This document shows, piece by piece, positions 1 to 41,190 of a stretch of DNA of 41,190 nt (positions are counted from its first letter, which is position 1; every line of letters starts with the position of its first letter). This stretch comes from an uncultured Eubacteriales bacterium (GTDB lineage: Bacteria; Bacillota; Clostridia; Christensenellales; Aristaeellaceae), in NCBI GenBank assembly GCA_902790495.1, contig CADASK010000030.1, positions 1 to 41,190 of the forward strand. The letters run 5' to 3'. The notes beneath the pieces were generated by a model. It was given only the letters and a program-made list of their open reading frames with translations. It was not told the DNA's origin and made no database searches. The position numbers were made by a program, and so were the translations under genes.

Positions 1-580
1 GGTATTGCTTTGCGTCGTCATGGCCCGGGCGGCTTCCGTGAGTTTCCGGAGCGGGCGGGTCAGGACACCGGCCAGAATCAGCGCAAGCAGAATCAGCAGC
101 GCAGATGCTCCACCCGCCACGGCAAAGGCCATCCGGCGGAAGCTGTCTTTCAGAGCGTAAATGTCCCCGACATCCCCCAGGAGAATCACGGTCAGATTGC
201 TGTTCACCGGCTCTGCCACCGCATAACGCTGAGGCCGGCTGTCGGTGTCCAGCAGGGCCGCCCGCTGGCCGCAGATCAGGCTGTCGTAATACCTGTTGGG
301 CAGCAGCGCATCTGCGATGGGATTGCTCCGCCAGCAGAAGATCAGGTCGATGCCCTGTGCGTGGTAGTACTGCGTGTACTGCCGGGCATAGGCCACTGCC
401 TCCAGATAGGTCAGGCTTTGCATGGTCTGCTGCACATCCCGGAAGACAACACCCTGAGTGGCCTGGATGCGCCCCTTCTCCCGCTCCAGGGAGAGGGTGA
501 AGCTGCGCTCGCTCATGAACCAGGCGATGCCGAAGAGCAGGGGAAACCAGCAGGATCAGCGCGATCAGTCTTTTCCGCAT
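1..580 (-). pseudogene. Sensor histidine kinase, N-terminal part, with an apparent single-base frameshift; runs off the window
   Basis: Reading leftward from an ATG at 580, the gene encodes a first membrane helix (RLIALILLVS, continuing LLFGIAWFM), an extracytoplasmic region of about 110 residues, a second helix (AFAVAGGASALLILLALILA) and the start of a HAMP-like linker (RPLRKLTEAARAM). The kinase core lies beyond base 1. The start ATG overlaps the end of the response-regulator gene by 16 bases, which is normal for such pairs. The ATG frame and the body frame differ by one base. Removing one base from the run of four Gs at 540-543 (Cs on the coding strand) joins both into a natural first transmembrane helix. 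This is either a real inactivating or phase-variable indel or a homopolymer sequencing error. Without the repair, the body frame has a stop at 556-558 and no good start. Family assignment rests on architecture and the neighbouring regulator; the stimulus is unknown. Confidence 0.72.
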
Positions 581-1230
581 GCCGCACCTCTCTGCCAGCG
601 ATAGCCGCATTTATAAACAGTCTCAATGCGCTCCGGGCCGAGCTTTGCCCGAAGCCGCTGCACATGGACATCCACGGTGCGGGTTTCCCCGACAAAGTCC
701 CAACCCCAGACAGCGGAGAGAATCTTGTCCCGGCTCAGGGCCGCCCCGGCGCTGCGGGTCAGCAGTGCCAACAGGTCGAACTCCGTCGCCGTCAGCGGCA
801 CGCTCTCCCCGTCCAGCGCCACGGACCGGGCGCTGTAGTCAATGGTCAGACCGCCGTCCGTAAAGATTCGGGGCTGTGTTCTGCGCAGGATCACGTCGAT
901 GCGCGCCAGCAGCTCCTCCGGCTCGAAGGGCTTAAGGATGTAGTCTTCCGCGCCCATGCGAAGCCCCTTCACCCGATCCGCCACTGCTGTCCGGGCCGTG
1001 AGGAACAGCACCGGGATCCCCGCGTCCAGCAGATCCCGCGCCAGAGAGAAGCCGTCCTCCCCGGGCATCATGATGTCCACCAGGGCCAGGTCTGCGCCGT
1101 GGCTCCGCAGGACGCTCCGCGCTTCCTCAGCGTCCGCGGCATCCAGCGGCAGGTGCCCTGCCAGTTTCAGCACCGTGCCCAGCATGTCCCGGATCGCCGG
1201 TTCATCATCCACAAACAAAATCGCTGCCAT
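565..1230 (-). CDS. OmpR/PhoB-family response regulator
   Basis: This 221-residue DNA-binding response regulator has an N-terminal receiver domain: acidic pair D8-D9, phosphoacceptor D52 in LALVDIMMPGEDG, T78 and K100 in YILKPF. A C-terminal winged helix contains the typical LTATEFDLLALL and a recognition segment TRTVDVHVQRLRAKLG. ATG 1230 is preferred because AAAGG ends 8 bases upstream; an in-frame ATG at 1236 has only 2 bases of spacing, and the longer open frame upstream is out of register with the receiver fold. It is the partner of the histidine kinase whose ATG overlaps its 3' end. A direct repeat typical of this regulator class lies just upstream (1273-1289), so autoregulation is likely. 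The target regulon cannot be told from the sequence. Confidence 0.93.
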   Translation of the reverse strand: MAAILFVDDEPAIRDMLGTVLKLAGHLPLDAADAEEARSVLRSHGADLALVDIMMPGEDGFSLARDLLDAGIPVLFLTARTAVADRVKGLRMGAEDYILKPFEPEELLARIDVILRRTQPRIFTDGGLTIDYSARSVALDGESVPLTATEFDLLALLTRSAGAALSRDKILSAVWGWDFVGETRTVDVHVQRLRAKLGPERIETVYKCGYRWQRGAACGKD

Positions 1231-1246
1231 ATTCATCACCTTTTCA

Positions 1247-1289
1247 AGTATATCACTGAATGAAGAAAAAAGTTGTAACGGTGTTGTAA
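1247..1289 (-). promoter_or_regulatory. Response-regulator promoter with an OmpR/PhoP-type direct repeat
   Basis: On the minus strand there are two identical TTACAA hexamers (1284-1289 and 1273-1278), five bases apart, giving an 11-base period. A TATACT -10-like element follows at 1247-1252, with 20 bases between. Hexamer pairs at 11-base spacing are the usual binding pattern of OmpR/PhoB-class regulators. A start site here would leave a leader of only about 10 bases, so the -10 assignment is tentative. Confidence 0.45.
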
Positions 1290-1294
1290 AGCAA

Positions 1295-1334
1295 GCAAAA
1301 ACGCCTTCCCGAAAGCGAAGAGGAAAGGCGTTGC
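1295..1334 (-). terminator. Intrinsic terminator of the RlmD-type gene
   Basis: On the minus strand AACGCCTT pairs with AAGGCGTT across a short loop and is followed by a T run (TTTTTGCTT). It lies downstream of the methyltransferase stop at 1366 and upstream of the response-regulator promoter. Confidence 0.75.
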
Positions 1335-1365
1335 AGCAGATTTCCACCTGAGTAGTTTACATTCA

Positions 1366-3033
1366 TCATGGGATCATTTGAAAATGCCTCAGCGCCTCCT
1401 CAATGGCCCTTTCTTTCTCCGGCGGGCATTTCGGCACCCGATTGCACTCCGTCTTCGCCTTGTTATAGCAGTTCCTTTCGATGATCCCATGCTTTGCTTT
1501 CACCTGGGCAATGTACAGGCAGGAGACCTTCAAGCCGGTATGCTTGAGGACATAAGCCTTGATTTCCTCATACGTTGCCTTGGTTTCTGCAGCGGTTACG
1601 TCCAGCTCCGTCATATCCAGATCAACGTCGATATGTGGAGCAGATCTGATTTTGGACAATAAGCAAACCGTCTCCACCCCGCCGGTCCAGCAGAACATAT
1701 CCACCGGCTGCACCCACTGGGCGCGGTAGCCGCACTCGGCCAGCAGGGCGGCGTCGCGGGCCTGGGTTGCGGCGTTGCAGGAGACGTAAACGATGGCGCG
1801 TGGCTCCACGGAGGCCATCGCGTCGATGACGGCGGGTTCCAGGCCCTTGCGCGGCGGATCCACCACCAGCACGTCCGGGCGCAGGCCCTCGCCCACCAGG
1901 CGCGGCAGCACCTCCTCCGCGGCGCCGGCGTGGAACTCCGTGTTGCGCACGCCGTTGCGCAGGGCGTTGCGGCGGGCGTTCTCGATGGCCTCGGGCACGA
2001 TCTCGATGCCGATCACCCGGCGGCAGTGCCGGGCCAGCGCCAGGCTGATGGTGCCGGCTCCGCAGTAGACGTCGCAGACCGTGTCCTCCGGTCGGAGCGC
2101 CGCGGCCCGGACAGCGGTCTCGTAGAGGCGCTCCGCCTGCACCGGGTTCACCTGGAAGAAGGCCGCGGGGGCAATCTCGAAGGTGAAGCCGCACAGCGTG
2201 TCCGTCAGCACCTCCGGCCCGCAGAGGGTGCGGAAGCGCCGGCCGAGGATCACGTTGGTGCTCTCCCGGTTGAAATTGAGCAGCACACTGGTGGCTCCGG
2301 CCTGTCCCAGCGCCTGGGCCAGGGATTTCTCCTGCTCCTGCGGCATGCGGCTGCCGTTGATCACCACCACGGCCATAGCCTGGCCGATGCGGCTGACCCG
2401 CACCACCAGGTGCCGGACGAGGCCGCCACGGGTCCGCTCGTCGTAGGGCGCGACGCGGTTTTCGCGCATCCAGCCCAGCAGGGCGTCCGCGATCTCCCCC
2501 GCCGGCGGCATCGCGTTGGGGCAGTGGCCGGCCGGGATGATGGCGTGGCTGCGGGGCGCGTAGAAGCCGGCCACCGGCGCTTCAGCCGTGCCGCCGATGG
2601 GCAAGGCCGTCTTGTTGCGGTAGCCCGCGGGGTTCTCCATGCCGAGCGTTTCGCGCACCTCGACCTCCATGTGGCCGATGCGGCGGAAGCAGTCCGCGAC
2701 CTGGGCCCGCTTGGCCTCCAGCGCCGCCGCGTAGGTCATGTGGCGGCAGGCGCATCCGCCGCAGCGTGGATAGGCCGGGCAGTCGTTCTCCCGCCGGATG
2801 GCCGGATTCGGCGTCACCAGGCGCTCCAGCCGCCCGAAGGCGTACGTGCTGAGCACCTTGGTCAGCCGCACATCCGCGTTCTCGCCCGGCAAAAGTCCCG
2901 GCACAAAAACCGCCTGACCATCCAGGCGGCAAACACCGGCCATGTCCGCGCCGATATCCTCGCAGACCAGACGGTGGATTTCATTCTTCTGATGGGCGCT
3001 CGCCGCGCCTTCCCGATTGCTGCTTTTGCTGAT
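1366..3033 (-). CDS. rlmD: 23S rRNA (uracil-5-)-methyltransferase, RlmD/RumA family, with an extra C-terminal domain
   Basis: This is a TrmA/RlmD-family RNA m5U methyltransferase. It has a TRAM-like N-terminus (AVFVPGLLPGE), an iron-sulfur cysteine cluster (CPAYPRCGGCAC plus a later AGHCPN), a SAM motif (VCDVYCGAGTISLALA), VVDPPRKGLEP and the catalytic cysteine in IVYVSCNAATQ. About 80 residues follow the core (from about DMTELDVTAAETKATYEE to the end, with CPPEKE); I know such a tail from clostridial homologues but not its function. Start: the first ATG is at 2943, yet TRAM-like sequence (NEIHRLVCEDIGAD) continues upstream with no ATG, GTG or TTG. The only well-placed initiation site is an ATC at 3033, 7 bases after GGAGG. 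The 2943 start would truncate the TRAM domain and has no good ribosome site. It forms an operon with the small gene just upstream (2 bases between). Confidence 0.9.
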   Translation of the reverse strand: MSKSSNREGAASAHQKNEIHRLVCEDIGADMAGVCRLDGQAVFVPGLLPGENADVRLTKVLSTYAFGRLERLVTPNPAIRRENDCPAYPRCGGCACRHMTYAAALEAKRAQVADCFRRIGHMEVEVRETLGMENPAGYRNKTALPIGGTAEAPVAGFYAPRSHAIIPAGHCPNAMPPAGEIADALLGWMRENRVAPYDERTRGGLVRHLVVRVSRIGQAMAVVVINGSRMPQEQEKSLAQALGQAGATSVLLNFNRESTNVILGRRFRTLCGPEVLTDTLCGFTFEIAPAAFFQVNPVQAERLYETAVRAAALRPEDTVCDVYCGAGTISLALARHCRRVIGIEIVPEAIENARRNALRNGVRNTEFHAGAAEEVLPRLVGEGLRPDVLVVDPPRKGLEPAVIDAMASVEPRAIVYVSCNAATQARDAALLAECGYRAQWVQPVDMFCWTGGVETVCLLSKIRSAPHIDVDLDMTELDVTAAETKATYEEIKAYVLKHTGLKVSCLYIAQVKAKHGIIERNCYNKAKTECNRVPKCPPEKERAIEEALRHFQMIP

Positions 3034-3035
3034 GG

Positions 3036-3356
3036 TTATCCCTCCACCACAAAACCGACGTTGTCCTCATCCACGCACGCAGCGCGCAGGGCTGCCTCGT
3101 CCTCCATGTCCGAGACGCTGTCCTGCGGGTGGCGGCGGAGGTAGTCGGTCAGGTACTGTTCGAGCGTCTCGCTGGGGGTCGCGCCCGCCGGGGAGTCAAT
3201 GTAGAGCCTCGCCTCCCGGCCCTCCGCGATCACCTTCACCGCCTGGGCGTCTTTCTTGGCAGGCACGCCGAGCTTCATCCCGTTGGCGGCGCAGTATTTG
3301 CTCCAGTCCTTGAGCAGGTCATCCGCTTCAATTCCATTCAACAGCCGATAACGCAT
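3036..3356 (-). CDS. Hypothetical protein of about 106 residues
   Basis: I do not recognise a family. The product is mixed alpha/beta with a short basic stretch (GVPAKKDAQAVKVIAEGREARLYID) and an acidic C-terminal half (SDMEDEAALRAACVDEDNVGF). There is no signal peptide or membrane segment. Codon use matches its neighbours. ATG 3356 has GGAG 10 bases upstream; an in-frame ATG at 3365 sits only 1 base from the same site and is less likely. It has its own strong promoter and is cotranscribed with the RlmD-type gene that starts 2 bases after its stop. A role linked to RNA modification would be guesswork. Confidence 0.75.
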   Translation of the reverse strand: MRYRLLNGIEADDLLKDWSKYCAANGMKLGVPAKKDAQAVKVIAEGREARLYIDSPAGATPSETLEQYLTDYLRRHPQDSVSDMEDEAALRAACVDEDNVGFVVEG

Positions 3357-3418
3357 CGACACCATACTCCCTTCGTTGCAAATATCCAGACGATTCTTTC
3401 CCTGATTTTACATGTGTT

Positions 3419-3447
3419 ATTGTACATGCTTTGCCCCCGTCTGTCAA
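3419..3447 (-). promoter_or_regulatory. Sigma-70-type promoter for the small gene-rlmD operon
   Basis: On the minus strand TTGACA (3442-3447) is followed after 17 bases by TACAAT (3419-3424). It is divergent from the rnpB promoter, with the two -35 boxes 17 bases apart. Confidence 0.8.
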
Positions 3448-3464
3448 TGACCAATGTGACAAGC

Positions 3465-3493
3465 TTGACAGAATCCTTCCGCTGCGCTATCAT
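3465..3493 (+). promoter_or_regulatory. rnpB promoter
   Basis: TTGACA (3465-3470) is followed after 17 bases by TATCAT (3488-3493), placing the start about 6-8 bases before the P1 stem of RNase P RNA. Confidence 0.85.
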
Positions 3494-3498
3494 CATAC

Positions 3499-3838
3499 CG
3501 CGAGCGAGATGTCCAGACGATCGCGGGCCGAAAGGCATGAGGAAAGTCCGAGCACCGCAGGGCAGGGTGCCGGCTAACGGCCGGTGGAGGCGACTCCAAG
3601 GAGAGTGCAACAGAGAGATACCGCCCCGGTTTCCGGGGTAAGGGTGGAAAGGCGAGGTAAGAGCTCACCCACGGCTTGGCGACTTGTCCGTGCTGTAAAC
3701 CCCACCTGGTGCAAGATGGTATGGGAGCACATGCGGCGGCCCGCCGCGCTCCCGCAATCGCTTGAACCCGCATGGCAACATCGGGTCTGGATAGATGATC
3801 GTCCAATACAGAACTCGGCTTACGGGCATGCTCGCTCC
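3499..3838 (+). ncRNA. rnpB: RNase P RNA, bacterial type A
   Basis: This is the catalytic RNA of RNase P, which matures tRNA 5' ends. It shows the conserved cores GAGGAAAGTCCGAGC, CGAGGTAAGAGCTCACC and ACAGAACTCGGCTTACGGG. The ends GAGCGAG and CTCGCTC pair as helix P1. The segment ATAGATGATCGTC before the 3' core is typical of type A. Ends are placed by P1 pairing and by promoter position, and may be off by a few bases. The gene is single, with its own promoter and terminator. Confidence 0.97.
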
Positions 3839-3850
3839 CTTTTTTTTGAG

Positions 3851-3876
3851 AAGGCGCGTCAGCGTCTTTTCTTTTT
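3851..3876 (+). terminator. rnpB terminator
   Basis: AAGGCGC pairs with GCGTCTT around a GTCA loop (one G-U pair), followed by TTCTTTTT. A run of eight Ts also follows P1 directly at 3840-3847. Confidence 0.6.
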
Positions 3877-3952
3877 GTGTTTTATCGATATTGTTTGAGA
3901 CCCACAAAAAGCCCGGAATCCTTTTGCAGCGCAGGCAGGAATTTCGGACCTT

Positions 3953-3980
3953 TTGAAGAAAGTCTTTTATTTGTTATTCT
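3953..3980 (+). promoter_or_regulatory. Possible promoter of the SNF2 helicase gene
   Basis: TTGAAG (3953-3958) is followed after 16 bases by TATTCT (3975-3980), leaving a leader of about 17 bases before ATG 4004. Confidence 0.5.
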
Positions 3981-4003
3981 TGCGATGTGTGAGGTTGGAT
4001 CGG

Positions 4004-7000
4004 ATGGACGAGATGGAGCGAACCGAGCAGGAGACCCAGCAGCTGCAGCGGGCGGAGGCGCTGAAGATGATCGCCAGGCATGCCATTCGGCCGATCGAGC
4101 GCGCGCCGCAGGACGACCGTCTGCGCTACCTGGCCTCGGAGGGCGGCACGGACTACGGCGTGCACGTGCTCTGGAGCGGGCGCGCCTTGTGCGCCTGCCC
4201 CGAGTGGAAGGCCTCGGGCAGCTGCGCCCACGCGGAGGCCGCCCTGATCCTGGCCTCCCGCAGCGGCGAGCTGCGCGAATTGAACAGAAAAAAGGCGACG
4301 CTGGCCGGCGAGGAGATGCTCAAAAGCCTGGACAGCGCCTTTGGCGTGCAGACAGAGATCCGGGCTGAGTGGACCCTGCAGCTCGATCTCTCGGAGAGCG
4401 CCGATCCCCTGCAGCCGAAGCTGTCCCTGAGCCTGCGCCTGGGCGACGAGCGCCTGTACGCCCTGCGCGCCATCGATGAGTTTTTTGACAAGCGCCGCAC
4501 CGGGCGCGAGCTGCCCTTCGGCAAGAGCTTCGTCTACCAGCCCGCGTGGATGCGCTTCTCCGAGAACGACGAGGCTCTGGTGAACGAGCTGCAGACCGTC
4601 GTGGACGCCATCCGCGCCGCCGGCTCCGCCTCCGACCCGTCCGGCCTGGAGAAGCGAGTGCCCGTCGTGCCGCAGCGCGCGGAGGCGGTGCTGCGCCTTT
4701 TGGGCAAGACCGGCTTCCTGCTGGAGCTGGACAAGAAGAAGACGCGCATCCGCGAGATCCGCGAGACCTATCTGCCCATGCGCTTTGTGCTGTCCAACAC
4801 CTCCACGGGCATCCGCATCCAGGGCGGCTGTCCCCGGAACGTGCGCCTGCTGACGGAGAACGCCGCCTACGCCGCCGTGGAGGACCGCGTGATCCGCATC
4901 CCCGCCGCCCAGCGCACGCTGCTGTTGTGGATGCTGCGCAACGGCGACAGCGGCCAGTGCGTGATGGAATTCCCCAAGGACCGCGCGCCAAAGGCCCTGG
5001 CGGAGCTGGTGCCGGTGCTGACCATGTGCGGCGCGGTGGAGATGGACGCCAGGCTGCGCGAACGCCTGGTGCGCGAGCCGCTGCAGGCCCAGGTCTACTT
5101 GGACCGTGAGGGCAGCGGCGTGCAGGCGCGGGTCGCCTTTTGCTACGGCACGGAGACCATCGACCCCTTCCGGCCCGCGGAGACCGGCCCGGCCTTCACC
5201 CGGGATGAAAAGCTGCTGCTGCGCGACGCGGTGGCCGAAAAGCAGGTGCTGGACGCCCTGGACAGCGCGGGCTTCCGCGTGCGCCGCGAGGGAGCGCACC
5301 TGGGCGGCGAGGAGGATCTGTACCGCTTCCTGACCGAGGGCCTCGATCAGCTGCGCCAGGTGGCCGAGGTCTACATGAGCCGCGACTTCCGCGAGCTGCA
5401 GCCCCGCAAGCCGCGCATGGGCGTCCGGGTCAGCATGCGGCACGGCCGGCTGCTGCTCCTGCTGACCGAGGAGGCCGGCGAGGTGAGCGAGGAGAGCCTC
5501 GCCATCATGCAGGCCCTCGCCCAGCGGCGGGACTATTTCCGCCTGCAGGACGGCGCCTTCCTGGATCTGCGCGGTCTGGAGGACTGGCAGAACGTCGCCC
5601 AGACCGTGGCGGAGGGCGCGGCGGCGGACGGCAACGGCCAGAGCCGCAACGGCGCCATCGAGCTGCAGGGCTTCCGGGCGGCCTATCTGGAGATGCTGCT
5701 GGAGGACAGCCACCTGCCGGTGGAGCGGGACGAGAGCTTCGTGCAGCTCGTCCGCGTGATGAACGAGGAGGACGACGGCGCCGAGGAGGAGACCGGCCTG
5801 CCCCTGCGGGAATACCAGAAGCGCGGTGTGCACTGGCTCAGGCAGCTGGATCGGCTGCGCATGGGCGGCATTCTGGCCGACGACATGGGCCTTGGCAAAA
5901 CCATTCAGACCATCGCCCTGATGCGCGGCGTGCGCGGCGAGGGCCTGACCTTGGTGGTCTGCCCCACCTCCCTGTGCTACCACTGGCTGACCGAAATCCA
6001 GCGCTTCGCCCCGGAGCTGAGCGCCGCCGTGATGAGCGGCACCGCCGCCCAGCGCGAAAGCCTGCTGCGCCACGCCCAGGAGGCCGGCGACATCGACATC
6101 CTGATCACCTCCTATCCCCTGGTGCGCCGGGACATCGCTGCGATGCAGCCGGTGCGCTTCCGCCTGGTCATCGCGGATGAGGCCCAGCAGATCAAGAACG
6201 CCGGCAGCGTGGCCGCCACCTCGATGAAGCAGCTGCAGGCGGAGTCCCGCTTCGCCCTGACCGGCACGCCGCTGGAGAACGGGGCGGGCGAATTGTGGAG
6301 CCTGTACGACTTTGTGCTGCCCGGCTTCCTCGGCGGGTACACAGCCTTCATGCGCCGCTACCAGGAGGGCGAGGACGCCCAGGCGGAGGATCTGCGCCGC
6401 CGGATCCGGCCCTTCCTGATGCGCCGGCTCAAGAAGGACGTGCTGACCGAGCTGCCGGACAAGCAGGAGATCGTCGTCACCGCCCACATGACGCCGGAGC
6501 AGGAGAAGGTCTACCGGGCCTCCCTGCAGCGCCTGCGCGAGCGCGTGGAGCGCGTCATGGCGGACAAGGGCCTCGGACGCGGCCGCGTGGAAGTGCTGGC
6601 GGCCATCACCGAGCTGCGGCAGATCTGCTGCCATCCCGCCCTGGTGATGGAGGACTACACCGGCTCCTCGGGCAAGCTCGAGCTGCTGATGGACATCCTG
6701 CCCGGCGCGCTGCAGGGCGGTCACCGGGCGCTGCTCTTCTCCCAGTTCACCTCCATGCTCCGGCTGATCCGCCGCCACCTGGAGGCCAGCGGCATCCGCT
6801 GCCTGTACCTGGACGGCTCCACGCCCGCCACCGAGCGCCTCTCCCTTTGCGAGCGCTTCAACGGCGGCGAGGGCGACGTGTTCCTCATCTCCCTCAAGGC
6901 CGGCGGCACCGGCCTGAACCTGGTGGGCGCGGACCGCGTGATTCACTACGATCCCTGGTGGAACCCCGCCGCGGAGGATCAGGCCACCGACCGGGCCCAC

Positions 7001-7180
7001 CGCATCGGCCAGACCCACAAGGTCGAGGTGCTCCGCCTGGTGACCCACGGCACCGTGGAGGAGCAGGTGGTGGCCCTGGGCGAGCGCAAGCGCGCCCTCT
7101 TCGACAAGCTCATCACCCCCGGCGAGGAGCTTGTGACCGCCCTCAGCGAGCAGGATATCCGCAGGCTGTTTGAGGTGTAA
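4004..7180 (+). CDS. SNF2-family DEAD/DEAH-like helicase with SWIM zinc finger
   Basis: This is a 1058-residue ATP-dependent DNA translocase of the bacterial SNF2/RapA-like group. An N-terminal SWIM zinc-binding motif (CACPEWKASGSCAHAEA, CxC..CxH) is followed by a long region typical of bacterial SNF2-associated domains. The ATPase then shows ILADDMGLGKTIQT (motif I), VIADEAQQIKN (motif II, DEAQ), FALTGTPLEN (motif III) and the C-terminal lobe motifs SLKAGGTGLNLVGAD and DQATDRAHRIGQ. ATG 4004 is preferred because GAGG lies 9 bases upstream; an in-frame ATG at 3953 overlaps the candidate -35. The gene is monocistronic, with a strong terminator immediately after it. It probably acts on protein-DNA complexes or transcription; the target is unknown. 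There are no nuclease or defence genes beside it, so a defence role is not supported here. Confidence 0.95.
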   Translation: MDEMERTEQETQQLQRAEALKMIARHAIRPIERAPQDDRLRYLASEGGTDYGVHVLWSGRALCACPEWKASGSCAHAEAALILASRSGELRELNRKKATLAGEEMLKSLDSAFGVQTEIRAEWTLQLDLSESADPLQPKLSLSLRLGDERLYALRAIDEFFDKRRTGRELPFGKSFVYQPAWMRFSENDEALVNELQTVVDAIRAAGSASDPSGLEKRVPVVPQRAEAVLRLLGKTGFLLELDKKKTRIREIRETYLPMRFVLSNTSTGIRIQGGCPRNVRLLTENAAYAAVEDRVIRIPAAQRTLLLWMLRNGDSGQCVMEFPKDRAPKALAELVPVLTMCGAVEMDARLRERLVREPLQAQVYLDREGSGVQARVAFCYGTETIDPFRPAETGPAFTRDEKLLLRDAVAEKQVLDALDSAGFRVRREGAHLGGEEDLYRFLTEGLDQLRQVAEVYMSRDFRELQPRKPRMGVRVSMRHGRLLLLLTEEAGEVSEESLAIMQALAQRRDYFRLQDGAFLDLRGLEDWQNVAQTVAEGAAADGNGQSRNGAIELQGFRAAYLEMLLEDSHLPVERDESFVQLVRVMNEEDDGAEEETGLPLREYQKRGVHWLRQLDRLRMGGILADDMGLGKTIQTIALMRGVRGEGLTLVVCPTSLCYHWLTEIQRFAPELSAAVMSGTAAQRESLLRHAQEAGDIDILITSYPLVRRDIAAMQPVRFRLVIADEAQQIKNAGSVAATSMKQLQAESRFALTGTPLENGAGELWSLYDFVLPGFLGGYTAFMRRYQEGEDAQAEDLRRRIRPFLMRRLKKDVLTELPDKQEIVVTAHMTPEQEKVYRASLQRLRERVERVMADKGLGRGRVEVLAAITELRQICCHPALVMEDYTGSSGKLELLMDILPGALQGGHRALLFSQFTSMLRLIRRHLEASGIRCLYLDGSTPATERLSLCERFNGGEGDVFLISLKAGGTGLNLVGADRVIHYDPWWNPAAEDQATDRAHRIGQTHKVEVLRLVTHGTVEEQVVALGERKRALFDKLITPGEELVTALSEQDIRRLFEV

Positions 7181-7198
7181 ATCCCAAACCACGACACA

Positions 7199-7229
7199 CA
7201 AAAACCCCGGCGCGTACGCCGGGGTTTTC
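7199..7229. terminator. Bidirectional terminator
   Basis: AAAACCCCGGCG pairs with CGCCGGGGTTTT around a short loop, with A and T runs on both sides. It serves both the helicase gene and the converging small gene at 7246. Confidence 0.9.
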
Positions 7230-7245
7230 GCATATCGGGCATCGA

Positions 7246-7485
7246 TTATTTGCCAAACAGGCTCTTGATCTTGCCCAGCAGGCCAGTGGCTTCCTTCACG
7301 CCGCCCTCGATATTCAGCTTGGCGGTAACGCCCTCGACGATGGCCTTCAGGGTCTTCTCGTCCAGGTTCATGGCGTTCAGGATGGACTTGACCGTGCCCA
7401 TGGGGTCCTTCTGGAACTTCGCCAGCATGGCGGAATCGACGTTCAGCTTGTCGAGCACTTCCTTGATCAGCTTCTGTACATCCAT
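7246..7485 (-). CDS. Small conserved-looking hypothetical protein, 79 residues
   Basis: The protein appears all-helical: MDVQKLIKEVLDKLN, then a segment around AKFQKDPMGTVKSILNAMNL, a third helix (LKAIVEGVTAKLN), a glycine-rich turn and a lysine-rich end (GKIKSLFGK). There is no signal peptide and no membrane helix. An excellent ribosome site (AAGGAGGAG, 7 bases before ATG) indicates strong expression. I have seen similar short proteins in clostridial genomes without a function, and I do not assign one. It lies downstream of tgt on the same strand, but with its own leader and probably its own promoter (TATACT at 7548-7553). Confidence 0.85.
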   Translation of the reverse strand: MDVQKLIKEVLDKLNVDSAMLAKFQKDPMGTVKSILNAMNLDEKTLKAIVEGVTAKLNIEGGVKEATGLLGKIKSLFGK

Positions 7486-7506
7486 GGTGTTTCTCCTCCT
7501 TCATCG

Positions 7507-7534
7507 TGCAGGCGCGGCCTATGGCTGTGCCTGC
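7507..7534 (-). promoter_or_regulatory. Leader hairpin of the 79-residue protein gene
   Basis: GCAGGC and GCCTGC form the outer stem of an imperfect hairpin (GGCC/GGCT inside) in the 5' leader, 22 bases before the start codon. No T run follows, so it is more likely a stability or regulatory element than a terminator. Confidence 0.35.
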
Positions 7535-7598
7535 TTTGATATCCAATAGTATACGCCTTTGCGTGACATCCGCGTGATTTTTTTCTGTATTTTCTGTG

Positions 7599-8741
<1,143 letters not shown>

Positions 8742-9440
8742 TCATTCGTTGTTTTGCGCCTGGGCGCGGATGTCCTCCAGCTCCCCCGCGAACCGCTGCC
8801 AGACGTCGCCCTTTGGCAGGGAGAGGAACGCCATCGCCTCGTGGGTCACCGGGTGCTCGAAGCGGAGCCGGTAGCCCCACAGGGCGATCTGCTGGCCGGG
8901 CTGACCTCCGCCGTAGCGGCTGTCCCCCCACAGGGGCGCGCCCGCGTGGGCCATCTGCACCCGGATCTGGTGGCTGCGGCCGGTCTCCAGGCGGATCGCG
9001 CACAGGCTCAGGCCGTCCCGCTCCGCTAAGGTCTGCCCGTGGAGGATGGCCTTCTGCGCGCCGCTGTCGCCCTCGCGGCAGACCGTGACGCGGTTGAGGC
9101 GGGTGTCCTTCACCAGCCAGTCCGTCAGGTCGAAGCGCGGCGGCATGCTCCCCTGGGCCGCGCACAGGTATTCGCGGCCGAGGTGATGTCCCGACAGCTG
9201 GGCGGAGAGCCGCGCGGCCGCCTTGCTCGTGCGGGCAAACACCATCAGCCCGCCCACCGGCCGATCCAGCCGGTGCACCAGCCCCAGCCAGGCCGCGCCG
9301 GGTTTCTGGTACTTGACGCGGATGTACTCCTTCAGCTCCGAGAGGATGTCCGGATCGCCGGTGGCGTCCCCCTGGGAGAGCTGGTTGGGCGGCTTCACCA
9401 CGACCAAAACATGGTTGTCCTCGTAGAGAATCTCAGGCAT
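8742..9440 (-). CDS. RluA-family RNA pseudouridine synthase
   Basis: This 232-residue enzyme isomerises uridine to pseudouridine in rRNA or tRNA. It starts directly with the catalytic domain (ILYEDNHVLVVVKPPNQLSQ), so an S4 domain is absent, as in the short RluA-like group. The catalytic motif is GLVHRLDRPVGGLMVFA (Asp in HRLDR), followed by REYLCA and the ETGRSHQIRVQMAHAGAPLWGD motif region. Its start overlaps the 3' end of the upstream methyltransferase by 8 bases, indicating translational coupling, and tgt follows 15 bases after. The exact target uridine cannot be predicted from sequence. Confidence 0.95.
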   Translation of the reverse strand: MPEILYEDNHVLVVVKPPNQLSQGDATGDPDILSELKEYIRVKYQKPGAAWLGLVHRLDRPVGGLMVFARTSKAAARLSAQLSGHHLGREYLCAAQGSMPPRFDLTDWLVKDTRLNRVTVCREGDSGAQKAILHGQTLAERDGLSLCAIRLETGRSHQIRVQMAHAGAPLWGDSRYGGGQPGQQIALWGYRLRFEHPVTHEAMAFLSLPKGDVWQRFAGELEDIRAQAQNNE

Positions 9441-10305
9441 GGAACCACCTTCCGCTGGCGCCGCAGGGCAGCACGCCGCCCGTCTCCACCGGCAGGCAGA
9501 GCTCGCCGCTGTCGGTCTTGCCGCCGTGGCGGCTGACCACGCACCGCAGCAGCAGGTTATCCAGCACGCTGGCCTGAAAGCCCGTGGTATAGCCGTTGAT
9601 GAGGAAGAACAGCGGCCTGTCGCTGAGGGCCTGGGCGCAGGTGTCCACCAGGCCGAACAGCTCGTCCTCCAGTTTCCACACCTCGCCGGAGGGCCCGCGG
9701 CCGTAGCTGGGCGGGTCCATCAGGATGCCGTCGTAGCTGTGCCCGCGCCGGATCTCGCGCCGCACGAAGGCCAGCGCGTCCTCCACGATGAAGCGGAAGG
9801 ATGTCTCCGGCAGGCCCGAGAGCTCGCGGTTCTCCTTCGCCCAGAGCACCATGCCCTTGGCCGCGTCCACGTGGGTGACATGAGCGCCCGCCGCCGCGCA
9901 GGCCAGCGACGCACCGCCCGTGTAGCCGAAGAGGTTGAGCACCTTTGGCGCTTCCCCGTCCGCGGCAATGCGCCCGCGGATCAGCCCGTCCATCCACTGC
10001 CAGTTCGCGGCCTGCTCCGGAAATAGGCCGGTGTGCTTGAAGCCGGTGGGCTTGACCCAAAAGCGCAGGCTCCCGTGGCGGATGCTCCACTTCTCCGGCA
10101 GGGGCCGCAGGATCTCCCAGGAGCCGCCGCCGCGTTCCGAGCGGTGGTAATGGGCCTGTGCCTGCCGCCACAGCGCCGGGTCGGCCGGGGGCCAGATGGT
10201 CTGAGGGTCGGGTCGGCGGAGGATGACATCCCCCCACCGCTCCAGCTTTTCACCGCCGCCCGCGTCGAGCACGGCATAGTCCCGCCATGTATCCGCTATA
10301 AACAT
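9433..10305 (-). CDS. Class I SAM-dependent rRNA methyltransferase, RlmI/RlmK-like
   Basis: This 290-residue protein is related to RlmI-type (COG1092-like) cytosine-5 or guanine methyltransferases. After a short N-terminal region come the RlmI-like linker (WSIRHGSLRFWVKPTGFKHTG), the SAM motif VLNLFGYTGGASLACAAAGA, an acidic ribose-binding residue (THVDAAKGMV), and the catalytic-type motif GILMDPPSYGRG. The N-terminal PUA domain of full RlmI is missing. ATG 10305 is chosen because AGGAG lies 6 bases upstream and the fold begins here (MFIADTWRDYAVLD). It overlaps the pseudouridine synthase gene by 8 bases and follows the GH4-like gene by 16 bases. Confidence 0.93.
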   Translation of the reverse strand: MFIADTWRDYAVLDAGGGEKLERWGDVILRRPDPQTIWPPADPALWRQAQAHYHRSERGGGSWEILRPLPEKWSIRHGSLRFWVKPTGFKHTGLFPEQAANWQWMDGLIRGRIAADGEAPKVLNLFGYTGGASLACAAAGAHVTHVDAAKGMVLWAKENRELSGLPETSFRFIVEDALAFVRREIRRGHSYDGILMDPPSYGRGPSGEVWKLEDELFGLVDTCAQALSDRPLFFLINGYTTGFQASVLDNLLLRCVVSRHGGKTDSGELCLPVETGGVLPCGASGRWFHA

Positions 10306-10321
10306 CCTGATCTCCTGTCTA

Positions 10322-11635
10322 TCATTCTTCGCTGTCCATATCATACAGCGGCAGAATGTCGCTGTGCATCCTCGCCATGCGTGCGGCAACTTCTTCCAGA
10401 TAAAGCCTGTCCAGCCCATCCATCGCGGGATCGGTCTCCACATACTCCCGCAGCGCACTCGCGTCGCCCAGCGCGGCCTCCGCCGCCAGCAGGCCCGCCT
10501 CGCCGATATCCACGCACAGGTGCGCGGCTTCCTCGCTCAGCCGGAAGCGGTCGTCCGCCGGCTTTCCGTTCTCCAGACGCAGCGGGCACTCGACCATGAT
10601 CTCACCCGGCAGCTGGGGCAGCACGCCCCGGTTCAGCCTTGTCACCGCGGGCAGCGTCACGCTCTCCCCGCGCAGCAGGCCTGAGAGCAGGCGCATCGGG
10701 CGCTCCGCCGGCGCGGTGGAGAGCAGCAGCATCTGCGCCATCATGCCCTCGCGGTCGCCGAGGCCCTTGTCCGCCACGGTGTTCATGCGGAGAATGCGTT
10801 CCTTGCGCCGCTCGACGCTCTCGCCAAAGGCCGGCTCGGCCTCCGGCGTGAAATCCTCCTGGGCCGGCAGGAACTCCGCGTGGCCCACGGCGCTGCCCAC
10901 GGCCAGAGCGTCCCACCGCGCCAGCCACCGCTGGGTAAGGCGGCCCAATTCGCCGCGCTCGGCCAGCTCCCGGGCGGCGGGCAGCAGATCCTTCCCCTGC
11001 TGATCCCGCAGCTCCGTCAGGAAGGCGAAGCCCGGCAGACCGGCGGTCACGGCATTTACCTCCTGGGTCTTGCGTCCCAGGCGGCGGGCGATATCCTCCA
11101 CCCCGCCAGGCCCCTTGAAGGGCGAAGGCCCCAGGCCCCAGGCGCGGTGCCCGCGTTTTTCGAGGATGGCGGCGGTGCGGCCCACGGGCTGGCCCATGGT
11201 CACCACCACGGCGTTCGGGCAGGCCTCCTCCATCGCGTCGCAGAGCTGGCGCAGCAGCTCGCCCTGGCGGAGAGTGTGCATCAATCCGCCCAGGCCGCCG
11301 TTCACCCGCGCCTGATCGCTCAGGCCGGGATCATCCTCATCGCCCAGCAGGGCCTCGCGGTCCATGCGGAAGCGGCTGGCGGCCAGGTAGTCCCCGGCGT
11401 AGACCACGGCGTCCGCCCCGCGCAGGGCTTCCCCGCGGGACGCGGTCACCAGGACGCGCCCCTCCACGCCGCTCTGGCGCAGCACGGCGTCGGCGTAACG
11501 CCCCAGCAGGTCCCCCAGCGCGTCCTGCCGCTCCTCGATGGCCAGCTCCACCGGCCACTTGCAGGCAAAGTAGGCGTCCGCCAGCAGCGAGGGCAGTAGG
11601 GCCGGGATATCCTGACCGATCAGCGCAATCTTCAC
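10322..11635 (-). CDS. Divergent glycoside-hydrolase family 4-like protein, probably lacking the canonical catalytic residues
   Basis: The protein of about 437 residues aligns by eye with NAD- and Mn-dependent family 4 glycosidases. It has a Rossmann-like start (KIALIGQDIPALLPSLL), a central block NGGLGGLMHTLRQGELL with EEACPNAVVVTMGQP, then RAWGLGPSPF and TAGLPGFAFLTELRDQQGKD. In active members these blocks read approximately NYTNP, GLCH and GINH; here the Asn, Cys and His metal or cofactor residues are replaced (TMGQP, GLGP, GLPG). The nucleotide-binding glycine motif is also weak. I infer that the usual redox-elimination chemistry is lost, or that the protein has a different role. GTG 11635 is chosen, 6 bases after GGAGGA; an in-frame GTG at 11641 abuts that site. 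It is first in an operon with three RNA-modification genes, an odd partnership for a glycosidase. Confidence 0.8.
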   Translation of the reverse strand: MKIALIGQDIPALLPSLLADAYFACKWPVELAIEERQDALGDLLGRYADAVLRQSGVEGRVLVTASRGEALRGADAVVYAGDYLAASRFRMDREALLGDEDDPGLSDQARVNGGLGGLMHTLRQGELLRQLCDAMEEACPNAVVVTMGQPVGRTAAILEKRGHRAWGLGPSPFKGPGGVEDIARRLGRKTQEVNAVTAGLPGFAFLTELRDQQGKDLLPAARELAERGELGRLTQRWLARWDALAVGSAVGHAEFLPAQEDFTPEAEPAFGESVERRKERILRMNTVADKGLGDREGMMAQMLLLSTAPAERPMRLLSGLLRGESVTLPAVTRLNRGVLPQLPGEIMVECPLRLENGKPADDRFRLSEEAAHLCVDIGEAGLLAAEAALGDASALREYVETDPAMDGLDRLYLEEVAARMARMHSDILPLYDMDSEE

Positions 11636-11670
11636 GTACACTCCTCCGGTTCGCTCATGGAATCACGGGA

Positions 11671-11700
11671 ATTATACCACAGCCCCCGCCGCATACGCAA
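11671..11700 (-). promoter_or_regulatory. Promoter of the GH4-like/RNA-modification operon
   Basis: On the minus strand TTGCGT (11695-11700) is followed after 18 bases by TATAAT (11671-11676). The rest of 11701-11787 holds GC-rich hairpins (for example GCACC/GGGTGC around 11733-11752) and no gene. Confidence 0.75.
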
Positions 11701-11787
11701 GGCTGGGTTTCCGTCCCCCCGCAGCCCTGCGCACCGGCGCCTCCGGGTGCCTTTTCAGAAAAGCCGAAAAAAATTTTTGAAAACCCC

Positions 11788-11816
11788 TTGACACGGGAAA
11801 CGAAAAGTGCTATTCT
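11788..11816 (+). promoter_or_regulatory. tRNA-Lys promoter
   Basis: TTGACA (11788-11793) is followed after 17 bases by TATTCT (11811-11816), about 30 bases before the mature tRNA. Confidence 0.85.
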
Positions 11817-11847
11817 AAGCAAGCCGGTTATGAAACCGGAACGATAT

Positions 11848-11920
11848 GCACCATTAGCTCAGTTGGTAGAGCACCTGACTCTTAATCAGGGTGTCTAGGG
11901 TTCGAGTCCCTAATGGTGTA
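11848..11920 (+). tRNA. tRNA-Lys (anticodon CTT)
   Basis: A full cloverleaf of 73 bases is seen: acceptor GCACCAT/ATGGTGT (first pair G-U), D arm GCTC..GAGC, anticodon stem CCTGA/TCAGG with loop CTCTTAA, variable loop GTGTC, T arm TAGGG/CCCTA with TTCGAGT. CCA is not encoded. A terminator follows directly. Confidence 0.97.
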
Positions 11921-11923
11921 CTG

Positions 11924-11958
11924 AAACCCTTGAGATCGAAAGATTTCGAGGGTTTTTT
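11924..11958 (+). terminator. tRNA-Lys terminator
   Basis: AAACCCT and AGGGTTT enclose a continuous stem (TGAGATC/GATTTCG with G-U pairs) around a GAAA loop, ending in TTTTTT. Confidence 0.88.
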
Positions 11959-11959
11959 C

Positions 11960-12440
11960 GTGCTCTTTTTGATGTTTCCATGACAAAACATCTACTCTAC
12001 TAACAACGCTACTAACAACGTTGTTAACACACCGCATAGGGGAACAGGTTCAATTTCAAGCTTTCTTCAATTATGGTTCTTCATCTCCCCCATATCTTGA
12101 CATTATTCATGATCTATGATACTTTCGTCTTACCAGGTGTCCAGCTGTGTAAATTTTCCCGTACGTTGGAGCACTGCTCTGAATGCGGGTTTCAGTTGCG
12201 CCCGGTATTTTTTCACCGCCGGTGTGTTGCGGGGACTACAGGGACCCACCAGGATCACCGGCGCGTCAAGATGCCACCACTTAGCCGTTCCCTTGTGACG
12301 GCGCAGTTGTTTGACACTGTCTGGTGGCATTTTTGATTTGATCAACATTCTTAATTGGCGGCCGTTTTTTACTGCACTGCGCGGGGCATTGATTCGCATT
12401 GGATATTTCCCGCAAAAACCCCAAAAATCTCAAATTTCGC
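11960..12440. other. Low-GC intergenic segment after tRNA-Lys, probable remnant of an integrated element
   Basis: About 480 bases with clearly lower GC than the flanking genes and no well-supported gene. It contains a tandem repeat (CTACTAACAACG twice, 11995-12017), a 14-base palindrome (TAACAACGTTGTTA, about 12014-12027), a promoter-like pair reading rightward (TTGACA 12097-12102, TACTTT 12120-12125) with no convincing gene after it, and one weak leftward reading frame. In the minus-strand frame leading to the tRNA, a stretch reading VNNVVSSVVSRVDVLSW resembles C-terminal tails of tyrosine recombinases, but this is weak. Position 3' of a tRNA, composition and decayed frames together suggest an integration scar. 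Confidence 0.4.
12130..12330 (-). CDS. Doubtful short reading frame, possibly a decayed gene
   Basis: The frame encodes 66 residues with a non-random look (basic helices QLRRHKG and VKKYRAQLKPAFRAVLQR, and DAPVILVGPCSP). I do not recognise it. The best start, ATG 12330, has no convincing ribosome site, and the frame stays open about 70 bases further upstream. Codon use is less GC-biased than in the surrounding core genes, consistent with acquired DNA. It may be a fragment of a longer gene or chance. Confidence 0.25.
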   Translation of the reverse strand: MPPDSVKQLRRHKGTAKWWHLDAPVILVGPCSPRNTPAVKKYRAQLKPAFRAVLQRTGKFTQLDTW

Positions 12441-12442
12441 CC

Positions 12443-12471
12443 TTGACAAGCGCCTGGAAATCACGTAAAAT
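12443..12471 (+). promoter_or_regulatory. rplM-rpsI promoter
   Basis: TTGACA (12443-12448) is followed after 17 bases by TAAAAT (12466-12471), a near-consensus promoter as expected for ribosomal protein genes. Confidence 0.9.
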
Positions 12472-12475
12472 AGCC

Positions 12476-12580
12476 TTTGGCATCAATCCTCCGCCAGCCC
12501 CGGATGATTGACAACCCGTGCGGCATGCGACCATCATGCGCGGCACAAACCTTTTCTACCCTTTTTAGGAGGAACGTCCT
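12476..12580 (+). promoter_or_regulatory. Structured rplM 5' leader (L13-leader-like)
   Basis: The leader of about 100 bases holds two hairpins. The first has TCAATC (12483-12488) paired with GATTGA (12506-12511). The second has GTGC..GCATG (12518-12527) paired with CATGC..GCAC (12535-12546). A pyrimidine stretch and AGGAGG follow. Autogenous L13 leaders are known in Bacillota; position and two-stem form fit, but I could not match a covariance model. Confidence 0.55.
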
Positions 12581-13012
12581 TTGAATACGTACATGCCCAA
12601 GTCCGGCGAGATTGATCGCAAGTGGTATGTGGTGGATGCCAATGGCATGGTGCTCGGCCGTCTGGCCAGCCAAGTCGCCAACATTCTCCGCGGTAAGAAC
12701 AAGCCCATCTATACCCCCAACGTCGATACCGGTGACTATGTGATCATCGTCAACGCCGACAAGGTGGTGCTGACCGGCAAGAAGCTGGATCAGAAGGTGT
12801 ATTATCATCACAGCGGCTACGCTGGCGGCCTGAAGGAAACCAAGTACCGCAAGCTGATCGCCGAAAAGCCCGAGTTTGCTGTCCGCCGCGCTGTCGTCGG
12901 TATGCTGCCCAAGGGTCCCCTGGGACGCAAGATGGCCAAGAAGCTGAAGGTGTATGCCGGCGAGAATTATGTCGAGGTCGCCCAGAAGCCCGAAAAGCTT
13001 GAGCTGATCTGA
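12581..13012 (+). CDS. rplM: 50S ribosomal protein L13
   Basis: This is a 143-residue large-subunit protein. It contains the family features [50 protein letters not shown] and [19 protein letters not shown]. Initiation is at TTG 12581, 9 bases after AGGAGG; the next ATG (12593) is 21 bases from that site and is less likely. It is cotranscribed with rpsI, which starts 25 bases downstream, in the usual order. A promoter and structured leader precede it. Confidence 0.98.
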
Positions 13013-13037
13013 TCGACGCGGAAAGGAGAAACAAAAC

Positions 13038-13427
13038 ATGGCTAAGGTTGAATACAGCGCTGTTGGCCGCCGCAAGCACGCCGTTGCCCGCGTTCGTCTG
13101 GTTCCGGGCGATGGCAAGGTCGTCATCAACAAGCGCGATATGGATAACTACTTCGGTCTTGAGACCCTCAAGATGACCGTCCGTCAGCCCCTGGCGCTGA
13201 CCAACACCACCAGCTTTGACGTGATGGTGAATGTCAACGGCGGCGGCGTTTCCGGCCAGGCCGGCGCCATCCGTCACGGCATCTCCCGTGCCCTGTGCAA
13301 GGCTGATCCCGATATGCGTGCCGCCCTGAAGAAGGCTGGCTTCCTCCGCCGCGATCCTCGTATGAAGGAGCGCAAGAAGTACGGCCTGAAGGCTGCCCGC
13401 CGCGCGCCGCAGTTCTCCAAGCGCTGA
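13038..13427 (+). CDS. rpsI: 30S ribosomal protein S9
   Basis: This is a 129-residue small-subunit protein whose basic tail reaches the P-site tRNA. Diagnostic segments are [38 protein letters not shown] and the C-terminal [17 protein letters not shown], ending with the conserved KR. AAAGGAG lies 10 bases before the ATG. It is the second gene of the rplM-rpsI operon and is followed by a strong terminator. Confidence 0.99.
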
Positions 13428-13446
13428 GCTTATCCAAAGTACATGC

Positions 13447-13480
13447 ATCCCTGTGCCGGAAGGTGCAGGGATTTCTTTTT
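13447..13480 (+). terminator. rplM-rpsI terminator
   Basis: ATCCCTG pairs with CAGGGAT across a short loop and is followed by TTCTTTTT. Confidence 0.88.
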
Positions 13481-13497
13481 GCGTTTCAGGAAATAGG

Positions 13498-13526
13498 TTG
13501 ATTTCATCCTATATTTATGTTATGGT
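13498..13526 (+). promoter_or_regulatory. Possible promoter of the antitoxin gene
   Basis: TTGATT (13498-13503) is followed after 17 bases by TATGGT (13521-13526), 20 bases before the start codon. Phd-type proteins usually repress their own promoter; no clear operator palindrome is visible. Confidence 0.45.
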
Positions 13527-13545
13527 TTTTCTGAGGTGGTACAGC

Positions 13546-13788
13546 ATGATGATCAACAGTAACGCGATCGTCTCCGCGACAGAGGCGAACCAGAACTTCT
13601 CCCGAGTCGCCCGGATGGCCGAGTCCCAGGGGCATGTGGTGGTCTTCAAGAACAACCGGCCCAAGCTTTTGGTGATCGATCTGGACAAGGAGCCGCAGAT
13701 CGACATGACGGAGGACGAGAAGCTGGACTTTGTGGCAGCCCGCATTCTGCGGGAGCATCGCGCCGCCTTTGAGGAGCTGGCCAAATGA
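13546..13788 (+). CDS. Phd/YefM-family antitoxin, apparently without its toxin
   Basis: The 80-residue protein has the Phd/YefM N-terminal DNA-binding fold (NSNAIVSATEANQNFSRVAR, VVVFKNNRPKLLVIDLD) and a C-terminal helix (ARILREHRAAFEELAK) like those that bind Doc/Fic toxins. ATG 13546 lies 9 bases after GAGG; the adjacent ATG at 13549 is also possible. Its stop overlaps the start of a 35-codon frame by 4 bases, the coupling normally seen with a toxin gene, but no Fic motif (HPFxxGNGR) or other toxin follows. I read this as an orphan or decayed toxin-antitoxin locus. Confidence 0.85.
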   Translation: MMINSNAIVSATEANQNFSRVARMAESQGHVVVFKNNRPKLLVIDLDKEPQIDMTEDEKLDFVAARILREHRAAFEELAK

Positions 13789-13892
13789 TCCACTGCACGG
13801 ACGAGGAACTGGTTCACGTGGGTCTGTCCGTCGCGGACGGTTCCATGGGCTACGAGGAAGTGCTGCAATGGGTGGCAGAACACAGGGCGTGA
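13785..13892 (+). CDS. 35-residue frame coupled to the antitoxin, possible toxin remnant
   Basis: ATG 13785 overlaps the antitoxin stop (ATGA). The product begins MIHCTDEELVHVGLSVADG and ends EVLQWVAEHRA. The opening vaguely resembles starts of Doc/Fic toxins, but the frame closes before any catalytic motif and the DNA that follows shows no continuation in other frames. It could also be a genuine small protein. From 13893 to 14013 I see no gene, only a C-rich stretch. Confidence 0.4.
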   Translation: MIHCTDEELVHVGLSVADGSMGYEEVLQWVAEHRA

Positions 13893-14013
13893 CTGTTGCA
13901 CGTGTCTCTCCGCAGATTCCCCGCCCCCCTCGCCTTCTCCCCCGAGTTCCTCTTACCGTCTTCCTATCTCGCTAAAGATGCAAAAATCCTGCCGAAAAGG
14001 TTATCCCATCGCC

Positions 14014-14042
14014 TTGACAAACTGCGCCGGAGCGTCTATTGT
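14014..14042 (+). promoter_or_regulatory. Promoter of the maltose phosphorylase gene
   Basis: TTGACA (14014-14019) is followed after 17 bases by TATTGT (14037-14042). I looked for a CcpA-type operator nearby and saw none convincing. Confidence 0.75.
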
Positions 14043-14123
14043 TATGCTGTTGTTACAATGATTGCGGCGATGCGCCTGATGCGTGGGCGCGCGCCTGGCA
14101 GGCTGTAACATGGAGGAATGAGC

Positions 14124-16388
14124 ATGAGCTTTGAAACCAATCCCTGGCGCGTGATCGAAAAGGGCTTCGACCCCCGCGAGAATCGCATCGGTGAATCGCT
14201 GACCTCCATCGGCAACGGATACATGGGCCTCCGGGGCAACTTCGAGGAGGATTATACCGGGGACACCCACCGGGGCACTTATCTCGGCGGCGTGTGGTTT
14301 CCCGACAAGACCCGGGTCGGCTGGTGGAAGAACGGCTACCCGGAATATTTCGGCAAGGTCATCAACGCGCCGAATCTGATCGGTATTCGGGTGATGATCG
14401 ACGGCGTGCCGCTGGATCTCTCCCGCGCCACCGTGTGGGAATACCTGCGCGAGGTGGATATGCGCACGGGCGTGCACCATCGCCGGGTGATGCTCGACAC
14501 CAAGAAGGGCAGCATGAAGCTGGAGGCCTGGCGCTTTGTCTCCCTTGCCACCCGCGAGCTGCTGGCCCTGCGCTATACCCTGACCCCTTCCTTCGAGGCG
14601 GATTTTGAGCTGACCGCCTATGTGGACGGCAACGTCCGCAACGAGGACGCCAACTACGGCGAGTGCTTCTGGGAGATGCTGGACAGCACCGCCGAGGACG
14701 ATGCCTGCGCGATCCAGGTGCGGACGATCCCCAACGCCTTCGGCACCCCGCGCTTCACCGTGGGCGTGGCCCAGAAGAGCCGCGCGGAGGGCCTGCCCTT
14801 CGCGGAGAGCGTCACCGACGCGGGCTTTGCTGGCACGCGCTACGCCGCTCACGTGGAGGAAAACACCGAGCTGGTCGTGGACAAGTTCGTGGCGGTGTGC
14901 ACCAGCCGCGATCTGCCCGCCGACCGCATCCTGCCCCGCGCCGAGGAGATCGCTGCCGAGGCTGCCGCCAACGGCTGGGAGGCCGAGCTGGAGAGGCAGA
15001 AGGCCGCCTGGGCCGAGCGCTGGGCCATGGCCGACGTCACTATCGAGGGCGACGACGGCGCGCAGCAAGGCATCCGCTTCAATCTGTTCCAGCTGCTGAG
15101 CACCTACTCCGGCGAGGACGCCCGCCTCAACATCGGCCCCAAGGGCTTCACCGGCGAAAAATACGGCGGAGCCACCTACTGGGATACCGAGGCCTACTGC
15201 CTGCCCGTCTACATGGCCATTTCCGGCCAGCAGGTGGCGCGGCAGCTGCTGCTCTACCGCCACCAGCAGCTCCGGGAGGCCGAGGCCAACGCCCGCGCCC
15301 AGGGTCTGCCCGGGGCCCTCTTCCCCATGGTGACCTTCACGGGCCGCGAGTGCCACAACGAGTGGGAGATCACCTTCGAGGAGATCCACCGCAACGGGGC
15401 CATCGCCCACGCCATCTTCGACTACACGGAGTACACCGGCGACACCTCCTATCTCTACGGCGAGGGCCTGGACGTGCTGGCCGGCATCGCCCGGTTCTGG
15501 GCGGGCCGCGTGCACTTCAGCGAGCGCGCCGGCAAGTACATGATCCACGGCGTGACCGGCCCCAACGAGTACGAGAACAATGTCAACAACAACTGGTACA
15601 CCAACCGCATCGCGGCCTGGTGCATCGAATACTTCCTCGCGGCCTATGACGGCGCGGAGGCTGAGCGCCGGGAACAGCTCGCCCTCACCGACGATGAGCG
15701 CGCCCGCATGGAGGACATCGTCCGCCGCATGTACTACCCGGAGGACCGCAAGGCCGGTATCTTCGTGCAGCACGACACCTTCCTGGACAAGGAGCTGAAG
15801 CCCGCGTCAGAGATCCCCGCGGAGGAGCGGCCCATCAACCAGCACTGGAGCTGGGACCGCATCCTGCGCTCCTGCTACATCAAGCAGGCCGACGTGCTGC
15901 AGGGTCTCTACTTCCTCGGCCACCTCTACAGCGACGCGGTCATCCGCCGGAACTTCGCCTTCTACGAGCCGCTGACCGTGCACGAGAGCAGCCTCTCCCC
16001 CTGCGTCCACGCGATCCTCGCGGCGCAGATCGGCGAGCGCGACAAGGCGGTGGAGATGTACCAGCGCACGGCGCGCCTCGACCTGGACAACATCAACCAC
16101 GACACGGCCGACGGCCTGCACATCACCAGCATGTCCGGCAGCTGGCTGGCCATCACCAAGGGCTTTGCCGGCATGCGGACAGTGGGCGGGCTCTCCTTCG
16201 CGCCCTTCCTCCCGGACTGCTGGGAGGGCTACAGCTTCAAGTTCAACTACCGCGGCAGCGTGCTGCTGGTGCGGGTCGCGGACGGCAGCGCCACCTTCAC
16301 GCTGCTCTCCGGCGGTCCGGTGGAGCTGCGGGTCTACGGGCGCAGAATGAAGCTGCGCAGGGAGCGCTCGGTGCCGCTCAAAGCCTGA
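14124..16388 (+). CDS. mapA: Maltose phosphorylase, glycoside hydrolase family 65
   Basis: This enzyme phosphorolyses maltose to beta-glucose 1-phosphate and glucose in the cytoplasm, saving an ATP. The 754-residue length matches the family. Diagnostic segments are GPKGFTGEKYGGATYWDTEA, CHNEWEITFEEIHRNGAIA, the general-acid motif VTGPNEYENNVNNNWYTN (Glu in NEYEN) and the phosphate-binding HITSMSGSW; the NNNWYTN context points to maltose rather than kojibiose or trehalose specificity. ATG 14124 is preferred, 7 bases after GGAGG; an in-frame ATG at 14118 is 1 base away from it. It is monocistronic with its own promoter and terminator. No sugar transporter or beta-phosphoglucomutase is adjacent, so the substrate may come from elsewhere in the genome. 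Confidence 0.93.
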   Translation: MSFETNPWRVIEKGFDPRENRIGESLTSIGNGYMGLRGNFEEDYTGDTHRGTYLGGVWFPDKTRVGWWKNGYPEYFGKVINAPNLIGIRVMIDGVPLDLSRATVWEYLREVDMRTGVHHRRVMLDTKKGSMKLEAWRFVSLATRELLALRYTLTPSFEADFELTAYVDGNVRNEDANYGECFWEMLDSTAEDDACAIQVRTIPNAFGTPRFTVGVAQKSRAEGLPFAESVTDAGFAGTRYAAHVEENTELVVDKFVAVCTSRDLPADRILPRAEEIAAEAAANGWEAELERQKAAWAERWAMADVTIEGDDGAQQGIRFNLFQLLSTYSGEDARLNIGPKGFTGEKYGGATYWDTEAYCLPVYMAISGQQVARQLLLYRHQQLREAEANARAQGLPGALFPMVTFTGRECHNEWEITFEEIHRNGAIAHAIFDYTEYTGDTSYLYGEGLDVLAGIARFWAGRVHFSERAGKYMIHGVTGPNEYENNVNNNWYTNRIAAWCIEYFLAAYDGAEAERREQLALTDDERARMEDIVRRMYYPEDRKAGIFVQHDTFLDKELKPASEIPAEERPINQHWSWDRILRSCYIKQADVLQGLYFLGHLYSDAVIRRNFAFYEPLTVHESSLSPCVHAILAAQIGERDKAVEMYQRTARLDLDNINHDTADGLHITSMSGSWLAITKGFAGMRTVGGLSFAPFLPDCWEGYSFKFNYRGSVLLVRVADGSATFTLLSGGPVELRVYGRRMKLRRERSVPLKA

Positions 16389-16401
16389 TACTCATACGCT
16401 C

Positions 16402-16431
16402 AGCCTTCGCCACCCCGGCGGAGGCTTTTTT
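16402..16431 (+). terminator. Terminator after maltose phosphorylase
   Basis: AGCCT..CGCC pairs with GGCG..AGGCT and runs into TTTTTT. Confidence 0.88.
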
Positions 16432-16450
16432 CGCACACAAGTTAAGAAGA

Positions 16451-16565
16451 GATTCCGCGCCTGCAGGCGCGGGCAGGGGGCTTTGCGATCGGTCCGGGGC
16501 TGCCGCCCGTTCTCCGCTGAAAACTCCATAACATGGAGTTTTCCGGGCGCTCCGAACCCCCTGCT
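16451..16565 (+). repeat. Dispersed palindromic repeat, copy A (long form)
   Basis: This copy begins with the fixed GC hairpin (CCGCGCC-TGCA-GGCGCGG) and then GCAGGGGG (16473-16480), which pairs with CCCCCTGC (16557-16564). Between the arms lies about 75 bases of internal structure, including a 10-base stem AAAACTCCAT (16520-16529) with ATGGAGTTTT (16533-16542) around AAC. It lacks the ACCCTTCGCC tail of the short copies. It sits between the maltose phosphorylase terminator and the amino-acid transporter promoter. Confidence 0.9.
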
Positions 16566-16592
16566 GACTTTATCGCGCTAAAGTGCTATAGT
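16564..16592 (+). promoter_or_regulatory. Probable promoter of the amino-acid transporter operon
   Basis: CTGACT (16564-16569) is followed after 17 bases by TATAGT (16587-16592). The -35 box touches the end of repeat copy A. Confidence 0.5.
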
Positions 16593-16650
16593 GGTGAAGT
16601 CCGATGGACAACCATGAAGCCATGCAATCAATGTACGGAGGGTATCAACC

Positions 16651-17430
16651 ATGAAGAAGCTGCTGTCTGTCCTGCTCGCCGCCGCCATGCTCCTGACCCT
16701 GACCGCCGCCTTCGCGGAGGACAGCGACCTCGCATATGTCGAGGGCAAGGGCACCCTGGTCGTTGGCATCACCGACTTCGCCCCCATGGACTACAAGAAC
16801 GAGGCCGGCGAGTGGATCGGCTTTGACGCCGACATGGCCAAGGCCTTCGCCGACTCCCTCGGCGTGAAGGTGGAGTTCGTGGAGATCGACTGGGACAACA
16901 AGGTGCTCGAGCTCAACGGCAAGACCATCGACTGCGTGTGGAACGGCATGACCCTGACCGACGAGGTCAAGGCCGCCATGTCCTGCTCCAACGCCTACGC
17001 CAACAACGCCCAGGTCGTCATCCTGCCCGCCGACAAGGCCGCCCAGTACGCCGACGTGGCCGCCCTGTCCGGTCTGACCTTCGCCGTGGAAGCCGGCAGC
17101 GCCGGTGAGGCCGAGGTCAAGGCCCTGAGCTATGCCACCACCGCGGTTTCCACCCAGGCCGACTCCCTGATGGAGGTCGCCGCCGGCACCTCTGACGCCG
17201 CCGTGATCGACGCGCTGATGGCTGCCGCCATGGTTGGCGAGGGCACCGGCTATGCGAACCTGACCTACACCTTCAGCCTGAACAGCGAGGAGTACGGCGT
17301 GGGCTTCCGCACCGGCTCTGATCTGACGGAGGCGCTGAACGCCTTCTTCGCCGGCGCTTATGCGGACGGCTCTATGATGGGTGTGGCTGAGACCTACGGT
17401 GTGCAGGCCGCAATCATTCCGCAGGCCTGA
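16651..17430 (+). CDS. Amino-acid ABC transporter substrate-binding protein, family 3
   Basis: The 259-residue protein is the extracytoplasmic receptor of the polar amino-acid importer encoded by the next two genes. It has a signal peptide (MKKLLSVLLAAAMLLTLTAA, cleavage likely after AFA) but no lipobox cysteine. The mature part has the family 3 opening GTLVVGITDFAPMDYKNEAG, the signature GFDADMAKAFADSLG, and VEIDWDNKVLELNGKTIDCV. GGAGG lies 9 bases before the ATG. Its intergenic space to the permease holds a strong hairpin and repeat copy B, which suits the higher expression normally needed for the receptor. The amino acid bound cannot be told. Confidence 0.93.
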   Translation: MKKLLSVLLAAAMLLTLTAAFAEDSDLAYVEGKGTLVVGITDFAPMDYKNEAGEWIGFDADMAKAFADSLGVKVEFVEIDWDNKVLELNGKTIDCVWNGMTLTDEVKAAMSCSNAYANNAQVVILPADKAAQYADVAALSGLTFAVEAGSAGEAEVKALSYATTAVSTQADSLMEVAAGTSDAAVIDALMAAAMVGEGTGYANLTYTFSLNSEEYGVGFRTGSDLTEALNAFFAGAYADGSMMGVAETYGVQAAIIPQA

Positions 17431-17451
17431 GCAAAAGGCAAGGTTTCTTCC

Positions 17452-17479
17452 GGGCAGAGAGGAGATGGCCTCTCTGCCC
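17452..17479 (+). other. Intercistronic hairpin after the binding-protein gene
   Basis: GGGCAGAGAGG and CCTCTCTGCCC form a perfect 11-base stem around AGATGG. No T run follows (TTATGCGG), so it probably stabilises the upstream message or slows rather than ends transcription. Confidence 0.75.
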
Positions 17480-17536
17480 TTATGCGGTTTATCCAGTCAT
17501 TGGATTCCTTCTCGCATTCAATGCGGCAGCAGAGGA

Positions 17537-17596
17537 GATTCCGCGCCTGCGGGCGCGGGCAAAGGGCTTTGCGATCGCCCTTTGCAAACCTTCGCC
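17537..17596 (+). repeat. Dispersed palindromic repeat, copy B (short form)
   Basis: The fixed GC hairpin is followed by GCAAAGGGC (17559-17567), loop TTTGCGATC, and GCCCTTTGC (17577-17585), then the tail ACCTTCGCC. It lies between the binding-protein and permease genes. The arm sequence differs from every other copy but remains perfectly paired. Confidence 0.92.
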
Positions 17597-17655
17597 CGCC
17601 TCCTTAATGATTAGCATTTTTATCTAAGATCGCATGAACCTGGAGGTTTGACGTT

Positions 17656-18342
17656 TTGGAACAGATCCTGCAACAGATGCCGATTGTCATCGGCGCGCTC
17701 AACACAGGCTTCCTGCAGACGCTGAAGCTCTTTTTTGTGACCCTGCTGGGCGCGCTGCCGCTGGGCCTCGTCATCGCCCTCGGCTCCATGTCCCGCAGCC
17801 TGGTGATCAGCCTGTTCACCCGCACCATCGTGTGGATCGTGCGCGGCTCCCCGCTGATGATCCAGCTGCTCATCATCTACTACTTCCCCGGCCTGGTGCT
17901 CCACACGCCCATCTGGGGCGGCGGCGAGAGCGGGCGTTTCCTGGCGGCCAGCGTGGCCTTCATCCTCAACTACGCCTGCTACTTCTCCGAGATCTACCGC
18001 GGCGGCATCCAGGGGATTCCCCGGGGTCAGGACGAAGCGGGTCTGGTGCTGGGCATGACGCCGCGGCAGATCTTCTTCCACGTCAAGCTCCTGCAGATGA
18101 TCAAGGCCATCGTGCCGCCCATCTCCAATGAGATCATGACCCTGGTCAAGGACACGTCCCTGAGCCGGATCATCGCCCTGCAGGAGATCATCTGGGCCGG
18201 CCAGTCCTTCCTCAAGGGCAGCCAGGGCATCTCCGGCGCCATCTGGCCGCTGTTCTTTACCGCCGTGTACTACCTTGTGTGGAACGGAATCATGACCATC
18301 GTTCTCGGCAGGGTGGAAAAGCGGCTGAACTATTTCAGGTGA
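17656..18342 (+). CDS. Amino-acid ABC transporter permease
   Basis: This 228-residue HisM/GlnP-type membrane subunit has about five transmembrane helices, RGSPLMIQLLIIYYF near the start, and the EAA loop GIPRGQDEAGLVLGMTPRQI that contacts the ATPase. Initiation is at TTG 17656, 9 bases after TGGAGG. It follows the substrate-binding protein gene across repeat copy B and is 15 bases ahead of the ATPase gene. There is only one permease, so it likely works as a homodimer. Confidence 0.93.
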   Translation: MEQILQQMPIVIGALNTGFLQTLKLFFVTLLGALPLGLVIALGSMSRSLVISLFTRTIVWIVRGSPLMIQLLIIYYFPGLVLHTPIWGGGESGRFLAASVAFILNYACYFSEIYRGGIQGIPRGQDEAGLVLGMTPRQIFFHVKLLQMIKAIVPPISNEIMTLVKDTSLSRIIALQEIIWAGQSFLKGSQGISGAIWPLFFTAVYYLVWNGIMTIVLGRVEKRLNYFR

Positions 18343-18357
18343 GGAGGGACTCAACCG

Positions 18358-19146
18358 ATGGCCATCCTGGAAGTTGAACACATACAGAAATCTTTTGGGG
18401 CGACCCGCGTCCTGGACGACATCTCCTTCACGCTGGAGAAGGGCAAGACCCTGTCGCTCATCGGCTCCTCCGGCAGCGGCAAGACCACCCTGCTGCGCTG
18501 CCTGAACTTTTTGGAGACCCCGGATCAGGGCGTGATCCGCGTGACCGGCGAGGTGCTGCTGGACATGGCGCAGCCCCAGAAGCAGACCGCCGCCCTGCTG
18601 CGGAAAAAGCGGCTGCACTTCGGGCTGGTCTTCCAGTCCTTCAACCTCTTTCCCCAGTACACGGCCCTGGAGAACGTGACCCTCGCAGGCTCTCTGCTGG
18701 CCAGGGAGCGGCCCGATTACCGGGAGCATAAGAAGGACATCCTTGCGGAGCTGGAGGCCCAGGCCATGGATCTGCTGACCCAGATGGGCCTGCGGGACCG
18801 GGCGGAGCGCTACCCACACCAGCTCTCCGGCGGCCAGTGCCAGCGCGTCGCCATCGCCAGGGCCCTGGCCCTGCACCCGGACATCCTCTGCTTCGACGAG
18901 CCGACCTCCGCCCTCGACCCGGAGCTGACCGGCGAGGTGCTGCGGGTCATCCGCGAGCTGGCGGAGCGCGAGACCACCATGATGATCGTCACCCACGAGA
19001 TGGCCTTCGCGAGGGACGTGGCGGACACGGTGATCTTCATGGACGACGGCAAAATCTGCGAGCAGGGCGACCCCCGCGAGGTCTTCGACCACCCGAAGGA
19101 GGAGCGCACCCGCCAGTTCCTCGCCCGCTACCGGCAGGAGCGGTAA
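18358..19146 (+). CDS. Amino-acid ABC transporter ATP-binding protein
   Basis: This 262-residue GlnQ/HisP-type ATPase powers the importer encoded by the two genes upstream. Motifs in order: Walker A IGSSGSGKTT, Q-loop LVFQSFNLFPQ, signature LSGGQCQR, Walker B ILCFDEPTSALDPE and the switch histidine in MIVTHEMAFA. An insertion around SLLARERPDYREHKKDILAE slightly lengthens it relative to the usual 240-250 residues. GGAGG is 10 bases before the ATG. Confidence 0.95.
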   Translation: MAILEVEHIQKSFGATRVLDDISFTLEKGKTLSLIGSSGSGKTTLLRCLNFLETPDQGVIRVTGEVLLDMAQPQKQTAALLRKKRLHFGLVFQSFNLFPQYTALENVTLAGSLLARERPDYREHKKDILAELEAQAMDLLTQMGLRDRAERYPHQLSGGQCQRVAIARALALHPDILCFDEPTSALDPELTGEVLRVIRELAERETTMMIVTHEMAFARDVADTVIFMDDGKICEQGDPREVFDHPKEERTRQFLARYRQER

Positions 19147-19197
19147 GCCCGTACCAGCCCCGCACAAAGCAGTTACATCAAAACCCGCTGCCGAATC

Positions 19198-19226
19198 TTG
19201 CCAAACCGCCTTTCTTCCGCTATAAT
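19198..19226 (+). promoter_or_regulatory. Promoter of the DUF1292 gene
   Basis: TTGCCA (19198-19203) is followed after 17 bases by a perfect TATAAT (19221-19226). Confidence 0.88.
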
Positions 19227-19252
19227 ATGCCTGCTGAAAGGAGCGATGCAGG

Positions 19253-19579
19253 ATGTTCGACGAAGAGAACTACCAGGAGCCCGACCTGATCGAGATGACG
19301 GATGAGGACGGCAACACCATCACCATGCAGGTGCTGGATTACTTCTTCTACAACGGCGAGGAGTACGTGATCCTGACCGACGACGTGGAGTCCGAGGACG
19401 ATGCCGAGGCTGAGGAGCCCGAGGAGATCGACTGCTACGTGATGAAGGTCGTCTCCTCCACGGACGAGAACGGCGAGGAGATGGAGGAGTTTGTGCCCAT
19501 CGAGGATCCGGAGCTTGAAGCCCGGCTGATCGAGGTCGCCTCCACCCAGATGAACGATACCGAGGACGAGGAAGAGTGA
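19253..19579 (+). CDS. DUF1292-family protein
   Basis: The 108-residue acidic protein is of the DUF1292 (YrzB-like) type found widely in Bacillota, usually of unknown function. The fold region is PDLIEMTDEDGNTITMQVLD, then YFFYNGEEYVILTDD, an acidic linker, and IDCYVMKVVSSTDENG with FVPIEDPELEARL. The ends are rich in Asp and Glu. It has its own promoter and terminator. AAGGAG is 9-10 bases before the ATG. Confidence 0.9.
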   Translation: MFDEENYQEPDLIEMTDEDGNTITMQVLDYFFYNGEEYVILTDDVESEDDAEAEEPEEIDCYVMKVVSSTDENGEEMEEFVPIEDPELEARLIEVASTQMNDTEDEEE

Positions 19580-19584
19580 ACTGC

Positions 19585-19617
19585 GGAGGCGTGCGGCTTG
19601 ACCGCTGCCTCCTTTTT
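19585..19617 (+). terminator. Terminator after the DUF1292 gene
   Basis: GGAGGC..GCGG pairs with CCGC..GCCTCC and runs into TTTTT. Confidence 0.88.
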
Positions 19618-19674
19618 CTGTTTATGTAACTAAAACCCTTGTTCGTCTATAGATTGGTCAACACAAAGGCGAGC

Positions 19675-19778
19675 GGCGAAGGGGTGGAGGGGGCTCGGAG
19701 CGCCCGGAAAACGCCATGTTATGGCGTTTTCAGCGGAGAGCGGGCGGCAGCCCCGGACCGATCGCAAAGCCGAGGCTC
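19675..19778 (-). repeat. Dispersed palindromic repeat, copy C (long form, truncated)
   Basis: In inverted orientation this matches copy A through most of its internal part and keeps the ACCCCTTCGCC tail, but has lost the GC hairpin and left arm. Its internal stem is AAAACGCCAT (19708-19717) with ATGGCGTTTT (19721-19730); copy A has T-A where this copy has G-C, a compensated change. The truncated end supplies the GAGG ribosome site of the next gene. Confidence 0.88.
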
Positions 19779-19784
19779 TTTCTG

Positions 19785-21161
19785 ATGACAGGCATGGAGC
19801 AGGTTCGCGCCCTCTCAGTCCCACTGCCGGAGGACATTCTCAAACACAAATGGGCCGGTGAGCTCGAAGCCGCCGCCGCGGCCATCGACGCGCGTCTTGA
19901 GCGCGACGACATCCCCCAGGCCATGCGCGCGCGCCTCACCTGCGAGAAGGAGCGCCTGCGCCGCCTGCCGCTGCAGTACCCCTGGAACCAGGACGAGGCC
20001 TTCGAGAAGCTCCGTGAGCTGATTCCCGACGCGACCCGGGAGGAGTTCGCCGAGATGGAGCGCGCGGGCATCGTGGATTTCATCTACCTCCACGGCGAGA
20101 AGCGCTACTTCATCCGCTTCCACAAGAGCATCGCCAAGCGCCACGAGTACCTGGCCCGCTCCGGCGGCAAGGTCAGCCCGGTGTCCGCCTGGCTCGACCC
20201 GATGATCGCCGAGGCCAAGGCGAAGGGTTATTGCGGCCGCCGGATCACCGTGGAGGCCAGCATCGCCGTGGAGCCGGACGCCTTCACCCCGGGCACCTAC
20301 CGCGTGTGGCTGCCCATCCCTGCCCCCACCGCCCAGCAGAGCCGGGTGGAGATCCTGGAGGGCCAGCCCGCCTTCGTCTCCCCCGAGGACGCCCCGGCCC
20401 GCACGGCCTACTGGGAAAAGCGGCTCGACGCCCCGGAGCGCTTCACCGTTACCTACCGCTATGAGAGCGTGATCCGCTACGCCGACCCGCTCCACGCGGA
20501 AGCTCCCGCCGCCCCGCTCTACCCCGCCACGGCCCCGGTCTGCGCGGAGGATCTCGCCGAGGACGGCACCTACATCCGCTTCACCCCCTATCTGCGCTCC
20601 CTGGCCGCGGAGCTGAGCGAGGGCCAGCCCCGCCCCGTCGACAAGGCCTGGGCCTTCTTCCGCTTCGTGACGGAGAAGGTCAAGTACGCCTTCGTCCGCA
20701 ACTACTTCCAGATCGACGATCACGGCGAATACTGTGCGGTGAACCAGCTGGGCGACTGCGGCCTGCAGGCCTTGCTGTTCATCAGCCTGTGCCGCATCGC
20801 CGGCATCCCCGCGCGCTGGCAGAGCGGCATGGCCGTGGAGCCCGACTACACCGGCTCCCACGACTGGGCGCAGTTCTACCTGGAGGGCTGGGGCTGGCTC
20901 TTCGCCGATCCGAGCTATGGCGGCGGCGCCTTCCGCGCCGGCAACCTGGAGCGCCAGGCCTTCTACTTCGGCAACCTCGACCCCATGCGCATGGCGGCCA
21001 ACCGCCGCTACATGGCGGAGCTGGAGCCGCCGATGGTGGATCTGCGCATCGACCCCTTCGACAACCAGAGCGGCGAGGTGGAGCGCGTCGGCGCGGACGC
21101 CCCCTTTGTGGGCCGCGACGTGGACGACACCGCCCGGCTGGTGTGCGCGGAGGCCCTCTGA
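19785..21161 (+). CDS. Transglutaminase-like domain protein
   Basis: This 458-residue cytoplasmic-type protein (no signal peptide) has a C-terminal transglutaminase/protease fold. The catalytic triad is visible as Cys in NQLGDCGLQALLFISLCR, His in GSHDWAQFYLEGWGW and Asp in FADPSYGG. The N-terminal half is helical and charged, followed by a beta-rich region (RITVEASIAVEPDAFTPGTY). ATG 19785 is chosen, 9 bases after GAGG; ATG 19794 is possible. The stop overlaps the aroE start by one base (TGATG), so the two are coupled. Proteins of this type may be peptidases or amidases; the substrate is unknown. Confidence 0.88.
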   Translation: MTGMEQVRALSVPLPEDILKHKWAGELEAAAAAIDARLERDDIPQAMRARLTCEKERLRRLPLQYPWNQDEAFEKLRELIPDATREEFAEMERAGIVDFIYLHGEKRYFIRFHKSIAKRHEYLARSGGKVSPVSAWLDPMIAEAKAKGYCGRRITVEASIAVEPDAFTPGTYRVWLPIPAPTAQQSRVEILEGQPAFVSPEDAPARTAYWEKRLDAPERFTVTYRYESVIRYADPLHAEAPAAPLYPATAPVCAEDLAEDGTYIRFTPYLRSLAAELSEGQPRPVDKAWAFFRFVTEKVKYAFVRNYFQIDDHGEYCAVNQLGDCGLQALLFISLCRIAGIPARWQSGMAVEPDYTGSHDWAQFYLEGWGWLFADPSYGGGAFRAGNLERQAFYFGNLDPMRMAANRRYMAELEPPMVDLRIDPFDNQSGEVERVGADAPFVGRDVDDTARLVCAEAL

Positions 21162-21961
21162 TGCTTCGTCTGGGTCTCTTGGGCGAACGCCTGGGCCACA
21201 GCCTCTCGCCCCTCATCCACCAGGTCTTCAGCCGGGAAACCGGCATCGCGCTGACCTACACCCTCTATGAGGCCCCGGCGGAGGAGCTGCCGGAGCGTCT
21301 GAACGCCATGCTGCGGGAGCTGGACGGCTTCAACGTCACCATCCCCTACAAGGAGCGGGTGATCCCCCGCGTGGGCAGGCTCGACGAGACCGCGAAGGCC
21401 ATCGGCGCTGTGAACACGGTGAACTGCCGCGGCGAATCCCCCACGGCCCACAACACGGACGTCCCGGGCTTCGCGGCCATGCTGCGCAGCGCGGACATCG
21501 ATCCCGCCGGAAAACCGTGCTTCGTGCTTGGCACCGGCGGCGCGTCCAAGGCGGTGACCGCCGCCCTGCGGGCGATGGGCGCGGCCTCGGTGACCCTGGT
21601 GTCCCGCCATCCCGCCGGTGAGGAGATCGGCTACGGCGAGCTGCCCTGGCGCTTCCGCGGCCTGCTGGTCAACACGACGCCCGTGGGCATGTGGCCCCGC
21701 ACAGACGTCTGCCCGCTGACGGACGAGGCGCTTTCCCTCATCCTGCCCCGCGCGGAGGGTGTCGCCGACGTGATCTACAATCCCGCCGAGACCCAGCTGA
21801 CGCAGGCCGCCCGGGCCCGCGGCATTCCCGCCTGCACGGGCGCGGTGATGCTGGCCGCCCAGGCCCTGGAGGCCGAGCGCATCTGGACAGGCCAGAGCCT
21901 CCCGGACGATCTCCTCCGCCCGATGACAGCCGCCATCCATGAAGCTCTGCGAAACGCTTGA
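21161..21961 (+). CDS. aroE: Shikimate dehydrogenase
   Basis: This 266-residue enzyme reduces 3-dehydroshikimate with NADPH in the aromatic amino-acid pathway. Motifs: GHSLSPLIHQ substrate loop, the catalytic lysine in NVTIPYKE, NTDVPGF, the NADP-binding VLGTGGASKAVTAALRAMGA, and a C-terminal GAVMLAAQALEAERIWTG. It is translationally coupled to the transglutaminase gene, with GGAGG just before the ATG, and other aro genes are not nearby. The Rrf2 regulator gene follows after 33 bases. Confidence 0.95.
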   Translation: MLRLGLLGERLGHSLSPLIHQVFSRETGIALTYTLYEAPAEELPERLNAMLRELDGFNVTIPYKERVIPRVGRLDETAKAIGAVNTVNCRGESPTAHNTDVPGFAAMLRSADIDPAGKPCFVLGTGGASKAVTAALRAMGAASVTLVSRHPAGEEIGYGELPWRFRGLLVNTTPVGMWPRTDVCPLTDEALSLILPRAEGVADVIYNPAETQLTQAARARGIPACTGAVMLAAQALEAERIWTGQSLPDDLLRPMTAAIHEALRNA

Positions 21962-21994
21962 ATCTATAGGAACCCCTTTTCAGGAGGCCATCAA

Positions 21995-22468
21995 GTGAAA
22001 CTGACCACCAAAGGAAAGTACGGGCTGTATGCCATGCTCTACCTGGCGCGGCACGAGGGCGAAGGCCCTCAGTCCCTCAGCAGCATGGAAAGCCTGGGCG
22101 TACAGCCCGACTACCTCGAGCAGCTGCTCGGCACGCTGCGGCGCGGCGGCCTCGTCACCACCGTGCGCGGCGCGCAGGGCGGCTACCAGCTCTCGCGTCC
22201 CTCCGAGCAGATCACCGTGGGCGACGTGATCACCGCCACGGAGGGGCCGGTCAACCTCTCCGAATGCCTGAGCGACGAGGAGAGCTGCGTGCGCTCCAAC
22301 ACCTGCGTCTCCCGCAGGGCCTGGAGCTACCTCTCCCGCCAGATCAACCGGGTGCTGGACTCCGTCACCCTGCGGGACGTGATCACGGGGCAGATGGAGG
22401 AGCCCGACGAGGCCCTGACCGACGTGCCCGCCCTGCTGAGCAAGGACCACGGGGAGAGGCGCGCATGA
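21995..22468 (+). CDS. Rrf2/IscR-family transcriptional regulator
   Basis: The 157-residue protein has the Rrf2 winged helix (KLTTKGKYGLYAMLYLA, YLEQLLGTLRRGGLVTTVRG, AQGGYQLSR) and three cysteines (ECLSDEESCVRSNTC, spacing 6 and 5) that can hold an iron-sulfur cluster. It starts with GTG 21995, 7 bases after AGGAGG. Its stop overlaps the cysteine desulfurase start by 4 bases, a classic IscR-like arrangement, so it likely senses cluster status and controls this operon. E. coli IscR has Cys spacing 5 and 5; the extra residue is common in Bacillota. Confidence 0.94.
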   Translation: MKLTTKGKYGLYAMLYLARHEGEGPQSLSSMESLGVQPDYLEQLLGTLRRGGLVTTVRGAQGGYQLSRPSEQITVGDVITATEGPVNLSECLSDEESCVRSNTCVSRRAWSYLSRQINRVLDSVTLRDVITGQMEEPDEALTDVPALLSKDHGERRA

Positions 22469-23592
22469 GACGAATCAATCTGGATCACGCCGCCACCACC
22501 GCCGTCGCGCCCGAGGTGCTAACCGAGATGGCGGCGGCCTGGGCGCTCCCCGGCAACCCCTCCTCCTCCCACGGCTCCGGCCGGGAGGCCCGCGCCCTGC
22601 TGGAAAAGGCGCGCAGCACGGTGGCCGGGCTGCTCCATGTCGAGCCCGGCGAGGTCTTCTTCACCTCCGGCGGCACCGAGAGCGACAACTGGGCCCTGCG
22701 CGGCATGGCCGAGGGCGGCAGCCGCCCCATCGCCGTGAGCGCCATCGAGCACCACGCCGTGCTCCACACCGCAGACTGGCTGGAAGCCCAGGGCGTGCCG
22801 GTGCGCCGCCTGCCCGTCACGCGGGAGGGCGTGGTCGACCTGGACGCGCTGGAGCAGGCCCTGACCCCCGACACCGCCCTGGTCAGCGTGATGACAGCCA
22901 ACAACGAGACCGGCGTCCTGCAGCCCGTGGAGCAGATCGGCGCGCTTTGCCGTGAGCGGGGCATCCCCTTCCACACCGACGCCGTGCAGGCGGTCGGCGC
23001 GGTGCCCGCCTGCGAGCTGTGCGCCCACGCCGACCTCGTGTCCCTGAGCGGGCACAAGTTCTACGGGCCGAAGGGCATCGGCGCGCTGATCGTCCGCAAG
23101 CACGTGAAGCTGCACCGCCTGCTGCACGGCGGCGCCCAGGAGCGCGGTCTGCGCGCGGGTACCGAAAACCTGGCCGGTGCTGTGGGCTTCGCGGCGGCCC
23201 TGGCCCTGGCGGAGGCGAAGCGTCCCGGGGAGGCCGTCCGGCTCGCCGGGCTGCGCGACCGCCTGGAAACGCAGCTCTTCAATCAGATCCCCGGTCTCAT
23301 GCGCAACGGCGCGGAGCCCCGGCTGCCGGGCCACAGCAGCCTGCGCTTCCCCGTGCGGGACGGGCGCGCCCTGCTGATGCGCCTGGACATGGCGGGCATT
23401 GACGTCTCCTCCGGCTCCGCCTGCGCCTCCGGCAGCGCCGACCCAAGCCACGTGCTGCTGGCCATGGGTCTGAGCCGGGAGGAAGCCCTGGCCTCCGTCC
23501 GGCTGAGCCTGGGGCGCGACACCTCGGAGGCCGATGTCGACGAGGCCGCCGCCCTGATCGTCCGCACCGTGCGGGCCATGCAGGCGGGCTGA
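22465..23592 (+). CDS. iscS: Cysteine desulfurase (NifS/IscS family)
   Basis: This 375-residue PLP enzyme takes sulfur from cysteine for iron-sulfur clusters or tRNA thiolation. Seen: the N-terminal NLDHAATT, SHGSGREARALLEKAR, ANNETGVLQPVEQIG, HTDAVQAVG, the PLP lysine in SLSGHKFYGPKGIGAL, RAGTENLAG, and the active-site cysteine in SSGSACASGSADPSHVL. The SACASG(S) context fits group I enzymes. It is coupled to the Rrf2 gene by ATGA. No scaffold (iscU) or mnmA gene follows; a new promoter and rmlB come next. Confidence 0.95.
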   Translation: MRRINLDHAATTAVAPEVLTEMAAAWALPGNPSSSHGSGREARALLEKARSTVAGLLHVEPGEVFFTSGGTESDNWALRGMAEGGSRPIAVSAIEHHAVLHTADWLEAQGVPVRRLPVTREGVVDLDALEQALTPDTALVSVMTANNETGVLQPVEQIGALCRERGIPFHTDAVQAVGAVPACELCAHADLVSLSGHKFYGPKGIGALIVRKHVKLHRLLHGGAQERGLRAGTENLAGAVGFAAALALAEAKRPGEAVRLAGLRDRLETQLFNQIPGLMRNGAEPRLPGHSSLRFPVRDGRALLMRLDMAGIDVSSGSACASGSADPSHVLLAMGLSREEALASVRLSLGRDTSEADVDEAAALIVRTVRAMQAG

Positions 23593-23641
23593 GGGCCGCC
23601 ATCGGCAAACATTGGTTCGCAAAGGTTGAAAAAGAATCAGA

Positions 23642-23670
23642 TTGCACAAATCGCGCGTCTATGGTATAAT
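23642..23670 (+). promoter_or_regulatory. rmlB promoter
   Basis: TTGCAC (23642-23647) is followed after 17 bases by a perfect TATAAT (23665-23670), about 60 bases before the start codon. Confidence 0.85.
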
Positions 23671-23730
23671 CTTTTTGTTCGGCTGTGTGACGGACAGGAA
23701 CTCAACGCTGAGGAGAGAGAGGGACACCGC

Positions 23731-24750
23731 ATGACCATCCTGGTAACTGGCGGCGCCGGTTTCATCGGCTCCAATTTCATCTATTACGAGTTTGAACATC
23801 ACCCCGAAGACCGGGTCGTGTGCATCGATAAACTCACCTACGCCGGCAACCTGGCGAACCTCGAGGAGGCGCTGAAGAACGACCACTTCCGCTTCGTGCG
23901 CGCGGACATCACCGACCGCGAGGCCGTGGAGCGCCTGTTCGAGGAGGAGAAGCCCGACATCGTCGTGAACTTCGCCGCCGAGAGCCACGTGGACCGCTCC
24001 GTCGAGGATCCCGGCCTCTTCCTGCGCACCAACATCCTCGGCACCCAGACCCTGATGGATGCCTCCCGCAAGTACGGCGTGAAGCGCTACCACCAGGTGT
24101 CCACCGACGAGGTGTACGGCGACCTGCCGCTGGATCGGCCCGACCTCTTCTTCACCGAGACCACGCCCATCCACACCTCCAGCCCCTACTCCGCCTCCAA
24201 GGCGAGCGCGGATCTGCTGGTGCTGGCCTATGCCCGAACCTTCGGCCTGCCGGTGAGCATCACCCGCTGCTCCAACAACTACGGCCCGTATCACTTCCCG
24301 GAGAAGCTGATCCCGCTGATGATCACCCGCGCCCTGGCGGACGAGAGCCTGCCCGTGTACGGCAACGGCGAGAACGTGCGCGACTGGCTGTATGTGGAGG
24401 ATCACTGCGCGGCCATCGACCTGGTGATGCGCAAGGGCCGCGAGGGCGAGATCTACAACGTCGGCGGCCACAACGAGCGCACCAACCTGCAGGTCGTGAA
24501 GACCGTGCTGAAGGAGCTGGGCAAGCCCGAGAGCCTGATCACCTTCGTGCGCGACCGCCCCGGCCACGACCAGCGCTACGCCATCGACCCCACCAAGATC
24601 CATGAGGAGCTGGGCTGGCTGCCCACCACCGATTTCGACACCGGCATGCGCAAGACCGTCGCCTGGTACCTCGACAACCGCAAGTGGTGGCAGGACATCC
24701 TCGCCGGCGAATACCAGAACTACTACCAGCATATGTACAGCAATCGCTGA
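23731..24750 (+). CDS. rfbB: dTDP-glucose 4,6-dehydratase
   Basis: This 339-residue short-chain dehydrogenase-type enzyme (RmlB) makes dTDP-4-keto-6-deoxyglucose for L-rhamnose-containing wall polymers. It shows the NAD motif [37 protein letters not shown] with the catalytic Asp-Glu pair, and [11 protein letters not shown] (YxxxK). ATG 23731 lies after a purine-rich GAGAGAGGGA and begins exactly at the Rossmann strand. rmlD follows after 22 bases. The partners rmlA and rmlC are not in this window. Confidence 0.97.
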
Positions 24751-24772
24751 GAAAACGCAGGAGAGCAAGACA

Positions 24773-25633
24773 ATGAAAGTGCTTGTAACGGGTGCCAACG
24801 GACAATTGGGAAGCGAGCTGACCAGGCTCCTGCGGGACATCGGCGATGACGTGTGGGGCTGCGACAAGGAGGACTTCGACCTGACCAACGACGTCTCCGT
24901 GCTGGAGGCCGTCCAGGGCTACAGGCCGGACGCCATCATCCACTGCGCCGCCTACACCGCCGTGGACAAGGCCGAGACGGAGCCTGAGGTCTGCAGCAAG
25001 GTCAACGCCTTCGGCACGCTGAACATGGTGCGCGCCGCGCTGGCCGTGGACGCCAAGCTGGCCTATGTTTCCACCGATTACGTCTTCGGCGGCCAGGGCG
25101 ATACCCCCTTCGAGGTGAGCGACCCCAAGAAGCCGTTGAGCGTCTACGGCTTGAGCAAGCTGCAGGGCGAGGAGGCCGTCATCAGCCAGATGACACGCTA
25201 TTTCGTGGTGCGCACCTCCTGGGTGTTCGGCAACGGCGGCAACTTTGTCCGCACGATGCGCCGCCTGGGCGCCGAGCGTGCCTCCCTCAACGTGGTGGAC
25301 GACCAGATCGGCAGCCCGACCTACGCCCACGACCTGGCCGTGTTCCTCAGCCGCATGATCCACACCCAGCGCTACGGCGTCTATCACGCCACCAACGAGG
25401 GCTTCTGCTCCTGGGCCGATTTCGCGCAGGAGATCATGGCCGTCTCCGGTCTGCGCTGCCGCGTGCGTCCCGTGTCCACCGAAGCCTACGGCAAGTCCCT
25501 CGCCAAGCGGCCGGCCAACTCCCGTCTGAGCAAGGCCAGCCTGGACGCCGCGGGTTTTGCCCGGCTGCCCCGCTGGGAGGATGCCCTCCGGCGCTACATC
25601 GCCCAGGAGGAATTGCGCGCCGCGCAGGTTTAA
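24773..25633 (+). CDS. rfbD: dTDP-4-dehydrorhamnose reductase
   Basis: This 286-residue enzyme (RmlD) does the last step to dTDP-L-rhamnose. It has KVLVTGANGQLGSELTRLL at the start, HCAAYTAVDKAE, STDYVFGG and YGLSKLQGEEAV (YxxxK), and the substrate-region RTSWVFGNGGNFV. ATG 24773 follows GGAGAG. It is the second gene of the rmlB-rmlD pair and ends at a terminator-like hairpin, after which rhamnose catabolism genes begin. Confidence 0.96.
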   Translation: MKVLVTGANGQLGSELTRLLRDIGDDVWGCDKEDFDLTNDVSVLEAVQGYRPDAIIHCAAYTAVDKAETEPEVCSKVNAFGTLNMVRAALAVDAKLAYVSTDYVFGGQGDTPFEVSDPKKPLSVYGLSKLQGEEAVISQMTRYFVVRTSWVFGNGGNFVRTMRRLGAERASLNVVDDQIGSPTYAHDLAVFLSRMIHTQRYGVYHATNEGFCSWADFAQEIMAVSGLRCRVRPVSTEAYGKSLAKRPANSRLSKASLDAAGFARLPRWEDALRRYIAQEELRAAQV

Positions 25634-25646
25634 TCTGCCTTTTTGA

Positions 25647-25672
25647 CCCGGCCGGTACTCGGTCGGGCTTTT
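25647..25672 (+). terminator. Terminator after rmlD
   Basis: CCCGGCC pairs with GGTCGGG (one G-U) and is followed by CTTTTG, a short T run. Confidence 0.65.
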
Positions 25673-25742
25673 GTATATCACGCTGCGGCGCCATTGTACT
25701 TTGTATATAAAGATGTTCATATTTGTATGAGGAGGGATGCTG

Positions 25743-27022
25743 ATGAAGTTTTATCTGGCCATCGACATCGGCGCGTCCAGCGGCCGCCACATCGTCGGCT
25801 GGATGGAGAACGGGGAGATCCGCACCCAGGAGGTCTACCGCTTCCCCAACGGCGTGACCGAACGGGACGGCCACCTCACCTGGGACGTGGACGCCCTGGA
25901 GCGCTCGGTCCGCGAGGGCATCGACGAGGCGCTGAAGCGCTACCCGAAGATCGAGAGCCTGTCCATCGACACCTGGGGCGTGGACTACGTGCTGATGCGG
26001 GGCGACGAACCCCTTCTCCCCTGCTACGCCTACCGGGACAGCCGCACCGAGGCGGTCATCCCCAAGGCCCACGAGGCCATGGCCTTCGAGGAGCTCTACC
26101 GGCGCACGGGCATCCAGTTCCAGCCCTTCAACACCCTCTATCAGCTTTACGCCGACAAGCTGGCGGGCCGTCTGGAGGGCGTGACCGACTTCCTGCTGAT
26201 GCCGGAATACCTGATGTACCGCCTGTGCGGCGTGAAGGCCCACGAATACACCAACGCCACCACGGGCAGCATGGTCAGCGCGGTCACCGGCCAGTATGAC
26301 CCGGATATCATCGCGGCCCTCGGCTTCCCGCCCGCTCTCTTCAAGCCCCTGCAGCAGCCCGGCGAGACCATCGGCAGCTACAAGGGCATCCGGGTGATGC
26401 TCTGCGCGACCCACGACACGGGCAGCGCGGTGGAGGGCATCCCGATGGAGGGCGAGGCCCTCTACATCTCCAGCGGCACCTGGAGCCTGCTGGGTGTCAA
26501 GACTCCCAAGCCCCTCACCGACTCCGCCAGCCGGGCCGCCAACTACAGCAACGAGGGCGGCGTCGGCTACAACCGCTACCAGAAGACATCATGGGCATGT
26601 GGCTGGTCAACCGGCTGCGCGCGGAGCTCTGCCCGGACACGCCCTGGGACGCCATTACCGCCGACGCCCGGGAGAAGCGCTTCGACGACCTGGTGGACGC
26701 CAACGATCCGGCCTTCCTGGCCCCCGAGAGCATGAAGGCCGCCTTCGACGGGAAGCTCCCCCATCCGCCCAAGTGCCCCGGCGGCTACTTCCGCTGCGCC
26801 TACCGCTCCCTGGCCCAGAGCTACGCCCAAGCCATCCGGGAGATTGAAACCAACACGCAAAAGGTGTATGATACACTGTACATCGTGGGCGGCGGCGCGA
26901 AGAACGGCTACCTGAACCGCCTGACGGAGGAAGCCACCGGCAAGCGCGTCATCGCCCTGCCCATCGAGGCCACCGCCCTGGGCAACCTGCGCATCCAGAT
27001 GAAGGAGGACACAGCATGTTAG
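25743..27022 (+). pseudogene. rhaB: Rhamnulokinase with a single-base deletion frameshift
   Basis: This kinase phosphorylates L-rhamnulose. The first part shows FYLAIDIGASSGRHIVGWM, SIDTWGVDYVL, YRDSRTEAVI, ATHDTGSAVEGIP and SSGTWSLLGVKTP. At about 26585-26587 the frame breaks: AAGACATC should be AAGAACATC. The correct continuation (IMGMWLVNRLRAEL..DTLYIVGGGAKNGYLN..IEATALGN) is in the next frame and ends at 27022. Adding one A restores a protein of about 426 residues. Even then the C-terminus stops soon after ALGN, shorter than usual. ATG 25743 is 6 bases after GGAGGG. The end overlaps the isomerase start by 7 bases, so the repaired frame is the natural one. It may be a real mutation or a sequencing error. 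Confidence 0.88.
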
Positions 27023-28440
27023 TTGAAACCAAAGCCCGCATCGGCGTCTTCGCCATTGCCCTGGGCGCTTACCTGCCCCAGTTTCCCAGCCTGGTGCCCG
27101 AGTTCGAAGGCCAGTATCAGGAGTTCAAGAAGCTGATCCCGGACAGTGTGGAGCTGATCGACGGCGGCCTGGTGACCACCAAGGAGCAGTCCATGGCCGC
27201 GGGCGACAAGTTCCGCGCCGCCGACGTGGATCTGGTGGTTCTGCAACTGCTGACCTACGCCACCAGCTACAACATGCTGCCCGCCGTGCGCGACCTGGAC
27301 GTGCCGGTGGTGCTGGTGAATGTGCAGAAGAAGCGCTCCCCCGACTACGCGACCACCGACACCCCCACCTGGCTGGGCACCCTCTACGCCTGCGGCGCCG
27401 TGGGCGAGATGGTGGCGGACCTGGAGCGCGCCGGCAAGCGCCACGCGGTGATCACCGGCGTCGTGGAGGGCGGTGACCCCCAGGTGGAGGCCGAGATCGC
27501 CGACTGGTGCAAGGCCGCGCAGGTGCGCCGCCGCTTCCGTGACACGAACATCGCCCAGATCGGCCGCCCCTACCCCGGCATGATGGACCTGTACATCGAC
27601 GAGACCAACCTCTACCACCGCATGTGGCTCTACACCAAGCAGTTTGACTGGGAGAAGATGTGGGCTATCGCGGACCACATCACCGACGAGGCCGCCATCC
27701 GCGCCAAGGCCGAGGACATCCTCAACACCTTCGACATCGAGGGCGGCGCTACGGTGGAGACCGTGTGGGACATGGCGAAGTACGTCGTAGCCTTCGAGCA
27801 GTGGTGCAGAGACGAGCAGCTGGGCTTCGTGGCCTCCCACTACGACGGCTTCGCCCAGGGCATCGCGGGCAAGCTGGACTCCATGCTGATCCCCGCCTTC
27901 TCCATGCTGATCAAGCAGGGCACCGCCTGCGCCGTGGAGGGCGATATCAAGGTTGCCATGGCCATGGGCATCCTGAAGGTCATCTCCGGCACGGGCCAGC
28001 TGAGCGAGATGTACTCCATCGACTTTGACGAGGACATCTGCATCATCGGCCACTCCGGCTCCGGCGACGCGGACACCTCTCAGGCCCGCAAGCCCACCAT
28101 GAAGATCGTCCCCGTGTTCCACGGCAAGACCGGCGGCGGCTACCTCACCCAGTTCTACCCGCCGACCAACACGCCCATCACCTTCCTGGGCATCACCCAG
28201 GACCGCGACGGCCACTTCAAGTTCGTGGTCGCCGAGGGCGTCAACGAGGAGGGCCCGATCTTCATGTTCGGCGACACGAACATGCGGATGCGCTTCACCT
28301 GCGGCGCGCGGGACTTCTGCAACCGCTGGAGCGAGGCCGGCCCGACCCATCACATGGCCGCCGCGGTGGGCCGCCACATCGACACCATCCTGAAGGTCGC
28401 CAAGATCTTCAACCTCCCGGTGGATGTGATCACCCGTTGA
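27016..28440 (+). CDS. L-arabinose/L-fucose isomerase-family sugar isomerase
   Basis: The 474-residue protein belongs to the arabinose/fucose isomerase superfamily (RIGVFAIALGAYLPQFPSLV, LVVLQLLTYATSYNMLPAVR, VVLVNVQKK, IIGHSGSGDADTSQARKP). By its place between a rhamnulokinase and a rhamnulose-1-phosphate aldolase it presumably makes L-rhamnulose (or a related deoxyketose), taking the part normally played by RhaA, which it does not resemble. Acidic and histidine residues suited to Mn binding are present (EGDIKVAMAMGIL, HHMAAAVGRHID), but I cannot fix specificity. AAGGAGG is 9 bases before the ATG, within the end of rhaB. Repeat copy D abuts its stop codon. Confidence 0.85.
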   Translation: MLVETKARIGVFAIALGAYLPQFPSLVPEFEGQYQEFKKLIPDSVELIDGGLVTTKEQSMAAGDKFRAADVDLVVLQLLTYATSYNMLPAVRDLDVPVVLVNVQKKRSPDYATTDTPTWLGTLYACGAVGEMVADLERAGKRHAVITGVVEGGDPQVEAEIADWCKAAQVRRRFRDTNIAQIGRPYPGMMDLYIDETNLYHRMWLYTKQFDWEKMWAIADHITDEAAIRAKAEDILNTFDIEGGATVETVWDMAKYVVAFEQWCRDEQLGFVASHYDGFAQGIAGKLDSMLIPAFSMLIKQGTACAVEGDIKVAMAMGILKVISGTGQLSEMYSIDFDEDICIIGHSGSGDADTSQARKPTMKIVPVFHGKTGGGYLTQFYPPTNTPITFLGITQDRDGHFKFVVAEGVNEEGPIFMFGDTNMRMRFTCGARDFCNRWSEAGPTHHMAAAVGRHIDTILKVAKIFNLPVDVITR

Positions 28441-28497
28441 CCGAAGGGTGCAGGGGCGACCGGAAAGCCCCTGCCCGCGCCCGCAGGCGCGGAATCC
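28441..28497 (-). repeat. Dispersed palindromic repeat, copy D (short form)
   Basis: Inverted relative to the operon, it starts at the base after the isomerase stop. GCAGGGGC (28450-28457) and GCCCCTGC (28467-28474) pair around GACCGGAAA, and the fixed GC hairpin follows. The loop is the most diverged of all copies. A 10-base direct repeat GCATGACATT (28501-28510 and 28534-28543) lies just after it, the second copy being at the rhaD start. Confidence 0.92.
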
Positions 28498-28531
28498 CTT
28501 GCATGACATTTGGAAAGTGAGAAAGAAAACC

Positions 28532-29344
28532 ATGCATGACATTCTCAAAGCCCCCTTCATGGTGGAGATGATCCGCACCGCCACCAACATGTACAACCAC
28601 GGCTGGGACGAGCGCAACGGCGGCAACATCTCCCTGATGCTTGACGAAGCCAGCGTCGCGGAATACCTGGACATCCACAGCGTGCTGCGGGTGATTCCCA
28701 CCGGTTTCACCGCCCCCGAGCTGGACGGCAGGTACTTCCTGGTGACCGGCACGGGCAAGTACTTCAAGAACGTGCAATATGCGCCGGAGATCAACCTCGG
28801 CCTGATCCGCATCAAGGACAGCGGCACCAACGCCGACCTCCTCTGGGGCTTCGCGGACGGCGGCCAGTTCACCAGCGAGTTCCCCGCCCACATGATGAGC
28901 CACGTCGCCCGCCTGAAGGTGGACGACAAGAACCGCGTGGTGATGCACTGCCATCCCGCCAACCTGCTGGCCATGACCTACGTGCACGAACTGGACGAGA
29001 AGGCCTTCACCCGCACCCTGTGGCAGATGTGCACCGAGTGCATCGTGGTCTTCCCCGAGGGCGTCAACGTGCTGCCCTGGATGCTCTGCGGCACCAACGA
29101 GATCGGCGAGGCCACGGCCGAGAAGATGCTGACCGCCCGCCTGGTGGTGTGGAGCCAGCACGGCATCTACGGCGCGGGCAAGGATCTGGACGAGACCTTT
29201 GGCCTGATCGAGACCGCCGAGAAGGCCGCGGAGATCTACATGAAGATCGCCCACCTGCCGCTGAAGAATACCATCACCGACGAGCAGATGCACCAGCTGG
29301 AGAAGCGCTTCAACATCAAGGCGCGGGAAGGCTATCTGGACTGA
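28532..29344 (+). CDS. rhaD: Rhamnulose-1-phosphate aldolase
   Basis: This 270-residue class II aldolase splits L-rhamnulose 1-phosphate into dihydroxyacetone phosphate and lactaldehyde. It matches the E. coli enzyme along its length: GWDERNGGNISLML, FLVTGTGKYFKNVQ, SEFPAHMMSH with the catalytic glutamate, the zinc histidines in VVMHCHPANLLAMTYV and in VVWSQHGIYGAG, and ECIVVFPEGVNVLPWM. The ribosome site is weak (GTGAG), and the start lies 34 bases after repeat copy D. It is the last gene of the rhamnose operon, with a terminator downstream. Confidence 0.96.
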   Translation: MHDILKAPFMVEMIRTATNMYNHGWDERNGGNISLMLDEASVAEYLDIHSVLRVIPTGFTAPELDGRYFLVTGTGKYFKNVQYAPEINLGLIRIKDSGTNADLLWGFADGGQFTSEFPAHMMSHVARLKVDDKNRVVMHCHPANLLAMTYVHELDEKAFTRTLWQMCTECIVVFPEGVNVLPWMLCGTNEIGEATAEKMLTARLVVWSQHGIYGAGKDLDETFGLIETAEKAAEIYMKIAHLPLKNTITDEQMHQLEKRFNIKAREGYLD

Positions 29345-29353
29345 CCCTACCCC

Positions 29354-29406
29354 ATCCCCCGGAAGGCCGCCAAAGAGCGGTTCTCCTCGGGGGGATTTCT
29401 TTTTTT
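29354..29406 (+). terminator. Terminator of the rhamnose operon
   Basis: ATCCCCCG pairs with the CGGGGGGAT arm, with GCCGC/GCGG inside, and is followed by TTTCTTTTTTT. From 29407 to 29535 the sequence is AT-rich and holds no gene. Confidence 0.88.
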
Positions 29407-29535
29407 GGCCAAAAGGCTACAAAGTGTCAAACTTTAGGCCGAAATGTTATTCAGTCATAAAGAAGGCTTTCTTCCCATCTCCAGGCTTTCTAGCCATATA
29501 CCGGCTGAAAATACCAAGAAAATACAATACAGGTC

Positions 29536-29564
29536 TTGCGAAGGGAATTGCAACGGGGTAATAT
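29536..29564 (+). promoter_or_regulatory. Possible promoter of the peptide-transporter operon
   Basis: TTGCGA (29536-29541) is followed after 17 bases by TAATAT (29559-29564), about 80 bases before the TTG start. Confidence 0.45.
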
Positions 29565-29646
29565 GTCTTTGTTCATCATTTTAGCATGATGAAGCGCACC
29601 ACCTGTCCTGTGACAGGAATAAGCAGATACCTGGGAGGGGACGCCC

Positions 29647-30591
29647 TTGGCAAGATCCATTTGCAAGCGCATCGCACTGATGTTCCTGCTGCTGATCGGC
29701 ATGAGCTTTCTTGTGTTTGCCAGCCTTTACATCGCCCCGGGCGATCCCGCCAGCATGGTGGCCGGCCCCAGCGCGACGGAGGAGGACATCGCGAACATCC
29801 GCGTCAGCCTCGGGCTGGATAAGCCCTTCCTCGTGCAGTACTTCATGTACCTGAAGCGGCTGGTGCACCTGGATTTAGGCATGTCCTACACCTCCAGGCA
29901 GCCTATCCTCAGTGAGCTCCTGGTCCGATTGCCCCACACGCTGAACCTGGCCTGCGCGGCCATGATCATCTCCGTGTTCCTGGGCGTGCCGGCCGGCATC
30001 CTCACCGCCCTGCACAAGGACTCCTTCATCGACAACTTCCTCACCACCAGCTCGCTGATCCTGCTGTCCATCCCGAACTTCCTGCTGGGCGTCATCCTGA
30101 TGTACTTCTTCGGCGTGAAGTTCAAGCTGCTGCCCGTGGGCGGCATGGAGCACTTCTTCTGGACGCCGGAGGGCTTCCGCGAGGCGATCCTGCCGGCCTT
30201 TGCCCTGGCGACGGGCACTATGGCCAGCTTCATCCGCCTGGGCCGCTCGGCCATGCTGGACGTGATGCAGACCGACTACATCCGCACCGCGAAGTCCAAG
30301 GGTCTCAAGCGCGGCGCCATCATCTTCGGCCACGCCTTCCGCAACGCCCTGATCCCGCTGGTCACCCAGTTCGGCACCAGCTTCGGCGGCCTGCTGGGCG
30401 GCGCCATCATCACGGAGCAGGTGTTCGTCATCAACGGCATCGGCACCTACCTGATCAACGGCATCCGCAACTACAACTACCCGGTGGTGCAGAGCACCGT
30501 GCTCCTCATCGCGGCCATGTTCATCCTCATCAACCTGATTGTGGACATTCTCTACTGCGTGATTGATCCGCGCATCAAGCTGCAGGGTTAA
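29647..30591 (+). CDS. Oligopeptide/dipeptide ABC transporter permease, DppB type
   Basis: This 314-residue inner-membrane subunit has an N-terminal helix (ICKRIALMFLLLIGMSFLVF), the family marker PGDPASMVAGPSAT, and six helices in total. The EAA coupling loop DYIRTAKSKGLKRGAIIFGH contacts the ATPase. It starts with TTG 29647, about 7 bases after GGGAGGGG. It heads an operon in the order permease, permease, binding protein, ATPase, ATPase, gamma-glutamyltransferase. Confidence 0.95.
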   Translation: MARSICKRIALMFLLLIGMSFLVFASLYIAPGDPASMVAGPSATEEDIANIRVSLGLDKPFLVQYFMYLKRLVHLDLGMSYTSRQPILSELLVRLPHTLNLACAAMIISVFLGVPAGILTALHKDSFIDNFLTTSSLILLSIPNFLLGVILMYFFGVKFKLLPVGGMEHFFWTPEGFREAILPAFALATGTMASFIRLGRSAMLDVMQTDYIRTAKSKGLKRGAIIFGHAFRNALIPLVTQFGTSFGGLLGGAIITEQVFVINGIGTYLINGIRNYNYPVVQSTVLLIAAMFILINLIVDILYCVIDPRIKLQG

Positions 30592-30603
30592 GGAGGCAAG
30601 AGC

Positions 30604-31524
30604 ATGAGCGATATCAGACGAACCAATCCGTTCCGCACGGCGGTGAACAAGCTGCTGAAGAACAAGCTGGCTGTTGTCTGCCTGGTCATCCTGGTGGTTG
30701 AGATCCTGATGGTCATCTTCGCGCCGCTGATCACCCCCTACGACTTCTCGGAGCAGGACCCCTCCATCCGCCTGCGCCCCGGCTTCTGGGCCCAGTGGAC
30801 GGAGATCACCGATCCCGAGGCCCCGGGCTACAACAAGAAGAACCAGTACGTCCCCGGCCACTACCTGGGCACCGACGCCTTCGGGCGCGACGTGTTTGCC
30901 CGCATCCTCTACGGCGGGCGCATATCGCTGACGGTCGGCGTCATCTCCACGCTGATGGGCCTGCTGGTGGGCGTCACCTGCGGTCTGCTGGCCGCCTACT
31001 TCCCCAAGCTGGATAACCCCATCATGCGCGTGATGGACCTCCTCTTCGCCTTCCCGAGCATCCTGCTGGCGATGCTGATCATCGCCATGCTGGGCATCAA
31101 CATCATCAACACGACGATCGCCATCGCCATCTGGTCCATCCCGTCCTTCGCCCGCATGGTGCGCGGCAAGGCGCTGCAGGTGAAGGAGGAGGACTACATC
31201 ATGGCCACGCGCTCCCTGGGGGCGCGGGACTCCCGCATCCTCTTCCAGCACATCCTGAAGAACTGCATGCCCACCATCATCGTCATCGCGACGATGCGCA
31301 TGGCCTCGTCCCTGATCTCCATCTCGACCCTGAGCTACCTGGGCATGGGCGTTGTGCCGCCGCAGCCCGAGTGGGGCGATATGATCTCCGCGGCGAAGGA
31401 GCAGATGTGGAATCGGCCGAGTCTGACGTTTGTGCCGGGCGTGGTGGTGATGGTCACGGTCATCTGCTTCAACATCCTGGGAGACAAACTCCGCGATATT
31501 CTCGATCCCAGCTTGAAGGATTGA
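30604..31524 (+). CDS. Oligopeptide/dipeptide ABC transporter permease, DppC type
   Basis: The 306-residue second membrane subunit starts with the usual basic segment and helix (KLLKNKLAVVCLVILVVEIL), then the LGTDAFGRDVFARILYGGRI motif typical of DppC/OppC, six helices, and the EAA loop DYIMATRSLGARDSRILFQH. A run after the first helix (WAQWTEITDPEAPGYNKKN) is a longer periplasm-facing loop than usual. AAGGAGG lies 7 bases before the ATG, 12 bases after the first permease gene. Confidence 0.95.
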   Translation: MSDIRRTNPFRTAVNKLLKNKLAVVCLVILVVEILMVIFAPLITPYDFSEQDPSIRLRPGFWAQWTEITDPEAPGYNKKNQYVPGHYLGTDAFGRDVFARILYGGRISLTVGVISTLMGLLVGVTCGLLAAYFPKLDNPIMRVMDLLFAFPSILLAMLIIAMLGINIINTTIAIAIWSIPSFARMVRGKALQVKEEDYIMATRSLGARDSRILFQHILKNCMPTIIVIATMRMASSLISISTLSYLGMGVVPPQPEWGDMISAAKEQMWNRPSLTFVPGVVVMVTVICFNILGDKLRDILDPSLKD

Positions 31525-31556
31525 TAAGCTTTATTCCATCCCATTTGACAGCATAG

Positions 31557-31615
31557 GTTCCGCGCCTGCGGGCGCGGGCAGGGGGCTTTGCGATCGCCCC
31601 CTGCACCCCTTCGCC
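31557..31615 (+). repeat. Dispersed palindromic repeat, copy E (short form)
   Basis: This is the most regular copy. The GC hairpin is followed by GCAGGGGGC (31578-31586), loop TTTGCGATC, GCCCCCTGC (31596-31604), and tail ACCCCTTCGCC. It lies between the second permease and the binding-protein gene. A small separate hairpin GCCGA-TACG-TCGGC follows at about 31669-31682. Confidence 0.93.
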
Positions 31616-31715
31616 AATATCCTCTCGTGATGAGGTTTTCGGGCAAGGAGATTAGATACCGTATTGTCTGCCGATACGTCGGCATGTCAATAAAAAACAA
31701 GATGGAGAGAATGCT

Positions 31716-33266
31716 ATGAAGACCTGGAAAAGAAGCATCGCACTGGCTCTTGTGCTGGCGCTGATGGCCGCCCTGGCTATCGCTCCCGCCGCTGTGGCTG
31801 AAGAGGGCAAGATGTTCAACATCGTCCTGACGGCCGCGTTCACGGGCTTTGACCCGCTGCGCACCAACGACTCCGCGTCCACCTACGTCAACGCGCAGAT
31901 CTACGAGACCCTGTACCGCATTGATCCCGTGACCGGCGAGTACAACTGCCTGCTGGCTGCCGAGCTGCCCCAGTTCTCTGAGGACGGCATGACCGCCACC
32001 ATCAAGCTGCGCGAGGGCGTCACCTTCCACAACGGCGAGCCCTTCAACTCTGCCGCCGTGAAGCACACCTTCGACCTGATCAAGGATCCCGACTTCGGCT
32101 CCGCCCGCGCCTCCATCGCCAACTCCATCGAGTCCATGGAGACCCCGGACGACTACACCATCGTCTTCCACCTCAAGTATGAGGACGGCGTGCTGACCGC
32201 GAAGCTGGCCCACACCAACTCCGCCATCGTGCCCCCCAAGGCCCAGCAGGAGCAGGATTTGATGGTCAACCCCGTCGGCACCGGCCCCTACAAGTTTGTC
32301 AGCTCCGTGTCCGGCGCCAACGTCGTGCTCACCAGCAATGAGGAGTACTGGGGCGGCGCTCCGGCCATCAAGAACGTGACCATGACCATCGTGACCGAGG
32401 AGTCCACCGCCGTGGCCCGCATGGAGACCGGCGAGGCCGACTTCATGCCCAACGTCACCGTCGGCTTCATCCCGCGCATCGAGGCCATGCCCAACGTGCA
32501 GTTTGAGACCTCCAACGCCGCGCAGATCTACTACATGTTCATGCGCACCGCCTCCTACGTCAACCCCATCATGGAGGAGCCGGAATTCCGCAAGGCCCTG
32601 GCCATGTCCTTCGACAAGGAAGGCTATGTGGAGTACATCATGGAAGGCTACGCCGACGTGGCTCAGTCTGTGATCGGCCCGAAGATCACCGGCTACACCG
32701 ACGAGGCCATCACCCACAACGTGCCCTATGATCCGGAAGCCGCCAAGGCCATCCTGGCCGCGCATCCCGGCTGGGCCGACGAGCAGATCACCTTCCTGGT
32801 GCCCACCTCCCCCGCCTACGCCGCCATGGGCGAATACTTCGCCGCCAACCTGAAGAACGTGGGCTTCAACATCAAGTATGAGCCCATCGACTGGGCTGCC
32901 TGGCTGAACGAGTCCAAGGCCCCCAACCGCTTCGACATGACCATGGCCGCCTGGTCCAACGTGACCCGCGACGGCTCTGAGCTGATGGAGCCCAACTTCC
33001 ACACCGTCAACGGCGCGAAGCGCATTGCCTACTCCGAGGCCGACGGCGCGGTGATCAACGGCTACATCGAGGCGAGCAAGACCACCTCCGACATGGCTGT
33101 CCGCACCGAGAACCTGCTGGCCGTCAACGCCTACCTGCAGGACAACTTCTTCGTGCAGCCCCTGTATCACGGCGTCAACATGTATGCCTACAACAAGGCC
33201 TACACCGGCGTGACCCGCGATCCCGGCGGCACCTTCTACCTGGTCGACATCGACTACGCGAAGTAA
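31716..33266 (+). CDS. Peptide ABC transporter substrate-binding protein, family 5
   Basis: This 516-residue receptor of the DppA/OppA class has a signal peptide (KTWKRSIALALVLALMAALA, cleavage likely after AVA) but no lipobox cysteine. The mature protein shows YVNAQIYETLYRIDPVTGEY, LREGVTFHNGEPFNSAAVKH (family signature region) and GTGPYKFVS. It binds peptides, or possibly gamma-glutamyl peptides given the gamma-glutamyltransferase at the end of the operon; the latter is inference. GGAG lies 9 bases before the ATG. Strong hairpins on its 3' side probably let this gene be expressed more than the downstream ATPases. Confidence 0.93.
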   Translation: MKTWKRSIALALVLALMAALAIAPAAVAEEGKMFNIVLTAAFTGFDPLRTNDSASTYVNAQIYETLYRIDPVTGEYNCLLAAELPQFSEDGMTATIKLREGVTFHNGEPFNSAAVKHTFDLIKDPDFGSARASIANSIESMETPDDYTIVFHLKYEDGVLTAKLAHTNSAIVPPKAQQEQDLMVNPVGTGPYKFVSSVSGANVVLTSNEEYWGGAPAIKNVTMTIVTEESTAVARMETGEADFMPNVTVGFIPRIEAMPNVQFETSNAAQIYYMFMRTASYVNPIMEEPEFRKALAMSFDKEGYVEYIMEGYADVAQSVIGPKITGYTDEAITHNVPYDPEAAKAILAAHPGWADEQITFLVPTSPAYAAMGEYFAANLKNVGFNIKYEPIDWAAWLNESKAPNRFDMTMAAWSNVTRDGSELMEPNFHTVNGAKRIAYSEADGAVINGYIEASKTTSDMAVRTENLLAVNAYLQDNFFVQPLYHGVNMYAYNKAYTGVTRDPGGTFYLVDIDYAK

Positions 33267-33282
33267 GCTTTTCCAAGCCGGA

Positions 33283-33315
33283 AGGCCCTCTCCCGTTCAC
33301 AGCGGGAGAGGGCCT
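33283..33315 (+). other. Intercistronic hairpin after the peptide-binding-protein gene
   Basis: AGGCCCTCTCCCG and CGGGAGAGGGCCT form a perfect 13-base stem around TTCACAG, with no T run. This suits a 3' stabiliser of the binding-protein message. Confidence 0.8.
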
Positions 33316-33323
33316 GGCCCGGC

Positions 33324-33397
33324 ATTCTGAGGTCTGCGCTTGAACAGCAAAATGGCGAGAGCAGACCTCAGAATCAATCCTTCTCAGAGGAGGTCTG
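33324..33397 (+). promoter_or_regulatory. Candidate RNA switch in front of the DppD-type ATPase gene
   Basis: ATTCTGAGGTCTGC (33324-33337) is perfectly complementary to GCAGACCTCAGAAT (33361-33374). The same right arm can also pair 8 bases (CAGACCTC, 33362-33369) with GAGGTCTG (33390-33397), which contains the ribosome site of the next gene. The right arm can therefore either close the upstream hairpin or cover the ribosome site. Confidence 0.5.
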
Positions 33398-33400
33398 TCC

Positions 33401-34378
33401 ATGGCCAAGGCGGTGCTGGAGGTACGGAACCTGGTCGCCACGTTCCGCATCGACAAGAAAGAATACCCGGTGCTCCGGGATATTTCCTTTACCGTTCACG
33501 AGAACGAGACGGTCTGCATGGTGGGCGAGTCCGGCTGCGGCAAGAGCGTCACCACCCTCACCATCATGGACCTGCTGCCCAGCAACGGCCGCGTGGTCTC
33601 CGGCAGCATCAAGCTGAACGGCCAGGAGCTGACCACCCTGACCCGCAAGGAGCGCAACGCCCTGCGCGGCAAGCGGATGGGCATGATCTTCCAGGAGCCG
33701 ATGACCGCCCTGAACCCGCTGCTGACCATCGGGCGCCAGCTGACGGAGGGCCTGCGGCTCCACCAGGGGATGACCAAGAAGCAGGCCTACGACACGGCCG
33801 TGGAGTACCTGGAGAAGGTCGGCATCGCCAACCCCCAAGACCGCATGAAGCAGTATCCCTTCCAGCTCTCCGGCGGCCTGCGCCAGCGCATCATGATCGC
33901 CATGGTCATGGCGGTGCAGCCCAGCCTGCTGATCGCCGACGAGCCCACCACCGCCCTGGACGTCACCATCCAGAAGCAGGTGCTCGTGCTGCTCAACAAG
34001 CTCAAGAAGGACGTGAGCACGGGCGTGCTCTTCATCACCCACGACCTGGGCGTGGTGGCGGAGATCGCCGACCGGGTCGTGATCCTCTACGCGGGCTGCA
34101 AGGTGGAGGAGGGCGCCATCGGCGAGATCTTCTCCAACCCGCAGCACCCCTACACCATCGGCCTGATGAAGGCCGTGCCGGACGTGGAGGCGGAGGAGTT
34201 CGACATCCAGCCGATCCCCGGCGTTTTCCCGAACATCACGGAGGAGATCGGCGGCTGCCGCTTCCACCCCCGCTGCCCCTACGCGACCGATCGCTGCCGC
34301 AGTGAGCTGCCGCAGGAGATCGAGATTTCGCCGGGCCACACCGTCAGCTGTCATCTGGTAAAGGAGGCGCAGGAATGA
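33401..34378 (+). CDS. Peptide ABC transporter ATP-binding protein, DppD type
   Basis: This 325-residue ATPase shows Walker A VGESGCGKSVTT, Q-loop MIFQEPMTALNP, signature LSGGLRQR, Walker B LLIADEPTTALDVT and LFITHDLGVVAE. The C-terminal oligopeptide-type extension carries four cysteines (GGCRFHPRCPYATDRC..VSCH), which in some DppD proteins hold an iron-sulfur cluster. AGGAGG is 8 bases before the ATG. Its stop overlaps the next ATPase start by 4 bases. Confidence 0.96.
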   Translation: MAKAVLEVRNLVATFRIDKKEYPVLRDISFTVHENETVCMVGESGCGKSVTTLTIMDLLPSNGRVVSGSIKLNGQELTTLTRKERNALRGKRMGMIFQEPMTALNPLLTIGRQLTEGLRLHQGMTKKQAYDTAVEYLEKVGIANPQDRMKQYPFQLSGGLRQRIMIAMVMAVQPSLLIADEPTTALDVTIQKQVLVLLNKLKKDVSTGVLFITHDLGVVAEIADRVVILYAGCKVEEGAIGEIFSNPQHPYTIGLMKAVPDVEAEEFDIQPIPGVFPNITEEIGGCRFHPRCPYATDRCRSELPQEIEISPGHTVSCHLVKEAQE

Positions 34379-35955
34379 GCGGGAAACAGCCATTGCTCGA
34401 GCTCAAAAAGCTGAAGAAATACTTTCCGGTTCGCCGCGGCGTTTCCATCAAGGCCGTGGAGGACGTGACCTTCACCATCTACGAGGGCGAGAAGTTCGGC
34501 GTCGTGGGCGAATCCGGCTGCGGCAAGTCGACCCTGGGCCGCGTGATCCTCCAGCTCTATCAGCAGACCAGCGGCGCGGCCATCTACTACGGGCGCACGC
34601 TGGAGGAGATCGGCCCCCAGTACCTCTCTCACGAGATCTCCAAGCTGATGGAATACCAGACCAAGGCCAACGAGTTCTATCAGAAGTCCCTGAAGCTGGA
34701 CGCTAAGGCCGAGGCCATCCGCAAGGAGAAGGACGCCCTCTCTCCCCTGGGCACCACGAACCGCGAGGTGCTCAAGGAGATCCGCCTGTCCAAGAAGATC
34801 AGCGACCTGGAATTCCAGTCCCTGGAGCTGCGCAAGGACGCCTCCCGCCACCTGCGCGAGGGCTCCCGGACCGTCGGCTCGCTGATCCTGTGCAAGGATC
34901 TGCCGAAGGTGAAGGAGCTCTTCGAGCAGTCCGCCCGGGAGACCGCCATGGCCACCGTCGCCAACCGCGCCCTGAAGACGCTGGAGCACCAGAGCGAGCA
35001 GCTGGCCGTGGAGGGCAAGCAGGACGCGTCCCTGGAGAAGAAGATCGAGGCGGCCCGCGCCCGCGTCCAGAAGCACGTCGACGCGGCCAGGCAGTACCGG
35101 CAGAAGGCCTGGGACGATTATCACGGCAAGGACATCCTGCCCCTCACCGAGCGCACCCTCGACCCGGAATACCAGAAGAAGCTGGACGGCAACTATGAGA
35201 CCGGCATCAACCTGGGCAAGCTGACCCGCAGCGAGATGCGGGGCCTGCGCCGGGATATGCAGATGATCTTCCAGGATCCCGCCGCCAGCCTGGATCCCCG
35301 CCAGACGGTGGGCAAATCCATCGAGGAGATCCTGGTCATCAACGAGGATCTCTCCGCCGAGGTGCGCAAGGAGCGGGTGATGAACCTGCTGGACGAGGTC
35401 GGCCTCAAGCGCGAGCACTACTACGTCTACCCCCACACCCTCTCCGGCGGCCAGAAGCAGCGCGTCGGCATCGCCCGCGCCATCGCCCTCAATCCGAAGT
35501 TCGTGGTGCTGGACGAGTGCGTCTCCGCCCTGGACGTGTCCGTGCAGGCCCAGATCCTCCAGCTGCTCAACGAGCTGAGCAAGGAGAAGGATCTGACCTA
35601 CTTCTTCATCACCCACGACCTGGGCGTCGTGAAGCACTTCTGCGACCGCATCGTGGTGATGTACCTGGGCAACGTGTGCGAGATCGCCGAAAGCAAGGAT
35701 CTCTTCCACAACCCGATGCACCCCTACACCCAGTCCCTGCTGGCGGTGGTGCCGAGGATGCGCGTGGGCGAGCACTCCACCGAGTTTGTGCTGGAGGGCG
35801 ACGTGCCCAGCGCCATCCATCCCCCGAAGGGCTGCCCCTTCCACACCCGCTGCTCCAGGTGCATGGAGATCTGCTCCCAGGAGAAGCCCAAGCCCATCGA
35901 GAACGAACCGGGTCACTTTGTGGCCTGCCATCTCTACAGCAAACAGGAGAGTTGA
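34375..35955 (+). CDS. Peptide ABC transporter ATP-binding protein, DppF type, with a helical insertion of about 200 residues
   Basis: At 526 residues this is far longer than the usual 310-340. Walker A (VGESGCGKSTLGR) is at residues 45-56. The Q-loop (MQMIFQDPAASLDP) comes only at about 295-308 rather than near 95. The insert, about residues 82-283, is charged and helical with coiled-coil character (SKLMEYQTKANEFYQKSLKL, KKISDLEFQSLELRKDASRH, DASLEKKIEAARARVQKHVD). The rest is standard: LSGGQKQR, FVVLDECVSALDVS, YFFITHDLGVVKHF, and a cysteine-bearing tail (GCPFHTRCSRCMEICSQ). Walker B reads LDEC where LDEP is usual. The frame is open throughout, with normal codon use, so this is not an assembly fusion. 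It is coupled to the first ATPase gene by ATGA. Confidence 0.95.
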   Translation: MSGKQPLLELKKLKKYFPVRRGVSIKAVEDVTFTIYEGEKFGVVGESGCGKSTLGRVILQLYQQTSGAAIYYGRTLEEIGPQYLSHEISKLMEYQTKANEFYQKSLKLDAKAEAIRKEKDALSPLGTTNREVLKEIRLSKKISDLEFQSLELRKDASRHLREGSRTVGSLILCKDLPKVKELFEQSARETAMATVANRALKTLEHQSEQLAVEGKQDASLEKKIEAARARVQKHVDAARQYRQKAWDDYHGKDILPLTERTLDPEYQKKLDGNYETGINLGKLTRSEMRGLRRDMQMIFQDPAASLDPRQTVGKSIEEILVINEDLSAEVRKERVMNLLDEVGLKREHYYVYPHTLSGGQKQRVGIARAIALNPKFVVLDECVSALDVSVQAQILQLLNELSKEKDLTYFFITHDLGVVKHFCDRIVVMYLGNVCEIAESKDLFHNPMHPYTQSLLAVVPRMRVGEHSTEFVLEGDVPSAIHPPKGCPFHTRCSRCMEICSQEKPKPIENEPGHFVACHLYSKQES

Positions 35956-35959
35956 AGCC

Positions 35960-37591
35960 ATGACAGCATCCTTCGATCCGCTGGCCCAGCGGTATCCGTC
36001 CCAGCGCTTCCCGATCTATGCCCGTGGCGGCATGGTCAACGCCCCCAGCCCCCAGGCTGCGGCGGCCGGTCTTGAGGCGCTGCGCCAGGGCGGCAACGCC
36101 ATGGACGCCGCCGTTGCCACCGCGGCCGCGCTCACTGTGACCGAGCCCACCGCCAACGGCATCGGCTCCGACGCCTTCGCCCTCATCTGGTCGGAGAAGG
36201 ACCAGAAGCTCTACGGCCTGAACTCCAGCGGCCCCGCGCCCATGCTCGCCTCCATCGAGCGCATCAAGGCGGACGGCCGGGACGTGAACGGGAAGATGCC
36301 CGTCCACGGCTGGACCCCGGTGACCGTCTCCGGCGCGCCCAAGGCCTGGGCGGAGATCAACGGCCGCTTCGGCAGGCTCTCCCTGGCCCAGGATCTGGCC
36401 CCGGCGGTGCGCTATGCCCGGGAGGGCTACCCCTGCTCCCCCAACCTCGCGCTGATGTGGCAGCGGGGCTACAACCGCTATAAGAAGCTGCTGAATGGGC
36501 CTGAGTTCGACACCTGGTACAAGACCTTCGTGCCGGAGGGACGCCCCTACGAGGCCGGCGACATGATCCGCCTGCCTGACCACGCGGCCACCCTGGAGGC
36601 CATCGGCGCCACCAACGCGGACGCCTTCTACAAGGGCGACATCGCCCGGAAGATCGACGAGGAGAGCCGCAAGTACGGCGGCTACCTGCGCTATGAGGAT
36701 CTAGCCGCCTACGAGGCGAAGTGGGTGGAGCCCCTCCGCGTGAACTACCGCGGCTACCAGGTCTGCGAGATCCCTCCGAACGGCCAGGGCATCGTCGCGC
36801 TGATGGCCCTGAACATCCTGAACAACTTCACCTTCACTGAGAAGGACAGCGCCGAGACGGCCCACCGCCAGCTGGAGGCCATCAAGATCGCCTTCGCGGA
36901 CGCCTTCCACTACGTCACCGATCCGGCGAAGATGGCCATCGACTACCAGACCCTGCTCTCCCCCGCCTACGGCGCGCAGCGCGCCCAGGAGATCGGCGCA
37001 AGGGCCCAGGTCTACAGCCACGCGATTCCGCCCAAGAGCGGCACGGTCTACATGTGCTGCGCCGACGGCGAGGGCAACATGGTGTCCTACATCCAGTCCA
37101 ACTACATGGGCTTCGGCTCCGGCATCGTGGTGGATGGCACAGGCATCGCCCTGCAGAACCGCGGCAGCGACTTCTCCCTGAACCCGGAGGACGCCAACTG
37201 CCTGGAGCCGGGCAAGCGTACCTACCACACCATCATCCCCGGCTTCCTGCTGCGCGGGGACGGCAAGCCCGTCGGCCCCTTCGGCGTCATGGGCGGCTAC
37301 ATGCAGCCCCAGGGCCACCTGCAGGTCGTGATGAACTACGTGGACTTCCACATGGACCCGCAGCAGGCCCTGGACGCGCCCCGCTGGCAGTGGATGCGCG
37401 ACGGCCGCGTGACCGTGGAGACCCGCTTCAACCCGCACCTGGCGGAGGCCCTGCAGCGCCTAGGCCACGACGTGTCGGTCGACCTGAGCACACCCAGCTT
37501 CGGCCGCGGCCAGATGATCGTGCGCCTGGACAACGGCGTGCTGGTCGGCGGCACCGAGTCCCGCACGGACAGCAACATCGCTTGCTATTAA
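35960..37591 (+). CDS. Gamma-glutamyltransferase family protein, cytoplasmic type
   Basis: This 543-residue Ntn-hydrolase precursor probably cleaves itself before the threonine in KSGTVYMCCADGEGNMVSYI. Other family features are GGMVNAPSPQAAAAGLEALR, GGNAMDAAVATAAALTVTEP, IPPNGQGIVALMALNIL, NRGSDFSLNP, PGKRTYHTIIPGF and GVMGGYMQPQGHLQV. It has no signal peptide, unlike secreted GGT, and resembles YwrD-type enzymes. Placed 4 bases after the peptide-transporter ATPases, it likely hydrolyses gamma-glutamyl compounds (for example glutathione) imported by that system; this is inference. GGAGAG is 9 bases before the ATG. Confidence 0.93.
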   Translation: MTASFDPLAQRYPSQRFPIYARGGMVNAPSPQAAAAGLEALRQGGNAMDAAVATAAALTVTEPTANGIGSDAFALIWSEKDQKLYGLNSSGPAPMLASIERIKADGRDVNGKMPVHGWTPVTVSGAPKAWAEINGRFGRLSLAQDLAPAVRYAREGYPCSPNLALMWQRGYNRYKKLLNGPEFDTWYKTFVPEGRPYEAGDMIRLPDHAATLEAIGATNADAFYKGDIARKIDEESRKYGGYLRYEDLAAYEAKWVEPLRVNYRGYQVCEIPPNGQGIVALMALNILNNFTFTEKDSAETAHRQLEAIKIAFADAFHYVTDPAKMAIDYQTLLSPAYGAQRAQEIGARAQVYSHAIPPKSGTVYMCCADGEGNMVSYIQSNYMGFGSGIVVDGTGIALQNRGSDFSLNPEDANCLEPGKRTYHTIIPGFLLRGDGKPVGPFGVMGGYMQPQGHLQVVMNYVDFHMDPQQALDAPRWQWMRDGRVTVETRFNPHLAEALQRLGHDVSVDLSTPSFGRGQMIVRLDNGVLVGGTESRTDSNIACY

Positions 37592-37593
37592 TA

Positions 37594-37965
37594 GTGGCCC
37601 CGAGCATCATCATCATCACCGCCATCGCCATGTTCCTGTCCGGCTTCAAGGACAACGTCTACGTGCAGCACGCCCTGTCCGCCATCTCCGTGTGCGTGGT
37701 GGCGCTGATTCTGGACGCCGTGATCGGCATGTGGAAGAAGGGCGTCAAGGACATCTGGGGTCTCCTCATCTTCCTGGTGGCCCTGGCCGTCAGCATCTTC
37801 ACGGGCCTGGAGCTGTACAAGCAGACCGGCTCGCTGCTGGATATCCTGGACTGGAAGAAGGTCACGCTCTTCGCCGTGATGTTTGTTGGCATCCGCAAGC
37901 TGAAGTGGCATCCGGTGGTGTACATCGCGATCTCCGCGGTGATCGGACTGATCTTCGCGTTCTGA
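37594..37965 (+). pseudogene. 5'-truncated chromate transporter (ChrA-family) remnant
   Basis: Immediately after the gamma-glutamyltransferase stop, a frame reads VAPSIIIITAIAMFL, then FKDNVYVQHALSAISVCVVA, several membrane helices and WKKVTLFAVMFVGIRKLKWH with PVVYIAISAVIGLIFAF. This matches by eye the C-terminal two thirds of a short-form chromate-transporter domain, starting inside its conserved PSF segment. The first 60-90 residues are missing. The only start (GTG 37594) has no ribosome site. A deletion has apparently joined the two genes at about 37592. An assembly join cannot be excluded. Confidence 0.7.
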
Positions 37966-38000
37966 TTCTTTTCCGGATTGAAACACCAAACGACAATGAC

Positions 38001-38048
38001 AAAACCCCGGAGAACTTGGCTGCTCGGCAGCGGTTCTCCGGGGTTTTT
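38001..38048. terminator. Bidirectional terminator
   Basis: AAAACCCCGGAGAAC (38001-38015) is perfectly complementary to GTTCTCCGGGGTTTT (38033-38047), with A and T runs on the outside. It separates the converging peptide-transporter and HD-protein operons. Confidence 0.93.
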
Positions 38049-38049
38049 G

Positions 38050-38550
38050 TTATTGTTCCAGCCCAAACATCGTGGCGTAGATACGTTTGCCTGTGGGCGT
38101 GGCGAAGATGCGGCGGTAGGTGTGCTCCAGCGTCTCCTTCGCGTGACCGTTCTCAAAGCTGTTCACGATGAAGTCCGCCTCCACCAGGATCTGGTGGTCG
38201 ATGCCGTCGATGGGGTCATAGGTGTGGTGCTCGCCCACCAGGGCGCAGACCCTGGCGATCTCCTCCTCCGTGAAGGGCAGCCGGGACAGCAGCGCCCGGG
38301 CCAGAGCTGGCCCCTCCTTCTCCTGCAGCGGGCCGGCGTGGGAGCCGTACTTCTCGTTGCACAGCGGGATGGCGATGTCGTGCACCAGGGCCGCGGCCTC
38401 CAGCACCTCCGCCGTGGGAGCGTCGATGCCCTCCGATTCGGCGATCAGGCAGGCGTAGGCGTGCACCTTGGTGAAGTGCTGGATCAAGTCGGGGTCTCCC
38501 CGGTCAAGGTCGATCATCGCGTGAAACAGCTGTCGGATTCTCTCCTGCAT
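38050..38550 (-). CDS. HD-domain phosphohydrolase-like protein
   Basis: This 166-residue metal-dependent HD protein has the motif order H (FTKVHAYACLIAESEG), HD (AAALVHDIAIPLC), HH (LVGEHHTYDPIDGID) and a final D (ILVEADFIVNSFE). It resembles small stand-alone HD hydrolases that act on nucleotides or phosphate esters; the substrate is unknown. It is last in a minus-strand operon, 23 bases after the ABC ATPase gene. The ribosome site is AAGG 4 bases, or GGGGAG about 11 bases, before the ATG. Confidence 0.9.
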   Translation of the reverse strand: MQERIRQLFHAMIDLDRGDPDLIQHFTKVHAYACLIAESEGIDAPTAEVLEAAALVHDIAIPLCNEKYGSHAGPLQEKEGPALARALLSRLPFTEEEIARVCALVGEHHTYDPIDGIDHQILVEADFIVNSFENGHAKETLEHTYRRIFATPTGKRIYATMFGLEQ

Positions 38551-38573
38551 GCTTCCTTCTCTCCCCTCCGCAC

Positions 38574-39647
38574 TCAGGTCTGGATCTGGAGCATCTTCTC
38601 CAGCATGCCGTCGTCCTCGAACACCATGAAGTCCCGGATGCCGATGGACACCTCCTGGCCCTCCCGCAGGTGCTTGAACTCATAGCCGTTGACGATGACG
38701 CGCACGAGGGTATCCCCCACCCGCACCCGGCAGTCGTCCACGTCGCCGAGATAGTACTGGGCCTCCAGGACGCCCCGCAGCGCGCCGTTCTCCGTGAAAT
38801 AGAGGTTTTCGGGCCGGATGGCCACCTCCACCTTGCCGGTGCGCTCCCCCTCGTAGGGGATGGCCTGGCCGCCCAGGCCCGGGAAGACAATCCTCCCCTG
38901 CTGCACCTCGCCCTTGAAGAAATCCACCTTGCCCAGGAAATCGGCCACGAACTGGTTGACGGGCGTGTTGTAGATTTCCTGCGGCGTGCCGCACTGCTGC
39001 ACACCGCCGCGGTTGATCAGGAAGATGCGGTCGCTCATCGCCATGGCCTCCGTCTGGTCGTGGGTGACGTAGACCACCGTGATGCCCAGCTTCCGCTGAA
39101 TTTCCTTGATCTCAAAGCGCATGGATTCCCTGAGCTTGGCGTCCAGGTTGGACAGCGGCTCGTCCAGCAGCAGCAGCTTCGGGGCCGCCACCAGCGCCCG
39201 CGCCAGGGCCACGCGCTGCTGCTGACCACCCGACATCTGGTTCGGGAAGCGGTCGGCATAGCAGCTCAGGTGCACGATGTCCAGCACCCGGTCCACGCTC
39301 GCCTTGATCTCGGCCTTGCTCTTCTTTTGGATGGTCAGCGGATAGGCCACATTGTCGAAGACGTTCATGTGCGGCCACACGGCGTAGGACTGGAACACCA
39401 TGCCGATGTTGCGCTTTTCCGGCGGGACAAAGGTTTTTCCGCCCGACACCAGCAGGTCGTCGATATACACCTCGCCGGAGGTCGGCTTCTCGAAGCCGGC
39501 GATGATGCGCAGCATGGTGGTCTTTCCGCAGCCGGAGGGCCCCAGCAGCGTGATAAACTCGCCGTCCCCGATGGTCTCGTTGAATTCCTGAAGCACCACA
39601 TGGCTGCCAAAAGCCTTCGTGACGTGCTTGAGCGTGACAGTTGCCAT
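38574..39647 (-). CDS. ABC transporter ATP-binding protein, PotA/FbpC type
   Basis: This 357-residue ATPase has Walker A LLGPSGCGKTTMLR, Q-loop GMVFQSYAVWPHM, signature MSGGQQQR, Walker B LLLLDEPLSNLDAKLR and VVYVTHDQTEAMA, then a C-terminal TOBE region of about 120 residues (VEVAIRPENLYF, VRVIVNGYEFKHL). ATG 39647 is used because the fold starts there and AAAGGA lies 10 bases upstream; an in-frame GTG at 39671 has no ribosome site. With the fused permease encoded upstream it forms an iron(III)-, spermidine- or thiamine-class importer. The binding-protein gene must lie outside the window. Confidence 0.94.
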   Translation of the reverse strand: MATVTLKHVTKAFGSHVVLQEFNETIGDGEFITLLGPSGCGKTTMLRIIAGFEKPTSGEVYIDDLLVSGGKTFVPPEKRNIGMVFQSYAVWPHMNVFDNVAYPLTIQKKSKAEIKASVDRVLDIVHLSCYADRFPNQMSGGQQQRVALARALVAAPKLLLLDEPLSNLDAKLRESMRFEIKEIQRKLGITVVYVTHDQTEAMAMSDRIFLINRGGVQQCGTPQEIYNTPVNQFVADFLGKVDFFKGEVQQGRIVFPGLGGQAIPYEGERTGKVEVAIRPENLYFTENGALRGVLEAQYYLGDVDDCRVRVGDTLVRVIVNGYEFKHLREGQEVSIGIRDFMVFEDDGMLEKMLQIQT

Positions 39648-39701
39648 GCTAATCGTTCCTTTCTGATTCACACCTAATACACTGCCATACTAAATTCGGC
39701 T

Positions 39702-39762
39702 GGCGAAGGGTTGTCAGGGGCGATCGCAAAGCCCCTGACCCGCGCCCGCAGGCGCGGAATCC
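39702..39762 (-). repeat. Dispersed palindromic repeat, copy F (short form)
   Basis: On the minus strand, in the sense of transcription, the GC hairpin is followed by GTCAGGGGC, loop TTTGCGATC and GCCCCTGAC (plus-strand 39713-39721, 39722-39730 and 39731-39739), and tail CAACCCTTCGCC. It lies between the permease and ATPase genes. Confidence 0.93.
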
Positions 39763-39768
39763 TTATAA

Positions 39769-41190
39769 TTAGATGGAGAATTCACCTTTTGTCAGCCTGC
39801 TGAGCACCATATTCAGCACCACCACAATCATCAGAATCCCGAACGCCATCGCGCAGCTCATGGGCTGGCTGGTGAACGTCCAGTACTCATAGAGCTGGAA
39901 GCCGATGGTCTTGGTCGTGCTGGAATACAGCAGCGTCGTCATGGACAGCTCGTAGAAGCTGGGGATGAAGATCAGGAACCAGCCCGCGGCGATGCTCGGG
40001 AAGATCAGCGGCCCGGTGATCTTGAACATCGTGTGCATCCAGCTCGCGCCGGAAATCTGGCTGCATTCCTCCAGCGACACATGAATCTGGCTCATGGCCG
40101 ACACCACCGTGCGCATGCCCATCATCAGGTACTTGATCATGTAGGCGATGATCATGATGTAGGCGGTGTTGTAGATGCTGATGCCGAAGTTGCCCTTCAT
40201 GGTCATGATCAGGCTCAGGGCGATGACCACGGACGGCGTGCCGGAGCCCAGGGTGATCAGGAAGTCCGGGATCTTCCGGCCGCGGATCTGGGTGCGCTGC
40301 AGCAGGTAGCTCATCACGCAGGCGATCACGATGCCCACCGTGGCGGCCACCGCGGCGAAGATCAGCGAGTTCTTCAGGCTGCTCAGGGTCTCCGCCCGGC
40401 CGAACACCGTCTTCCAGTTGCTGAGAGTGAAGTTGTCCGGCAGGAACATGCTCTTGCCCACGTCCACCTTGAAGGAGGTGGAGAAGATGGTGGCAAAGGG
40501 GATCAGGATCATCACCACGGCCACCAGGGCCACCATCACCGTCAGCGGCACGCGCCAGGAGCGCAGGTCGACGATGGCGGGCGACACGGATTTGCCGGAG
40601 ACCGTGATGTACTGCCGCTTGGCCAGCACCACGTCGGAGATGAAGAGGATGATCACCGCCAGCACCATCAGGAACACGGCCATGCCCGTGGCGTCGTTCA
40701 TGCCCTGCTGGCCCAGCGAGACATACTCCACGATGCGCGTGGTCACCGTGTGCACGCGGCCCGGGCTGCCGATGATGGAGGGAATGCCGTAGCAGCTGGC
40801 CGCGGCGACGAACACCAGCAACGCGCCGGAGATCAGCGAGGGCATCATCATGGGCAGGCTGACGGTCAGCACCGTCTTGATCGGGGACGCGCCGGAGATG
40901 CGGCTGGCTTCCTCCAGGGAGGGGTCCATCTTCTCCATGGCGCGGCTGATGGTGATGAAGGCGTAGGGGTAATAGAAGCTGGTCAGCACCCAGATCATGC
41001 CGGGCAGGCTGTACACGTTCAGCGGGCCCGGCGCGTCGCTGAGGCCGAAGAGCGCCCGCAGCCACTGGTTGATGGTGCCCACGTTGGGGTTCAGCAGCCG
41101 CAGCCACGCCATGGCGCCCACGTAGGGCGGCACCATGTAGGTCAGCACGAACAAGGCGCGGAAAAATTTCTTGCCGTAGAGGTTGGTGCG
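39769..41190 (-). CDS. Fused ABC transporter permease, FbpB/AfuB type, N-terminus outside the window
   Basis: At least 473 residues with two permease halves in one chain. Each half carries an EAA coupling loop: EEASRISGASPIKTVLTVSL and EECSQISGASWMHTMFKITG. About ten membrane helices are visible. The reading frame is open to the last base of the window (RTNLYGKKFFRALFVLTY), so the true start lies beyond; an in-frame TTG at 41154 is not a convincing start. Fused permeases of this kind occur in iron(III), thiamine and 2-aminoethylphosphonate importers. The substrate cannot be chosen here. It is cotranscribed with the ATPase across repeat copy F. Confidence 0.93.
   Translation of the reverse strand, partial: RTNLYGKKFFRALFVLTYMVPPYVGAMAWLRLLNPNVGTINQWLRALFGLSDAPGPLNVYSLPGMIWVLTSFYYPYAFITISRAMEKMDPSLEEASRISGASPIKTVLTVSLPMMMPSLISGALLVFVAAASCYGIPSIIGSPGRVHTVTTRIVEYVSLGQQGMNDATGMAVFLMVLAVIILFISDVVLAKRQYITVSGKSVSPAIVDLRSWRVPLTVMVALVAVVMILIPFATIFSTSFKVDVGKSMFLPDNFTLSNWKTVFGRAETLSSLKNSLIFAAVAATVGIVIACVMSYLLQRTQIRGRKIPDFLITLGSGTPSVVIALSLIMTMKGNFGISIYNTAYIMIIAYMIKYLMMGMRTVVSAMSQIHVSLEECSQISGASWMHTMFKITGPLIFPSIAAGWFLIFIPSFYELSMTTLLYSSTTKTIGFQLYEYWTFTSQPMSCAMAFGILMIVVVLNMVLSRLTKGEFSI

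Follow-up and report, generated by a model that had tools for sequence, protein, structure and literature searches.

The repeats analyzed here represent a new MITE-like family, the core of which has, judging from sequence comparison, an unusual predicted fold, namely a hairpin followed by a pseudoknot. In Clostridia of gut and rumen, such small repeats occur between genes in hundreds of copies; the carrier genus has members from rumen and omasum. Our preferred reading, with a probability of about 0.6, is a non-autonomous MITE-like mobile element that has spread recently, with subfamilies that differ by species and a core that folds as a hairpin plus an H-type pseudoknot. A small non-autonomous element had already been among the suggestions of the original prediction and is the best-fitting part of its interpretation.

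The window, i.e., the whole stretch of 41,190 nucleotides that was analyzed, contains all six copies at the positions predicted earlier; four are complete cores and two (A and C) are long forms (Table 1). The second-hairpin arms of B, D, E and F have the letters given before and are perfectly paired. Copy D begins directly after the TGA stop of a fucose-isomerase-like gene. The insert of copy A is a hairpin domain of about 65 nt; beyond copy A, the long form has, among the matches listed, at least 22 matches in its own genome and at least 16 in the closest relative, G005 (92-100% identity). When five copies (C was left out) were folded as RNA, four were better than shuffles, with z of -3.4 to -4.5, and D had z of -2.6.

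Table 1. Six copies in the window and their predicted parts (H1, first hairpin; S1, stem of the second hairpin; S2, pairing of its loop with the tail; L3, linker)
Feature	Position	Strand	Description
Copy A	16455-16564	+	long form, 3' truncated; H1 with TGCA loop, S1 5' arm, loop TTTGCGATC, then insert, S1 3' arm ACCCCCTGC; no L3, no tail
Copy B	17541-17595	+	complete core
Copy B, H1	17541-17558	+	CCGCGCC TGCG GGCGCGG
Copy B, S1	17559-17567 / 17577-17585	+	GCAAAGGGC / GCCCTTTGC
Copy B, S2	17571-17574 / 17592-17595	+	GCGA / TCGC
Copy B, L3	17586-17590	+	AAACC
Copy C	19676-19768	-	long form, 5' truncated; without H1 and S1 5' arm; retains tail TTCGC and arm GCCCCCTCC
Copy D	28441-28492	-	complete core; loop TTTCCGGTC, tail TTCGG; L3 ACCC
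Copy E	31560-31614	+	complete core
Copy E, H1	31560-31577	+	
Copy E, S1	31578-31586 / 31596-31604	+	GCAGGGGGC / GCCCCCTGC
Copy E, S2	31590-31593 / 31611-31614	+	GCGA / TCGC
Copy E, L3	31605-31609	+	ACCCC
Copy F	39703-39757	-	complete core; S1 GTCAGGGGC / GCCCCTGAC; S2 GCGA / TCGC; L3 AACCC

In the genome from which the window comes (the window genome), 348 places match the H1 pattern with up to two mismatches (185 + 163, compared to 0 + 0 for the reversed pattern), and exact GGGCTTTGCGATCGCCC has 111 + 114 matches versus 0 in the control; chance is therefore excluded for the family. The expectation of many copies outside genes is confirmed, since all 59 parsed copies in a sample of 441 kb (441,190 bases) are intergenic according to a dicodon gene caller. 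The sample yielded 62 candidates, of which the three without a recognizable tail were dropped, including copy A of the window; copy C, without H1, was never among the 62. All gene-context counts are based on the 59 copies. An earlier, cruder gene caller, which had placed 10 of the 59 inside predicted ORFs, was set aside because it picked shadow ORFs on the wrong strand, e.g., window 27019-28509 (-) over 27016-28440 (+), the product of the latter having 89-94% identity to relatives.

Copies are also present in phage contigs. Among 391 genomes sampled across the class, matches were found in two, the window genome and G146; the three matches in G146 have no stem and were rejected. Further stemless matches, ascribed to chance, came from Sphingomonas (L099), from a Dehalococcoidia MAG (L179), from an actinobacterium (L118) and, among four viral contigs, from L182. 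As had been suspected, the element belongs to no described family that we could find: a literature search returned no matching published repeat, and no Rfam covariance model matched the window or L093, L102 and L183 at the gathering score. Among sub-threshold Rfam matches of copy B, the lowest E-value belongs to the CPEB3 ribozyme (15.9 bits, cut-off 35). An HDV-like ribozyme was rejected, the match being sub-threshold and on the minus strand only; the topology of the repeat core presumably does not fit it either.

The shared core of 49-57 nt has the order H1 (with TGCG loop), S1, L1 (TTT), S2 and L3, where S2 would pair the loop of the second hairpin, GCGA or CCGA, with the tail, TCGC or TCGG. 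It should be noted that all loop searches demanded TTT, so the constancy of L1 is partly built in. Compensated changes, together with the rule for L3 described below, indicate that the predicted fold of H1, S1 and S2 is kept. In 21 distinct 55-nt cores, hand-picked from 85 as those with a 9-bp S1 and H1 in register, 98.8% of 420 cells are paired, compared to 38-50% in slid registers, and 42 cells are changed on both sides, compared to 12.4 in shuffles (equalled in 0 of 500). The original claim that pairing itself is kept is thus upheld. The GC hairpin is fixed, as claimed, inside the window; elsewhere H1 has about 17 arm sequences, some of them length variants, with TGCG in nearly all (15 sources). 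A search demanding perfect pairing found a hairpin of at least 5 bp directly before the pseudoknot unit in 195 of 228 units and none in 33 (15 sources). In a phage array, two adjacent units (L295:582-636 and 679-733) with different H1, S1 and S2 are still paired, with one G.T pair.

Among 258 hairpins collected without use of the tail in the search, loop and tail are CCGA/TCGG in 190, GCGA/TCGC in 34, G.T variants in 11 and others in 23; crossed combinations number 0. The outer S2 pair is C-G in 317, G-C in 55 and unpaired in 3 of 375 units, a set for which TTCG had to lie no more than 8 nt from S1 (on recount, this excludes 12 of 389 distinct hairpins) and in which stems lengthened by a chance pair were re-registered (5 of 377 on recount). 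Such covarying pairing of loop with tail is what characterizes an H-type pseudoknot. In S2, mismatches are G.T in 18 cases versus A.C in 2 (17 versus 2 minus one doubly mismatched unit; binomial p = 0.0007 for 17 to 2), and those in S1 have no strand bias (G.T 7, A.C 10). Copy D illustrates the switch. Its loop TTTCCGGTC differs from the otherwise fixed loop of the short copies, as reported before; its tail, however, is TTCGG, not TTCGC, a compensated pseudoknot change with a G.T wobble, so that the tail is not shared by all four short copies. The loop-tail covariation and the linker rule had been missed because the tail of D had been taken to be close to ACCCTTCGCC.

The linker L3 is parallel to the 5' arm of S1, about one nucleotide per base pair and with C at nearly every G; an exception to this letter rule is the array unit L295:582-636 with L3 ATTGC. 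The length of L3 equals that of S1 minus four in 362 of 375 units (on recount, 360 of 377 without re-registering the chance-extended stems and 364 of 377 with it). The register test was confined to the 26 types that follow this length rule; in these, G-to-C agreement between S1 and L3 was 0.931 in the parallel and 0.414 in the antiparallel sense, the shuffled maximum being 0.914 (0 of 5000). An antiparallel competitor of S1 is ruled out by this test and by ACTCC opposite AGAGG. We infer that L3 may form base triples with S1; what the data give is the parallel letter rule. It is possible, although we regard it as somewhat short of probable, that the mobile repeat is selected as a folded strand with a "third-strand code" (one linker nucleotide for each base pair of S1, namely C for G, T for an internal A and otherwise A) and a predicted built-in triple helix, and that shape, not sequence, is read by an enzyme or the host, while the vehicles vary (TIR ends, bare cores, phage genomes).

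The sites of copies A, B and C are empty in G005. At the site of B, the total gain compared to G005 is 113 nt, the core being flanked by outer arms AATGC..AGGAG / CTCCT..GCATT, and the repeat is absent in five further genomes. The D site is empty in four orthologous loci (G004, G006, G010 and one of two in G009) and has other sequence in G005 and the second G009 locus; G008 has a pseudoknot unit without H1. Since the sites of A-D are empty in relatives, the copies move. In the sequence examined of RGIG5986, a member of the same genus, there are 66 full elements of 134-160 nt with terminal inverted repeats (TIR), TACYRATCTCA. Their 3-bp flanks are identical in 42 of 66 (shuffled mean 14.2, maximum 29 in 20000) and conform to TNA on the left in 62, on the right in 57 and on both sides in 53; shuffles within these 53 gave a mean of 14.1 and a maximum of 27 in 20000. 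RGIG2676 has a single copy with this type of TIR, flanked by a target-site duplication (TSD). In the RGIG5986 stretches, 56 of 93 pattern-matched cores are without TIR, of which about four are chance matches. A de novo TIR search in RGIG2676 stayed at control level (22 of 83 cores versus 23 of 83), and the ends AGGTTCTT/AAGAACCT, suggested by a MAFFT consensus, were therefore rejected.

No TIR or TSD beyond chance was detected around 58 cores of the window genome. For the outer arms there, the consensus sequences GGCAGCAGGG/CCCGCCGCC pair apart from two A.C mismatches; their own mates were not clearly better than others (p = 0.03; 26-nt flanks, 54 copies), and a second test with double centring gave z of -1.0 to -1.6 (58 copies), so an outer stem is not claimed.

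The preferred mobile-element reading would then be as follows. Copies are gained where relatives have an empty site, and the complete element of RGIG5986, with its TIRs, seems to make 3-bp TNA target-site duplications; a transposase supplied in trans, probably of the DDE type, would have moved this form. The core may be read by shape, its paired arms varying freely and its loops being fixed, and the acting strand could be RNA from the inserted copy or single-stranded DNA during movement. Because the core apparently spreads in the window genome with no recognizable TIR or TSD, it may be the core, or else its short outer arms, that is acted on there. Concerning an enzyme, we detected no DDE_Tnp_1 match in the window genome; the sole match in RGIG5986 (L310), a gene split over two frames, has unrelated ends and was rejected. 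The stretches examined, from incomplete draft genomes, contain no transposase-bearing element with these ends; candidate end pairs of an autonomous IS proved to be neighbouring short elements.

Could the arms covary without any function of the fold, through template switching in replication that corrects imperfect palindromes (quasi-palindrome correction)? Such a copying mechanism, working on hairpins as the original prediction proposed, could account for the arms of H1 and S1. It would also fit the adjacent tandem units of L178, which differ by a compensated H1 pair as correction would leave, and the unbiased S1 mismatches, as predicted by neutral decay after insertion. It does not account for S2, which joins the loop by 4 bp to a tail beyond the stem, keeps its switching outer pair in 372 of 375 units and favours G.T over A.C, nor for L3, which follows S1 in a parallel mirror sense that template switching cannot write. 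For S2 and L3, this improbable explanation already meets a contradiction, unless both go back to a few ancestors. Similarly low is our estimate for a host RNA element (mRNA stabilizer, attenuator or regulator) that would have been amplified for its usefulness in place. The RNA-like pseudoknot and the A/C-rich linker, both conserved, speak for it, as do the H1 loop TGCG, which we take to be of the cUNCGg type, and the depletion of copies between divergent genes (4 of 59, compared to 40 of 228 intergenic regions; Fisher p = 0.04). However, orientation is random where flanking genes are codirectional (19 same, 26 opposite), sites are empty in relatives, phage contigs carry copies, and inspection by eye of 9 low-copy genomes revealed unrelated neighbours and no conserved cis-regulated gene.

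Movement of a REP/BIME-type repeat as folded single-stranded DNA by a Y1 HUH transposase (RAYT) or an IS200/IS605-like enzyme, with the tail resembling a cleavage tetranucleotide and the loop a guide, is an unlikely alternative in our estimate. It draws on the small size, intergenic placement and hairpin core, on neighbour pairs (inverted in 6 of 7), on tandem arrays of units, and on one of two Y1 genes in G009, which has a short core and a long one at a distance of about 5 kb (contig C63). The IS200/IS605 cleavage site is also set by short pairing plus triples with a guide at the hairpin foot, according to PMC6006769. Against this, the proposed REP/RAYT connection found no support: Y1 transposase (PF01797) has no match in G000, G001, G002, G005 and G010, those members of the genus, the window genome included, that have more than a few copies, and is present in G006, G007 and G009, where 0, 0 and 3 copies were seen (the zero in G006 being from the exact-GGGCTTTGCGATCGCCC pattern alone), and in 5 of 14 control genomes. 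No core flanks the Y1 gene at any of four loci; two loop-pattern matches beside Y1 genes are due to chance, so that these genes were rejected as partners, and those of G009 and G007 have their own short hairpins (CCACCAGC/GCTGGTGG). A GT[AG]G foot is not conserved in 58 window-genome copies; the consensus before H1 is GGCAGCAGGGG-TTCC in 40 copies (CCGCG type) and CTGCAGAGGA-TTTCG in 12 (CGCCG type), the remaining 6 having no separate consensus. Presumably, the TIR and TNA duplication of RGIG5986 do not fit Y1 chemistry. They also stand against SINE-like copying at the RNA level, in which the pseudoknot would be the recognition site of a reverse transcriptase acting in trans. This very improbable model is consistent with a structure-selected core, with free arms and with mobility without TIR in the window genome, but RVT_1 (PF00078) has no match in G000, G001, G002, G005 and G010; matches are present in G003 and G009.

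With hundreds of natural variants of the same small predicted pseudoknot in a genome, and with a letter rule that links linker and stem, the family opens its structure, including possible base triples, its recognition by enzymes and its mobility to direct tests. Should movement require the fold, this would imply a mobilization system that reads shape and is neither RAYT nor retroelement based. Bacterial interspersed repeats are usually simple hairpins, and their function and movement are debated. SAM-II and preQ1 riboswitches, telomerase and frameshifting pseudoknots are of the H-type with loop-stem triples; the repeat shares with them the order S1-L1-S2-L3 and an A/C-rich linker along S1, but in our repeat the linker matches the stem position by position in length and letters, and the motif occurs as a dispersed, mobile repeat where theirs is a single cis element. 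The IS5-type groups IS1031 and ISL2 make 3-bp TNA duplications like those found here, although TACYRATCTCA is tied to no transposase found in this study. According to PMC2229807, RUP, Correia/NEMIS, ERIC and YPAL/RU-2 are, like our repeat, shorter than 200 nt, non-coding, intergenic and present in many copies with a predicted structured transcript, YPAL/RU-2 has target duplications from 3 bp up, and bacterial MITEs have the TIR and target duplication seen in RGIG5986. Unlike those MITEs, our core is a hairpin plus predicted pseudoknot with loop-tail and linker covariation, the TSD is TNA and not TA, and TIRs were not seen in two high-copy genomes. Like REP/BIME (PMC6006769), the family consists of short extragenic palindromes that are dispersed, fall into several subfamilies in each genome and form inverted pairs and tandem clusters; it differs from REP/BIME with RAYT/TnpA-REP in that no Y1 gene was found in those members of the genus that have more than a few copies and no GT[AG]G foot in the window genome, and in its predicted pseudoknot core and a form with TIR and TSD.

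The repeat family is real, frequent, mobile and structured, and its surprising part is a pseudoknot together with the rule obeyed by its linker. In the window, copies B, D, E and F are complete cores; A and C belong to a long form, and both are truncated. The core consists of a hairpin (H1) followed by an H-type pseudoknot, in which the loop of stem S1 begins with TTT (L1), later loop letters pair with the tail (S2), and a linker (L3) runs along S1. A search of the source genome for the H1 hairpin, allowing up to two mismatches, found 185 + 163 places, compared to none in the reversed control, and exact GGGCTTTGCGATCGCCC has 225 copies in this genome; the expectation of many further copies was borne out. 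The repeat had not been recognized as a described family, and no matching family was found in Rfam (window plus stretches L093, L102 and L183).

The exact short form TTTGCGATC was present in 6 of 60 genomes searched, including its own, all from the window's genus. A broader pattern had matches in 12 of 200 genomes of a family sample: 8 of the 11 genus members sampled (G002, 294; G010, 222; G000, 45; G001, 5; G005, 4; G011, 3; G003 and G009, 1 each) and G525, G545, G013 and G579, from three other genera. Among the matches listed in a scan of named MAGs, for which counts are "at least" values, the same fold occurs in Clostridia MAGs of rumen and gut, including RGIG2676 (G010) and RGIG5986 (G002) from goat and sheep omasum, both members of the window's genus, RUG095, RGIG2654, several bins and Ruminococcus MAGs. 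Two cores also lie near the ends of L129, a contig of 7.3 kb that was assigned to Bacteroidales RGIG2703, probably wrongly, and would then come from Clostridia. Three of four viral contigs with matches carry the fold, sited between ORFs judged by eye to be terminase- and capsid-like, as do four human faecal phage records, one with a tandem pair; no copy was found in the plasmids searched. Tandem arrays of units (see the table), spaced by ~70-75 or 97-100 nt, occur in low-copy genomes, RGIG2676 and a phage record, and some neighbouring units differ through compensated changes.

A perfect H1 hairpin precedes 195 of 228 pseudoknot units. Its arms come in ~17 sequences, and its loop is TGCG in almost every case, a loop of the cUNCGg type in RNA. 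S1 is mostly 7-10 bp long, and the four loop letters after TTT (a loop start required by the searches) pair with the final four of the tail. A tail-blind search yielded 258 hairpins, whereas the control loop CTNNNNTTT gave no hairpin at all. The loop/tail pairs were CCGA/TCGG in 190 and GCGA/TCGC in 34, with no crossed combinations, the G.T variants were CCGG/TCGG (7) and GCGG/TCGC (4), and 23 were other pairs, many from stems one pair longer or shorter with the tail read out of place. Copy D, singled out in the original prediction as the exception to a fixed loop, does have a different loop and belongs to the switched loop/tail class. The outer S2 pair in 375 units is C-G in 317, G-C in 55 and unpaired in 3. 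The predicted covariation was supported in 21 in-register cores tested with controls, where four of five measures exceeded all 500 shuffles; the fifth, for further pair types, showed no excess in these cores (11 versus 11.0 in shuffles). Mismatches are G.T in 7 and A.C in 10 cases in S1, and G.T in 18 and A.C in 2 in S2 (p 0.0007 for 17 to 2). The excess of G.T over A.C favours pairing of S2 on the strand as drawn, although inheritance of a variant may account for some of the cases.

In 362 of 375 units and 26 of 38 types, L3 has four fewer nucleotides than S1 has base pairs (360 of 377 units without re-registering of stems). Since many of the types are related, the counts overstate the number of independent events. 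The L3 letters track the S1 5' arm in the parallel sense (CCAGGGC with ACC; CCAGGGGC, ACCC; CCAGAGGC, ACTC; CCAGAGGGC, ACTCC; CCAAAGGGC, AAACC; GCAGGGGGC, ACCCC; GTCAGGGGC, AACCC; CCAGGGGGGC, ACCCCC), with an agreement of 0.931, compared to 0.414 for antiparallel and at most 0.914 in shuffles (n = 5000). Exceptions to the letter rule include ATTGC beside CCAGAGGGC (L295) and ATCC beside CCAGGGGC. The register of Hoogsteen-type triplexes has C facing G-C and T facing A-T pairs on a third strand that runs parallel, and we infer that L3 may form base triples with S1.

The long form (window; L043, L044, L048) has a hairpin domain inserted in the S1 loop, with compensated arms of its own (GAAAACTCCAT/ATGGAGTTTTC, GAAAACGCCAT/ATGGCGTTTTC, GAAAACAGTCCA/TGGACTGTTTTC). 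RGIG5986 has another expansion in many copies (L094, L110, L131, L216), the hairpin TCCGCAGCCGGA within the S1 5' arm, and a second repeat (L209, L211, L216, L222), a CCCCAGCAAGCTGGGG palindrome in a longer unit, often adjoining cores. A fold-back of 102 nt consists of 5' halves from two subtypes, joined head to head and with terminal inverted repeats (TIRs) at both ends, which suggests an origin by template switching.

Positions of features in the window and in the sequence stretches examined (L)
Feature	Location	Strand
RNase P RNA (class A)	window 3505-3838	+
tRNA	window 11848-11920	+
Long form, inserted domain	window 16491-16556	
Long form, inserted domain	window 19695-19759	
Head-to-head fold-back	L167:3495-3596	
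Tandem array	L178:1560-1910	
Tandem array	L102:3560-3800	
Tandem array	L121:6237-6683	
Tandem array	L295:582-733	
Tandem terminal repeats	L208 near 2222-2243	
Tandem terminal repeats	L223 near 8934-8976	

Sites A, B, C and D were compared with relatives. In the closest relative, G005, the intergenic orthologues without A, B and C measure 190, 113 and 91 nt, compared to 263, 226 and 206 nt in the window. Site B is also empty in G001, G002, G003, G004 and G009; at site D, there is no insert in G004, G006, G010 and one of the two G009 loci, different sequence in G005 and the other G009 locus, and a pseudoknot unit without H1 in G008. The net gain relative to G005, 113 nt at B and 115 nt at C, exceeds the core of B, which measures 57 nt; the core was therefore probably accompanied by short outer arms when it moved. 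At A the gain is just 73 nt versus a 110-nt element, so this site must have undergone other changes too. Copies lie in both orientations; where the flanking genes are codirectional, orientation is random (19 copies the same way as the genes, 26 the opposite way), and few copies lie between divergent genes (4 of 59, compared to 40 of 228 intergenic regions).

The full element in RGIG5986 is 134-160 nt long, with ends TACYRATCTCA / TGAGATYRGTA. Among 66 unique full elements (RGIG5986 stretches and loci examined), TNA stands on the left in 62, on the right in 57 and on both sides in 53; flanks are identical in 42, compared to a mean of 14 and a maximum of 29 in 20,000 shuffles. This is transposition that duplicates 3 bp. 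Some groups of the IS5 family typically make TNA duplications. In RGIG2676, one copy with the same ends has TGA on either side, the left TGA lying where an ORF ends; TIR-type ends were not found beyond chance in the window genome or in RGIG2676, and in the RGIG5986 stretches they are missing from 56 of the 93 cores matched by the pattern (~4 of the 56 being chance matches). Hence either one core is carried by several vehicles or the core is handled on its own. Two or three tandem TACYRATCTCA-like terminal repeats, spaced by 11 or 16 nt, adjoin elements in L208, L218, L223 and L248, as if the element ends themselves acted as targets or footprints.

No transposase for the TIR-bearing element was found in the RGIG5986 and RGIG2676 sequence examined; in L310 (RGIG5986), a transposase gene split over two frames has ends CATGAATCCGTGAAACTCA, unrelated to the repeats. 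A search for a RAYT/IS200-like gene had been suggested, and this idea was not supported: among genus members, the five genomes that hold more than a few copies (G000, G001, G002, G005, G010), searched as drafts of 66-95% completeness, gave no match to a Y1 transposase (PF01797) or to a reverse transcriptase (PF00078). Both are present in G009, where three copies were seen, and no cores flank its Y1 genes. On its contig C63 (L304, L205) lie one long and one short core similar to the RGIG2676 ones, with a Y1 transposase gene ~5 kb away; a CRISPR-like repeat (GTCCCGCCCCGCACGGGGCGGGTGGATTGAA) stands in two copies beside that gene.

The family does not match REP/RAYT on two features that define the latter (PMC6006769): no Y1 gene was found in those five draft genomes, and no conserved GT[AG]G foot in 58 window-genome copies. 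No description of such repeats was found in the literature searched, whose coverage mostly excludes subscription papers and preprints. In size and placement, and in RGIG5986 also in TIR and target-site duplication, the family behaves like the small mobile repeats that are the subject of PMC2229807.
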